From contig CAXIPT010000003.1 of NCBI GenBank assembly GCA_964030475.1, positions 5,261,635-5,325,634 on the forward strand: a stretch of 64,000 nucleotides of DNA, read 5' to 3'. The position numbers were made by a program, and so were the translations under genes. Under the pieces are notes generated by a model. The model ran no database searches, was not told where the DNA came from, and saw only the letters and a program-made list of their open reading frames with translations. This DNA comes from Tethya wilhelma. Taxonomy: Eukaryota; Porifera; Demospongiae; Tethyida; Tethyidae. Below, in pieces: positions 1 through 64,000 of the stretch (its first letter is position 1; the number at the start of each line of letters is the position of its first letter).

Positions 1-1
1 T

Positions 2-682
2 GATTATGTGAAAAAAGAGATCAACAAGTTCATGAATGAACTTGACATCAGTGTTCTTCACAGTGGAGCACCAGCTGAAGTTGGTCGAGTTTTAGTTGAC
101 ATCAACGTCAAACAGTATGAAAATCATGGAGGCAAAGAGAATGACGAAACCATGGTCAAGATTCTGAAGACCAAATCGAGATCAGAAGGAAGGAGGTACA
201 ACTTCTCTGCTACAACTGGAGTCAGTTGGGGTGTTGAAGGTAACATTGGTGCTAAGAAGATTCTCGAGCTGGGCTTGGGTGGAAGCTACAACAAAACTAA
301 GGAGAAAAAAACTGAGAATGAGAGTTCCTCCTCGCAGGATTGGTCTTTTAGCTACAACCAGGAAGAGAAAATAATCATTCCTCCAGGCAAACGAGCTGCA
401 GTGAGGGTGGAAACTCACACTGTGAGATATCAACAGAGCTATACACTAAAGTACGAAATTTCTGCCTCTCGTTCCATCTGTGCCACCTACAAAGATCTGG
501 GCTGTTTTGGGTTACGTTCTTGTTTCTGTGGATCTTCTCGATGTACCGTCACTGCTCGAGAGATTCTGTGCACTCTTCCAAATTTCAAAGAGGAAGCTGG
601 AATCGTTTCCTTCACACAAGATGGTTTGCTGGAATGGGTGGGAGAAGGGTGTAATGTCACCAAAAATGAAGAAAAATTGTGA
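2..682 (+). CDS. Aerolysin-like (beta-pore-forming family) protein, 5' truncated by window edge
   Basis: The frame is open from base 2, so the N-terminus lies left of the window. About 226 residues remain and are nearly identical to the intact paralogue at 7613-8434. Visible parts: a region ending in the DIN/YENHGG stretch, a 'TTGVSWG' strand, a Gly/Ser/Lys/Thr-rich segment (KTKEKK then SSSSQ), a 'YNQEEK-IIPPGKRA' turn, and a Cys-rich C-terminal part (CFGLRSCFCGSSRC) ending in FTQDGLLEWVGEGC. Alternating hydrophobic/polar strands around a Ser/Thr/Lys-rich insertion and a 'PPG' turn are typical of aerolysin/ETX-MTX2-type beta-pore-forming folds. The family call is inference from pattern. No introns are seen. 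It is the first of a local cluster. Confidence 0.6.
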   Translation, partial: DYVKKEINKFMNELDISVLHSGAPAEVGRVLVDINVKQYENHGGKENDETMVKILKTKSRSEGRRYNFSATTGVSWGVEGNIGAKKILELGLGGSYNKTKEKKTENESSSSQDWSFSYNQEEKIIIPPGKRAAVRVETHTVRYQQSYTLKYEISASRSICATYKDLGCFGLRSCFCGSSRCTVTAREILCTLPNFKEEAGIVSFTQDGLLEWVGEGCNVTKNEEKL

Positions 683-730
683 AGTGCTAAAATTAAGTGC
701 TAGAAAGTGCAGTGCTCATAATATGAAGTT

Positions 731-765
731 TGATTGATCGATTGATTGATTGATTGATTGATTGT
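731..765. repeat. GATT tetranucleotide microsatellite
   Basis: A run of about eight GATT units directly downstream of the first aerolysin-like gene. The rest of 766-1020 is AT-rich with no recognisable feature. Confidence 0.85.
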
Positions 766-1189
766 TATTTTTGGAAACTTTGTTTTGTTCTTAGTAGCTC
801 AATACATTTAATGATATAAACTAATATATTATTGTAATGCACTGCCAAATATAATATACACTGATGTCAAATTCATCAATGAGCTTGTTGATCTCTTTTT
901 CCACATAAATTCCTAGTAAGTACGGTAGTAGCTGGGTATATTATATTAAACTAACTTGAGTTTTATATTCGAATGAACCCATGCCTTTACTGCGTGCTCT
1001 TACAACATGCAGTTAACTTTATTTAGTTGGTCAGGTACACAAAAATATACGACAGCACTAACTGGTTTGGAGGAATACATCAGGCTGGCTTTTCTGAATG
1101 GAGCTATTTTCCTTCAACTCAGTTCAACTACATGGATTTTGGAGGAAGTGGGCAAGCTGCCCAGCCTGTTGAAGACCACTCACTAGCTC

Positions 1190-1860
1190 CTGTGAGATCA
1201 AGAGAACCCGCTGAGTGTATGCCCATTATTCACTGTGGATCACCAGCTGAAGTCAGTCAAGTGTTAGTTGACACTGATCAACATCAAAGAGTATGAAAAT
1301 CATGGATGCAAAGAAAATGATGAAACCACATGAGCCATATATAGTAAAGATTCTGAACACTAAACCAAGGACAGAAGGAAGGAGCTAGGTACAACTTCTC
1401 TACTACACCTGGAGTCAGTTGGGGTGTTGAAAGTAGTATTTGTGTCATGCAAGAAGATTCTCATGTAGCTGGGCTTGGGAGGCAGCAAAAACTAAGGAGA
1501 ATGAAGCTAGGAGGATCGAGAGTTCTTCATCACTGGGCTGGTCTTTTAGCTACAACTAGGAAGAGAAAATAGTCCTTCCTCTTAGCAAACAAGCTGCAGT
1601 TAGATGGAAAAACACATCCATTGAGATATCAACAGAGCTATAGTACAAAATCTCTGCCTCTCATTCCATTCGTGCCACCTACAACAGATATCTGGGCTGT
1701 TATGGGTGTTGCTGTGGATCTTCTCGATGTACCGTCACTGCTCGAGAGATTCTTCGCACTCTTCCAAACTTCAAAGGGGAACTTGGATTTGTTTATTTCA
1801 CACAAGATGGCCCGCTGGAATGGGTGGGAGAAGGGTGTAATGTCACCAATAATTGTTACA
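1190..1860 (+). pseudogene. Decayed aerolysin-like gene copy
   Basis: The DNA aligns along its length with the gene at 7613-8434, from the 'HSGAPAEV' region to the C-terminal 'LEWVGEG' region. The reading frame is broken repeatedly: a frame change just after the DIN-equivalent stretch (about 1285), an in-frame stop and insertions around 1330-1390, more small indels around 1440-1500, and loss of part of the Cys-rich segment. No long open frame spans it. The 89-residue frame starting at 1027 covers only the 5' part. It is a nonfunctional relic of the local expansion. Confidence 0.75.
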
Positions 1861-2820
1861 AGTATAATAAAAATTTTATAAAAATGAGAAGTGTAGGAAT
1901 GGGCAGTGCGGTAAAAAGCAATGAAACAAGGCAAGTCTCTGAATTTCGGCACATGACTACTTCATTTTCATGAGTCAATTGCAAGTTTGAATTCCATCAT
2001 TCAAAAGTCAGCCATTTGAGTCAATGCAAGCAATCACTTGATTAATTTAGATAAAGTAACAAGCATGTAGAATATAGGTATACAACGTAGCGTATGAGAG
2101 TTGGGTACAAAAAATGAAGTAGTCATGTGCCGAAATTCAGAGACTTGCCTTGTTTCATTGCTTTTTACCGCACTGCCCATTCCTACACTTCTCATTTTTA
2201 TAAAATTTTTATTATACTTGTTCATTCACTTTTTTAAACACTAAGGTGCTCAATTGCATGGAAAGAATCATACAGCAGAGACTAGTCAGTCTCTACAAAA
2301 GGCAGCAGAAATGTGTATTTGATGCGCATGCGCATTAGATGCATGTAACCACGTGGTCTATTGACGACCTTTACCTATGTCAATAGGCTAAATAAAAAGT
2401 ACAGTATTTTATATCGAGAGTTTCAAAGCTGCCTAGATTTTGTTTGCTGCCTTTTCACCAGCAAACGAGTCAAAAAGGACGTACTGTGCATCAAATCAAG
2501 TCCCACTATATGGTCAAAGTTGGCTCAATGCCTTTTGTTTGTCTGGAAATCGCGTTCAAGTAAGTCAGTTAGGAAGGAAGGAAGGGGAAAACAAAATTGC
2601 ACTGTTGTGGCTTCTCGCCAGTGCTTTCTCCAGAGTGCTCTAGACTCTTTCTGCCAGTTTTCTTAGTTAATACAGTAAGTAAACTGTCTGTGGGAGGCTA
2701 TTAAATGCGTTTGAAGGCTTAGCTTTCTTTCCTTGAAAGTTTACAAGCATGAACATTTTGTATTGTGTCAATGGGACAGTCGGCCCATTCCTACTATACG
2801 TACTACCGTACGTATGATTA
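1860..2820. mobile_element. Non-autonomous transposon family T1, copy 1
   Basis: About 1 kb recurs at 40775-42600 (reverse, interrupted) and 45945-46985. It begins with a foldback pair of about 100 bp (1868-1970 and its reverse complement at 2118-2235). The ends carry the inverted motif TAGGAATGGGC near 1894 and GCCCATTCCTA near 2780. Internally it has a TGCGCATGCGCA palindrome near 2327, a CACGTG E-box near 2351 and a GGAAGGAAGG tract. No transposase frame is visible, so it is non-autonomous. The 5' end lies at the 3' edge of the decayed aerolysin-like copy. Confidence 0.7.
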
Positions 2821-3601
2821 TTCTGCGATGTAAGCAAGTACTGTTTGTATTATTTTTGGCAGTGCAAAATTTCTCATTAGAAAATTTAAGAGAACAAAAT
2901 AAGTTTACAAAGATAATCATCCTTCAAAGTACATGCATGTATCATGTGCACCACACTTCCCAGCATTTTATATAACACTTTGCAACAGCTATAAAAATTC
3001 ATTTTTATTATTTTGTGTGTCTGACCAACTATACAGTATATATAGATGGTGCCAGTTTGGTGGAATTGTCACTTTCTTCTCTTGAAACTATAGCAGAGAA
3101 TAACTAGTAGCTATATAGTGATATTGATCAATATAAAAATGAGTGCATGTGCTATTGTTCGGCCTTTAGAATGACACAGATTGAAAGTGTGTTATTTTGG
3201 TGTGTTATAGGTCATTTTAACATGCTTATGCAGTGCTAATTCTACTCACAGTGAGTTAATTTAACATAACAATGTGTAATAATAACATTANGGCCGCCAT
3301 TAATTTCTACACTCATGCATAATTCATTAGCTTCTAGAAAATTCGAATTGACGACCCTTTCCACACACAAAAGTGTGCGTTATTTGGAATTCAAATGCAA
3401 GTTGCCTGAAACTATTTTGTGATACCTGGTTGCTCATCTTAAGAAATGAATCAGGACTTTGATTATCATAACATATAGAAATCTTATGATACAGCTCCTG
3501 CCTCCAAATCATGCAAATGACTGAGATGTGTGCAGCCAGACTACTAGCTTAGTAGCTAGCTACTCAATTGTGATTTGTAGAATTATGGAAAAATGAGAAC
3601 A

Positions 3602-3874
3602 AACAAGTACAAAAAAACATTGGAAATGTAATGAGACACAGGAATGGCTAAATCGTAAAAAGAACGCAAACAAGATGGAATGGCTGTTAAGAGTGTGTAA
3701 GGAATTCTTCCTGTGGGCAAAACTCAAGAGACTCAATAAGGAGATTGTTAAGTGCAGCCCATACAGGAAGAATTCTGCACACACTCTTAACAGCCATTCC
3801 ATCTTGTTTGCGTTCTTTTTACGATTTAGCCATTCCTGTGTCTCATTACATTTCCAATGTTTTTTTGTACTTGT
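3602..3874. repeat. Long near-perfect inverted repeat (hairpin), arms about 117 bp
   Basis: Arm 1 (3602-3718) and arm 2 (3756-3874) are nearly exact reverse complements separated by about 37 bp. Both contain the 'GATGGAATGGCTGTTAAGAGTGTG' stretch or its complement. No protein frame is plausible. A foldback/MITE-type element is the simplest reading; transcription would give a long dsRNA hairpin. Confidence 0.85.
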
Positions 3875-4820
3875 AAATATAAAAATGAGTGCATGCATGT
3901 GCTATTATTCGGCCTTTAGAATGACACAGATTGAAAGTGTGTTATTTTGGTGTGTTATAGGTCATTTTAACATGCTTATGCTGTGTTAAATCTACTCACA
4001 GTGAGTTAATTTAAATAACAATGTGTAATAATAACATTATACAAGCGTCTTATTTGTGGAGTGCATGTGTCATTCTATAGAGGGCATCAAAATGTTCTAT
4101 TTTATAGCCCATTTGTTTTTACTGTGATATATACATTTCAGAGTGGATATAGTGAGACAGTGACCTCAATGATTCACATATTTTTGTTGTGGGCAAAGTG
4201 CATGGGTATGTCAGGTCATTGTTGCCTTTCAATTTTGCTGATCTGTTTTCATTGTTTGTAATAATTTCCACTGCAGCTGTTCAACTTTATAGCTTGCAGC
4301 ATAACAGCTTTGAACTTGTAACTGTTTGTGTATAATATAGAGAGGCATAAGATAATAATTATATATATAAATTTAAGTTTTGAGTTTCACTACCTTGTCT
4401 TGATAGCGCTAGCCATGCATTGGTTTATGGCTATGACACTGGTTAACTATAGCTATACTTTCACTAAGTATGATACTTCTACTTTCTGTACTAACCCAAT
4501 TCCTAAGTTTGCACTTGGCTGATCTATTTCCATTGTAAATTTCCATTGTATTTGTAGTGCAATGTCGCATGTATGTTTTACTTCATGTGATTTGTCTACT
4601 TTCACTACTGACGTGTCACTCATGCAAGTCCTGACTAGAGACATCACATAGCAAAAAACACAAACCTTATAGTTTACGTAAATCTTATAATAATCCTGAT
4701 TATTATAGTAACCATCACAATCAGTGGCCATCAACAACAAGCAGCATGCATGCAATCCGCATTATAAGTGCATTTGAAATTGTTGCAAGCAGTAAACTGT
4801 GGCTTTCATTTGAGTAGAAA

Positions 4821-4917
4821 ATGGCAACCAATAGTGGTGTAGAGCTTGAGCCTGTTCAGAAACAACCACGTACTGTTCATGGATCAGATAGTATTGGTAA
4901 CATACTGGGACCTTTTT
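4821..4917 (+). pseudogene. N-terminal fragment of an aerolysin-like gene, cut at N 4918
   Basis: Begins with ATG (MATNSGVELEPVQ) and matches the N-terminus of the copy at 5850 and, more distantly, of the intact gene at 7613. It ends at the N inside the 'YWDLF'-equivalent stretch. It is probably the other allele of the 5850 copy, truncated by the contig join. Confidence 0.6.
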
Positions 4918-5849
4918 NGTGATATTGATCAATATAAAAATGAGTGCATGTGCTATTGTTCGGCCTTTAGAATGACACAGATTGAAAGTGTGTTATTTTG
5001 GTGTGTTATAGGTCATTTTAACATGCTTATGCAGTGCTAATTCTACTCACAGTGAGTTAATTTAACATAACAATGTGTAATAATAACATTATATACAAGC
5101 GTCTTATTTGTGGAGTGCATGTGTCATTCTAAAGGGCATCAAAATGTGCTATTTTATAGCCCATTTGTTTTTACTGTGATGACCTCAATGACACACATAT
5201 TTTTGTTGTGGGCAAAGTGCATGGGTATATGTCAGGTCATTCATTGTTGCCATAGAGTAAAATTTCCCTTTGCTGATCTGTTTTCATTGTTTGTAATAAT
5301 TTCCACAGTTGCAGCTGTTCAACTAGCCACTTTATAGCTTGCAGCATAACAGCTTTGAACTTGTACTAACTGTTTGTGTATAATAGAGAGCTATAAGATA
5401 ATAATTATTTAATACATTAAAGTGTCACTACCTTGTCTTGATAGCCATGGCTATGACACTGGTTAACTATATAGCTATACTTTCACTAAGTATGATACTT
5501 CTACTTTCACTAACTTAATTCCTAAGTTTGCACTTGGCTGATCTATTTCCATTGTAAATATACATTCTATTTGTAGTGCAATGTTGCATGTATGTTTTAC
5601 TTCATGTGATTTGTCTACTTTCACTACTGACTTGTGTCACTCATGCAAGTCCTGACTAGAGACATCACTTAGCAAAAAACACAAACCTTACAGTTTATGT
5701 AAATCTTACTAATAATCCTGATTATTATAGTAACCATCACAATCAGTGGCCATCAACAACAAGCAACACATGCAATCTGCATTATAAGTGCATTTGAAAT
5801 TGTTGCAAGCAGTAAATTGCAGCTTTCATTTGAGTAGAAATTCAACAAA

Positions 5850-6552
5850 ATGGCAACCAATAGTGGTGTAGAGCTTGAGCCTGTTCAAAAACACTGAACC
5901 ACGTACTGTTCAGATATAGTATTGGTAACATACTGGGACCTTTTTGAAAGAGCAGTAAAGGCAAGAGTTCATTCAAATATCCATGTTATGAAATTTCCTT
6001 ATGTGGAAAAAAAGATGAACAAGTTCATTGACAAACTTGACATCAGTTTTCTTCACTGTCAAGAACCAGTAGAAGTCAGTCGAGCGTTGGTTGACATCAA
6101 TATAAAGGAGTATGAAAATCATGGAGTCAATTAAAGAGAATGATGAAACTATAGTCAAGATTCTAAAGACCAAATCAAGGACGGAAGGAAGGAGGTACAA
6201 CTTCTCTGCTACATCTGGAGTCAGTTGGGGTGTTGAAGGTAGCATTGGTGCTAAGAAGATTCTTGAGCTGGGTGTGGGTGGAAGCTACAACAAAACTAAG
6301 GAGAAAAAAATTGAGGAGGAGAGTTCCTCCTCACAGGATTGGTATTTTAGCTACAACCAGGAAGAGAAAATAATCATTCCTCCTGGCAAACGAGCTGCAG
6401 TGAGGGTGGAAACTCACACTGTGAGATATCAACAGAGCTATACACTCAAGGATCTTCTCGATGTACCGTCACTGCTAAAGAGATTCTGTGCACTCTTCCA
6501 AATTTCAAAGAGGAAGCTAGAATCGTTTCCTTTACGAACTGTCCAAAACTAA
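5850..6552 (+). pseudogene. Broken aerolysin-like gene copy
   Basis: Starts like its relatives with MATNSGVELEPVQK, but a stop (TGA) follows within about 15 codons (near 5896). Reading resumes at 5922 (VTYWDLFERAVKA) and breaks again at about 6124, where the 'GGCAAAGAG' of the intact gene has become 'GTCAATTAAAGAG'. The next frame is open from 6112 to 6552. It has lost the segment after 'QQSYTLK' (about 75 bp, the ASRSIRATYKDL-Cys region) and ends out of frame. At least three lesions make it a pseudogene, although the central part is well conserved, so inactivation may be recent. Confidence 0.75.
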
Positions 6553-7612
6553 ATCAACTCTGAACAATATTCACCCATTCTCTCAATGTTATCACATCCA
6601 CACATGCAAGTTTACAAACATGATGTCATCACCATGAACCTCACATTTGATTCATTATTGCGGATATAATACGTATTATTACATGTGCAACACATTATTT
6701 AGGCGCTCACGCTCGCCCCCAAATGTCGTAGGCATTTGCTAGTTGATTATTATTAATCAAAATTTGTGTGTCTGACCAACTATGTAGTTGGTGCCTGTTG
6801 GATGGAATGGTCACTTTCTCCTCTTGGAAGTAGTGGAGAATCTTAGCTGGTGATATTGGTGTGTTTCAGCCTAGATTAGCTTATAGTACCTCAATGGTGT
6901 ACATTATATTATTTTGTTGTGGGCTAAGCAGTTATATATATGTCATGTGAGTATATTATTACTAGTAGAGTAAAATTTCTCTTTGCTGATCTGTCTTCAT
7001 TACATGTAGTAATTTCCACTTTTGCAGCTGTTCTACTAGCCACATAGCTTGTAACCCAATGGCTTTGAACCTGTAACCATAGATAATTAACCTCATGAAC
7101 TGTATAGTTTGTATGTAGTAGAGAGCTAAGATAATTTTTTTAAAGTTGTGAGTGTCACCACCTTGTTTTGATCGCCATTGAATATATTATTATGGCAATG
7201 ACACTGGTTGACTACTTTCACTATCTTAATTCCCATGCAGCTTGCAACTTGGTTGATCTGTTTTCATTTGTAAACGTACAATCTCTGTTTGTAGTGCAAT
7301 GTTGTGTGTATGTCTTATACTTCTTATGATTTGTGTACTTTCACTGTTGACTTAATTAATGATGTGTCTCTAGATAGCACATAGTTTACCAAAATATCCT
7401 TATAATGTGTCTCTTGATAACATACAGTTTACCAAAGACATCCTTACGGTTTACATAAATCTTTAGTTTAATTGATGTATATAGTATTGTAGTACCCATC
7501 ACATTCAGTGGTCATCCATAAAAGCAATCTGCAATCTGCATTATTAGTGCATTTGTCGCAAGCAGTAAACTGCAGCTAGCTAGCTTTCATTTCAGTAAAA
7601 AAAATTGACAAA

Positions 7613-8434
7613 ATGACAACCAATGGTGGTGACGAGCTCAAGCCGGTTCAGCAACAACTGCAAACTGTTCAGAAATTGTCGGTAACGTACTGGGACCTCG
7701 TTGTAAGAGCAGTAAAGGCAAAGATTCACTCAAATATCCATGTTATGTGGCTATTTTATAACGAGAAAGAGCTTGCTGAATTCATTGATGAGCTCGATGT
7801 CAGTGTTCTTCACAGTAAAGCACCAGTAGAAGTCAGTCGAGTGTTAGTTGACATCAATGTCAAGGAGTATGAAAATCATGGAGGCAAAGAGAATGATGAA
7901 ACCATGGTCAAAATTCTGAAGACCAAATCGAGGACAGAAGGAAGGAGGTACAACTTCTCTGCTACAACTGGAGTCAGTTGGGGTATTGAAGGAAACCTTG
8001 GTGTTAAGAAGATTCTTGAGCTGGGCTTGGGTGGAAGCTACAACAAAACCAAGGAGAAAAAAACTGAGAACGAGAGTTCCTCCTCGCAGGATTGGTCTTT
8101 TAGCTACAACCAGGAAGAGAAAATAGTCATTCCTCCTGGCAAACGAGCTACAGTTAAGGTGGAAACTCACACTGTGAGATATCAACAGAGCTACACGCTC
8201 AAGTGCAAGATTGCTGCCTCTCGTTCCATTCGTGCCACCTACAAAGATCTGTACTGTTTTGGGTTGCGTTCTTGTTTCTGTGGATCTTGTCGATGTTCCG
8301 TCACTGCTCGAGAGATATTGAGTACTCTTCCAAACTTCAAAGAGGAAGCTGGATTTGTTTCCTTCACACAAGAAGGTCTGCTGGAATGGGTGGGAGAAGG
8401 GTGTAACGTCACCAAAAAAGAATTTCCATTGTGA
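7613..8434 (+). CDS. Aerolysin-like (beta-pore-forming family) protein, intact
   Basis: 273 residues, intronless; ATG in 'GACAAAATGACAACC', a start matching the related copies. No signal peptide or membrane helix is evident. Order: polar N-tail (1-22), 'VTYWDLVVRAVKA' helix-like segment (24-36), 'ELDVSVLHSKAPVEVSRVLVDIN' (60-82), 'YNFSATTGVSWG' (about 108-119), Gly-rich then KTKEKKTENESSSSQ (135-155), 'SYNQEEKIVIPPGKRATVKVE' (160-180), then a Cys-rich tail and FTQEGLLEWVGEGC. The amphipathic strands flanking a Ser/Thr/Lys-rich insertion recall the pore-forming region of aerolysin/ETX-MTX2 proteins. Sponges and cnidarians are known to carry such genes. Defence or digestive use is speculation. 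Confidence 0.65.
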   Translation: MTTNGGDELKPVQQQLQTVQKLSVTYWDLVVRAVKAKIHSNIHVMWLFYNEKELAEFIDELDVSVLHSKAPVEVSRVLVDINVKEYENHGGKENDETMVKILKTKSRTEGRRYNFSATTGVSWGIEGNLGVKKILELGLGGSYNKTKEKKTENESSSSQDWSFSYNQEEKIVIPPGKRATVKVETHTVRYQQSYTLKCKIAASRSIRATYKDLYCFGLRSCFCGSCRCSVTAREILSTLPNFKEEAGFVSFTQEGLLEWVGEGCNVTKKEFPL

Positions 8435-8766
8435 ACTGCTAAAAAATATTGCTGTGACTAAATTCAAAGTATAGTATACGAGTGTACATATATAATAGCA
8501 CTGAACTTTGATAGATAAGATTTATTTGTTGTAAACTCTGTTGTCCTTATTTTTAATGATGTAGTGTGCAAATAATGCCTCACTATACCAAAAATTAATA
8601 ATATCATATAAACAGCACTTGCATGCTTATACGTGTCAAATAATAATTGAGTAATAATAATATTATATAACCAAACTTTGTGTGCAGACTGGCTTAGTCT
8701 ATATAGATATAAACAATGGTCATTCTACATTAATTTTTATTGTTTTATCAAGGCTTAGGGATCAGT

Positions 8767-9660
8767 CTATAGTCTCTCTTCACACTTGTCCACTATACAT
8801 TTTTCTCCAATCCACATCAGGTTTCCAGTTTGAGTGAAATATGCCAGGCCATCTTCACAACGGTAGTCAGGAAGAGCACGGAACAGCTCAGCAGCATTAA
8901 CGGTGCCTGTTGCAGTGCAACACGCAAGGCATCCAGGATTGTTGTAGGAGATGGTCACACTTTTTCGACTCTCTATGAAGAACTGGACTGTGTAGCCTTG
9001 TTCTATCTTCACGGTGGATGTAGTGATCTTTGCAGTCACTTTTGATTTGGGTGGAATGGTCACCTTCTCCTCTTGAAAGTAGGAGAATCCTAGTTGTGGA
9101 TTGATGGCATTGTCCTGTCCCTGCACTTGCCATTGGTCCTTAGTACTGCTGCCAACCCTCATCACTCCACCCGACATTGCCATGCTCAAAATCTGCGAAC
9201 CGAGATTGCCATTTGTAGCCCAGCTTACTCCACTTGTGGTGTAGAAGTTGTATCTGTTTCCAGTTGCCAGCGGTGTCTTGCTCATTTTTATGAATGACTC
9301 GTCCTTTTCGTGTTCACTCCTATTGATGTACTCCTTTGAGCTCATGTCGATGATGGTCTGTTTTGTTTCCTTTGGTTCTGGTTCGCAACGCACCACAGTG
9401 AATTGGAGATCAGCCACAAGTTTGTCCAGCTCATTTCTAGTGAACAAATTCTGGTTAAGGATGATATTGCCTCCGTAGATTCTCTGAGCTGCTCCTTCCA
9501 GTACCTCCCACCAGGTCAACACTCTGATGGTAGTGACAGATGATCGAGGAGCGGGTTGTTGGGTGACCACTGGGAGCAATGTTTCTGGTGCAGGAGTGTA
9601 CAGAGTGTAGTTGGCGTCAACTTCAGGACGTGAGAGCTCGTAGTTTCCTTGTGTAGCCAT
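8767..9660 (-). CDS. Divergent aerolysin-like family paralogue
   Basis: Single exon. A longer frame begins at 9705, but the Met at 9660 (MATQGNYE) aligns with the starts of the neighbours (MATR, MTTN, MATN), giving 297 residues. The same architecture is readable: 'WWEVLEGAAQRIYG', 'ELDKLVADLQFTVV', 'IIDMSSKEYINRSEH', 'YNFYTTSGVSWA', a Gly-rich/polar insertion, 'SYFQEEKVTIPPKSK', 'TSTVKIEQGYTVQF', and the C-terminal 'AYFTQTGNLMWIGEKC'. The shared positions show common descent although overall identity is low. It stands head-to-head with the gene at 10154 across about 490 bp with no other visible feature. Confidence 0.65.
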   Translation of the reverse strand: MATQGNYELSRPEVDANYTLYTPAPETLLPVVTQQPAPRSSVTTIRVLTWWEVLEGAAQRIYGGNIILNQNLFTRNELDKLVADLQFTVVRCEPEPKETKQTIIDMSSKEYINRSEHEKDESFIKMSKTPLATGNRYNFYTTSGVSWATNGNLGSQILSMAMSGGVMRVGSSTKDQWQVQGQDNAINPQLGFSYFQEEKVTIPPKSKVTAKITTSTVKIEQGYTVQFFIESRKSVTISYNNPGCLACCTATGTVNAAELFRALPDYRCEDGLAYFTQTGNLMWIGEKCIVDKCEERL

Positions 9661-10153
9661 TGCTTTATACTTGTACATAGCAAATCTATATGGATTTTTA
9701 AACAACTGTGCATTGGGGAAATGCTTTTATGGATCAGTTCATGCATTCATGCAAAACATTAATGGTGCATGTAGCATGAACTCTTGCTTCTAAGAATGTA
9801 ATAAATTCCTACACACTGCATGGCTTGGGGTGGTGGCTGTTTCATGGAAAGTTTCATCTTGGTTTTGGCGGGGCATTGATGTGATGATATTCATCTACTA
9901 GTATTCTAGTAAAAGATTATAACTGGAATGACCACAGCCCAGGGCTCACATGATGATGAAAAACATGGTCAATGACTCATCTATGAATAATGGATGTATT
10001 AGTCATGACATGCACTTGCATGTGCCCATATAAACTATAAATTAGGCTTAAACCTCAATCCTCTAATAGCAAAAATACATAGCTCCTCCACAAGTTTTAG
10101 TGCCAGTATAATAATAGAGGTTATACTTAATTCCAAGTCTGTGAGGAACTACT

Positions 10154-11089
10154 ATGGCTACTAGGATCCGGTTGCAAAACTATGCAAGAGTACCTAGTGA
10201 GGAACCTATAGCTAGACAGGCTCCACAACAGCAACAGTTGGAGAAACACCACTGGTGGTACTTCTTTGAAAATGCTGCAAAGTCTGTGTTTGGTCAAAAC
10301 ATCTTAGTGCTAAGGACTGCTCAATCAGAGAGTGAACTTGAACAGTTTGTTGCAAATCTTGAATTCACTGTGGCCTACTCTGATCCAGAGCCCAAGCGAA
10401 GCAGACCAACCATCATCGATATCACAGTGAAGGAGTACACAAATCAAGGAGACAAAGAGCAAGCTCACTCCATGGTCAAGGTATGGAAGACATCATCTGT
10501 AACTGCAGGAATAAGATACTACTTTACCACGTCGAGTGCTATCGATTGGGCCTTCACAGACCACATTGGTGCACAAATTGTGGGTCTTTCCATGACTGGA
10601 GGCAGCATGAGAGTTGGTGGAGGACAAGTGCCATCTTACAGCAACCGTGCATCAATTCACGACACTGCTATCAACAATGCAGTGCATTTCGTATACAGCC
10701 AAGAAGAACAACTCACTGTCCCACCCAGGACCAAAACCAGAGCCAAGATCACCACGTCCACTATCAGATACGAGCAGGCGTGTGTGCTTGAGCTGAGCAC
10801 TCCGAGCTATAGTTTAGTTCGTGTATGGTACAAGACAAAATTCCAGCAGATGTGTGATTGTTTAACCTGCTGTTGCTGCTGCAAGTGCTATACTATCGGG
10901 TACGTGACAGCAGGAGACATCTTGAGGACCTTGCCCAACTACAGGCAGGCTAATGGAAGGTGCTATTTTACACAGGCAGGGACACTGACATGGATAGGAG
11001 AAGATTGCAGCGTTGAGAAAACAGACGAAGAATTAGAATCAAGGGAAAATCCCGAGATCCAGATCGTGAATGATGCTGGCACAGAATAG
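10154..11089 (+). CDS. Divergent aerolysin-like family paralogue
   Basis: 311 residues, single exon, start ATGGCTACTAGG. It carries the family landmarks: 'HHWWYFFENAAKSVFGQNI', 'ELEQFVANLEFTVA', 'IIDITVKEYTNQGDKE', 'YYFTTSSAIDWA', 'VYSQEEQLTVPPRTK', 'TSTIRYEQACVLEL', and 'CYFTQAGTLTWIGEDC'. A Cys cluster (CDCLTCCCCCKC) sits at about residues 232-243, where the neighbours also have Cys-rich sequence. The C-terminus has a short acidic extension absent from the others. It is closer to the minus-strand gene at 8767 than to the 7613 type, so the cluster contains at least two subfamilies. Confidence 0.65.
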   Translation: MATRIRLQNYARVPSEEPIARQAPQQQQLEKHHWWYFFENAAKSVFGQNILVLRTAQSESELEQFVANLEFTVAYSDPEPKRSRPTIIDITVKEYTNQGDKEQAHSMVKVWKTSSVTAGIRYYFTTSSAIDWAFTDHIGAQIVGLSMTGGSMRVGGGQVPSYSNRASIHDTAINNAVHFVYSQEEQLTVPPRTKTRAKITTSTIRYEQACVLELSTPSYSLVRVWYKTKFQQMCDCLTCCCCCKCYTIGYVTAGDILRTLPNYRQANGRCYFTQAGTLTWIGEDCSVEKTDEELESRENPEIQIVNDAGTE

Positions 11090-11187
11090 CATAGTACTGA
11101 TGCATGTTTCATAGTGAGTCAGAGTGAGGACTGTAGTTAGTTACTTTAACATTAGGTACCTATGCTAGTGTATTGCATACACATCAT

Positions 11188-11635
11188 TTAAGTAACTTTG
11201 TCAATCAAAGTTCCCTTTTGTTTCTTGGCACGGATGTGTTCTTCAATCGCTTTCTGTAATAAGTAAACCAATACCATAACATTATTACATGCACTTTCAA
11301 CACCTAACAGTAAGTTTGCCAGTTACCTGTTCTGCATATCTTTTTCTTCCTTCATCAGTTCTTACCACTTGTTTGTGAACCAAACCAGCATTACTTGCAT
11401 ATGAGTTGGCAATTTCACGCTGTAAAAGGAGAAAGATGTATATGACAAATTTAATGATAGTTATAATACGCTTAGCCAGCTAAGATGAATATAATACACT
11501 TACAGCCTCAATTTCATCTTCCTCTTCATCAATGGTGGATACGGTGACTGTGCTGTACTTACCAGCATCGTGTGTGTGTCTGGTCATCATAATCTGTAGT
11601 GAAAGATACACAAACAGTGCAAGTTAGATTACTGC

Positions 11636-11670
<35 letters not shown>

Positions 11671-12549
11671 GGAGTAGAGTTTGGGGGTAGAGTTAATTGG
11701 GTTTTGGGAGGGCTTTTGTCCACCAAATTGAACAGTTTAAAAAAACCTATACCGTATAGCTCCAAATTTTCGCGGTACAATATTTTCGTGAATTTCGTGA
11801 TTTGACCGTGTATCACGAAAATTTTCTCCACGTAAATTTAGAAAACCGTATATCGACAATATAATTTCAGAGATCGTGATTCACGAAAATTAGCTCAAAA
11901 CGGAAAAGACAGACTTTTCACGAACTTTTTGAACCACGAAAATTTGGAGCTATACGGTAAGTGGCTGTATTACCAGAGCTTATTTTTATAAGGCTTATAA
12001 GCTACTGGTTAGTTGAACATGATGATTCACCAATTGTTCTTCCGGTCATCAGAGGAGTTCCCTGACTGTCATTGCATAACCACAAGTTTCGGTCCCTTTA
12101 ATCTCCTGACCTGTGGTATGCTCTAGTGAGGGCAGGACCACTCCCATAGGAGCCCGGATAACACATCACAATCAAACAATATCTCTTTTTTTGATGGAAG
12201 AAAAAAAATTTTAATGTCACCAAACTAGCTATTATGCTCTGGGCATCTAAAAGCAAAACAACCACTACAACAACAACAACAACAAAAACTTACATACCAA
12301 TATTCCTCTCTAGCTATTTTGGTTTGATACCTGTTCTTTACAAAGGATTGGACTGGATTGAAGAAGCTGTCTTGTAAGTGTCTTTTCTTAGTTTAGCTCC
12401 TAACATGAGGCTTTTCTCTGAGCATGCTCAGTAGGCTTATCTTACAGGAGGGTGGGTTGTTATGGTTTAGACACTTAGCATTAGTGGCTACCTAGTTGGT
12501 GTACTATTCACACTGCTTACATTACTAGTATGCTAAAACAGAAGTATGC

Positions 12550-12612
<63 letters not shown>

Positions 12613-13672
12613 GAGTGTGTGTTCGTATACGTATGCGTGCGTGAGTGTGTGAGTGTGTGTATGCGGACTTACTCTTGATCGTTTTGCACTGGCTGCAGCT
12701 GGGTCCATGACTTTAGGTTTCTCAGATGTGACTCTCTTCTCTCCACTTTGGACCAGCACTTCAGGAAAGATGAATGTCACTTTAGAGTCTTTGTTGGTGT
12801 GACGGTAGAACAGCAGCAATTCACACCTGGTATCGAACAAACAAATAAACAGTTAATTATGGTCTGTGAGTGTCCTCCCACGAGATCAACTCCCACAAAA
12901 TCAGCTACCATGAAACCAACTCTAAGGAAATCAATTTCCATAAAATCAACTCCCTAGAAGATGCCAACTAGCTCTTTTCTTTTTAGATCTTTATCAATAC
13001 TCTTTATTATATGGGTGCATGTCCTTCCACGAGATGACTCCCACAGAATTAACCACCATGAGACTAAAATTAATTAATTCCCACAAAATTAACTCCTTTC
13101 AAAGATGACCTACTGACCTCTTTTCTTTTATAGCTAGGTAGCTCGAGGTCTTTCATTAACATTATATTTTAGTGTATAGGTCTGACTTGATTTTATTATT
13201 CTTTATTTATTCTGTTTATCTGCTCTGCCAGTGTAACTTACTTTTTGCACTTGTGACGAAACTGTTGCTCTATTCCACCAGGCCTATATACATAATAATA
13301 TGGACACTCATTGTGCTTCAGTTGTGAATGGTAGAGCATCCAAACAAAGATGTGTACTTACCGTTTAAGATACGTAACACCAGAGGGATCACAGTAGACT
13401 CTGTGAGCATTTCTATCTATGTCAATGACACGAGCACCATCTCTCTTCCTCAGGGGAAGCTTGTCTAAAGTAGTATCTGCAGAAAAACAAGGGAGTGCTG
13501 GTGAACTCTAAATAATGCTCACCATATTTTCTGAGTAACGATAGAACTTACCCAATATTAATGCCAAGTTGCCACAGATGCAGTTGTATACATACAGTGG
13601 CGTGTCTCCTTGATATTCTTCTCTGTCTCGAGTGTCAGTGACAACGATACTACGAGATATGACCTTGGGCAT
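11188..13672 (-). CDS. STEEP1: STEEP1 (CXorf56 / UPF0428) homologue
   Basis: Seven exons on the minus strand: 13672-13552, 13476-13362, 13283-13242, 12826-12673, 11593-11504, 11419-11327 and 11253-11188. They sum to 681 nt, 226 residues (human about 222). Phases fit at every junction. Recognised stretches: [88 protein letters not shown], and KQKGTLIDK at the end. The CIC..CKKC cysteines fit a metal-binding N-terminal domain. In vertebrates STEEP promotes ER exit of STING; the role here is inferred. Intron 4 holds microsatellites and the MITE at 11752-11957. It is divergent from CEP350. Confidence 0.93.
11640..11667. repeat. GT microsatellite
   Basis: (TG)n run of about 28 bp within STEEP1 intron 4. 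Confidence 0.95.
11752..11957. mobile_element. Short MITE with CCGTATAG termini
   Basis: 206 bp. The left end CCGTATAGCTCCAAATTTTCG is the reverse complement of the right end, and both sides are flanked by TA, suggesting a TA target duplication (Tc1/mariner-like MITE). It lies in STEEP1 intron 4, with no coding capacity. The second STEEP1 copy begins just at its right edge, so its presence in the other copy cannot be judged. Confidence 0.8.
12552..12655. repeat. GT microsatellite
   Basis: A pure (GT)n tract of about 55 bp followed by interrupted GT/GC/GA sequence, in STEEP1 intron 4. The equivalent tract in the second copy (14645-14750) differs in length. Confidence 0.95.
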
Positions 13673-13914
13673 ATTTTTGACTGTCTTCTGTAAAGGTCAA
13701 AGTTCACACACAACACTTGTGCTGCGTTTTTTGCGTAAGATGACGTCACTTATTCAACTTTGATTTTGAAATCACAGCTGAAAGATTGTCGGCAAAGAAG
13801 CCTGTCGTATCATTATGAGTTCCTAGGAAGTCAAATTTCTGGTTGGACAGTCTAATTGATTTGCGTTCGTCGTTTAAGCGGGCCTTCAACAGCACAGAAA
13901 ACGAAGTTTTCGTA
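13673..13914. promoter_or_regulatory. Bidirectional STEEP1/CEP350 promoter with a CRE
   Basis: Only 242 bp separate the two divergent start codons. A perfect palindromic CRE/ATF site, TGACGTCA, lies at 13741-13748 and is preserved in the second copy (15737-15744). Shared 5' UTRs must lie inside this interval. Confidence 0.75.
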
Positions 13915-14005
13915 ATGGCTACTGTTTATGGGGGCAAAGTCAAAGAACCGCGGGTTACAAGAAGGTCTACTCTCCCTGTAGAAAAGAAAGCAGCCTATGC
14001 AGAAG
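13915..14005 (+). CDS. CEP350: CEP350 exon 1, first copy
   Basis: Encodes MATVYGGKVKEPRVTRRS and onward to AYAEG, with donor GTAAAC. It is identical in protein to exon 1 at 15910-16000. The downstream exons follow only the second copy; this copy is cut off by the N at 14048. It is probably the other haplotype of the same exon rather than an alternative first exon. Confidence 0.7.
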
Positions 14006-14641
14006 GTAAACGCTAACTCAAGCTTGTACGAAGTTTATGAAAGCTTANATAAGTGGCTGTATTACCAGAGCTTATTTTTATAAGGCTTATAAGCTACTGG
14101 TTAGTTGAACATGATGATTCACCAATTGTTCTTCCGGTCATCAGAGGAGTTCCCTGACTGTCATTGCATAACCACAAGTTTCGGTCCCTTTAATCTCCTG
14201 ACCTGTGGTATGCTCTAGTGAGGGCAGGACCACTCCCATAGGAGCCCGGATAACACATCACAATCAAACAATATCTCTTTTTTTGATGGAAGAAAAAAAA
14301 TTTTAATGTCACCAAACTAGCTATTATGCTCTGGGCATCTAAAAGCAAAACAACCACTACAACAACAACAACAACAAAAACTTACATACCAATATTCCTC
14401 TCTAGCTATTTTGGTTTGATACCTGTTCTTTACAAAGGATTGGACTGGATTGAAGAAGCTGTCTTGTAAGTGTCTTTTCTTAGTTTAGCTCCTAACATGA
14501 GGCTTTTCTCTGAGCATGCTCAGTAGGCTTATCTTACAGGAGGGTGGGTTGTTATGGTTTAGACACTTAGCATTAGTGGCTACCTAGTTGGTGTACTATT
14601 CACACTGCTTACATTACTAGTATGCTAAAACAGAAGTATGC

Positions 14642-14644
<3 letters not shown>

Positions 14645-14702
<58 letters not shown>

Positions 14703-14750
14703 GTGTGTGTGTTCGTATACGTATGCGTGCGTGAGTGTGTGAGTGTGTGT
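14645..14750. repeat. GT microsatellite
   Basis: (GT)n tract, allele-like counterpart of the one at 12552. Confidence 0.95.
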
Positions 14751-14760
14751 ACGGACTTAC

Positions 14761-15665
14761 TCTTGATCGTTTTGCACTGGCTGCAGCTGGGTCCATGACT
14801 TTAGGTTTCTCAGATGTGACTCTCTTCTCTCCACTTTGGACCAGCACGTCAGGAAAGATGAATGTCACTTTAGAGTCTTTGTTTGTGTGACGGTAGAATA
14901 GCAGCAATTCGCACCTGGTATCAAACAAACAAATGAACAGTCAATTATGGTCTGTGAGTGTCCTCCCACGAGATCAGCTACCATGAAACAAACTCTAAGG
15001 AAATCAATTCCCACAAAATCAACTCCCTTCCTCCCTTCAAAGAAGACCTATTGACCTCTTTTCTCTTGATCAATTTTATAGCTAAGTAACTCAAGGACTT
15101 TCATTAACATAATATTGCTAGCATATAGGGGAAAAAAGCATTATTCAAAGCAATTGAATAATTATATAGGTCTGACTTTATTTATTCTGCCTTTATTTTA
15201 TTATTCTCTGTTTATCTGCCATGCCAGTTAACTTACTTTTTGCACTTGTGACGAAACTGTTGCTCTATTCCACCAGGCCTATGTACATAATAATATGGAC
15301 ACTCATCACTTCAGCTGTGAATGGTATAGCATCCAAACAAAGATGCGTACTTACCGTTTAAGATACGTAACACCAGAGGGATCACAGTAGACTCTGTGAG
15401 CATTTCTATCTATGTCAATGACACGCGCACCATCTCTCTTCCTCAGGGGAAGCTTGTCTAAAGTAGTATCTGCAGAAAAACAAGGTAATGGTGACGAACT
15501 CTAAATAATGCTCACCATATTTTCTGAATAAGGATAGATCTTACCCAATATTAATGCCAAGTTGCCACAGATGCAGTTGTATACATACAGCGGCGTGTCT
15601 CCTTGATACTCTTCTCTGTCTCGAGTGTCAGTAACGACGATACTACGAGATATGACCTTGGGCAT
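14761..15665 (-). CDS. STEEP1: STEEP1 exons 1-4, second copy (partial)
   Basis: Exons 15665-15545, 15469-15355, 15278-15237 and 14914-14761 have exactly the same lengths (121, 115, 42, 154 nt) as exons 1-4 of the complete gene. Exons 5-7 are missing because the sequence starts at the N at 14048. The protein is essentially unchanged, so it is read as the alternative haplotype and not as a paralogue or pseudogene. Confidence 0.75.
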
Positions 15666-15909
15666 TTTGACTGTTTTCTGTAAAGGTCAAAGTTCACCCA
15701 CAACTCGACTCAGGCGCTGCGTTTTTTTGCGTAAGATGACGTCATATTCAACTTTGATTTTGAAATCACTGCTGAAAGATTGTCGGTAAAGAAGCCTGTC
15801 GTATCATTATGAGTAGCTAGGAAGTTAAATTTCTGGTTGGACAGTCTAATTGATTTGCGTTCGTCGTTTTAAGCGGGCCTTCAACAGCACAGAAAACGAA
15901 GTTTTCGTA
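15666..15909. promoter_or_regulatory. Bidirectional STEEP1/CEP350 promoter, second copy
   Basis: 244 bp between divergent ATGs. It keeps the CRE palindrome TGACGTCA at 15737-15744 and the conserved sequence upstream of CEP350, with small differences from 13673-13914. Confidence 0.7.
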
Positions 15910-18900
15910 ATGGCTACTGTTTATGGGGGCAAAGTCAAAGAACCGCGGGTTACAAGAAGGTCTACTCTCCCTGTAGAAAAGAAAGCAGCCTATGCAGAAG
16001 GTAAATACTAACTTAAGCTTGTATGAAGCTTATGAAAGCTTACTCTAAATAAAGCGCACCTAACCAGACTAATTCCTCTCTCGATCTCTGTCACTCTCTA
16101 GATCTTGCACAAGCATGGGCTAGCTTTGGACAAGCTAAGAGTGTTGTAAGTCAATATTGTGGGTGTATAATTGAACAAAATATTTAGAACTTTATTCTAT
16201 GTAGCTTCAGAAACTGGAGACTGTCACTGGGTCTCCTCCACTGAAGAAACAGAGGAAGAACAAGCAGCACTCTGTGCGTTTTGAACCTCAGCACACAAGG
16301 AGGGATGATACAGCTTCCTTTTCGGAGAGTCCTCTCATCAGGGGTGGTGTGAATCGTGGCACTGGTGGCAAGGAGAACCAGTACGTCATTGAGCCAGAGT
16401 TGCTGAACAGATATGATGGCAGCACTGACTCTGAGAGTGTGTTGTCTGGTGGCGTGGAGACTGCTGCCCAGACTCACACTAGCCCTCCTCTTGGTGGAGC
16501 AGCTGCGAGCAGAGGAAGAGGACAGCCTCCTACAACAGTTGCCACACACACTCAGCCCAGTGTCAGCAAAACAGTTACCTTCTCAAGTGTATCTCAGACT
16601 CTTCAAACAAGTCCTGCTTCGAGACCACTGACCACCTCTGCTAGCTTGCACACTCAATCTTACACATTGTCTCCTAGCAACCCAAACAGCATTGGCTCCC
16701 CTCAAAGACACCAACAGCCTCTTCATTCTAATGCAGCTGCCGTCTTTGGTCCAGCTGTCAAGTTTGGTGACCATACTCGAGGACCTAGCACACAGGAACC
16801 AACTACTGCAGGACACAAGGTAGCTACACAATAGTTATAGTTTTTGTTTGTTAAGCTTCAATACAATGTGTGAAAGTTAGAAACCTGTTTTCATATTTGC
16901 AGTTGGCTTTAGTGCATGTTAGAGCTGTAGTAGTGTGTGTTGATGGTTCTAGCCAAACAGCTCAGCTGTTCTAATCAATGGTTGTGTCTATGGATGGTTG
17001 CATGGCATGCCTGACACCTACAGTACACGATGTGCTAGACTGCACATGCACAGAGATGGCATTGTGACATTGCTATGCCAATGGTCCGGTGAATACCACT
17101 CAGAGACTGACATGTGTTTACATTATCCTTGCTATCACATTCTACTGTTGAGTAAACAAGTTAATGCCAAAGATTACACTTTTGTTTACTCTTGTCCACC
17201 AAGGAAAACGAATATTGTTTACTTTCTCTCATTATCTCTAAACTGTTTTTGGTTGACTTTTCCAGCTCCCTAAAACAACTGGACACCCTCCTATTTCAGC
17301 TGTGGTCACTAAACATCAGTTCACGGCATCACCCTCTCGCTACCACCCCAAAGCCACACCCACTGGTACTACTGCACATGCTCAGAGTAGTGGTAGCAGT
17401 GGGCGATACGTGCCCATCCGAACGTTTGTCCTACCGGACGAGGAGACTATGGGGACATTGAAGGCACAGATTGAGTTGCAGAAGCAAGCTGTTCGTGCTT
17501 CTTCTGCCAAGTTGGACAGCCTGAATCCTTCACATGGGTTCTATCCTCTTCCTGAAGGTAGGAAATAAAAAGAAAAAGACCTCCTGAAAGTGTGTAGACT
17601 TAATGATATGATTTTTACTTGTGTACTTTTGATTTTAGCATCAACTGCGACAAGCTCCTTCAGCTCTACCAGTGTTGATCCCCACCTCCAACCTCATCCC
17701 CCTCTGAAACACAAGCACACTGGAGGTGATTACACCACAAGTGGAGGAGCCAAGAAGCGTAAAGTGACGTCTGCTCCACCTCCTCAGTCCTACGTTGGAT
17801 TCAGCTCTGCTAGACCATCGGCAATGAAGCAACCTTCATCTTCCCACGGTACTTCTACTGCCACTCGTGATGGGCCTGCTCAGTGGCAGCCGAACATAGA
17901 GAGGCTTGGAGGAGGAGGGTCAGGAACACGACCGCTGGCCACTGGATCTCGAGATGGAGGTGCTCATCAGCCTGGAGGTGGTAGGGTGAGAAAGGTCCAC
18001 CGATTCTCACCAGATGTTGAATTACCACGAGCAACAAAGAGTGCACCACTTAAAACGCGAAGTACTCAACAGACAACCAGATTAAATGACCGGGGCTCTA
18101 AGACTAGACACCAACGGCGGTCGCCATCACCTGCTGATGTGCTCTCTGACTCACAATCTTCAATGGATTTGTCCTCGCACAGTGCAATTTCGAACGTCTC
18201 TTCATCGATAGGTTTGCCAGCTGGGACTGGTGCTGAGAGGAAGGCTGGGCTAACGGTTGATGTGGCTAAACTTCTTGAAGACCTGGAATCACCTGAAGTT
18301 GGAGGCGAGAAAGAAGAAGATGAAGACAGTCGAGAGACTCGGCCTCCAAAACCAAAGAGGCATCTTCCTGGCTCGACTGGTGGCGGTCGTGGAACAGGTG
18401 CAGCTAGCAAGAAACCACAATATAATTTTGGTGAGCCTGTTAACAAGTTTGTGCCTGTACATGCATGTACTTGTGGCTTGTACATGTCCACATCCACATG
18501 TTATCTACATGTGTGTGCTATACATGTTGTTCATGTGTCTTTGTTCTCTGCATAGAACCTGTTTACCCAACTGAAAAGGTTCGGCATTATGACCAGGCTG
18601 AAGTACAGGTGAGAGGAATAAGAGAGGGGGATAAACATGATTGTGTGCAGAGTACAATCTTGAGTTACTCATTTGTGTAATCGATCTGATGATCTGATAT
18701 AGATCAATCATTGTGTGTTTGTGTGTGGCTGTTTGTCTGCTTTCTTCCAATCACAATGTGTGCTATCATTTATATAATAATATAAGGGATGTATTGAGTG
18801 AAACTATGGAATTCTAGAAGAGATATGTTTCTAAATATTGTCTACACACACACAAACACACATCTAAAAGAGCTACATCCAAAAGAAACAAGAAGAACGT

Positions 18901-21900
18901 AAACGAAAGGCTCATGAAGATCGGCTCAGTCAGGAGAGAGCTGCCAAGGAACGACAAGAGAAACTGCGAAGGCTGTACGACACACAGAGGAAGAAGGTGG
19001 AAACCAACCTCTGTCTTAAACAGAAGCAGAGAGAGGCTTACTCCAAAGCTCTTGCATCCAGCGTGCACATCCACTTGCAGTGTGCTGCAACTACTGTAAG
19101 TAGACAACCTACATTGTTTATATGTGTGCGTGTGCATATAAAACTGTTTGGCAATTTTTAATTTGGTGATTTGAAGAATAATTCGCAAAATTTAATTCTC
19201 ACCAGACTTACTCTCTATACAGTACGTGAGTTTTTTGTAAATCGTATTCACATGGGTTACCTTTTCTCTCCAGTCTTCAGATGAGTCCACTCCAGCTATC
19301 ACTGTCAATCCCACATCTCCAAGACTTCACTTGACAGGGAGCTATCGGACTACTGCTCCTTCTACGAGTCACACTCTCCACCCGTCACCACCCTCACACC
19401 CTCCCAGACATACCTCACCCTCACACGGACTCTCCCCTCACTCTTCACCACTCTCACACACCTCGTTCCACACACCTCCAACTCGCACCCTCCACCCCTC
19501 ACCACCCTCACACCCTCCCCCACCATCCCACACATCTCCACTTCGCTACAGTCACTTGGACGATCCAATACAAACCTATTCTCCAGCAACAGCAAGGACC
19601 ACTGCCTATCATCGTGATCACTCTCTCTCTCCTCACACCCAGCCAGTACATTCATCCTCCCATTATGTACATGTACTTCCAACTAGCACTGCTGCTACCA
19701 CCACAGTGCAGTCTCACATGCGATTCAATGCTGGTGCTCACTCTCCTTTGGCCACTAGTGGCTCTACAGGTAGACTCACCTCTCTTCTGAGAGGCACTGA
19801 TCCAACTGCCGAAGTATCGAGTGCACTGAAGACTCGTGAGGATAGAATCAATGCACTCACTCAGTCGGCACTGAGGTTGAAGAGCAGGATCGCTACAGAG
19901 ACAAGAAGGCTGGAGGAAGGTCTTCAGCAACCTCAAGATGGAGCTGGTCCTCACACGTCCACCTCTAAGCCACCTTATCACCACCAGGCTGGTGAGACGA
20001 GTCACTTGCACAGCAGTGATCTACCAGGAGTGTGGAACATCAGGGAGCATGCTCTCCTAGCTGAGAGACAGCAGAGGGAGTCTCGTGCAGCCACCAAGAT
20101 TCAAGCTGCCTACAGAGGGTATAGTTTACGGAAGAGTCTCCAGTGGAAGCTACCATCCGGACGTACGTTAGGATCGGCAATGAGGGGCGATGAAGAGAGC
20201 AAGAGCGAGGGTAGTGCTACACCTGTTGAAGAACCTCCGATCCATGTGCCTGGAAGCCATGGAGCTACAGTGCCTGGTGCTAGTGAAGCATCTCCCCGTA
20301 CAGTTCCCCTATATGAGCCATCTTCTCTTGGTTATGGTATTCACCCACCTCCTCCAACCACCACCACGAGGGTTGCTGAACTTTGGACTCAAACTGGAGG
20401 AGACCACCACAGCATCATCAATGTTTTCACACGACAGCATGAGAAGCTCAAGGAGACGCTCAATCAGCTCAGTGATCAGAAGCGAGCTGAGATAAGGAGG
20501 CTGGGTGAGGAAGGTGGTCTTGCTTCTCACGTGTCTGGTGTCCCTTCGTCAACACCACCTCGCAGTGAAGGGACAGGATCAGAGCACAGCCATCAGAGGT
20601 CTCCAGAAGATGCCTACTCTTACAGTGAAACGTTTGAGCCCAGCACTGGCAGGTTGAGAGTGAAGGAAGAGGATAGTTTCGATGCTGGTTCACATGTATC
20701 TTCCCAATTCAGTAGAGATTCTCTCTCTGAACACACACCTACTGTTTCTGAGCAGACAACCCCATGTTCTGACACAACCCGAGGCTCAACTCACTCTCAG
20801 ACTGGTACTCAGACAACACAACAGACTTCCACTGGCCAAACAGCTGACAGAGAAGAAGAGGTTCATGTCATTACTCCACCTGGTTCACCAAGTTTTGTCG
20901 ACTCCTTTACCTCCGAAACACCTCAACGAAGTGTAACTCTGACCAGAACTCCTGAGACTCCGAAACAAACACAACAACCACCACCAGTAGCACCAGCAGC
21001 TGCTACAGCTACAGCAGTCCCACCACCATCAGGTCGTCTTTCTCCACGATCGTTAGAACTCAAGCTTCAAACCGAGTTGAACCTTCTCCACACGACCGAA
21101 GAGTCCATGAGACAACTCTCACACATTGAGAGTACACGAGCTATATCCCTGGCACAGCAAGAGACAGTGACATTGGCCCAGTTGCTGAAGTCCCGCCAGC
21201 AGAACCATGAACGAGAGATGGAGTCTCTCTCTTCTAGAGCACAGCAAGATGTCGAGAGAGCTCAGAAAGAGTTTGAGAGTGAGACTGCTCTTGCGACAAA
21301 GAGAATGAGAGACCTGAAACAAGAGATGGATGCCAGAGTGAAGGAACAGACAGAGAGGTTGGCTCAGCTGCGACAAGAATCGTCGCAAGTCACTCAAGAG
21401 GCAACCAAGAGAATGCAAGATGCTCAAGCTGCTGCTACGGCAGCCATGATGGAGTCTGCCCAGCAGCAGATGCAAGCTGCTCAGACCATAGCAGTATCAG
21501 TGGCCTCTACTGCTGTACAAGAGGCAGTCAAGGCTGCATTTAGGGAGAGAACTGAGCACAAATCACCAAGCCATGCTCACACGGTTAGCGAAACTGCTCC
21601 AAGCTATGAAAGTGATTTTGAACCCAGCACAATGATACAGCCCGACAGTTTAGCTGGCTCAGACACAGAGCAGCCACCACTCTACCGTCGCTCCTCCAAA
21701 CCACCACCTTCCACGTCCACTGAAAGCCGTGCTAGTTCCAGTCCCATTGAAGAGTCACTGACCCCCACTGCCTCACAGGAGAAGGAGGGAGATGACACCT
21801 TGGTGGCCTCGGAGGAGGAGGAGGAGAGGGGCTACCAGAGCAGCAGCCCTCGGGAGGAGATAGAGGATGACATCAGTGAGGTAGGTGGAGTCGGTGCAGG

Positions 21901-24283
21901 CTTATCTGAGACTGTATTCTGTAGATCTGGTGGAAGATTAAATACACAAAAAATTTAACATAATATTATGGTAATCTTTAGCAATTGGTCAAAAAGGACA
22001 AAAATTAAACAATTGAAAATTTTACGATCTAGGTTAACATTTTTTTCTGCCATTTATTTGTTTTTACTGTAGGTATCAATGTCGGAATCTATTCGTGAGC
22101 TCCTGCCGTCAGAGAGCCACAGGCAGCAGGTGTCCAGGCACCGACGAGACAGAACATACAGCGAGGGATCAGATGACACCAGGTCGTTGCTGGGAGATGT
22201 GTCACGATCTCACACACCAACTTTTAGTGAACAGTCAGCATTTAGTCCTGGAGGAGAGGACTCTTTCTTCCAAGTGAGTACAACCATGTAGCTTCACCTT
22301 TTGTTGTTGTTGTTGTTGTTATGAGCTCCTATGTTTTTAATCCTTGTTTGTTTGTTTGTTTGTTTCCCTCCTCCATCAGTTCATGAACCACATGGTCCAG
22401 TCATACATGCGTGAGGAAGAGCTGCGCTCCCGTCACCAGGAGGCCTTGCTGCAACTGAGAGAGAAGGCACTGGAGGAGAAGACCAAGGCGGAGCTGGATT
22501 GGATCAAACTGAAGAAGAGGGACCTTCAGAGCAAAGGAGCTGACGACCAGATGCCACCGCTTGTGAAGAGAGAGAAGGGACTGCTCAAGAAACTCCATCA
22601 CGAACAGGTACATAGTGAAAATGTAATGTTTTTAACTACAGACTATTTTCTTCTACACTTCCATAACATATTCAATATATTTTGTTTGTTTGCTTGTCTC
22701 CCTCTCCTTAGTCTGAGATTCGTAAGCTGAAGGAGGCTCAACAAGCTGCCAGTCACGAAAGAAAATTGATGATGAAACAGCACAAGGAGATCACCAAGAT
22801 GAGACGTTCCACGCAGTTCTATCGCGACAAGATTCACAAGTATCGTCAGAACGCCCAGCTCTCCCGTACCCCTAGTCCCTTCCCCTCCCTCGATGAGAGC
22901 ATGGTCAGTCAGGTGGCCGACGAGTCTGGCTCTGAGCACTCCGTTGCCGAGGAACTCTCCGAGGAAATGGAACATGATAGTTTGGCTCCACCTTCTGAAC
23001 ACTTGGAGCACTCCTCACCAGTGGTGCAACAGTCATACAGTGTGTCCTTCCCGACTTACAGTCCTTCAGAGCAAGGGACCTCTCAAGCTGCGATTGTATC
23101 GGAGATGCCTGCTACAGAGGTGTCAGGAATGAAGTCGCCATCCAGGAGTTCCCCAGCTAGAGTGACTGCTTCTACCAGTGAAAGGACAACGGCTGATTCA
23201 CTAAAGACGCCAACTGCAGAGAGAGTGGCTCTGAAGAAGCTGAAAAAGTTCACTACTGCTGATGCTGAAAGGTATATGTTCATAAATGCATATGCATACA
23301 TTTATGTAGCTTGACTCTCCATGGTCTTTAATTGTTCGTGTTAGGTACCACACTAAACGTGAGCAGTCTCTGTTGAAACGTCGTCAAGCTGCAGAAGAAG
23401 CTCTGAAGTATCACGAGAAGCTCCTCCAGAAGGAGCAGCAACTGGAGAAGGAAGAAGAAGAGGTGAACCAGCTGGTCACCAAGGCCGTGGAGTGCATCAG
23501 CCAACATCCCAAACTCACGACTAAGAGAGACAAGAAACCAGCCGGGAGGGAAGAGGACTCTAGACCAGCTGACCCTGTGCCGTCACCTCCATCTGCTGGT
23601 TCAAGATCTGCATCAACTTCTGTGTCTGAACATGTCAGTGTGTCTGCATCGGTTGAAGAAGATATCCCTGAAGATGTAACCACTTCCAAAGGAGATCAGA
23701 GCACAGTGATCGCCACGGAACAGAGTCCCAGTGCCAAGGTCCCGTCCGAGTATGAAGGTGATACATTCGAGTCACTGGACACCACCCTCACCCATCCCCA
23801 CCATCCCCCCATCACCACCTCCACACCTGACCGACCCTCACTGGAGCGTGACGAAGGATCTCCGAGAGGACATTTTGATGACATTTCACTCAGTGATTCC
23901 TTGAAGATCACATCAAGTATTGGTAAGATACCAATATGTAGCTAATTATGCCAAATTGGTTACTGTTGATTGTTGGTAAAATATTTCACCTGCTTGTTTG
24001 TTTGTTTTTGTTTGTTTGTTTGTTCTTATTTGTGTCGGTAAAGGTCGTTAGAATATCTTTGGTGACAAAAAATTTCCCAATCTGCTTTGTTTGACATATT
24101 CATTCACATTATGTTGATGTAGACTCAGTGACTACAACATCAGAAGCCAGTGTCCTTGAAGCCAGGATACGTCTCCTCAAAGAGCAGCTTCGTCAGCGCA
24201 AGGAGGAGGTGAAGAGGGTCCAGAGTGAGCAGAAACGAAAGAAGAAGGCTCTCCTGAAGCAGCAAGAGGAGCAGCTCAAGAGN

Positions 24284-24372
<89 letters not shown>

Positions 24373-27300
24373 AGCTGGAGGGTATATGTACTCTGCACGT
24401 AGCTATCGGGTTGTTTGTTCTAGTGGGAAAATTTGTCTGCTACAAGGGTTGGGTTTGTTTGAGTACATGTACACAGGAAAGATTTGATGAGCACGTAACC
24501 AATAGATGGTTTATACCTCTTTGAAGCTCTACTTGAAACAATACCGTCACCATAATGATAATACCTGCAATACAGAATCAATGTGATTGGCTTACGTACA
24601 TCCCCCCTTCTTGTTTGTGTACTTGTAACACAGGCCATAGAGAGCAGAGCTAAGAGAGTATTGATGTCGCCTCCCCCACACTCTACTACAACACCCAGCA
24701 TCAGTACCACTTCCAGTATAGCCAGTCGCACACAGAGTGAGAGTGAGATGTCCAGAGAGCAGTCCGTGTCTCCTCTGATGGTGGGCCACCCTCCCTTCCT
24801 GCAGCTCCACGGGGAAGATGACCAGTCCAAGAAGAAGACAGTGTCTCAAGGCTCATCAGTGGAGGAGCAACTCTCTCCCGTGACTTCTCCAACATACACT
24901 CCATTCACTGACAGTGTCAATGCTACATTGGTGGCTGATGAGAGTGGCACTCAGCAAGTGCCAGTAGCGGAGAAAGAGCTCCCAGCAGATACTCATCCTC
25001 CTATCGTTGAAGATACAGCAGCTCAAGAACTCTCTGTTGAGGATGGGGTGGACCGGCAGGACACCATCGTTAGTGAGCCAGGTGATGAACCCCAAGAGAG
25101 TCATGTAGCAGAGAGAAGAGAGGAAGGGCCGACCGTAGAAGAGACACGAGATCACGTTGATGGTGGTGATTCTTCCCCAGCTACTAGTGTGGCTGAGGAA
25201 CTGTCAGAACAGTTAGAAGATGGATCCATGGTGTCTGCCACAGGTGAACCTACTAGACCAAGCAAGGAAGAAATGAGTTTGCAAGAAACAGACCCACACT
25301 ATACTGAAAGTTTTGAAGAACCTAGTTCAGTACCAGAGCCTACAACTAAAGAGCCAAGTGCTGCCGACTCACAGCAAGAACCCACAGAAGTTAGTACTCT
25401 ACCTTCTAAGAGTGATGTTGCTCTCCCCACAGAGTCAACAGACAGCCTCCCAATGTCCCTCAGTGGCTCCCATGGAGGGGACAGTGATGAACAGGGCAAC
25501 TTCTCCATTGGGCAGAGAGTGCTGGTTGGTAGTGTAATGGCAGGTACGGTCAAGTTCGTCGGTCACACTGATTTTGCCCAAGGACTGTGGATAGGAGTTG
25601 AGATTGATCAACCCAAGGGTAGGAACGACGGGTCTATTGATGGACACCGCTACTTTGTGTGTAATCCTAGACATGGTGTCTTTGCTCCGCCTAATAAAGT
25701 GAGTCCTCTGGTTGTTGAAGAGGAGGAAGAAGAAGAAGCTGGCAGCTCAGTTGCTGAGGAGATTGAGTCTGATCGTGAAACTGAAGCGAGCGAACAAAAG
25801 AGTATGGAGCAAACAGCATCTTGTGATGAGAGGTCTCATTCCATCACTCCAGAACGTGATGAATACTCACCTGATTTTGTCTCATCCAGTGAAGAATCTC
25901 AAGGAGAACCCTCGACACAAGTTATCAAAGAGCAGCAGTACTATGAACATCTGGGGAGGAGCACTGTTGAGAGCCACCCACCAAAGACTGATGACAAGCA
26001 CCCCACTGGAGGTACAGTCACTGAAGAGCTGGAGGAGTCTCTTTCAGAGCAGCCTGCACCGGCCAGTGAGATGTTCAACAACCTGGGAGAGAAACCCGAC
26101 AGCATGCCTCTGGCTCCGGAAGTCATGAACCAACGTTCCCAATCAGCCACGCCCACTCCTGCTCCCCCACCTGAATTTGCCGAGGGTGCATCGAGGGAGT
26201 CCTCCATCGAGCCACCCTTCCCACTGGAAGATGAAATCCAAAGCACCTATAGACTATCGACAGAGCAGATCACGGATGAGTTGGCACAGGAACTTACAAA
26301 TGAAGCCTTTGAGACGATGCACAAGATATGGAAGGCTAAGAATCATGTGAAACGACAGCAACAAGTTTTGCAAGTTTCACAAGTTTCACATGCAGTGGAA
26401 GCCCAGAAGAAGCCTGCTGCAGATGTTATTGTTGTTCCAAAGGACAAAGATGTTCCTCTAACTCTGGACGACAAGGCAGATCACATAACAGACCAACTAA
26501 TGGCACTTCTGTTACAGTCTGAGTCTAGTGTCATGTGTAACATTCACTCCAGCAAGAAATCCCCAGAAAAGCAGCCACCAGTTCGTGAAGGAGGTGAAGC
26601 CAAGAGTAAACCATCTCGTCCCAGACCCCCTCCTTTGGAAGACTTTCACACCAAGAGAGACATACACGCACACAGCACATCTCCCACCAAGAAAGGTCCA
26701 CCAGGTCAACTAGTCCTGTCTCCATCAGGATTCACAGTGGGGTCCTCCCCACCTCCTCTCTCCCCTCCCTCTCCCTATCGGCTCTCCCCTCCTCCTCCCC
26801 TCGGAATCCCGCTGGTGGTCGGGGAGCACTCTCCCCCGGGCTCACCACCACGACACCTCTCTCAGGCTGCAGCAGCCCGGGTGGCCGCCGGTGAAAAGAC
26901 ACCGTACTTGTCGGGAGCTCACCACGATGGAACACCCGTCGGTGCTGCTCAAAAGAAGACGGTCCCACTGGAACGCACGGCTTCAGTGGAGTCGATATCC
27001 CAGCTGCTTGACTCCATCAAGGTGACAGCAGCTCAATGCATGGTGCCTAGCGATAGGGAGAGTGTGAATGAGGTGGTGGAACATGCTTGGAACGTTGCTA
27101 AGAGTATTGATCCTTGTGTTCTCCTCTCATCGACGGTCTTCTGTCCCAGTGAGGTCCTTGAGCTCTTCAAGAATGTCCGAGATTTGAGTCCAGAGGAGGA
27201 GCACTGTAGAGCGGCCTACTTGAAGCTGGTGTTTGATCTCTCCATTGCAATCATCAAGAGCATGCATCCTGTTGAAGAACTGCTGCCAGTTTGGCTGAAA

Positions 27301-27660
27301 GAGTGTTCAGTGAACACACAGCTTGCTCTAAAGCACAAAAACAGTGCAGAACTATCACTCGAAACGGTCCAGAATAAAGTGTATGCTGCTTTGATTCGAG
27401 GCCAACTCCCATCACAACTGCCTTCCGTAAAGTTCCTCTATGGAATGAAACGACCGGGAGGAAGAGAGATTGATTTTGTGGACACCATCTTGATCAAAGA
27501 ACTGAGAGAGGAAGAGCCCAGTTGGGTGAACTACACTGAGGATGAGACAGCAGTGAAATTGAGAACTGCCGATTCCATTTTAGACTCGCTGATTTCTGAG
27601 ACTGTTGAGATTTTGAGCCACATTAAACATAAGAGGCAGCTAATGGAAACTCCTTCATAA
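15910..27660 (+). CDS. CEP350: Centrosomal protein CEP350 homologue (CAP-Gly domain)
   Basis: Fourteen exons: 15910-16000, 16102-16145, 16205-16819, 17266-17557, 17639-18430, 18556-18608, 18871-19095, 19274-21880, 22073-22273, 22380-22607, 22712-23271, 23345-23922, 24123-24283 (ends at the N) and 24634-27660. Phases agree throughout, giving about 3157 residues (human about 3100). Landmarks: low-complexity Ser/Pro/Thr N-half; a basic coiled coil in exon 7; an IQ-like motif ATKIQAAYRGYSLRK (about 20092); long Glu/Gln coiled coils (exons 8, 10-13); a CAP-Gly domain (25507-25700, GQRVLVG, GLWIGVEID, GSIDGHRYF); and the conserved C-terminal region from DDKADHITDQLMALLL. In vertebrates it anchors FOP/CEP43 and stabilises centrioles and microtubules. 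Exon 13 is interrupted by an N and a GT repeat. Confidence 0.92.
24284..24370. repeat. GT microsatellite at the donor of CEP350 exon 13
   Basis: (GT)n run of about 87 bp directly after the N at 24283. If the N completes an AGN codon, the exon would splice from a GTGTGT donor and stay in phase with exon 14. The true junction may lie in unresolved repeat. Confidence 0.9.
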
Positions 27661-27867
27661 TATATGGACTTGTATAATGTCTGTCCCATGCATGCACTTT
27701 ATGTTACTTTTCAAGTTTTGGATTCAACATTAAAATTAATGTACAGGTATTATGTTATACAAGGTCATACCAGATCATAGCCATGATTGCAAGTGAATGG
27801 TAAGGGGTCGTGTCTATCCGATATCGCACGCATAAAAAAAAAGCATAAGTCACAGCTAAATACAAGA

Positions 27868-29251
27868 ATGGCTCTCTCTTGTCGGTTTTACAAGCACCGT
27901 TATCCCAAGCTAGAAGACGTGGTGATGGTGAATGTTCGTTCTATAGCTGAGATGGGAGCGTACGTCAACCTACTCGAGTACAACAATATCGAAGGGATGA
28001 TCATGTTGAGCGAACTGTCCAGAAGACGTATTCGGTCCATCAACAAGCTGGTTCGTATCGGAAGGAACGAGTGTGTGGTGGTCATTAGAGTGGATGAGAC
28101 TAAGGGTACGTTTGCCTTCTTGTGGTGGGGTTGGAGAGCATGATGTAGACACTCCATTTATTGCCCACCCTGAAGCATTGCATTGCATCATACAGTTCCA
28201 CGTGTCCAACCATTGTATTCCTCTATAGGTTATATTGATCTTTCAAAACGTCGTGTGTCACCAGAAGAAATACAGAAATGTGAAGAAAAGTACTCCAAAG
28301 GAAAAACTGTAATGAAAGTTCCTTTCCCCAAAGTAGTTCACATCCAATCCATTCCATATAGGTAAATAGCATCCTTCGTAATGTGGCCTCCAAGCTGGAC
28401 TATGACAGTGAAGCTCTGGAGAGCTTGTACGAGCGCACTGCATGGAAACTGGAGGAGAAGACTGGTGTCCCAGGTAGCTCATATGACCTCTTCAAAAAGG
28501 CTGTGGTGTAAGTTGGAGAGACTGTATTCCCTGATTGTAGGTGGACTGTACAATACATTGCTAAGATGATAGAGAGGTTTTCTTTCTCCATTTCAGAGAT
28601 CCCAGTGTTCTTGACGAGTGTACATTCACTGGTAACCAAGAGAGGGAGACCTTGGTGGCTAACATCAGACACAGACTAACACCACACCCTGTCAAAATCA
28701 GAGCAGGCAAGTTTAATGTACTTGTCTCACAAAAGTAAATTTATAGTACTTTGCAGAGTGTCAGGTTTATCATTATCAAGGCTACCTGGCTGTTCCTAAT
28801 TTACTTGAATTTGTGCATCCAGACATTGAGGTGTCATGCTATGGCTATGAGGGTATTGATGCTGTCAAGTCAGCTCTGAGAGCAGGGCTGGCCCAGTCCA
28901 CAGAGGAGCTGCCTATCAAGATCAATCTGATAGCTCCGCCCCAGTATGTCATGACAACCACCACTCTGGACCGGACAGAGGGTATTGCCAAGTTGAACAC
29001 CGCCATTCAAGTGATCAGAGAGACCATTGAGGAGAGTGAGGGACACTTCAACATTAAGATGGAGGTCAGCTTGCCCTTAGATAATTGCCTTTTAGAATAT
29101 CACTAACACTTTCCACTCTGCACAGCCAAAGGTTGTAACAGATGTGGAAGATGAAGAGCTGAGGAAACAGATGGAGGAGTTGCAGCTTGCCAATCAAGAA
29201 GTAGCAGGAGATGATGATACCTCAGACCAAGAAGTGGACATGAATGAATGA
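27868..29251 (+). CDS. EIF2S1: Translation initiation factor eIF2 alpha subunit
   Basis: Six exons: 27868-28105, 28229-28308, 28362-28507, 28597-28706, 28823-29064 and 29126-29251, 942 nt, 313 residues (human 315). The N-terminal S1/OB domain ([19 protein letters not shown]) and the regulatory loop [12 protein letters not shown] are present; the loop serine phosphorylated by eIF2 kinases is residue 51 here. The helical and C-terminal alpha-beta domains ([41 protein letters not shown]) and an acidic tail follow. Intron 4 uses a GC donor (28707-28708, GCAAGT). A decayed copy is at 39583-40640 with an intact last exon at 43151. The next gene's ATG is only 88 bp past the stop. Confidence 0.97.
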
Positions 29252-29292
29252 TTTCTGCATGTGTTGTAATTTATAATTGATTCACTTATGAG

Positions 29293-29306
29293 GTCATGTG
29301 ATGTCA
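29293..29306 (+). promoter_or_regulatory. Conserved promoter motif GTCATGTGATGTCA of the Roc-COR family
   Basis: TCATGTGATGTCA occurs 24-34 bp before the small ATG exon in three family members: here, at 33301-33313 and at 43311-43323. Surrounding sequence is less conserved. The position suggests a core promoter or 5' UTR element. Confidence 0.5.
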
Positions 29307-29339
29307 TATCTTTAAAAAGACAAGCAGTGCAGAGCAAGT

Positions 29340-29953
29340 ATGGCGGATAAAGACAAACATAGAATTGTATGCATAATTATAAATTAAGTCTGTCTCATAA
29401 CTTAGTGTTTGCAAATCTGATTTGCAAGTAGACTGTGTGTTTGATCTCAGTATAATTTGTAGTGTTATGTTATTTTTTTCCTCCTTCAATGCTATGGATG
29501 TCGATTTGAATCACCCAGGCCCAGAAAGTAAGTCATTACTGTTAAAGTACTATCTCTGTTGTAACATGTGTGTTGTTCACTTTTCTCTTTCAATGCTCTG
29601 CGGATGTCGATTTAAATCACCCAGGAAGTAAGTCATTACTGTTAAAGTACTATCTTTGTAATAACGTGTGTGTTGTTCACTTTTCTCCTTCAATGCTCTG
29701 TGGATGTCGATTTGAATCACCCAGCTTGTAAGTCATTACTGTTAAAGTACTATCTCTGTAGTAACGTGTTGTTCACTTTTCCTCCTTCAATGCTCTGCGG
29801 ATGTCGATTTGAATCACCCAGCGGGTAAGTCATTACTGTTAAAGTACGATCTCTGTAGTAACGTGTGTGTTGTTCACTTTTCTCCTTAAATGCTCTGCGA
29901 ATGTCGATTTGAATCCTCCAGTCTGTAAGTAATTACTGTTAAAGTACTATCTC
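29340..29953 (+). CDS. Roc-COR gene A: ATG exon and start of microexon array (truncated by N 29954)
   Basis: Candidate first coding exon 29340-29366, ATGGCGGATAAAGAC.. (MADKDKHRI), 27 nt, phase 0, donor GTATGC. It is homologous to first exons at 33345 and 43347. Five array units follow, with predicted 3-nt exons at 29525 (AAA), 29625 (GAA), 29725 (CTT), 29822 (CGG) and 29922 (TCT), each as AG-NNN-GTAAGT. For the first unit a 9-nt exon from 29519 is an alternative. The N at 29954 cuts the gene before any GTPase exon. Without RNA evidence the exon calls are inference. Confidence 0.5.
29511..29953 (+). repeat. Microexon array A (5 units of about 100 bp)
   Basis: Each unit: GTAAGTCATTACTGTTAAAG, CTCTGTAGTAAC (branch-point-like), a pyrimidine tract (TTCACTTTTCTCC), then ATTTGAATCACCCAG. 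The three bases between CAG and GTAAGT vary while flanks do not. Confidence 0.85.
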
Positions 29954-29954
29954 N

Positions 29955-30172
29955 GGAGGAGGAGAAGAAGAGGATGGTGATATGATGACCGCCGATTGAC
30001 TCATCAGACCGTGCTGTCTTCTAGCTCTCAAGGCACGCACTGGATTCCCACATATTACTTGACTCATGCCTATAAATATATACATTAAATTTTGTATTTG
30101 TGAAGATAAATTATAGCTAGCGTTTTCTGCAGGTCTTGCTTTGAACATTATTGATTAAATCACAGTAGGAAC

Positions 30173-30236
<64 letters not shown>

Positions 30237-30733
30237 ACACTCACCATGTGTCAATTCACTGCTGTCATCTTTACCCACCAGCAGTGGTGGAGTAACACTC
30301 CTAGTCCTAGAGGCTCCACCACTGGGAGCTGTCACTGGTCTCACTGGAGATATCACCTCTGTCACTTCAGGTTCAAACAGCTCAGAAAGTTGGCTCAGCT
30401 GTGGACCACGTTTAATGGTGCTCTGAAGAATATCCAGGTCTTTGCCCATCCCAGCTTCACTCAGTGCAAACACTGAACTGGTGGAAGAAAGACCGTGGTC
30501 TTCATTGGGTTTCTTGCCCACCTCGTCAGTCATGAGAGTATCATCGAGTGTCTGCAACTTGGGAATTGCCTTTTTGATGGCATTGCGATAGCTGATCTCA
30601 CTGCTGTCCTGTGGTGTGCATGAATTAGAGTACAGAGTTTAGCCATAGAAAATATACACAGGCTACATATAGGAGCTCTGAAGTATACCACTCGACCATG
30701 CATTGAGTGCCTACCTACTTAAGGGTCATGCAA

Positions 30734-30775
<42 letters not shown>

Positions 30776-31979
30776 CTGTGCAGTTACCTCTCTCTCTGCT
30801 AGCAGTGTACACAGTGGGTTGCCCTCCAAGTTCAAGGAGACTAGAGATGGACACAGAGACAAGTAGCCAAGCTGGTCAAGCTCTGACAGGTTATTGCTGG
30901 AGAAACAACAATTTATGTCCAGTGATTATTTGTACACACAAACATTGAAGCTTTTTAGCTTTTATCTGCAACATACATCAGGAAATTCAAAGAAAGAAAG
31001 ATTAACAATGTGGCAAATTGGCATTTGATTTAGCATCAAATATTGAAAATTCTAAGAAAAAAAAAGGATAACTTGATCGGTACAAACACACTTCAAAACA
31101 CACTTCAAACAAAACAAGAATAGAAATCAGACAGAGCCCGGTTTAGAAGGCTAGTATCAATGTACCTCTCAAGATCAAGCACCTCCAGGTAGGACAACAT
31201 GGTGATGAGACTCACGTCCTCAACTTCGTTGAAGGCCAGATAGAGTTCCCTGAGGTTGGAGAGAGCCGGGAGACCGTCCAGGTCCTTCAACTTGCAACGG
31301 GGCATCCACAGCACCTTCACGGTGGAGAGGCCAGTACCAAGGTCACGAATGCAAGGAACAACGCTAGCGATGAGACGAAGTTGAACCAGATTGGGAACAT
31401 GTAGACCTGCAAGGAATCAACAAGAAAAAAACTTCCTGAACAAGTCTATCCTTCCTTAGATTTTGTATGTATAATTGTATGGTGTTTTGTATGCTTGGGT
31501 ACAAGGTAAATGGTTCTACTTACCAAAGTTTCCAAGGCTATTATCAGACGAATTGATGGACAGCTCGAGGTAAGTGACTTTCTTCAGATCTCTCTCTCCG
31601 GTGATCTCGGAGAGCTTCTGAGGAGAGAGGTAGTCCTGGGCCACACCCCCTCCCTTGTCTCTTGCTGGCAACTCCCAAGGTATAGGGTTCACGTTGTCCG
31701 CAAAGGATGTGATGTGAATGCTGGCTGAGTGGAGGGGGGAGGAGTGACGGCGGTGAGGGCGGGAGGAGAGAACGGACATGCTCTGGGATGTGATACCATG
31801 GTTGCTAACACGATTAAACCTGTAGAGAGGTGTAGATTCTATTTAACGCGCACCTCTACTTAGAAACGGTTCAAGCACCTGTCAGTTTATAGCCCACAGT
31901 ATATGCACGACGAGCATTGAGGGAGATAATCTATATGAAGTTTTTAAGCTTACCTAAGAGGGCTCCACTGGGACGACAT
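29955..31979 (-). CDS. LRRC56: Leucine-rich repeat-containing protein 56 homologue, 3' end cut by N
   Basis: Six exons on the minus strand: 31979-31954, 31819-31524, 31406-31166, 30896-30788, 30608-30245 and 30070-29955 (open at the N). The LRR region reads SLGNF-GLHVPNLVQLRL, LGTGLSTVKVLWMPRCKLKDLDG, LSNLRELYLAFNEVEDVS, LSYLEVLDLE, NNLSELDQLGYL, then CPSLVSLNLEGNPLC. The tail has 'DSSELTHG' and 'SQVICGNPVRALRARRQH', matching the vertebrate LRRC56 order. LRRC56 is linked to intraflagellar transport of dynein arms in cilia, fitting a ciliated animal. Microsatellites lie in introns. It runs opposite to its neighbours and may come from a separate contig. Confidence 0.88.
30173..30235. repeat. 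GT then GA microsatellite
   Basis: Compound (GT)n(GA)n repeat in LRRC56 intron 5. Confidence 0.95.
30737..30774. repeat. GT microsatellite
   Basis: (GT)n of about 38 bp in LRRC56 intron 4. Confidence 0.95.
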
Positions 31980-32059
31980 TACTGTATGAAGACTTTTGCT
32001 GTCGTACTCTTTTGTTTATTAGAAGTATGCTGACTTAGCATTATGACGTTGTCGCAGTG

Positions 32060-33195
32060 AATAATGTCCCCCCGTGAATTTTGTCCCCCCGGACATAATT
32101 CACTAGTGAATAATGTCCCCCCGGACATTATTCACTAGTGAATATTGTCCCCCTTAGTGAATAATGTCCCCCCCTCCAAAAGTATACTAAAGAGCTCTGG
32201 CATAGATAAAACAGTCTCAACACTCTTGCCAGCGTTTTTAGCCAGCAGCCACTGCAGCGCTGTGCACCATGCACCCTACTAAGCAATCTTAGCCCCTCCC
32301 GCTTATTGTGCAGCAACTATTAATTTTGTGAGCTAGGCCGCCGGGCTAACATTTCAAACTTTGTTTGGAGGGAGGGCAGGTAGTACTGAAGCTTATAGCC
32401 TACAAACTATTACAATGTCATGCTGCAGGTAATTTGGACCTTGTCCGAGTTTCAGGCCTTCCTAGCTGCGTAGCTGACTAAGCTGAGCCTATAGCTATAG
32501 CTATAGCTTTAACTATAGAGCGGTTGCACTTACGTCATCGAATTTTAATAACTATTAATAAATAGCTATAATTAATTCTATAAATTTATCATGGTGAGTT
32601 TAGCTCAGATTTCAAATTTCAGAGCTTGATTACCTATAGATTATTTTATAAAAATTCTCAAAGTTGGCATTTTAAGTATTGATGGCATTGACGTGTGGCA
32701 AATTTTGCCACACGTCAATGGCATTAATACAAAAATACCAACTTTCAAAAATTTATATAAAATAATCTACTTTGAGTTAAGCCTTCAAACTTGAAATATG
32801 AACTATTTAGAAGGTCACAATTGTCTGGAATTTTTTGCAGCTCAATCCAAGCAAGTTTTAATGGGTGGGCGTGGCTGATGACGTCACGTGCAACCGGAGC
32901 TAGCTAGCTATATATATAGATCTATAGAGCGTTTGCATTTACGTATTAGTTTGGGAGGGGGGACAAAATTCACTAGTGAATTTTGTCCCCCCTTGAAAAA
33001 TACTGTTTTCTTACCATTGCCATTATTTGGCATCATTTGGAAGGGGGGACATTATTCACTGTACTGAGGGGGGACAATATTCACTAGTAAATAATGACCG
33101 GGGGGACAAAATTCACTAGTGAATAATGTCCAGGGGGACAAAATTCTCTAGTGAATAATGTACGGGGGGACAATATGAGGGGGGACATCCCACAC
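32060..33195. mobile_element. Foldback element with inverted terminal arrays of GTGAATAATGTCCCCCC
   Basis: The left array (32060-32175) has about five AATAATGTCCCCCC or AATTTTGTCCCCC motifs. The right array (32955-33195) has the reverse complement GGGGGGACAAAATTCACTAG many times. CACTAGTG palindromes join adjacent motifs. The central variable bases alternate ATAAT/ATTTT/ATATT. Inside are a palindrome at 32685-32722 (GACGTGTGGCA / TGCCACACGTC) and AT-rich sequence. No protein frame. It lies between the LRRC56 start and Roc-COR gene B. Foldback transposon is the best guess. Confidence 0.7.
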
Positions 33196-33344
33196 TAGGA
33201 CGTACACCCCTGAGCGCCAGCGCGCGGTGGTGTGCGTTATTTAGAATAATAATACGGTCCATTGTAGATTGTATTCATTTGTATAATTGTGAGGACATGA
33301 TCATGTGATGTCATATCTTTGAAAAGACATGGAAACTCAAGTAT

Positions 33345-36300
33345 ATGGCGGATAAAGACGAAGTCTATAGAATTGTATGCATAATTATAAATTTAAGCCT
33401 GTCTCGTAACTTAGTGTTAGCAAATCTAATTTGCAAGTAGACTGTGTTTGAATTGAAAAATAAACGGGGATATTAATAGCTATAAGACCTGACCTGTACT
33501 AGTATAAATTATCTCAGTATTGTATAGTGTTATGTTATTTTTTTTCTCCTCCGATGCTCTGTGAATGCCTATTGTTAAAGTACTATCTCTGTAGTAACAT
33601 ATGTGTTGTTCACTTTTTTCTTTCAATGCTCTGCGGATGTCGATAGATCACCCAGAAAGTAAGTCATTACTGTTAAAGTACTATCTCTGTAGTAACGCGT
33701 ATGTGTTGTTCACTTTTTCTCCTTCAATACTCTGTGGATGTCGATTTAAATCACCCAGTCTGTAAGTCATTACTGTTAAAGTACTATTTCTGTATAGTAA
33801 GGTGTATGTTGTTCACTTTTCTCCTTTAATGCTTTGCGGATGTCGATTTGAATCACCCAGAAAGTAAGTCATTACTGTTAAAGTACTATCTCTGTAGTAA
33901 CGCGTATGTGTTGTTCACTTTTCCTCCTTCATTACTCTGCGGATGTCGATTTAAATCACCCAGTCTGTAAGTCATTACTGTTAAAGTACTATTTCTGTAG
34001 TAAGGTGTATGTTGTTCACTTTTCTCCTTTAATGCTTTGCGGATGTTGATTTAAATCACCCAGGCTGTAAGTCATTACTGTTAAAGTACTATTTCTGTAG
34101 TAACGTGTATGTTGTTCACTTTTCTCCTTTAATGCTTTGCGGATGTCGATTTGAATCACCCAGGAAGTAAGTCATTACTGATAATGTACTATCTCTGTAG
34201 TAACGTGTGTGTTGTTCACTTTTCTCCTTCAATGCTCTGCGGATGTCAATTTGAATCACCCAGCTTGTAAGTGATTACTGTTAAAGTACTATCTCTGTAG
34301 TAACGTGTGTGTTGTTCACTTTTCTCCTTCAATGCTCTGCGGATGTCGATTTGAATCACCCAGTTTGTAAGTCATTACTGTTAAAGTACTATCTCTGTAG
34401 TAACGTGTGTGTGTTGTTCACTTTTCCTCCTTCAATACTCTATGGATGTCAATTTGAATCACCCAGGAAGTAAGTCATTACTGTTAAAGTACTATCTCTG
34501 TAGTAATGCGCGTGTGTTGTTCACTTTTCTCCTTTAATGCTCTGCGGATGTCAATTTGAATCACCCAGGAAGTAAGTCATTACTGTTAAAGTACTATCTC
34601 TGTAGTAACGTGTGTGTTGTTCACTTTTCCTCCTTCAATGCTCTGCGGATGTCGATTTGAATCACCCAGTGGGTAAGTCATTACTGTTAAAGTACTATAT
34701 TTGTAGTAACGTGTGTGTTCACTTTTCCTCCTTCAATCCTCTGCGCATGTCGATTTGAATCACCCAGTTTGTAAGTCATTACTGTTAAAGTACTATATTT
34801 GTAGTAACGTGTGTGTTCACTTTTCCTCCTTCAATGCTCTGCGCATGTCGATTTGAATCATCTAGCAGGTTAGTCATTACTGTTAAAATACTATTTCTGT
34901 AGTAACGTGTATGTTGTTCACTTTTCTCCTTCAATGCTCTGCGGATGTTGATTTAAATCACCCAGCGGGTAAGTCATTACTGTTAAAGTATATATTTCTG
35001 TAGTAACGTGTATGTTGTTCACTTTCCTCCTTCAATGCTCTGCGGATGTTGATTTGAATCATTCAGACGGTATGTCATTATCATTAAAGTACTAACTCTG
35101 TAGTAATGTGTGTGTTGTTCACTTTTTTTCCTTCAATGCTCTGTGGATGTCGATTTGAATCACCCAGCAAGTAAGTCATTACTGTTAAAGTACTAACTCT
35201 GTAGTAATGTGTGTGTTGTTCACTTTTCCTCCTTCAATGCTCTGCGGATGTCGATTTGAATCACCCAGCGGGTAAGTCATTACTGTTAAAGTGCTATCTC
35301 TGTAGTAACGTGTGTGTTGTTCACTTTTCCTCCTTCAATGCTCTGCGGATGTCGATTTGAATCACCCAGCCTGTAAGTCATTACTGTTAAAGTGCTATCT
35401 CTGTAGTAACGTGTATGTTGTTCACTTTTCTCCTTCAATGCTCTGCGGATGTCGATTTGAATAACCCAGCAAAGAGAAATCCAAAAAGGTTTTTTTTTTT
35501 TAAAGATTTGATTATATTCTTGTGTTTGTGTCAATGATTTTACAGCTGACTACAGGAAGGCTCTACAGTTTGGTAAAGTCCTTGTAGCCTATGCACGAGT
35601 GATGCTCATTGGTCCAGGAGGTGTTGGGAAGAGCAGCTTTCTACTTGGCATTGCTAACAAGTTCTTGGGAGCAGCAACCAGCACCCAACTAGCTGAGATA
35701 TCAACATTCAAGTCATCTGGATCTCAACATGCCAGCATTACTTCCCCTCTCTCATGGAGTAGGGCAAGTGGATCCCCTGAGAGCCCTTGGATGGAAGTGA
35801 CTGAGGAAGATGAGACAAATGAAATTGTAGGACTGATCCAATTAGTAGCCAATTCAACTAAAGGTCAAAAGTCTTCACGCTTTGTTAAAATGCTCCAAAC
35901 TGTAGATAGTGGTGTCTTGCAGCCTGAGCATATTTCTCTGAGTGGTACTACAAGTACCTACCAAAGTGAAGTCATGAAAACAGTTGAAGAAATCCTCTTT
36001 CTTGCCCTCCTACAAGCCAAGCAACAGCCCCATGCTCAAGCACCAGAATCTGAGGTGATGATGCATGTGTGGGACTGTGGTGGTCAACCCATCTTCCTAG
36101 ATGCCCTGCCACCATTCCTGACATCAAGGACAATGTTCCTGTTAATGTTTGATGCCAGCAAAAAGCTGCAAGATAAATGTGTAGCTACTTCTCATCAAAA
36201 GGGCCAAATTTTGAAAAAAGAAATTTACCAAGATCTCACTACTATAGAGCTGATGCTACAGTGGATGGCATCAATTCATGCCAATCTTGCTAACCAAGAT

Positions 36301-38727
36301 GTGAAGGGTCGAGTAGTTCAAGATGAACATTGCTCTCCCTGCATTCTCCCCATTGGAACACATGGTGATGACCCCTCTGTCAAATTTCAAAAAGAAGAAA
36401 TATTGAAGGAGCTTAGTTTTCAATGTGAGCAGAAAGCCTTTTCCTATCTTCTCCAGCCTGGTGTGATTGTCGACAATACTACTGCTGGTATGGGTGCTGA
36501 TGAAGACCCAGTGTTCAAAGTGGTTCGCAAAGAGGTGTACAACTTTGCTGAAAGCAATCTGAAAATAGCCACACCTATCACCTGGTTGCTATTTAGAAAG
36601 ATCTTCAAGAAGGTGGCAGTAAACTATCCGATTGTTTCTCTTGAGGAAGCTACAGCTATAGGCCAAGCATGTGGGATTCCAGAAGAAAGCTTTCCAAGTG
36701 TCCTAAAGTTCTACCATGAGCTGGCAGTCTTCTTTCACTACGACCACATTCCAAGTCTCAAGCAGCATGTGATAGCTGATCCACGCTGGCTAATTCAGCA
36801 TCTAGGCAAGATATTAGCCCTAGAAGGCTTTGAGGAGATGAAAGGTTCACCTCTATGGAAGCCACTGAGAGAGAAGGGAATCCTACTGGAGCCCCTCTAC
36901 AAAGCTGTGTGGAAGGGTTGTGGACTACCTCCAGAGTCACTCATCGACCTGCTTGACCACTTCATGCTTCTTTCTCCTATCTCTACCAAGGTTTGTCACC
37001 AATCAGGCCAGGAGTACTTCATTCCTGCTGTTCTGAAGCAATTCAACCCAGACCAAGCTGATCGTGTGCCAGTACCAGCCACTGCTATTTTCAAAGCTGC
37101 TCCACTTCACCTTCTGTTCAACACCTTACAAGTCCCCCCAGGCTTTTTCACTCGCCTCGCCACTTCACTTGCTAAGAATGAAAACACCCACGTTGTTTTT
37201 GACCAGGGAGTTTATCGCAATCGAATCACCATCCTCTATGGAAAGACCGACAATCAAATTGATGAAGTTATCATCACGCAGCTCTCTGCCAGTGTACAAG
37301 TGGAAGTCACTCGGGTGCACCATCGTCAGTCACATGATCCTTTCTTCACCACTGTGTGCCGTGCAGTATTGAAGCTCATCCAAGAATGTTCAGCTTCAAT
37401 TCTTGAGTGGCTACCAGGCATAAAGGTCACCCCAGCGTTTGTTTGTGAGCAGTGCAAGAGACACCAGGTCCCCCAACACTATGTAAAATTCGAATCTTCA
37501 GCTGCCACCACTTCTAGGTTACGATGTGAAAAGTTACAAGTGGTTTTACCAAACCAAGCTCAGCAATTATGGCTGAGGATCTCACCCAAAGAGGAGGTAA
37601 GAAACAGCAACTTTATATAATAACTCTAATTTAAATTATATACATATTTTAAATGCTTATTATTATGTCTTAGGGTGTATGTAGCAACCCACCAACCAAG
37701 CCTGAGCTTGTACAACTTATAAAAGAATTCCCCAAAGAGAAAGTCTCTGATATAGTTGAAAAGTTGGAGATGACCTCTCACCAGCTACCCAAAGATCATA
37801 AGTCCCTTCATGTAGTGTTGACACGATATCTGAAAGATTTGGCCGATCAAGACTTGCACTCTCGATCTCACTTGGTCCACCACTTGAGAAGTATTGGCCT
37901 ACAACAAATTGCAAACAGGTAAATAATTATTATTATGTCCCATTAAAATTGATGAGGTTCTAAAGTCTTTGAATGTATAGGCTGAATTATCAGGAATACT
38001 GCATCTCAGCTGAAGATGGACCTCAGACTTCCCATGATGACCCAGATACAGCTGAAAGGCCAATTCAAGTATGCTAATATATATGTGTATACTATGGTTA
38101 GCAACTACTATGTACTGAATGTTTATGCCTTGCAGGTACCACCGACTACAGCAGACCTTGCAGAGTGTTGTAAAGTAATTGAAGGACAAAACTTCAGTTT
38201 TCTTGCAAGTATTCTAGACGTCTCTGATGCTGAGCTGGATGGTATCTGTTCCAGGCACAAAAATCCTCAGGCACAAGCTTATCATGTCCTCAACTTGTGG
38301 TTCAAGAGATCTACCAGTGACAACAAGAGACAAGACCTTCTCGATGCACTTAAAAATGCCAACTTCGTTGAAGCTGCAAGAAGGTAAATTCTTGTTTGAG
38401 TCATATTTTTTCACTGATTGGATATTATACTTATTATGATCATGTAGGTTAAAGGCTATCGGTAGTAGCTTGAAACCAAGTTTGCCAGACCTCCTCAAGT
38501 ATGTGAAGACAGCCAAATGGCACAGACTGGGAGTGTTTCTCGGTGTTGATGCTTCCAAACTAGAAGCAATTGGCAGAGATAGCAGTGACTCTGAAGATGC
38601 TCTCAGCCGAGTGTTTGAGACGTGGCTACAGACTGAACTGCAACCCACCTGGAAGAAAGTAGTCCAAGCTCTCAAAGATTTGGAACTACAAGTACTTGCT
38701 TCCGAAATTGAAGATAGGTTTTGTTAA
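33345..38727 (+). CDS. Roc-COR GTPase with tandem Death-like domains, gene B (complete)
   Basis: Predicted exons: ATG exon 33345-33374 (MADKDEVYRI); 18 candidate 3-nt exons (33656-35372); 35470-35488 (QREIQK plus one base); 35546-37596; 37674-37918; 37981-38068; 38136-38383; and 38448-38727. Phases match everywhere. Without the microexons it is 986 residues, with all of them 1004. The large exon has a P-loop (GPGGVGKSS), a Ras/Roc-type switch motif (WDCGGQ), a G4-like THGD, and a COR-like region (LKFYHELAVFFHY, DPRWLIQHLGKILA). C-terminal exons give two Death-fold segments (LASILDVSDAELDGIC..; HRLGVFLGVDASKLEAI..FETWLQ). The make-up suggests an innate-immune or cell-death signalling ROCO protein. 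No leucine-rich repeats are seen. Confidence 0.72.
33656..35372 (+). repeat. Microexon array B (18 units)
   Basis: Candidate single-codon exons, phase 0, in order: AAA 33656, TCT 33759, AAA 33861, TCT 33964, GCT 34064, GAA 34164, CTT 34264, TTT 34364, GAA 34467, GAA 34569, TGG 34670, TTT 34768, CAG 34866, CGG 34966, ACG 35067, CAA 35168, CGG 35269, CCT 35370. Each is preceded by AG (almost always CCCAG) and followed by GTAAGT (GTTAGT at 34869, GTATGT at 35070). Units are 98-105 bp. The non-coding part is near-uniform, whereas the three inner bases take twelve values. No stop codon occurs. Confidence 0.85.
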
Positions 38728-39582
38728 ATATCTTTTTTTAAGCGTATGATATATGATAATATTTAGTTTTGTGCTGTCATTAACTGCCAACTTTAGTTTC
38801 TGTGCATTAACAATTTACAGTATACTTATTATTGTCTTTATTATCAGATTTTTGTGGGTAAAATAACATGTGTTTGTGTGCATTATTTAGAAATTTTTGG
38901 GTGAATTCGAATGATCAGTCAAATTGCAAGTGCACAGCTACATGTATAAAAGGAAGCATTGTGTTATCTCATAAAGGCTGCATAAACCATATGATCTGTA
39001 TCTAATTAGAGTCTTCATGGTGCCTACTTATGGTCTGGGCCAGTGGCTGAGAATCCTCTCTTGGTAACTGACATGGTTCTTGCAATTAGATTATGATTTG
39101 GAAGTTTGAAAATAAATTCTATCTATCATGAGTAGACTTTGATTGTTTGTGCTAGCCTATAGTAATGTAGCTGTACATTGCCGTTCTGTTGTCTATAAGA
39201 ATTCACGTACATATATGATCGTAATTGAGTCTGCCTATTGTGTATTGAAGATATTCTAACAGTGAGCATTTTGAGTGTCTAAATTCATGGTTTGGCACCT
39301 TACTGGATTGTTTAAGTTTACATATGTACAATGTACATACTTACATGCACGCTATTTTGCGGTTGAACTCAACTCTACATATGTAGTCTAGTGTATAGTC
39401 ATGACCCCTTTTGCTCCACCTACATGGCTCATGAGGGATGCAAAAGGAGTCTGACTACACATGCCAGACTGTGCATATGTAAGTCTGTATGTTTCCTATT
39501 TTGCAATTTGAATCTGTTTCCTCTTTTTGAACTGGTATATCAGTTTGTCAGATGAAGAAAGAAGCCGCAAATGATTTGATAG
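38728..39582. other. Intergenic, no recognised feature
   Basis: AT-rich sequence between Roc-COR gene B and the decayed eIF2-alpha copy. I see no coding frame, RNA gene or clear repeat. Confidence 0.6.
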
Positions 39583-40774
39583 CAGTTGTACAAGCACCGT
39601 TATCCCAAGCTAGAAGATGTGGTGATGGTGAATGTTCGTTCTATAGCCAAAATGGGAGCATACGTCAACTTACTTGAGTACAAACAACATCGAGGGGATG
39701 ATTATGTTGAGCGAACTGTCCAGAAGACGTATTCGGTCCATCAACAAGCTGGTTCGTATCGGAAGGAACGAGTGTGTGGTGGTCATTAGAGTGGATGAGA
39801 CTAAGGGTACGTTTGCCTTCTTGTGGTGGGGTTGGCTGGAGGAGTGTAATATGGATACCATTTATTGCCCACCCACCCTGAAGCATTGCATCATATAATT
39901 TATACAGTTCCACGTGTCCAACCATCACTGCAGGTGTATTGTGTGTCTCCAGAAGAATACAGAAATGTGTGAAAAATATTCCAATGGAAAATTTGTTAGA
40001 ACAATAATAATTCCTTTCCTCCTGAAACCATTCTCAATCAGTTTTTATTCCATATAGGTGAACAGCATCCTTTCATAATGTGGCCTCCAAGCTGGACTAT
40101 GACAGTGAAGCTCTGGAGAGCTTGTACGAGCGGACTGCATGGAAACTGGAGGAGAAGACTGGTGTCCCAGGTAGCTCATATGACCTCTTCAAGAAGGCTG
40201 TGGTGTAAGTTGGAGAAACTGTATTCCCTGATTGTAAGTGGACTGTACAATACATTGCTAAGATGATCAGAGCTTTTGTTTCTCCATTTCAGAGATCCCA
40301 GTGTTCTTGACGAGTGTGCATTCACTGGTAACCAAGAGAGAGAGACCTTGGTGGCTAACATTAGACACAGACTAACACCACACCCTGTCAAGATCAGAGC
40401 AGGCAAGTTTAATGTACTTGTCTCGCAAAAGTAAGTCTATAGTACTTTGCAGAGTGTCAGGTTTATCATTATCCAGGCTACCTGGCTGTTTCTAATTTAC
40501 TTTAATTTGTGCATGCAGACATTGAGGTGTCGTGCTATGGCTATGAGATCAATCTTAAAGCTCCGCCCCAGTATGTCATGACAACCACCACTCTGGATCG
40601 GACAGAGGGTATTGCTAAGTTGAACACCGCCATTTAAGTGATCAGGGATGGAGGTCAGTTTACTCCTGTAATATTGCTTTTAATTCTTTTTCTGTTTTAG
40701 ATGGAAGTCAGCTTACCCTTCATGATAATTAAAATTAAAAGCTTTGTTACCCAGGCTGTTTCCTTAATGGCTTC

Positions 40775-42600
40775 TCAAGACTATCATACGTACGATAGTA
40801 CAAAATGTTCATGCTTATAAACTTTCAGGGAAAGAAAGCTAAGCCTTCAAATACATTTAATAACCTCCCACAGACAGTTAGCTTACTGTATTAATCAAGA
40901 AGACTGGTAGAAAGTTTCTAGAGCACTCTGGAGAGAGCGCTCATGAGAAGCCACAAGAGTGCAATTTTGTTCCCCTTCCTTTCTTCCTTCCTTCCTAACT
41001 GACTTACTTGAACGGGCGATTTCCAGACAAACAAAAGGCATTGAGCCAACTTTGACCATATAGTGGGACTTCATTTCATCTTTAGTACGTCCTTTTCGAC
41101 TCGTTTACTGGCGAAAACGCAGCAAACAAAATCTAGGCAGCTTTGAAACTCTCGATATAAAATACTGTACTTTTTATTTAGCCATTTTGATGTAAGCATG
41201 GATAATTGGGGCGAGCCTGAGCGAGCCCCACATTTGTGAGTAGGTCGGCTCTTCTGTTTTTTTCGTCGTCGTCGTATGCTCGATAATCAAGGACTTTGAC
41301 CTTCAGCTTAGCCTATGTGCACATGATCATCCACGTGGCAGCGTTGATTGAGTACGAGTGTTTGCCAGAGTGTTTGCTATGCTGAAAGCAGAGTGAAATG
41401 ATCTACTGCTATATAGCTGCTACTCGGCGTTTTGTAAGTTTTATTTATGCTCAACCTGTGGATATATGAAGGGAGTCATAGTAGAGACGTGTGCTTCATT
41501 CAGTGGAGCGCTATAAATATTGCCAATGCGCATCAATTAGCCTCGGTTAGCCTAGCTATTAACTTTGAAAGTATTATGTTTAATGGCAAGATATGCCTGG
41601 CAGCCAGTTTACATGCAAATTAGTAGCATGCAGCATAGACTCTACCACTGATAAATTAATCAGAAAACTCACACACTCTGAAGGTTGCATGAACTGTTTT
41701 ATATGTACCACTGCATGGTTGCTCATGAAAACACACGGGTTACAGGCCTGGAGTCATCATGTTACCATGAGAGGCTATGACGTAGGATCAACTCTATAGC
41801 ACTTGCTCCGTCCATACCAATGTTGAACAAAGAAAAAGATACATATCTCAGGCTATGCACCCCGTGCCTAAGCATTTTGGTGGGGGTGGTTTAGATGTAT
41901 AACTGTTGTGCAAACTGCAATGCTGTTGACAGATACCATGCATGCAGTACTATAGCCTAAGACACATGAAATACATACTGTATTATAAGTCATAATGTCG
42001 CTCAGGCTCGCCCCTATCAATGTCATGCATTTTCCTAGTATAGTACTCTGGGCCAGAGTACTATATTATCCATGATGTAAGTAAAGGTCGTCAACAGACC
42101 ACGTGGTTTGCATGCACATAATGCGCATGCGCATCTAATGTGCACTTCTGCTTTTGTAGAGACTGACTATAGAGTCTGCTGTGTGATTGTCTCCATGCAA
42201 TTGAGCACCTTCGTGTTTAAAAAAGTGAATGAACAAGTAGTAAAAATTTATAAAAATGAGAAGTGTAGGAATGGGCAGTGCGGTAAAAAGCAATGAAACA
42301 AGACAAGTCTCTGAATTTCGGCACATGACTACTTCATTTTTTGTGCCCTACTCTTTGTGTATCTACATTTTAAATGCTTGTTACTTCATCCAAATTATTC
42401 AAGTGCATGATTGCCGTTGCATTGACTCATGAGCCAAACAACCAGCATTTATAATGATGGAATTTTAAATTTGCGATTCACTCGTGAAAATGAAGTAGTC
42501 ATGTGCCGAAATTCAGAGACTTGTCTTGTTTCATTGCTTTTTACCACACTGCCCATTCCTACACTTCTCATTTTTATAAAATTTTTACTACTTGTAGGAA
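40775..42600. mobile_element. Transposon family T1, copy 2 (reverse, interrupted)
   Basis: Reverse-complement match to 1860-2820 with the same inner marks: GGAAGGAAGG complement near 40980, TGCGCATGCGCA near 42121, CACGTG near 42108, and the foldback pair at 42234-42335 and 42485-42595. A second element is nested at 41197-42073. Confidence 0.75.
41197..42073. mobile_element. Nested hAT-like element with 8-bp target duplication
   Basis: 877 bp interrupting T1 copy 2. It is flanked by identical GATGTAAG (41189-41196 and 42074-42081). Ends are inverted (CATGGATAAT and ATTATCCAT), with further inner inverted sequence GGGGCGAGCCTGAGCG / CGCTCAGGCTCGCCCC. An 8-bp duplication fits the hAT superfamily. 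No transposase is seen. Confidence 0.75.
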
Positions 42601-42780
42601 AGGAAGGGAAGATCTAGTAGTAGAACAAGACTATAGAGTTGTTGGCGAAGTTTTAAAATTGGATTTCTTGTATATATTTTTAATTGTCATGCTTGCTAGC
42701 CAGTTACATAGTTGATTTTTGTGCTAGAACTCTCCCTTGAGGAGGCGGAGAAGAAGAAAACGATATCAAAATTGCAATAT

Positions 42781-42926
<146 letters not shown>

Positions 42927-43083
42927 TTGTTGAGCAATTGCAAATGCATATTATATTTACAAGACTACAGTAAAGTAATTATAAAATGAAATGTAGCCTC
43001 CGTGTACTAAGTAAAAAAAAAAGCATGAATTGTTGTCAGTACACGTATGCCAGACACACATTGAATGTGCTAGTGTATCAGTA

Positions 43084-43084
<1 letters not shown>

Positions 43085-43124
<40 letters not shown>

Positions 43125-43148
43125 CACACACACACACTCACACACTCA
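43085..43148. repeat. CA microsatellite
   Basis: (CA)n tract acting as the sequence just before the last exon of the eIF2-alpha copy. Confidence 0.95.
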
Positions 43149-43346
43149 ACAGCCAAAAGTTGTAACAGATGTTGAAGATGAAGAACTGAGGAAACAGATG
43201 GAGGAGTTGCAGCTTGCCAATCAAGAAGTAGCAGGAGGTGATGATACCTCAAACCAAGAAGTGGACATGAATGATTAATAGTATTGATGTAATTGTATTC
43301 ATTTATGGGGTCATGTGATGTCACAAATTTGGAAAGACAATTAGCT

Positions 43347-44728
43347 ATGGCGGATAAAGATAAAGACAAAGCTGTAAGCATAGATAAAATTAATGTCTAG
43401 TAACTTAGTTTTTGCAAATCTGATTTGCAAGTATAGATAGTTTGAACGCCAGAATAAACTGGTTAATGATAACTAAACACTAGCTAAGACCTGTACTATA
43501 TCTAAGTGTGACGGTAATATTATTTAATATATGTATATACATGTTATTTTTTCCCCCTCCCATTCAATGCTGTGTAAATGTCGGGTTTAAAAAATTCAGA
43601 AAGTAAGTCTTACTGTTCGGAGTACTATCTCTGTTGTAACGTGTGTTGTTCACTTTTGCTCCTTTAATGCTCTGTGAATCACGTGACGATTTGAATCACC
43701 AAGCCTGTAAGTCATTACTGTAAGAGTACTATCTCTGTAGTAATGTGTGTATTGTTCACTTTTTCCTCCTTAAATGCTCTGTGAATGTCGATTTGAATCA
43801 CCCAGTCTGTAAGTCATTACTGTTAGAGTACTATCTCTGTAGTATTAATGTGTGTATTGTTCACTTTTTCCTCCTTAAATGCTCTGTGTATGTCGATTTG
43901 AATCACCCAGCCTGTAAGTCATTACTGTACAAGTACTATCTCTGTAGTAATGTGTCTGTTCTTCACTTTTTCCTCCATAAATGCTCTGTGGATGTCGATT
44001 TGAATCACCCAGTCTGTAAGTCATTACTGTAAGAGTACTATCTCTGTAGTAATGTGTCTGTTCTTCACTTTTCCCTCCATAAATGCTCTGTGGATGTCGA
44101 TTTGAATCACCCAGTCTGTAAGTCATTACTGTAAGAGTACTATCTCTGTAGTAATGTGTCTGTTCTTCACTTTTCCTCCTTAAATGCTCTGCGGATGTCG
44201 ATTTAAACCACCCAGCATGTAAGTCATTACTGTAAGAGTACCATTTCTGTAGTAATGTGTCTGTTCTTCACTTTTCCCTCCTTAAATGCTCTGTGGATGT
44301 CGATTTGAATCACCCAGCTTGTAAGTCATTACTGTAAGAGTACTATCTCTGTAGTAATGTGTCTGTTCTTCATTTTCCCTCCTTAAATGCACTGTGGATG
44401 TCGATTTGAATCACACAGATTGTAAGTCATTACTGTTAGAATACTATCTCTGTAGTAATGTGTGTATTGTTCACTTTTTCCCCCATTAATGCTCTGTGGA
44501 TGGTGATTTAAAACCACCCAGCGTGTAAGTTATTACTGTAAGATCTACCTATCTCTATAGTAATGTGTGTATTGTTCACTTTTTTCCTTCATAAATGCTT
44601 TGTTGATGTCGATTTGAATCACCCAGCGTGTAAGTCATTACTGTAAGAGTACTATCTCTGTAGCCTCGTCCCCAGGCTCCCCTTTGACCTTTCACTCACG
44701 GAAAGGAGAAGGGGAGCCTGGTATCCGA
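43347..44728 (+). CDS. Roc-COR gene C: ATG exon and microexon array (cut by N 44729)
   Basis: ATG exon 43347-43373 (MADKDKDKA), 27 nt, phase 0, donor GTAAGC, after the promoter motif at 43311-43323. Eleven candidate 3-nt exons: AAA 43600, CCT 43704, TCT 43806, CCT 43911, TCT 44013, TCT 44115, CAT 44216, CTT 44318, ATT 44419, CGT 44522, CGT 44627. The last unit is broken by a small palindromic insert (44665-44727, CCAGGCTCCCC / GGGGAGCCTGG) and the N. The penultimate exon and the first two thirds of the GTPase exon are missing. Confidence 0.5.
43600..44640 (+). repeat. Microexon array C (11 units)
   Basis: Units of 100-105 bp as in arrays A and B but with subfamily differences (TTACTGTAAGAGTACTATC; TGTCTGTTCTTCACTTTTCCCTCC). 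This shows local homogenisation within each array while the inner codon still varies. Confidence 0.85.
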
Positions 44729-44729
44729 N

Positions 44730-47607
44730 GGAGATGAAAGGTTCACCTCTGTGGAAGCCACTGAGAGAGAAGGGAATCCTACTGGAGCCCCTCTACAAAG
44801 CTGTGTGGAAGGGTTGTGGGCTACCTCCAGAGTCACTCATTCACCTGCTTGACCACTTCATGCTTCTTTCTCCTATCTCTACCAAAGTCTGCAGCTTTCC
44901 AGGTCAGGAGTACTTTATTCCTGCAGTTCTAAAGCAATTCAACCCAGACCAAGACCACAATGTCACAGTGCCATCCACTGCAATTTTCACAGCTGCTCCA
45001 CTTCACCTTCTGTTCAACACCTTACAAGTCCCCCCAGGCTTTTTCACTCGCCTCGCCACTTCACTTGCCAAGAATGAGAACACCCACGTTGTTTTCGACC
45101 AGGGAGTTTATCGCAATCGAATCACCATCCTCTATGGAAAAGCAAACAGTAGAATTGACAAAGTTGTCATCACACAGCTCTCCTCCAGCATACAAGTGGA
45201 AGTCACTCGGGTGCACCATCGTCAGTCACATAGCCCCTTCTTCACCACTATGTGTCGTGAAGTGTTAAAGCTCATCCAAGAATGTTCAGCCTCAATACTG
45301 GAGTGGCTACCAGGTATAACCGTCACCCCAGCATTTATATGTGAGCAGTGCAAAGACCAGGCCAAACACTTTGTGAAGTTTGAAGCAGCAGCTACAACCC
45401 TCTCACTTTTGCATTGTCAGCAATTGCAAGAAGCTTTACTAAACCAGGCTCAGCAATTTTGGCTGAAGATCTCACCCAAAGAAGAGGTATAATGCTATGC
45501 TTTTGTAAGGGTAACTATTAATGCACAGTGATTGATACATCCAGGGATTAAGTGGAAACCTACCAAGCAAGACTGAGCTTGCACAACTTGTCAAGGAATT
45601 CCCAAAAGAGAGAATCCATGACATCATTGAGAAGTTGGAGATGACTGCTCACCAGCTACCTGAAGATCATAACTCTCTCCAAGTAGTGCTGACACGATAC
45701 ACAACAGATATGGCTGATCAAGGGTTACATGTTCGATCTCACTTGGTACATCACTTGAGAAGCATGGAGTTACTACAGATTGCAAACAAGTAATAATTTG
45801 ATTTATTAATTTGTAATTATTGTTGAGATTCTATCATTAAAAAATAACTACAGGCTAAAGTACCAAGAATACTGTACCTCAGTTGCTGGTGAAAGTGTAG
45901 CACCCCTTGGTTACTCCACTACTTTGCAACCATCACAAGTAATGATAATTATAGTAGTATATAGTAAAAATTTCATAAAAATGAGCAGTGTAGGAATGGG
46001 CAGTGCTGTAAAAAGTAAGGAAACAAGGCATGCATGTCGCAATCAGTTCGGCACATGACTACTTCATTTTCATTTTAAATTCCTCATGCATCCTGTCAAA
46101 TGAAATATTGATGTGATTCAAACAATACTGTACATGACGGTTGATATGATAATGGTTTGAAGTGATAGATGTGCAACCAATCAGTATGTTGGCTCCAAGC
46201 AAGCAACCTAGGCAATGCTGTTATGGTGATTAACTCTCAAAACCCTTAGTTTAAATTGAAACATTTGGGCTTTAAAATGAAGTAGTCATGTGCCGAACTG
46301 ATTGCGACATGCATGCCTTGTTTCCTTACTTTTTACAGCACTGCCCATTCCTACACTGCTCATTTTTATGAAATTTTTACTATACTTGTTCATTCACTTT
46401 TTTAAACAGTAAAATCTGAAAGCTATCAGAGACTGGTTAGTCCCTACAAAAAACTTGAGTAGCAACAGTGCAGTGGTCAGTTTGCTAATGCGCATGCGCA
46501 TTTAATGCCACGTGGATAGATAGCGACCTTTGAACTCTACCTATAAAAGATGGCTGCATTGAAGTGTATGAATTTATATACAAGTTTTAAAAGCTTTCTA
46601 GCTCTTGTTTTGAAACATTTAGGCAGTAAATGAGTGCTAAAGATCCTAGTTCGGATGAAAAGAAGTTACTTTGTGTGGTCAAAACTAGCTCAACGCCTTC
46701 TGTTTCCCTGGAAATGGTGTTCAAGTAAGTCAGTAAGGAAGGAAGGAAGTAAGTGAGAACAAAAATGCGTGGGCGTAGCTTCTGACTAGCGCTCTCAACG
46801 AGTGCAATAGGAAAGTTTCTGCGAACTTTAGGCTGACAAGCTGTTGGTAATCTGTCTAAGAGAGCTTCTGAGCAAGTTTGGAGGTTTAACATTGTCTTGC
46901 TAGATTTTTATGGTGATAAATATTTTGTATTGTGTCTATGGGACAGTCGGCCCATTCCTACTATACGTACTACCGTACGTATGATAATATAAAGTTGTGA
47001 CCTTTGTTGTTTTCCTCTATAGCTACCACTAACTACAGCAGACCTTGCAACTTGTTCCTGGTTTATTAGTGGACCAAGCCTCCAATTCCTTGCTACCTTG
47101 CTGAATGTCTCTGATGATGAGTTAGATGGAATCTGTTCAAAATATAAGTACCCTCAGGGACAAGCTTATCAAGTACTGGACTTGTGGTACAAGAGATCTA
47201 CCAGCCACAGCAAGAGACAAGATCTCATTGATGCACTTGAAAATGCCAACTTCTTTGAAGCTGCAAGACGGTAGTACAATAATATTACATCCCTCTTTGT
47301 AAGCTTATAATTGATGCAATCCTTTTCACACAGATTGAAAGTTGAAAACAGAAAGCCAGGTTTGCCACACCTCCTCAAGTATGTGAAGACGGCCAAATGG
47401 CACAGACTGGGAGTGTTTCTTGGTGTTGATGCTTCCAAACTAGAAGCAATTTGCAGAGAAGCCGGTGACTCTGAAGATGCTCTCAGTCGAGTGTTTGAGA
47501 CATGGCTACAGATTGAACTGCAACCCACCTGGAAGAAAGTAGTCCAAGCTCTCAAAGATTTAGAACTACAAGTACTTGCTTCTGAAATTGAAGATAGATT
47601 TTGTTAA
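44730..47607 (+). CDS. Roc-COR/Death gene C or C', 3' part
   Basis: Exons 44730-45486 (open at the N), 45545-45789, 45854-45938, 47023-47270 and 47334-47607. Exon lengths 245, 85 and 248 are the same as in gene E. It begins inside the COR region (EMKGSPLWKPLREKG) and continues to both Death-like domains (LATLLNVSDDELDGIC; HRLGVFLGVDASKLEAI). All frames are open, so the portion present looks functional. The intron 45939-47022 holds T1 copy 3. Whether it belongs to the array at 43600 depends on what the N hides. Confidence 0.7.
45945..46985. mobile_element. Transposon family T1, copy 3
   Basis: Foldback pair at about 45959-46060 and 46280-46395, TGCGCATGCGCA near 46492, CACGTG near 46509, GGAAGGAAGG near 46738, and end motif GCCCATTCCTA near 46950. 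Inserted in the intron before the first Death-like domain of gene C. Confidence 0.75.
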
Positions 47608-48079
47608 CGGTTTTAATTATAATATGACATTGTAATAATTGGATTCCTGTGGGCAAACTCTCTGTCCTGTGGTTTGTGGGCCTTGGTGGGTGTGGCATCT
47701 TAATTGTGAAAGGGCTGAGTCATGCATGCATCAGCAAAAGAAAACTGGGAATGGCACACGGCTGGAATCATCGTTCCAAAGTTCTAACAGCTCCGAGTTT
47801 ATTGGTAAGTAAAAATTACACAGAGCATACATGTAGATCTAGTTCCCATACAGGCACTGACTGCTGGGTACATAACAGTTCTGTGACCCTTGATCAAATT
47901 TATGTCGCATGAGTGTATTTAGATTTATGTATAAATTATAGCTGCATGTCTAATCGTTATAGTAATGCATTTATCTGATCACCCATGTCACATTGCTCAT
48001 TTCCTTCTGGCACTCACCAATGTAATATTATGTGGACTGATCCCAATATGAAATATCCGAGCAGGGATCATCAAGAGTC

Positions 48080-48261
48080 ATGTCTGGAGTAAGTTGCACA
48101 TTACTGTATAGAGATGTCTAACCCTTTGGGAAACTATACAACTTTCATTCTCTCCCAATACAAATTATGCTTGATGGATTTGAATCAATCAGTATGTAAA
48201 AGCAGAGGTACGTCCAAGTCACTTTTTACTGTACGATTGCTAGTATGCACGGTCGTAATGT

Positions 48262-48326
<65 letters not shown>

Positions 48327-50723
48327 GTACAAAATTATTCCTTGGAATGACAATTTGTACAGCCTGTAAGTTATTACAAAGTGTGCATATCAGTTTTTTT
48401 ATTATTGTGGTGTGTATGTACATGGCTTTTGTCTATTGTGGTGCTCTGTAGTTTGTGCCACCAGTTTCAAGCACTCAGCCTGTAAGTCATCACTGTTAGG
48501 TATAGTGATGTCTATAATATTATTTCTGTTGTGATTGTGTGGTATGTTCATCTTTTCTCCCTACATGTGAATATATCTGTTCGAATCACCTACTAGCCGG
48601 AAGTAAGTCATTGCATGACTAATAGTATACTTTATAGAGTCACAATACATTTCTCCTATACACCAGGATCCGAGTGCAATTTGCACTATCATGTACTAAT
48701 CATGTAATCAAGCATGATTTTTAATTAGTAATACCCTCTGTGGTTTTAGTAATGCCTCTGTGGTTTTAGTAATTGCATTCCCCGCATATAATTAAAAAAT
48801 CTTGTAAACTAGCATTGATTTTGTGTTTATCCCTCTATAAAATAAGGCTATTGGCTAATTTTGTGTCTGTTCCTCCATAAAATGATACTATTAGCAGATA
48901 ACCACACAATAATTATTCCTCGTACAATTACGGAATTAATAGCACTCTAGCTATCCGAATCATGTGGTTACCAATACATTATAACAATATTATAGTATTA
49001 TCATCATGTCCCTTACTCCCCACCTTTTCAGGAAGTAAGTTATATGATGTAACCTCTATCAACTGTGATGCGACTATTCTCTCTTTCCNTCATTATATAT
49101 AACTTATTAGCCAATAATTATTGACATTGTGTCTTTCTCTCCTTCAAATGCATGGGGGTACATGCTGGTTATAAAGGAAGTAAGTGTATTCTGTGCCAAG
49201 TTTGATGCTTTATCTTTGATTGTTTTATCCCTTCTGTGGCCCTGATGCTAACTTGAACCACATAGGATGTAAGTCAAAAAACAAAAACAAAAAAACAACA
49301 ACTTGATTTGGTGTTCCAGTTGTAATGTGTCTAAATTTTCTTTACTTTCTTTCCTCATACATGTGAACATGCACTGATTTTGACACATGATATATATCCC
49401 AGTTTGTAAGTTTATGAGACTCAGTGTTGTGTGCTATATTGTGATTTGGTTTTCACTAACTATAATGTATATTCTTCCTGGTTTACTGCTCTGCGGATCT
49501 CAATCTCAATATACAGCTAGTAGGTTGAATACTTCAAGTACTGTAAATCTGTTGTATAATGTGTCTATATACTGTTCATTTTCCTTTGAAATTCATGAAT
49601 TCTCTCTGGATACCAATTTGGATCACCTAGTTTGTGAGTCATTAAAGTTATGTTATTCTACTTATGTTAGTGTTTTAATTTTATTTAATCCTCAGGAAGT
49701 AAGTCTTTGCTACATCAGAATTTCTGCTCTGATCTTTAATGTATCTCTTTACTTTCCTGATGCTATATATTTGTGAATACTACAATTTGAATCATCCAGG
49801 AAGTAAGTGATTATAATTATTATACTGTTAATTTAAAAATGTGATTAACTTCCCCACTCCCTACCTCCAATCCCTTCGGATCATTTTGGTGATTTAAATT
49901 TGATCATCGGTTTCAGGAAGTAAGTCAATAATTACATGTTAATTATTTATTTCGCTATAGTTACTTGTATCTTTGTTTGCTTTTCTTCCTTGACATTATG
50001 TTTTGCCAATTTGAATCAACTGGCACATGGTCCACTGTACAGTATGTAAGTTATTTACAATTTACACTGTCTCTATTGTAATATTATAATAATATATTAT
50101 GGTAACTGTTATGTGTGTATGTTTTATATAATTTATGTATATCTGGTACGTGTGTTTGGATACGAATTTGAATCATAATTCGTGCAGGAAGTAAGTTGTT
50201 GTGATACTTTGGTATAGTATATATGTCTCTTGTTTACTTATTCTCTCTTTATTGCTCTATGGCTGCCAATTAGACCACCCAGACTGTAAGTCATTTCAGT
50301 TAATATAATTGTAGTATGATTTTCCCCCTGTGTTTCCCTTCCTCTCCAGCATGTAAGTTAAGAGCATTCTGTTTTGTATGTTTATAAAACATCTATTGAC
50401 ATTCCTCCCTTTGATGTTGATTTGAATCACCCACTGGCAATGCAGCCTGTAAGTCGTGTATTACATGCGCCTATTTTAATATACGTGTCTTTGCTACATA
50501 AAAATTGCATGCTCTCTCTATACCATCAGATACTTGCTCAAGATGATGAGAAACAAAAAGGTATAATTTATTATAATTATTATGTGCTTGGTTTGCCTTG
50601 TTTAGTCTGTCTTGTTTGCATGCCTTTGTTTTGGTGGTGCATAGCTGACTACATGAAGGCTCTACAGTTTGGTAAAGTCCTTGTAGCCTATGCACGAGTG
50701 ATGCTCATTGGTCCAGGAGGTGT
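48080..50723 (+). CDS. Roc-COR gene D: diverged microexon array and start of GTPase exon (cut by N 50724)
   Basis: Possible ATG exons: 48080-48088 (ATGTCTGGA, donor GTAAGT) or 47751-47804 (18 codons, donor GTAAGT). Both end in phase 0; neither resembles the MADK exons, so this is uncertain. Candidate microexons follow to 50448, then 50530-50560 (31 nt, ILAQDDEKQK plus one base), then the GTPase exon from 50645 (ADYMKALQFGKVL..LIGPGG), which stops at the N. The first 79 bases of that exon are identical to gene E. Confidence 0.5.
48193..50448 (+). repeat. Microexon array D (about 18 diverged units)
   Basis: Core AG-NNN-GTAAGT (or close) at TAT 48193, CCT 48363, CCT 48479, CCGGAA 48597 (six bases), GAA 49032, GAA 49177, GAT 49266, TTT 49403, CTA 49517, TTT 49631, GAA 49696, GAA 49800, GAA 49917, TAT 50043, GAA 50188, ACT 50283, CAT 50350, CCT 50446. 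Spacing is irregular (65 to about 430 bp) and the intervening sequence is no longer recognisably repeated, yet the splice-like core and its three-base (once six-base) content persist. No stop codon. Confidence 0.7.
48259..48322. repeat. CT microsatellite
   Basis: (CT)n of about 64 bp inside a predicted intron of array D, where it would extend the pyrimidine tract before the candidate exon at 48363. Confidence 0.95.
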
Positions 50724-50724
50724 N

Positions 50725-52110
50725 AGTCATTACTGTTAAAGTACTATCTCTGTAGTAACGTGTGTGTTGTTCACTTTTTTCCTTCAATGCTCTGCGGATG
50801 TTGATTTGAATCACCCAGCTTGTAAGTCATTACTGTTAAAGTACTATCTCTGTAGTAATGTGTGTGTTGTTCACTTTTTCTCCTTCAATGCCCTGCGAAT
50901 GTCGATTATAATTACCCAGATTGTAAGTTATTACTGTTAAAGTACTATCTCTGTAGTAATATGTGTGTTGTTCACTTTTCTCCTTCAATGCTCTGCGGAT
51001 GTCGATTTGAATCACCCAGGTTGTAAGTCATTACTTTAAGAGTACTATCTCTGTAGTAATGTGTGTATTGTTCACTTTTTTCTCCTTAAATGCTCTGTGG
51101 ATGTCGACTTGAATCACCCAGTCTGTAAGTCATTACTGTAAGAGTACTATCTCTGTAGTAATGTGTGTATTCACTTTTCCCACCATAAATGCTCTGTGGA
51201 TGTCGATTTGAATTACCCAGGATGTAAGTCATTACTATAAGAGTACTATCAGTATCTCTGTAGTAATGTGTGTATTGTTCACTTTTTTCTCCTTAAATGC
51301 TCTGTGGATGTCGATTTGAATCACCCAGTCTGTAAGTTATTACTTTAAGAGTACTATCTTTGTAGTAATGTGTGTATTATTCACTTCTCCCTCCATAAAT
51401 GCTCCGTGGATGTCGATTTGAATCACCCAGGTTGTAAGTCATTACTGTAACAGTATTATCTCTTGTAGTAATATGTGCATGTGTTGTTCACTTTTCCCTC
51501 CTTAAATGCTCTGTGGATGTCGATTTGAATCACCCAGCCTGTAAGTCATTACTTTAAGAGTACTATCTCTGTAGTAATGTGTGTATTGTTCACTTTTCCC
51601 TCCTTAAATGCTCTGTGGATGTCGATTCGAATCACCCAGGATGTAAGTCATTAATTACTGTAAGAGTACTACCGTACTGGCGCGTTATTAGGCCCACTTC
51701 ACGCATAAGCGCACACTTGAATATAAGTGTCTTCCTTGACACTTCTTTATTAAGTGCTATGATGATTTTCACTATTGACACAGGGAAAGGATCAGTTTCT
51801 GGACATGTAGATTCTAAGACAACACTTCACCCACAAAAGGAGTCCACCCGCTCTTGCAGACAAGTTATGCTCAAATAACGCTCTCCAAAAATTCGTTTGG
51901 CCTCGCTTTGAAACGTAGCTCACGTGGCAGTGTATCTCGTTATTACGCGCATTTCACTGTTAAGTGCCTATTTTCTTCCTGTGGAAATATAAGCGTATGT
52001 ACTTAATAACGCACCCATACGGTATCTCTGTAGTAATGTGTCTGTTCTTCACTTTTCCCTCCTTAACTGCATGTTCTGTGGATGTCGATTTGAATCATCC
52101 AGTTTGTAAT
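50725..52110 (+). repeat. Microexon array E (10 units)
   Basis: Candidate codons: CTT 50819, ATT 50920, GTT 51020, TCT 51122, GAT 51221, TCT 51329, GTT 51431, CCT 51538, GAT 51640, TTT 52103. Donors are GTAAGT except GTAATG for the last. A MITE (51672-52022) sits in the intron between the ninth and tenth. Confidence 0.85.
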
Positions 52111-55100
52111 GCTTTCTTAAGTGACTGTTGTTTATTTTTTTACTCATTTGCTACTTTATCATAATTATATAGAATTTATGGAATGAAATTCAACAAGGTA
52201 TGATTATTTTTTAAAGCACTATAAATTAAAGTGTGAATTATACTTAAAATCTAATATTTCGATAATTTTACAGCTGACTACATGAAGGCTCTACAGTTTG
52301 GTAAAGTCCTTGTAGCCTATGCACGAGTGATGCTCATTGGTCCAGGAGGTGTTGGGAAGAGCAGTTTTCTACTTGGCCTTGAAAACAAGCTCTTGGGAGC
52401 AGCCACCAGCACCCAACTAGCTGAGATGTCAACATTCAAGCTATCTGGATCTCAACAAGCAAGCCTTCTGTCTTGGAGTAAGGCAAGTGGATCCCCTGAG
52501 AGCCCTTGGATGGAAGTGACTGAGGATGATGAGACAAATGAAATTGTAGGACTGATTCAACTAGTAGCCAATGCCACTAAAGGTCAAAAGTCTTCTTCAC
52601 GCTTTGTTGAAATATTTCAAAGTAGTACTAACTTGCAGCCTAAGCTTGTTTCTCAAGGCAGTGCAGCTAATACCTACCAAAGTGAAGTCATGAAAACAGT
52701 GGAAGAAATTCTCTCTCGTGCCATCCAGCAAGCAAAGCAGTATCCATATGTTCAAGCACAAGAGTCTGAGGTGATGATGCATGTGTGGGACTGTGGGGGT
52801 CAACCTGTCTTCCTAGATGTCCTCCCACCATTCCTGACGTCAAGGTCAATGTTCCTGTTGATGTTTGATGCCAGCAAAAAGCTACAAGACAAATGTGTAG
52901 CTACTTCTCATCAAAAGGGCCAAATTTTGAAAGAAGAAGTTTACCGAGATCTCACGACCATAGAGCTGATGCTACAATGGATGGCATCCATTCATGCTAA
53001 TCTTGCTATTAGATACGTGAAGGTTAATAGTGATCCATGCATTCTCCCAATTGGAACACATGGTGATGACCCTTCTGTTGAATCAAAAAAAGAAGAAATA
53101 TTGAGGGAGCTTAGTTCTCAATGTGAGCAGAAAGCGTTTTCCTATCTACTCCAACGTGGCGTTATTGTCGACAATACTACTGCTGGTATGGGTGAAGATG
53201 AGGATCCGGTATTCAAAGAGGTCCGTACAAATGTGTACAACTTTGCCGAGAACAATCTCAAAGTAGCCACACCTATCACATGGGTGCTATTCAGGAAGAT
53301 CTTCAAGAAGGTGGCAGTAAACCATCCTATTATTTCTCTCAAGAAGGCCACAGCTATAGGCCAAGCATGTGGGATTCCAGAAGAAAGCTTCCTAAGTGTT
53401 TTGAAGTTCTACCATGAGCTGGCAGTCTTCTTTCACTATGCCCACATTCCAAGTCTCAAGCATCATGTGATAGCTGATCCACGCTGGCTAATTCACCATC
53501 TAGGCAAGATATTAGCCCTAGAAGGCTTTGAGGAGATGAAAGGTTCACCTCTGTGGAAGCCACTGAGAGATAAGGGAATCCTACTGGAGCCCCTCTACAA
53601 AGCTGTGTGGAAGGGTTGTGGGCTACCTCCAGAGTCACTCATTCACCTGCTTGACCACTTCATGCTTCTTTCTCCTATCTCTACCAAGGTCTGCAGCTTT
53701 CCAGGTCAGGAGTACTTTATTCCTGCAGTTCTGAAGCAATTCAACCCAGACCAAGACCACAATGTCATGGTTCCAGCCACTACTATTTTCACAGCTGCTC
53801 CACTTCACCTTCTGTTCAACACTTTGCAAGTACCCCCAGGCTTTTTCACTCGCCTCGCCACTTCACTTGCTAAGAATGAGAACACCCATGTTGTTTTTGA
53901 CCAGGGAGTTTATCGCAATCGAATCACCATCCTCTATGGAAAGGCCCACAGTAAAATTGACAAGGTTGTCATCACACAGCTCTCTTCAAGCATACAAGTG
54001 GAAGTCACTCGAGTGCACCATCGTCAGTCACATGACCCCTTCTTCACCACTGTGTGTCGTGAAGTGTTAAAACTCATCGAAGAATGTTCTGCCTCAATTC
54101 TTGAGTGGCTACCAGGCATAATGGTCACCCCAGCATTTGCTTGTGAGCAGTGCAAGACCCAACCCAAGCACTTTGTGAAATTCAAGTCTTCTGCCACAAC
54201 CCTTTCCCTTCTACATTGTGAGAAACTACAGATAGTTGTCCTAAATCAATCACAGCACTTTTGGCTGAAGATTTCACCAAAGGAAGAGGTAAGCTATAAC
54301 AATAATAATATCACAAACGTGTTAAAAATCAAAATAATTTGTAGGGCCTATGTGGTAACCCACCAAGCAATTTTGAGCTCCTTCAACTTGTGAAGGAAAT
54401 ACCAAGTTATGCTACCCAAGACTTGGTTGAAAAATTGGAAATGACAGCTTATAGACAACCCAAAGATCATAACTCTCTCCATGTACTGCTTACGCGATTC
54501 ACAAGAGATATGGGAGAGCAAGAATTGCACACTCAATCTCACTTGGTACACCACCTGAGAAGTATTGGACTCCCGGATATAGCAGACAAGTAATCACAAA
54601 TTAGATTATGCACTAGCTGACTTGTCATTGATCATTGTACATCTGTTCATAGACTGAAGTATCAGGAATTCTGTACTACAGCTGAAGATACATCTCCCCA
54701 TGAATCTGGATCATCTCTGACTTTGAGGCTAACACAAGTATGTATGTCTATAATTATGGTTAAAATTAATTTTACCACTCATAGCACTACAATGTCTAAT
54801 TATTCTCTGCTTGATACAGCTACCACTAACTACAACCGACCTTGCAGATTGTTCCAAATTAATTGGAGGGCAAAACTTCGGTTTTCTTGCAAGTATGCTG
54901 GATGTCTCTGATGCTGAACTGGATGGTATCTGTTCCAGGCACAAGAATCCTCAGGCACGAGCTTATCATGTCCTCAACTTGTGGTACAAGAGATCCACCA
55001 GTGACAACAAGAGACAAAATCTTCTCGATGCACTTGAAAATGCTAACTTCTTTGAAGCTACAAGAAGGTTTGTTGTTTGAATGCTTGTACTAATGGTGTG

Positions 55101-55439
55101 TTTACCTCAGGTATTTATGCCACGGTCATGATTGTTGGTGCTTACTTCCCTCATTTCATTTTCAGACTGAAAGCCAAGAACAAAAAGCCAAGCCTACCAG
55201 AGCTCCTCAAACATGTAGACACAGCTAAGTGGCACAGACTGGGAGTGTTTCTTGGTATTGGTGTCTCCAAACTTGATGCGCTTCGCAGAGATACCAGTGA
55301 CTCTGAAGATGCTCTCAGTCGAGTGTTTGAGATGTGGCTACAGACTGAACGGCAACCCACCTGGAAGAAAGTAGTCCAAGCTCTTAATAATTTGGAACTG
55401 CATGTACTTGCCACTGAAATTGAAGATAGATTTTGTTAG
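50725..55439 (+). CDS. Roc-COR GTPase with tandem Death-like domains, gene E (5' cut by N)
   Basis: Ten candidate 3-nt exons (50819-52105), then 52173-52197 (25 nt, NLWNEIQQ plus one base), 52274-54288, 54345-54589, 54653-54737, 54820-55067 and 55166-55439. Counting from MKALQFGKVL in the large exon: P-loop GPGGVGKSS about residues 20-28, WDCGGQ about 169-174, G4-like THGD about 259-262, COR-like region about 300-480 (LKFYHELAVFFHY, ADPRWLIHHLGKILALEGF). The two Death-like domains follow in separate exons (LASMLDVSDAELDGIC; HRLGVFLGIGVSKLDAL). The first ATG exon is lost at the N. It is highly similar to gene B with scattered substitutions, so it is a recent paralogue. Confidence 0.72.
51672..52022. 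mobile_element. MITE with CCGTA termini inside array E
   Basis: Starts CCGTACTGGCGCGTTATTA and ends AATAACGCACCCATACGG, an inverted pair, flanked by TA on both sides. The interrupted repeat unit (GAGTACTA | TCTCTGTAG) reads through if it is removed. Confidence 0.8.
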
Positions 55440-55560
55440 CTAATATTGTTTGTTTCTTTTATTGATTAGACTTTGTAAATGAAGTTACTAAATTAAATTT
55501 TTGTGGTTTAGTTTGCTAGCCTGAGTAAACTTGGTAGTCTTGTACGAATATACTCTTGAG

Positions 55561-58322
55561 ATGAGACGTCCTAATTTGATATCTGGTGTAATTGCAGCCA
55601 TCTTGTGTCTGACTCTGCCAAACCAATGCTCATCTAACGACGTTATCTCGTTGGAAGGTCTGTTAGCTTCTAAGATAAAGTTATAATTCTTCTAGTCACA
55701 ATTTATAAACGGAAATATTTCTTTCTTCCCAAGAAGATTGCGAATGCGACCCTGTTGGGTCTGTTGGTTGTGAAGAGAATGGAGCCTGCATCTGTAAGAG
55801 AGGTGTAGGAGGCCTTTTCTGTGGCCAGTGCTTGCCTGGTTGGGAAAACTTTACCAGTGATGGATGCAGGTAATATCCTATAGCTGCATGCATTTTGTTG
55901 TTTTTATGCTCACTGCTCATCATTTCTCTGCATTGCCCACAGCTTGGTGGAGTGTAGATGCCATCCTACTGGTTCCATTAGCCGGGAATGTGATGAAGAG
56001 GGAGCATGCACTTGTCACTCAGGAGCAACAGGCAACAATTGTGACATGTGTCGCTTTGGCTTCCGTAGAATTGACTTCGGCTGTGTGTGTAAGTCTGAAT
56101 GATGAAGTACTTCTATAATATTATGTCCCAATGTGTGCTTGAAAATTGAAGGCATCCCCAATAAAAACATATTATGTTGTTCATACAGCTTGTCCAGATT
56201 GTTTTGACCAGGTTGCTGTGCTATTTGATGAGACACAGCAACTATACAACGAGCTCCTCCTACAACTGAATGCAACCCTCAGTGGCAACGGCACTGGGCA
56301 ACCTAGTGGGGAACTGGTGGAACAAATCCAACAATACCAAGCCTTACTAGACACTCTACTACAAAGAGCATTGAATGCTACAACAAGGTGAGTTATACTG
56401 AGTTTTCATTTCCATTAATACATTTTGATTACCTAATAATATGTTGATTATTGACTCATACAGAGAAGGGGAACTCAGAGTATTGGTTGATCAGTTTATT
56501 GAAGAAACTGATGGTCTGAGAGATCTTGTTGAGCAGTTTGAAGGCAACGTATCTTCAGCTGAACTTGACGTAGAGGAGCTTTCGCAACAAGCCACCACGA
56601 TCCAGACACAGTTTACTGAACTGGAGAGGTTTGTGAGCAATCTCACAACTCAAGTGAGGGATGTCATACCAGAGCAGCTGTCCAGCATCCTGAGCCTGTA
56701 TGACGAGCTCAGAAATGAAGTAAATACTCTTGATTTTGTTTACTAATATTAAACTTGTTGTCAATGATCTTTCCTACATAGTTTGAAAGACTAGTTGAGA
56801 TTGCAACTCAAGCTGATGAGAACTCTCTCAGCCAGGAGGCTCACGCTGCCTTCCTGTTGTCTCAAACCAACGATGCTCTCAGCAATGCCATGAGAGCTCT
56901 GGAGATCCTCAACCAAGTCATCTCCATCCAGAATGAAAGTTTGACCACCATTATGAGACTACAAGAAGACACACTGCCCTTTCTCTTGGAGCAGCTCCGT
57001 CAAGGACGTGCCGCACTGATGAACGCTGAGAGAGATGTTCCCCTGGCACTGTCAGAAGCCATCCAGGTCTTTCAAGCTGTTCTGAACCTCTCCTTGCCTG
57101 AAATAGAGTTGGAGTCACGACGTAGAGAATTGGAAGAATTGTGGAATCAGACTAGGCAATTGAATGACTCTGTTGTTGAAGTTGATTCAGACATTGATAT
57201 GCTCCAAAGCAATTTTACCACCCTGAACAAAACAGCCACCCAGCTCCTCCTTGAGAGTCGGGAGTTGAATGCTAGAGCTGCAGACCTTCTGTCTCAAGCT
57301 AGAGGAGCTCTTGAGCTAGCCAACAGCGATGTGCAACAAGGAAACACGTTCATAATGGACGTACAACAATTGCTGGATGAACTTGAACAAAGGCTAGCAG
57401 AGGGTGTTGATTTCACAGCTGGTTTGGAAGAGGTGATTCGTAACATTGAGTTGGCTGAAATCAGTTCAGCTATAGCAGAGGATGAGGCCGAACAGAGTGC
57501 AGCTGGGGTCAGGAGAGCCACAGAAGATGTCAACATTGCTATGGGACTGCTGGAGGAAGCTGGGAGAACACTCCAGGAGGCTTTGAGGGTAAGGAGAATA
57601 AATTAAAGTGCTTTGTTTCTCCACTGCACAAAGATGGTGGTTACTAATCTCTACATGTTACATATCAGGTTGCCACTGAAGTGGATGTGACAGCTGCTGA
57701 AATCCTGACAAATGCAACCTCTTTGAACTCAACTGCAGCTGAAGTGGTTGGCAGTGTTGATGAAGCAACATCTGCAGTTGACACCCTCCAAGAAGCTGTG
57801 AATGGTGACCAACAGGCCATTGCCAGGGTAACAGACACAGCCACCGAGACCATAGCACTGGCCACAGACCTTTCAGAAAGAATCATAGTGATCCAGGTAT
57901 AGTTCTATTCAGCACAATCATGTACATCCACTAAATACAATTTACCTTTATAGCTGTAGACAAGTGTAAACATGTGTACAATAGAACCTGATATGCCAGA
58001 CTATTACACTAACAGCTACAATGTGCATTTCTTCTCTATTTAGGAGCAGCTCTCCACTCTCAGCCGTGACCTCAATGCCACTGCTCTCCTCCCACCCCAA
58101 CAGTTGCTGGAGGTGAATGCCACACTGAACTCCCTCGAAGGAGAAGCAGAGGTCAACCAAGAGGTCATTGATGTGCTGGTGGAAGAGGTGAATGAGCTGC
58201 AGAGGTCTGCAGACCAACTGAGAGAGCGCTACACTCAGTTGAGACAACACAGGGAACTGTTGGAAACAATTCTCGCGAACGTGCAAGACCTTGACTGTCT
58301 GAGGCAATTTGCTACAAACTGA
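55561..58322 (+). CDS. Short laminin-like secreted protein (two LE modules plus coiled coil)
   Basis: Eight exons: 55561-55657, 55737-55869, 55943-56088, 56189-56387, 56464-56719, 56782-57588, 57669-57896 and 58044-58322; 2145 nt, 714 residues. A signal peptide (ISGVIAAILCLTLPNQCSS) is followed by two laminin EGF-like modules with eight cysteines each (CECDPVG..; CRCHPTG..). A CPDCFDQ hinge resembles the start of laminin beta/gamma domain II. About 570 residues of heptad-like coiled coil follow, with N-glycosylation sequons and a Cys (DLDCLRQ) close to the C-terminus, as laminin chains have. The LN domain and the other LE repeats of full laminins are absent. It may pair with other chains in basement-membrane-like matrix. 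Confidence 0.8.
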
Positions 58323-58486
58323 ATGAGTTCAATTTTAAGGTTTTCTTTCTAAAACTTCAATAAAATAGGAATTTGATGCATTTACAATGCTGTACCTATG
58401 TAGAGTTTTATACAGCAGCAACAATGATACTGTGGCACACAATAGTGACATTGACATTTAGACACACAAAGACATCTAACAAGAGG

Positions 58487-60416
58487 TCAAGAGTCAGATT
58501 TAGAGGGAATCTTGGGCATCGTAGCTGCCATGTCTTTCAAGGTCTGCATGTGCAGTTTCCTCTCTTTTCTCTCCTTCCTCTCCTGCCAGTACTGCTGCAG
58601 TTTCTTTCTCTCCTCTTCCTCTTCAATCTGGAAGACATTCTTCTGACGAGGGATGAGGCTGCTCAGACTACATGTGGAGAAACCAAGAAGACACTAGAGT
58701 CATGTTGCTGAATTTATATGTTGCTACATGATGTACTGTACAATGAATGATAGAATATTGACAGTGCTATATCCTACATCATGTAGGCAGCAGCAAGAGT
58801 GTATTATACACTCTTGGCAGCAGGGATACCCACCCAGAAGGTGTACAAGAGACAGTAGTAATGGATGCACAATGAAATGCTATATTGAATGCCTATAGAC
58901 CACTGTGGCAAACCACATCAGTTTACACCCCTCTAAGAGGACACAACCCATCCACATCTGAACCAGGTTGGTGAGACATCAAACAGTCTCACTCCAATGG
59001 CTGCTCACCAGTCATAGATGACAGCATCCACACCCATCTTCTTCTGCCTCTCAATGTTCTCCACCTTGTTGTTGTCGTGGCCCCACGTGAACACGACCAG
59101 CTGCTTCTTCTTGATGGTATCCATGATGTCAGGGTTGGCCAACAGATGGGTAGAGTGGACATCAATACCCTAGACAGTACAAGATGTAAGGCACACAATG
59201 AGGCCACTTGTATCACTGGCAGCTGTGATCACACTGACTTACCAAGAGTTTCTCAGCTCTTGCGTGCATCATGGCGTCGTAGATGGTTGCTCCACGGACG
59301 TCACACGGGGTCCCCCACAAGTGGTAGAGAGTTGTCGTCAAGAACACCACTGGATACTTGGGTTGCTTCAACCGTAGACTGTGCATGGGTACATACAGTA
59401 GGTGGCATAGTTTGAGATAAATCTTCATGTCAATAATATTTCGCATTTTAGATGTTTGTGTTTAATATTTTGTGCGAATTTTTGTACACGTCACATGTAC
59501 AAAATTAGATGCTCTTAATTTTGGTGACCCATTACCAATACATTGCCTCACTATGGTAACTCCCAAAATATTAGTCAAATTATGGTAGTTAACAATGATT
59601 TGTGCAACACACAGACATACAAACCTACATGGTACACATGTTGGAGTCAAAGCAAGAGAAGATGATTTTCCTCCGATGAGCGTGACGATAGACCGTCCGT
59701 AGAATGATGTCCGCCATCAGATTCCTATCAAAGTAGTCAAAGTGAGTCGATGGATCTTCCTGTCGTGGATCGGGATACTTGATCTCAATGTTGAAACCAA
59801 CATGACTGGGAATTGACTTGAACAGCTGGACATGTAAAAACACGCAAGATGAACCTCAAAGTTTGAGACTCCTTTGTGATTATTGTAATATTTGTGAAGG
59901 AGAAGTCTGGAAAGGAGGCTATCTAAAAGTTTGAAACTCAAAAGGAATTAGTTTTGTTCTCTCTCAAACACTTCCCCCCTCAAGCCTACCTGCTTTAAAG
60001 TGGGGAATGTCTTCCTCTCTGGAAGCACCTCCTTGTACGACCCCACGCCCCAGTAGGTCTCGAGGGAGGAGTCTGAGTCATACGAGTTCTCCCCTCCACT
60101 CCCGTTGCTGCTGTATCCTGACCCTGATCTCCTTCTCCTTCCGTCTATGGAGTCCCCTCCTTTCTTCGGACCGAGGACGCTGGAGTGGTCCAGCTTGAGC
60201 TGCTGGAGCTGAGAGAGAGTGAGGTCCTTCACGAACATCTCGTAGAGCTCTCCCGAGAAGTAGCCCTGTCTGGCAAGTGTCGTGCACACTCTAAAGTTGT
60301 GGTAGACCACCGGGATGAGGTCTTTGGTGAGCTGAACATCAAACTCAACGTAGTCAGCACCATGGAGACCAGCCTGCTTGAGAGACAAGATGGTGTTCTC
60401 TGTCACCGTGGGTTTC
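58487..60416 (-). CDS. GPCPD1: GPCPD1 3' exons, first copy
   Basis: Minus-strand exons 60416-59990, 59825-59629, 59378-59243, 59169-59009 and 58667-58487, tail-to-tail with the laminin-like gene (165 bp between stops). They encode the C-terminal part of a glycerophosphodiester phosphodiesterase domain (TENTILSLKQAGLHGADYVEFDVQL, VVYHNFRVC, VGFNIEIKYPD, FSCFDSNMCTM, FTWGHDN) and a basic coiled C-terminus. Exon lengths match the second copy exactly. Upstream exons, including the catalytic HRG motif, are missing because of the N at 60466. Confidence 0.88.
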
Positions 60417-60466
60417 CTGTGGAGAATGCGTGTTGGATGAGTGAGACATTCAAAATAAATATTAAN

Positions 60467-60629
60467 AGAGGTCATTGATGTGCTGGTGGAAGAGGTGAAT
60501 GAGCTGCAGAGGTCTGCAGACCAACTGAGAGAGCGCTACACTCAGTTGAGACAACACAGGGAGCTGTTGGAAACAATTCTCTCAAACGTGCAAGACCTTG
60601 ACTGTCTGAGGCAATTTGCTACAAACTGA
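60467..60629 (+). CDS. Last part of the laminin-like gene, second copy
   Basis: Begins in mid-exon right after the N (EVIDVLVEEVNELQRSADQL..) and ends at the same stop, nearly identical to 58160-58322. It shows that the join at 60466 restarts the locus in the other haplotype. Confidence 0.85.
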
Positions 60630-60809
60630 ATGAGTTCAATTTTAAGGTTTTCTTTCTAAAACTTCAATAAAATAGGAATTTGATGCATTTACAATGCTGT
60701 ACCTATGTAGAATGTTAATTTTATACAGCAGCAACAATGATACTGTGGCACACAATAGTGACATTGACATTTAATTGAAATAGACACACAAGGAACATCC
60801 AACAAGAGG

Positions 60810-63800
60810 TCAAGAGTCAGATTTAGAGGGAATCTTGGGCATCGTAGCTGCCATGTCTTTCAAGGTCTGCATGTGCAGTTTCCTCTCTTTTCTCTCCTTC
60901 CTCTCCTGCCAGTACTGCTGCAGCTTCTTTCTCTCCTCTTCCTCTTCAATCTGGAAGACATTCTTCTGACGAGGGATGAGGCTGCTCAGACTACATGTGG
61001 AGAAACCAAGAAGACACTAGAGTCATGTTGCTGAATTTATATGTTGCTACATGATGTACTGTACAATGAATGGTAGAAATATTGACAGTGCTATATCCTA
61101 CATCATGTAGGCAGCAAAGATACCCACCCACCTAGAAGGTGTACAAGAAACTGTAAATTGGAGGCACAATGAAATACTATTGAATGCCTATAGACCACTG
61201 TGGTAAACCACACCTGTAGACACCCCTCTAAGAGGACACAACCCAACCACATCTGAACCAGGTTGGTAAGACATCAAACAGCCTCACTCCAATGGCTGCT
61301 CACCAGTCAAAGATGACAGCATCCACACCCATCTTCTTCTGCCTCTCAATGTTCTCCACCTTGTTGTTGTCGTGGCCCCACGTGAACACAACCAGCTGCT
61401 TCTTCTTGATGGTATCCATGATGTCAGGGTTGGCCAACAGATGGGTAGAGTGGACATCAATACCCTGGACAGTACAAGATGTAAGGCACACAGTGAGACC
61501 ACTTGTATCACTGGCAGCTGTGATCACACTGACTTACCAAGAGTTTCTCAGCTCTTGCGTGCATCATGGCATCGTAGATGGTTGCTCCACGGACGTCGCA
61601 CGGAGTCCCCCACAAGTGGTAGAGAGTTGTCGTCAAGAACACTACAGGATACTTGGGTTGCTTCAACCGTAGACTGTGCATCGATACAAAGGTTAGGTGC
61701 ATAGTTAGAGATATGTATCTTCATGTTGAAAAAATATTTCACATTTTAAATGTTCGTGTTTAACTATTTGTGGGAATTTTTGTACCCATCACATGTACAA
61801 AATTAGATGCTAATTTTGGTGACCCATTACCAATACATTGCCTCACTATGGTAACTCCCAAAGTGAACATTAGTCAAATTACGGTAGCCAACAATGATTT
61901 GTGCAACACACAGACATACAAACCTACATGGTACACATGTTGGAGTCAAAGCAAGAGAAGATGATTTTCCTTCGATGAGCATGACGATAGACTGTCCGTA
62001 GAATGATGTCCGCCATCAGATTCCTATCAAAGTAGTCGAAGTGAGTCGATGGATCTTCCTGTCGGGGATCAGGATACTTGATCTCAATGTTGAAACCAAC
62101 ATGACTGGGAATTGACTTGAACAGCTGGACATGCAAAAACACACAAAGATGAACCTCGACTTGTTTGTGATTATTGTAATATTTGTGAAGGAGGCTGCGA
62201 AGGAGGAGTCTGGAAAGGAGGCTATCTAAAAGTTTGAAACTCAAAAGGAATTAGTTTTGTTCTCTCTCAAACACTTCCCCCCTCAAGCCTACCTGCTTTA
62301 AAGTGGGGAATGTCTTCCTCTCTGGAAGCACCTCCTTGTACGACCCCACACCCCAGTAGGTCTCGAGGGAGGAGTCTGAGTCGTATGAGTTCTCCCCTCC
62401 ACTCCCGTTGCTGCTGTACCCTGACCCTGAGCTCTTCCTCCTTCCGTCTATGGAGTCCCCTCCTTTCTTCGGACCGAGGACGCTGGAGTGGTCCAGCTTG
62501 AGCTGCTGGAGCTGAGAGAGAGTGAGGTCCTTCACGAACATCTCGTAGAGCTCTCCCGAGAAGTAGCCTTGTCTGGCGAGCGTCGTGCACACCCTAAAGT
62601 TGTGGTAGACCACTGGGATGAGGTCTTTGGTGAGCTGGACGTCAAACTCAACGTAGTCAGCACCATGGAGACCAGCCTGCTTGAGAGACAAGATGGTGTT
62701 CTCTGTCACCGTGGGTTTCCTGTGGAGAATGTGTGTTGGATGAGTGAGGCATGAAGAAAGAACATTAATTTTGTCATTGGGAAATGTCTACATAGAAAAT
62801 TTCTTAACTACTGTATGCACGAAGAACTAGGAAAGGGTCATGGATGCAACCCCCCCCCCAAAGATATTGCTATACACAAAATGTATGTGCACATGGTGTG
62901 CACCTAGGCAATACTCACAGCTCTGTCTCAACATGGTAGGAGTCTCCAGACCCCCTGTGCCCGATGTCAAGGGGTCTCTTGTGCTCCTTCCAGTAGTTGG
63001 CATAAGAGTACTTGGTGAAGTGCAGGGACTGGGAGTCAGTCACAGGATGGATGAGGAGGTAGTTGACTGCAAGGAGGAGAGAAGAGGGAAGAAAGACAAC
63101 AATGGGTGGGGGGAGAGATAGGTGTAATCACAATCACAATTACCGTACAGTGGGTAAATTTGGTGAATTATTCTGCAAATCCCCAAATTAAAAATCACCA
63201 AATAGTTTTATACGCACGTATGCGCATATCAATAATATAGCTGTGTGTAGAATTAACTTGGCAAATTTAAAATCACCAATCACACTAAAATGTGAATTTT
63301 AAGCCTGCAAAATTTATCTGCTATATGGTAGCTTAGTCTAGTGAGCTAGAATTTGAGTGGGCTCTAGCACCTCACCTCACCAAACCAAACTAGACAAAGG
63401 TAGACATATTGGTGGACACAACATCATGAAGGCACATATTACGTATAGGCTCATGTGACTGTCATGTGATAGTGCATGTGAGAGACTAACATGTGATAGT
63501 TCCTATGGAAATGAGCTGCAGTGAGAACAAGGTCAGAGTCAGTTGACCTTTGCTTGAACCAGACAAGTACTGTGCTGGCAGGATGCTGGTTCTCCCCACA
63601 TGCACCATGGACTCCTTGCTGGGAGCTCCATCAGAGGAAGGGTCTGCCTTGGAGTGGTACACATCAATGATAAACCCCTACAAGGAGAAGGAGAAAGTTG
63701 TGGGTTTAGTCAAATCCATCAAATGTCAGAAATAAATACATGATGATGGTTTAAAGATGATGATGAAAGCACAAGTACTAGGTAAGGGTCATGAAATTAA

Positions 63801-64000
63801 AAAAAAAAACTTCCACAGAAGCTATAAATCCTCAGTATTCCAATATCCATTATGGCTAATAGCATAAGAATGTTTCATGTACAGTAGTGCATTAACGTAC
63901 ACATGTCTTGAAGCTGTTTGCTCTGGTGTGGAAGATCATCATCTGGGTGTCCTGGTGGAAGGAGCAGCCATGGTCATCTTGGTCCCTGAACTCACAGTCT
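60810..64000 (-). CDS. GPCPD1: Glycerophosphocholine phosphodiesterase GPCPD1, second copy (5' end beyond window)
   Basis: Minus-strand exons 64000-63901 (open), 63677-63571, 63066-62919, 62719-62293, 62124-61928, 61673-61538, 61464-61304 and 60990-60810. The GDPD domain has catalytic features in order: IGHRGSGDS (62950s), ENT, VEFDVQLTKD, VVYH, FNIEIKYP, VFTWGHDN. The family hydrolyses glycerophosphocholine to glycerol-3-phosphate and choline. The upstream exon (FHQDTQMMIFHTRANSF) is the end of the N-terminal region; the CBM20-type domain expected in this family would lie further upstream. It differs from the first copy by scattered SNPs and small intron indels. Confidence 0.9.
63143..63328. 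mobile_element. MITE with CCGTA-type termini
   Basis: Ends CCGTACAGTGGGTAAATTT and (reverse) CCATATAGCAGATAAATTT are imperfect inverted repeats flanked by TA. It lies in a GPCPD1 intron. A partial relative is seen in CEP350 intron 7 (19146-19226). Confidence 0.65.

Follow-up and report, generated by a model that had tools for sequence, protein, structure and literature searches.

The micro-exon genes (MEGs) of Schistosoma vary their proteins through alternative splicing. These genes contain 10 to 20 very short exons that make up most of the gene, mostly of 15 bp (the range being given as 3–81 bp or 6–81 bp), separated by introns of 0.1–5 kb, and their products are secreted, according to the portion of PMC10526429 on which we draw. 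Other described cases include a rice gene with adjoining microexons of 5 and 12 nt (PMC8831610), Drosophila homothorax with an isolated 3-nt microexon (PMC7392893) and Arabidopsis APC11, whose 1-nt exon is spliced constitutively (PMC4674806).

Within a stretch of 64,000 nt from the sponge Tethya wilhelma (hereafter the window) we found 61 AG|NNN|GT units and one 6-nt unit, arranged in five arrays that all lie 5' of Roc-COR/Death genes (Table 1). The likeness to the MEGs lies in a long series of mostly frame-neutral tiny exons in one family; here, however, the predicted exons are single codons, the introns are of ~100 nt, the product would be a Roc-COR-Death GTPase, and microexons do not form most of the gene, the GTPase exon alone measuring ~2 kb. 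Whereas the adjacent microexons in the parts of these sources that we use come in twos or threes of unequal size, the present runs comprise 5 to 49 one-codon exons; homothorax and APC11 likewise show that exons of 1–3 nt are spliced, but theirs are single and isolated. Recursive (ratchet-point) splicing shares with these arrays an acceptor close to a GTAAGT donor, implying stepwise removal, but its zero-nucleotide sites leave no bases (PMC13149111, as far as the relevant part describes them), whereas here three coding bases would remain per step. We think it likely that the three-base units are true coding exons of one codon each, joined by largely constitutive stepwise splicing into a fast-diversifying N-terminal tail.

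Scanning the window for AG-NNN-GTAAGT gave 56 matches on the plus strand and two on the minus strand; 55 of the 56 fall in the five arrays (5, 16, 11, 14 and 9), and allowing weaker donors raised the units per array to 5, 18, 11, 17 and 10 (total 61). The preliminary description of this DNA had counted about 62 tandem units with GTAAGT donors and acceptors that are usually CCCAG. Its count was right, the 62nd unit being the 6-nt exon CCGGAA. Arrays 1, 2, 3 and 5 are indeed tandem repeats with units of ~100 nt, but array 4 is not (mean identity of 11 introns 0.758 versus 0.738 when shuffled); GTAAGT is the donor in 55 of 61 units, the other six having GTTAGT, GTATGT, GTAAAA, GTAGGT, GTGAGT and GTAATG; and CCCAG is typical of the tandem arrays but only of those. 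Remnants such as TTTGAATCA are visible by eye in array 4, and array 5 carries an insertion at about 51673–52021. Arrays 1, 3 and 5 are each cut short close to an assembly gap (a single N, at 29954, 44729 and 50724), so that their unit counts are minima. The ATG exons 5' of arrays 1–3 (27, 30 and 27 nt) are in phase 0 given the donors chosen, and the predicted proteins of copies 1–3 begin with MADK; at array 4 the candidate for such an exon is weak, and the start of copy 5 lies outside the window.

Table 1. Predicted features of the five array-bearing gene copies, in positions of the window
Feature	Position	Strand	Remark
ATG exon, copy 1 (MADKDKHRI, 27 nt, phase 0)	29340..29366	+	donor GTATGC
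Array 1: 5 single-codon exons (K E L R S)	29525..29924	+	stops at gap N 29954
ATG exon, copy 2 (MADKDEVYRI, 30 nt, phase 0)	33345..33374	+	
Array 2: 18 single-codon exons (KSKSAELFEEWFQRTQRP)	33656..35372	+	gap-free inside
Last small exon, copy 2: 19 nt (QREIQK + 1 base)	35470..35488	+	
GTPase exon, copy 2 (ADYRKALQFGKVL...; Roc, COR-A)	35546..37596	+	
Downstream exons, copy 2, including two Death domains	37674..38727	+	
ATG exon, copy 3 (MADKDKDKA, 27 nt, phase 0)	43347..43373	+	
Array 3: 11 single-codon exons (KPSPSSHLIRR)	43600..44629	+	stops before gap N 44729
Candidate ATG exon, copy 4 (MSG, phase 0, donor GTAAGT)	48080..48088	+	weak
Array 4: 17 single-codon exons (YPPEEDFLFEEEYETHP, 6-nt exon excluded)	48193..50448	+	introns strongly diverged
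Two-codon (6-nt) exon CCGGAA inside array 4	48597..48602	+	
Last small exon, copy 4: 31 nt (ILAQDDEKQK + 1 base)	50530..50560	+	
GTPase exon start, copy 4	50645..50723	+	cut by gap N 50724
Array 5: 10 single-codon exons (LIVSDSVPDF)	50819..52105	+	5' part beyond gap
Last small exon, copy 5: 25 nt (NLWNEIQQ + 1 base)	52173..52197	+	
GTPase exon, copy 5 (Roc, COR-A)	52274..54288	+	

Across the genome, arrays lie 5' of nine of the 11 GTPase matches, which agrees with the earlier view of them as a trait of the gene family; in the two other copies, both on C160, the array is absent in the stretch seen. The same layout, mostly with other repeat units, precedes six paralogues at other places of the genome, and array lengths run from 5 to 49 units, several counts being cut by gaps. 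For the 28-unit array C8a, which is followed by a gap N at C8:21509, the 10 kb covered contain no GTPase match, and the four further places in the genome that match the MADK ATG-exon pattern (C2 twice, C3:948231 and C6) have no array in the stretches scanned, L032 being a minus-strand match that was scanned unreversed. The 3-nt pattern was counted at 81 places in the genome versus 2 and 6 for its reversed-pattern control; the spacer control AGNNNNGTAAGT gave 12 places genome-wide with a gap range of 104–134 (two in a minisatellite, 10 on C11) and none with a range of 46–76, its reversed control giving 5 and 0. Searching viral contigs and genome contigs with alignment A1 returned zero relatives. 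In the GTPase exons and three downstream exons of copy 2, Pfam identified Roc, COR-A and two Death domains, with scores in copies 2 and 5 of 32.6 and 35.7 bits for Roc (gathering cut-off 27) and 50.1 and 49.4 bits for COR-A (cut-off 35.3). The products would thus resemble ROCO proteins in having Roc followed by COR, with Death domains in addition in copy 2, and would differ in an N-terminal tail encoded by a single-codon exon array; the suggestion of an immune-type receptor finds no backing in these exons, where those are the domains that Pfam found.

Splice-site conservation alone proves little in arrays 1, 2, 3 and 5, because they are tandem repeats and could be a minisatellite, that is, tandem intron DNA with chance AG and GT that transcripts bypass. 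In array 4, AG lies exactly 3 nt upstream at 14 of 16 GTAAGT sites, and at 1 of 21 in the window outside the arrays; against these 14 matches (48080–50580), 5000 first-order resamplings gave 0.039 on average and never more than 2. The introns of array 4, C8c and C2 align about as well as shuffled ones, those of C3b better (0.839 versus 0.734). In stretches picked around these four less repetitive arrays, the nearest upstream AG lies at exactly 3 nt in 26 of 31 GTAAGT sites and at 6 (one), 28 (one) or 1 nt (three) in the remaining five, and at 0 in none. All three cases at 1 nt come from C3b, where the exon is AGA and can be read as either 3 or 1 nt long. That AG-3nt-GTAAGT is kept in array 4, C8c and C2 despite near-shuffled intron similarity argues against a minisatellite, as do the reading frame and the codon variation described below, and for C2 such a reading is already contradicted by triplets that spell a conserved protein stretch; we consider it very improbable.

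The same spacing bears on whether the units are recursive splicing sites that serve regulation, with the three bases incidental. An AG close to GTAAGT does resemble the zero-nucleotide AG|GT ratchet points, but the distance is mostly exactly 3 and not 0, the introns are of ~100 nt whereas the part of PMC13149111 that we use describes recursive splicing mainly for very long ones, and the codons diversify and avoid stops. Productive use of both sites would keep the triplet in the mRNA, and we give this explanation next to no weight.

Read in frame 0, the units contain no stop in 195 codons, as compared with 3 of 182 in one shifted frame and 16 of 182 in the other; 6.6 stops were expected in frame 0 from composition and 4.9 from within-array permutation (P(0)=0.0032). 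The last small exons are 3n+1 nt long in 10 of 10 examined, the splice sites of those in C8d and C8c having been chosen among possible ones with the frame in mind. One residue per triplet with the frame kept, as first proposed, fits these data, and judged from sequence, constraint and homology the triplets behave as microexons, very short exons (at most 30 nt) between functional splice sites. The evidence that the arrays are coding exons is strong at this level.

Among 44 alignable units the codon positions carry 1.92, 1.93 and 1.36 bits and the adjoining AG and GT 0; in a second alignment the values are 1.93, 1.94 and 1.26, whereas the 100 flank columns have a median of 0.42 and reach at most 1.62, 18 of them exceeding 1. 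The description of variable triplets between nearly constant flanks therefore stands for codon positions 1 and 2, which exceed every flank column, but not for position 3. Position 3 at the same time directly precedes the donor. Parsimony changes number 19, 20 and 10 at the three codon sites versus 2.2 on average in the 94 flank columns. Near-identical flanks often enclose different codons: in four array sets, units that differ at one of 60 flanking bases show 0.55, 0.19, 0.58 and 0.56 differences per codon site, ratios among near-identical units that put codon change at ~11 to 35 times flank change. Between paralogues, the tail sequences are not conserved beyond the first K in arrays 1–3. Homology of the array-2 tail to three uninterrupted N-termini of the family was considered and is not relied on; of 15 tests four fell below 0.05, and in each of these the member compared was P0062 (lowest 0.003), never one of the other two.

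Introner elements are introns that enter previously uninterrupted exons as complete units. A gain of this kind, with near-identical young introns placed between old codons, would account for codons that differ although the introns next to them hardly do; parts of one intron share a history in arrays 3 and 5 (quarter correlations 0.24–0.63), and the C2 kinase considered below shows that codons which P0124 has in one piece can be separated one by one. The distance correlation of flanks across the codon is nevertheless 0.47, versus 0.33 between the halves of one intron, as expected if the exon lies inside the duplicating unit, and we know of no mechanism that inserts an intron after each codon in one phase. 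The flank histories in the window arrays favour duplication of units with the exon inside, and we regard introner-like gain as improbable.

A kinase gene on C2, unrelated to the Roc-COR family, provides an independent case. Five consecutive 3-nt exons (AAA, TAT, CTG, TTT and AAT, giving K-Y-L-F-N) lie between ...ACNWHSG and RWSCCYKLEEDSTGC, and P0124, which is uninterrupted there, reads ACLWHPG-KHIFN-RWSCCYKTEASTPGC in a gap-free alignment of 153 residues (54%). Only one of the 120 orders of the five residues reaches the P0124 alignment score, as do 10–11 per million random five-residue sets. This case rests on one homologue, P0124 being the sole match of the homologue search; a weak genome match (E 0.40) also has five residues at the site (HPG-ALLKG-KWSCC), and the relative P0121 is without the rest of the kinase motif. 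Among the sequences from JGI contigs (P0121, P0122 and P0124), P0121 seems to run from HPG straight into a K codon that P0122, which looks genomic, does not have. Homology shows, for the predicted protein, that five such exons are read in order in the C2 kinase. Profile scores (BTK/CHORD Pfam and ITK) were rejected as proof of inclusion because they are equivocal: BTK gave 22.9 bits with the five codons, 22.0 with none, 14.3–17.7 with some and 23.5, equally good, in scrambled order, and the ITK match was slightly better without the codons (E 0.0013 versus 0.0037 with them).

The preliminary description had proposed that regulated or stochastic inclusion of the codons yields a combinatorial peptide. 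With each exon optional, one gene would supply a large repertoire of N-terminal tails and RNA-level diversity on an intracellular switch. The arrays use 44 codons for 19 amino acids; any subset of units keeps the frame because all are frame-neutral; array length, at 5 to 49 units, seems weakly constrained; and artificially shortened microexons of other genes are often skipped (PMC4674806, in the part that we use). Most donors, however, are perfect GTAAGT, constitutive use explains the long-term upkeep of the sites at least equally well, and the C2 kinase needs all five codons in order to match its homologue, which points to constitutive inclusion. The proposal is not supported by these data, and we rate optional exons as possible but unlikely. 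We are similarly doubtful of a broader form, a codon-level diversification device in which units duplicate, codons are renewed and up to ~49 exons are variably included, giving a tail that differs per cell or individual; if true, it would be a recognition or self-marking repertoire produced by splicing instead of DNA rearrangement.

In the constitutive, stepwise splicing that we favour, the spliceosome would remove the ~100-nt introns successively between a short phase-0 ATG exon and the last small exon, whose length is 3n+1 nt, most likely by intron definition. With the upstream intron removed, the codon would form the end of a longer exon, and the GTAAGT directly after it would serve as an ordinary 5' splice site, a ratchet (recursive splicing) in which three bases are left per step. 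Most or all codons would probably be included in the Roc-COR members, and the resulting N-terminal tail of the GTPases would range from a few residues to about 50. The arrays may expand and contract through duplication of intron-exon units, the single codon then outpacing its flanks through diversifying selection or selection against homogenisation.

Coding exons of this kind would bring exon size down to one codon in long consecutive runs. As such runs are hard for exon definition, they would offer a natural test system for the stepwise splicing of tiny exons, and since such exons tend to escape gene finders and standard RNA-seq aligners, other genes may hide more. A single codon isolated between intron flanks would be a direct within-gene clock for diversifying change and, if inclusion varies, the arrays would generate a repertoire at the RNA level on an animal Death-domain switch.

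The single-codon arrays put forward in the preliminary description do exist: five clusters on the + strand of the window hold 55 units by a count of the pattern AG-NNN-GTAAGT (acceptor AG, 3-nt exon, donor), and 61 single-codon units, with one additional 6-nt unit, once weaker donors (GTTAGT, GTATGT, GTAAAA, GTAGGT, GTGAGT and GTAATG) are admitted. From 5' to 3', the gene layout starts with an ATG exon, followed by the array, the last small exon, the GTPase exon and further exons; the GTPase exon carries Roc and COR-A (Pfam), and the downstream exons include two Death domains. Laminin EGF and Death domains, encoded in the window, and a kinase with a BTK-like motif, encoded elsewhere, mark this as an animal genome. 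Copy 2 is gap-free and reads in a single open frame: MADKDEVYRI-KSKSAELFEEWFQRTQRP-QREIQK-ADYRKALQFGKVL... Single N letters occur at three positions, each where a gene copy ends abruptly; these look like collapsed assembly gaps, so arrays 1, 3 and 5 are incomplete. One unit of array 5 is, by eye, interrupted by unrelated sequence, perhaps a mobile element, and resumes beyond it. The end of an eIF2-alpha gene lies just 5' of ATG exon 1 and pieces of a second copy, identified by eye, lie just 5' of ATG exon 3; this gene end and the array gene therefore seem to have been duplicated as one block. Short G/C-run repeats (GGGGGGACAATATTCACTAGTGAAT...) are present in both orientations before copy 2, and two similar elements, approximately 370-450 bp in length and bearing long inverted termini (AAAATTTATAAAAATGAGAAGTGTAGGAATGGGCAGTG...), are MITE-like by eye.

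Positions of features in the window and on other contigs (C1, C2, C8, C11) of the genome
Feature	Position	Strand
eIF2-alpha gene end	window 28801-29250 (Pfam EIF_2_alpha on 28801-29061)
Pieces of second eIF2-alpha copy	window ~39600-43279
Single N	window 29954, 44729, 50724
G/C-run repeats	window 32040-32170 and 33050-33190
MITE-like elements	window ~42240-42610 and 45950-46400
Insertion in array 5 unit (~350 bp)	window ~51673-52021
One-codon exons of kinase gene	C2:11502398-11502907	minus
AG-NNNN-GTAAGT places	C11:451340-481984
C8a array (28 units)	C8:16565-20860
N gap following C8a	C8:21509
Three more units on C8	~C8:41150-41377	minus
C1 gene start	C1:15726700-15727000

The further proposal that these triplets are read as exons is strongly supported by the kept AG-3nt-GTAAGT spacing, a fitting frame, the lack of stops and a homologue of a kinase gene. 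Array 4 is hardly still a tandem repeat, as 11 of its introns, when aligned, have a mean identity of 0.758 compared with 0.738 when shuffled, with short remnants of the common unit still visible by eye. While these surroundings decay, AG is kept at exactly -3 for 14/16 GTAAGT (at -6 for one), which points to purifying selection on the splice-site pair. The same pattern was found in the C8c array outside the window (5/5 GTAAGT) and in the kinase gene on contig C2, where AG is at -3 in 5/5 GTAAGT of the array-holding stretch, the 4 kb covered containing seven GTAAGT in total. The C3b array also has AG at -3 in 5/5, and in three of these an AGA codon creates a further AG at -1; its introns are still similar (0.839 versus 0.734 shuffled). 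The ATG exons end in phase 0. In 10 copies the last small exon (19, 25, 28, 28, 28, 31, 31, 34, 37 and 46 nt) is always 3n+1 and reads on into (A/T/D)DY..AL, with the splice sites of the 34- and 46-nt exons picked to fit and an eleventh copy following a gap. No stops occur in the exon frame (0/195 codons, 6-nt exons and C2 being left out) by comparison with 3/182 and 16/182 in the shifted frames; 6.6 would be expected from position-specific composition and 4.9 from within-array permutation (P(0)=0.0032 for the latter), probabilities that are approximate since units inside one array are related and TAG is possibly avoided for splicing reasons.

The C2 gene, a protein kinase (Pkinase) bearing a BTK/CHORD-like zinc motif, provides an independent test. 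Its five consecutive AG-NNN-GTAAGT exons are 118-142 nt apart and the four introns have 0.729 identity (0.754 shuffled). Joined in order, the exons give ...ACNWHSG-K-Y-L-F-N-RWSCCYKLEEDSTGC; P0124, a protein predicted from a 975-nt contig and the sole match among 341 candidates, reads ...ACLWHPG-K-H-I-F-N-RWSCCYKTEASTPGC uninterrupted, and the two align gap-free over 153 residues with 54% identity. The BLOSUM62 score of the observed codon order is reached by only 1/120 orders and by 10-11 per million random five-residue sets, and a weak match elsewhere in the genome (E 0.40) likewise has five residues at this position. By homology, this comparison shows that five successive one-codon exons are read in sequence; as the conserved stretch needs all five codons, they are presumably always included. 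On the opposing side, Pfam BTK scores by themselves did not favour five codons or their right order (22.9 bits with five, 22.0 with none, 23.5 scrambled), and the ITK match was better without the codons (E 0.0013 versus 0.0037). Two other predicted proteins, P0121 and P0122, both relatives of the C2 kinase tail, have two identical exon stretches in common; P0121 is without introns between exons and has K after HPG where P0122 runs into an apparent donor. P0121 would fit a partly spliced transcript, with the first one-codon exon joined and the next intron retained, and P0122 looks genomic.

Analysis of the genome (124.6 Mb, 204 contigs) showed the arrays to extend beyond those first described, onto other contigs. 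Three successive units, with the reversed pattern as control, were found at 81 places for gaps of 74-104 (window 30, C1 26, C8 25; reversed 2 and 6) and at 27 for gaps of 104-134 (reversed 2 and 0), the new loci being C78, C3:9.57 Mb, C2 and a candidate at C8:2.18 Mb; gaps of 46-76 gave none genome-wide (reversed 5 and 0). A 4-nt spacer with gaps of 104-134 gave 12 places. Two of these belong to a minisatellite; the other 10, on C11, lie ~143 nt apart and may represent small exons of greater length arranged in tandem. On C1, AG is at -3 in 47/49 GTAAGT over 8.6 kb and the repeat unit is different (~113 nt); by eye, the gene there may start with an 81-nt exon in phase 0 (MPQTTHDSPSEILSTTYLDLTALNLNK), after which comes another possible exon, this one ending in a stop. 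Nine of the 11 genome matches to the GTPase exon have arrays upstream (one each on C1, on C78 and at C3:9.57 Mb, and three each on C8 and in the window). The putative exon arrays are therefore a trait of the Roc-COR family, in which one subfamily differs from another by replacement of the unit sequence. No array was present at either C160 copy within the stretch seen, one of the pair coming after an N gap and after its partner. In the window, arrays 1 and 3 end before any GTPase start, and the C8a array, which is followed by an N gap, has no GTPase match in the 10 kb covered.

In the portions available of the matches listed in the open-licence PMC literature, we recognised no description of long runs of one-codon exons; short runs of microexons are reported there, with three in RPS24. 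Schistosoma MEGs (PMC10526429), isolated 3-nt exons (PMC7392893) and the 1-nt exon of APC11 (PMC4674806) are, from these portions, among the closest known systems.

When codon columns were mapped onto a tree for which only the flanks of the 43 tandem units were used, they required 19, 20 and 10 changes, compared with a mean of 2.2 (maximum 8) for the 94 flank columns. Pairs of units (non-independent) were also compared over symmetric 30+30-nt flanks: with 1/60 flank difference, the per-codon-site difference was 0.55 in the window (17 pairs), 0.19 on C1 (9), 0.58 on C8 (32) and 0.56 on C78 (6); with identical flanks it was 0.50 (4), 0.00 (6), 0.20 (10) and 0.56 (3) respectively. C1 departs from this: all six of its pairs with identical flanks share their codons, as expected of recent block duplications. 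The correlation of flank distances across the codon (0.47) is no weaker than that between the two halves of an intron (0.33); by quarters it is 0.40 across the codon and -0.01 to 0.06 within the intron overall (0.52 and 0.24-0.63 in arrays 3 and 5). Each duplication therefore seems to have copied a unit together with its exon, as opposed to introns entering between codons that were already there. Flank distance hardly predicts how much the codons differ (correlations of -0.01 and 0.13). Local hypermutation could possibly generate this divergence, or selection against conversion of codons could maintain it; the simplest reading is that diversifying selection on the encoded tail drives it.

Two spliceosome assemblies hardly fit on one 3-nt exon simultaneously. 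With each splicing step the lengthening 5' exon would gain one codon, and the next GTAAGT would then be exposed as an ordinary donor. Combinatorial inclusion of the codons, as put forward in the preliminary description, might also occur. The resulting tail would comprise 5 to 49 units (some counts being cut by gaps) and varies in length and sequence between paralogues; P, R, D, E and S are frequent among the 195 codons taken together, and cysteine is absent. We read it as a flexible, fast-changing extension of a Death-domain GTPase which, speculatively, may act in recognition.
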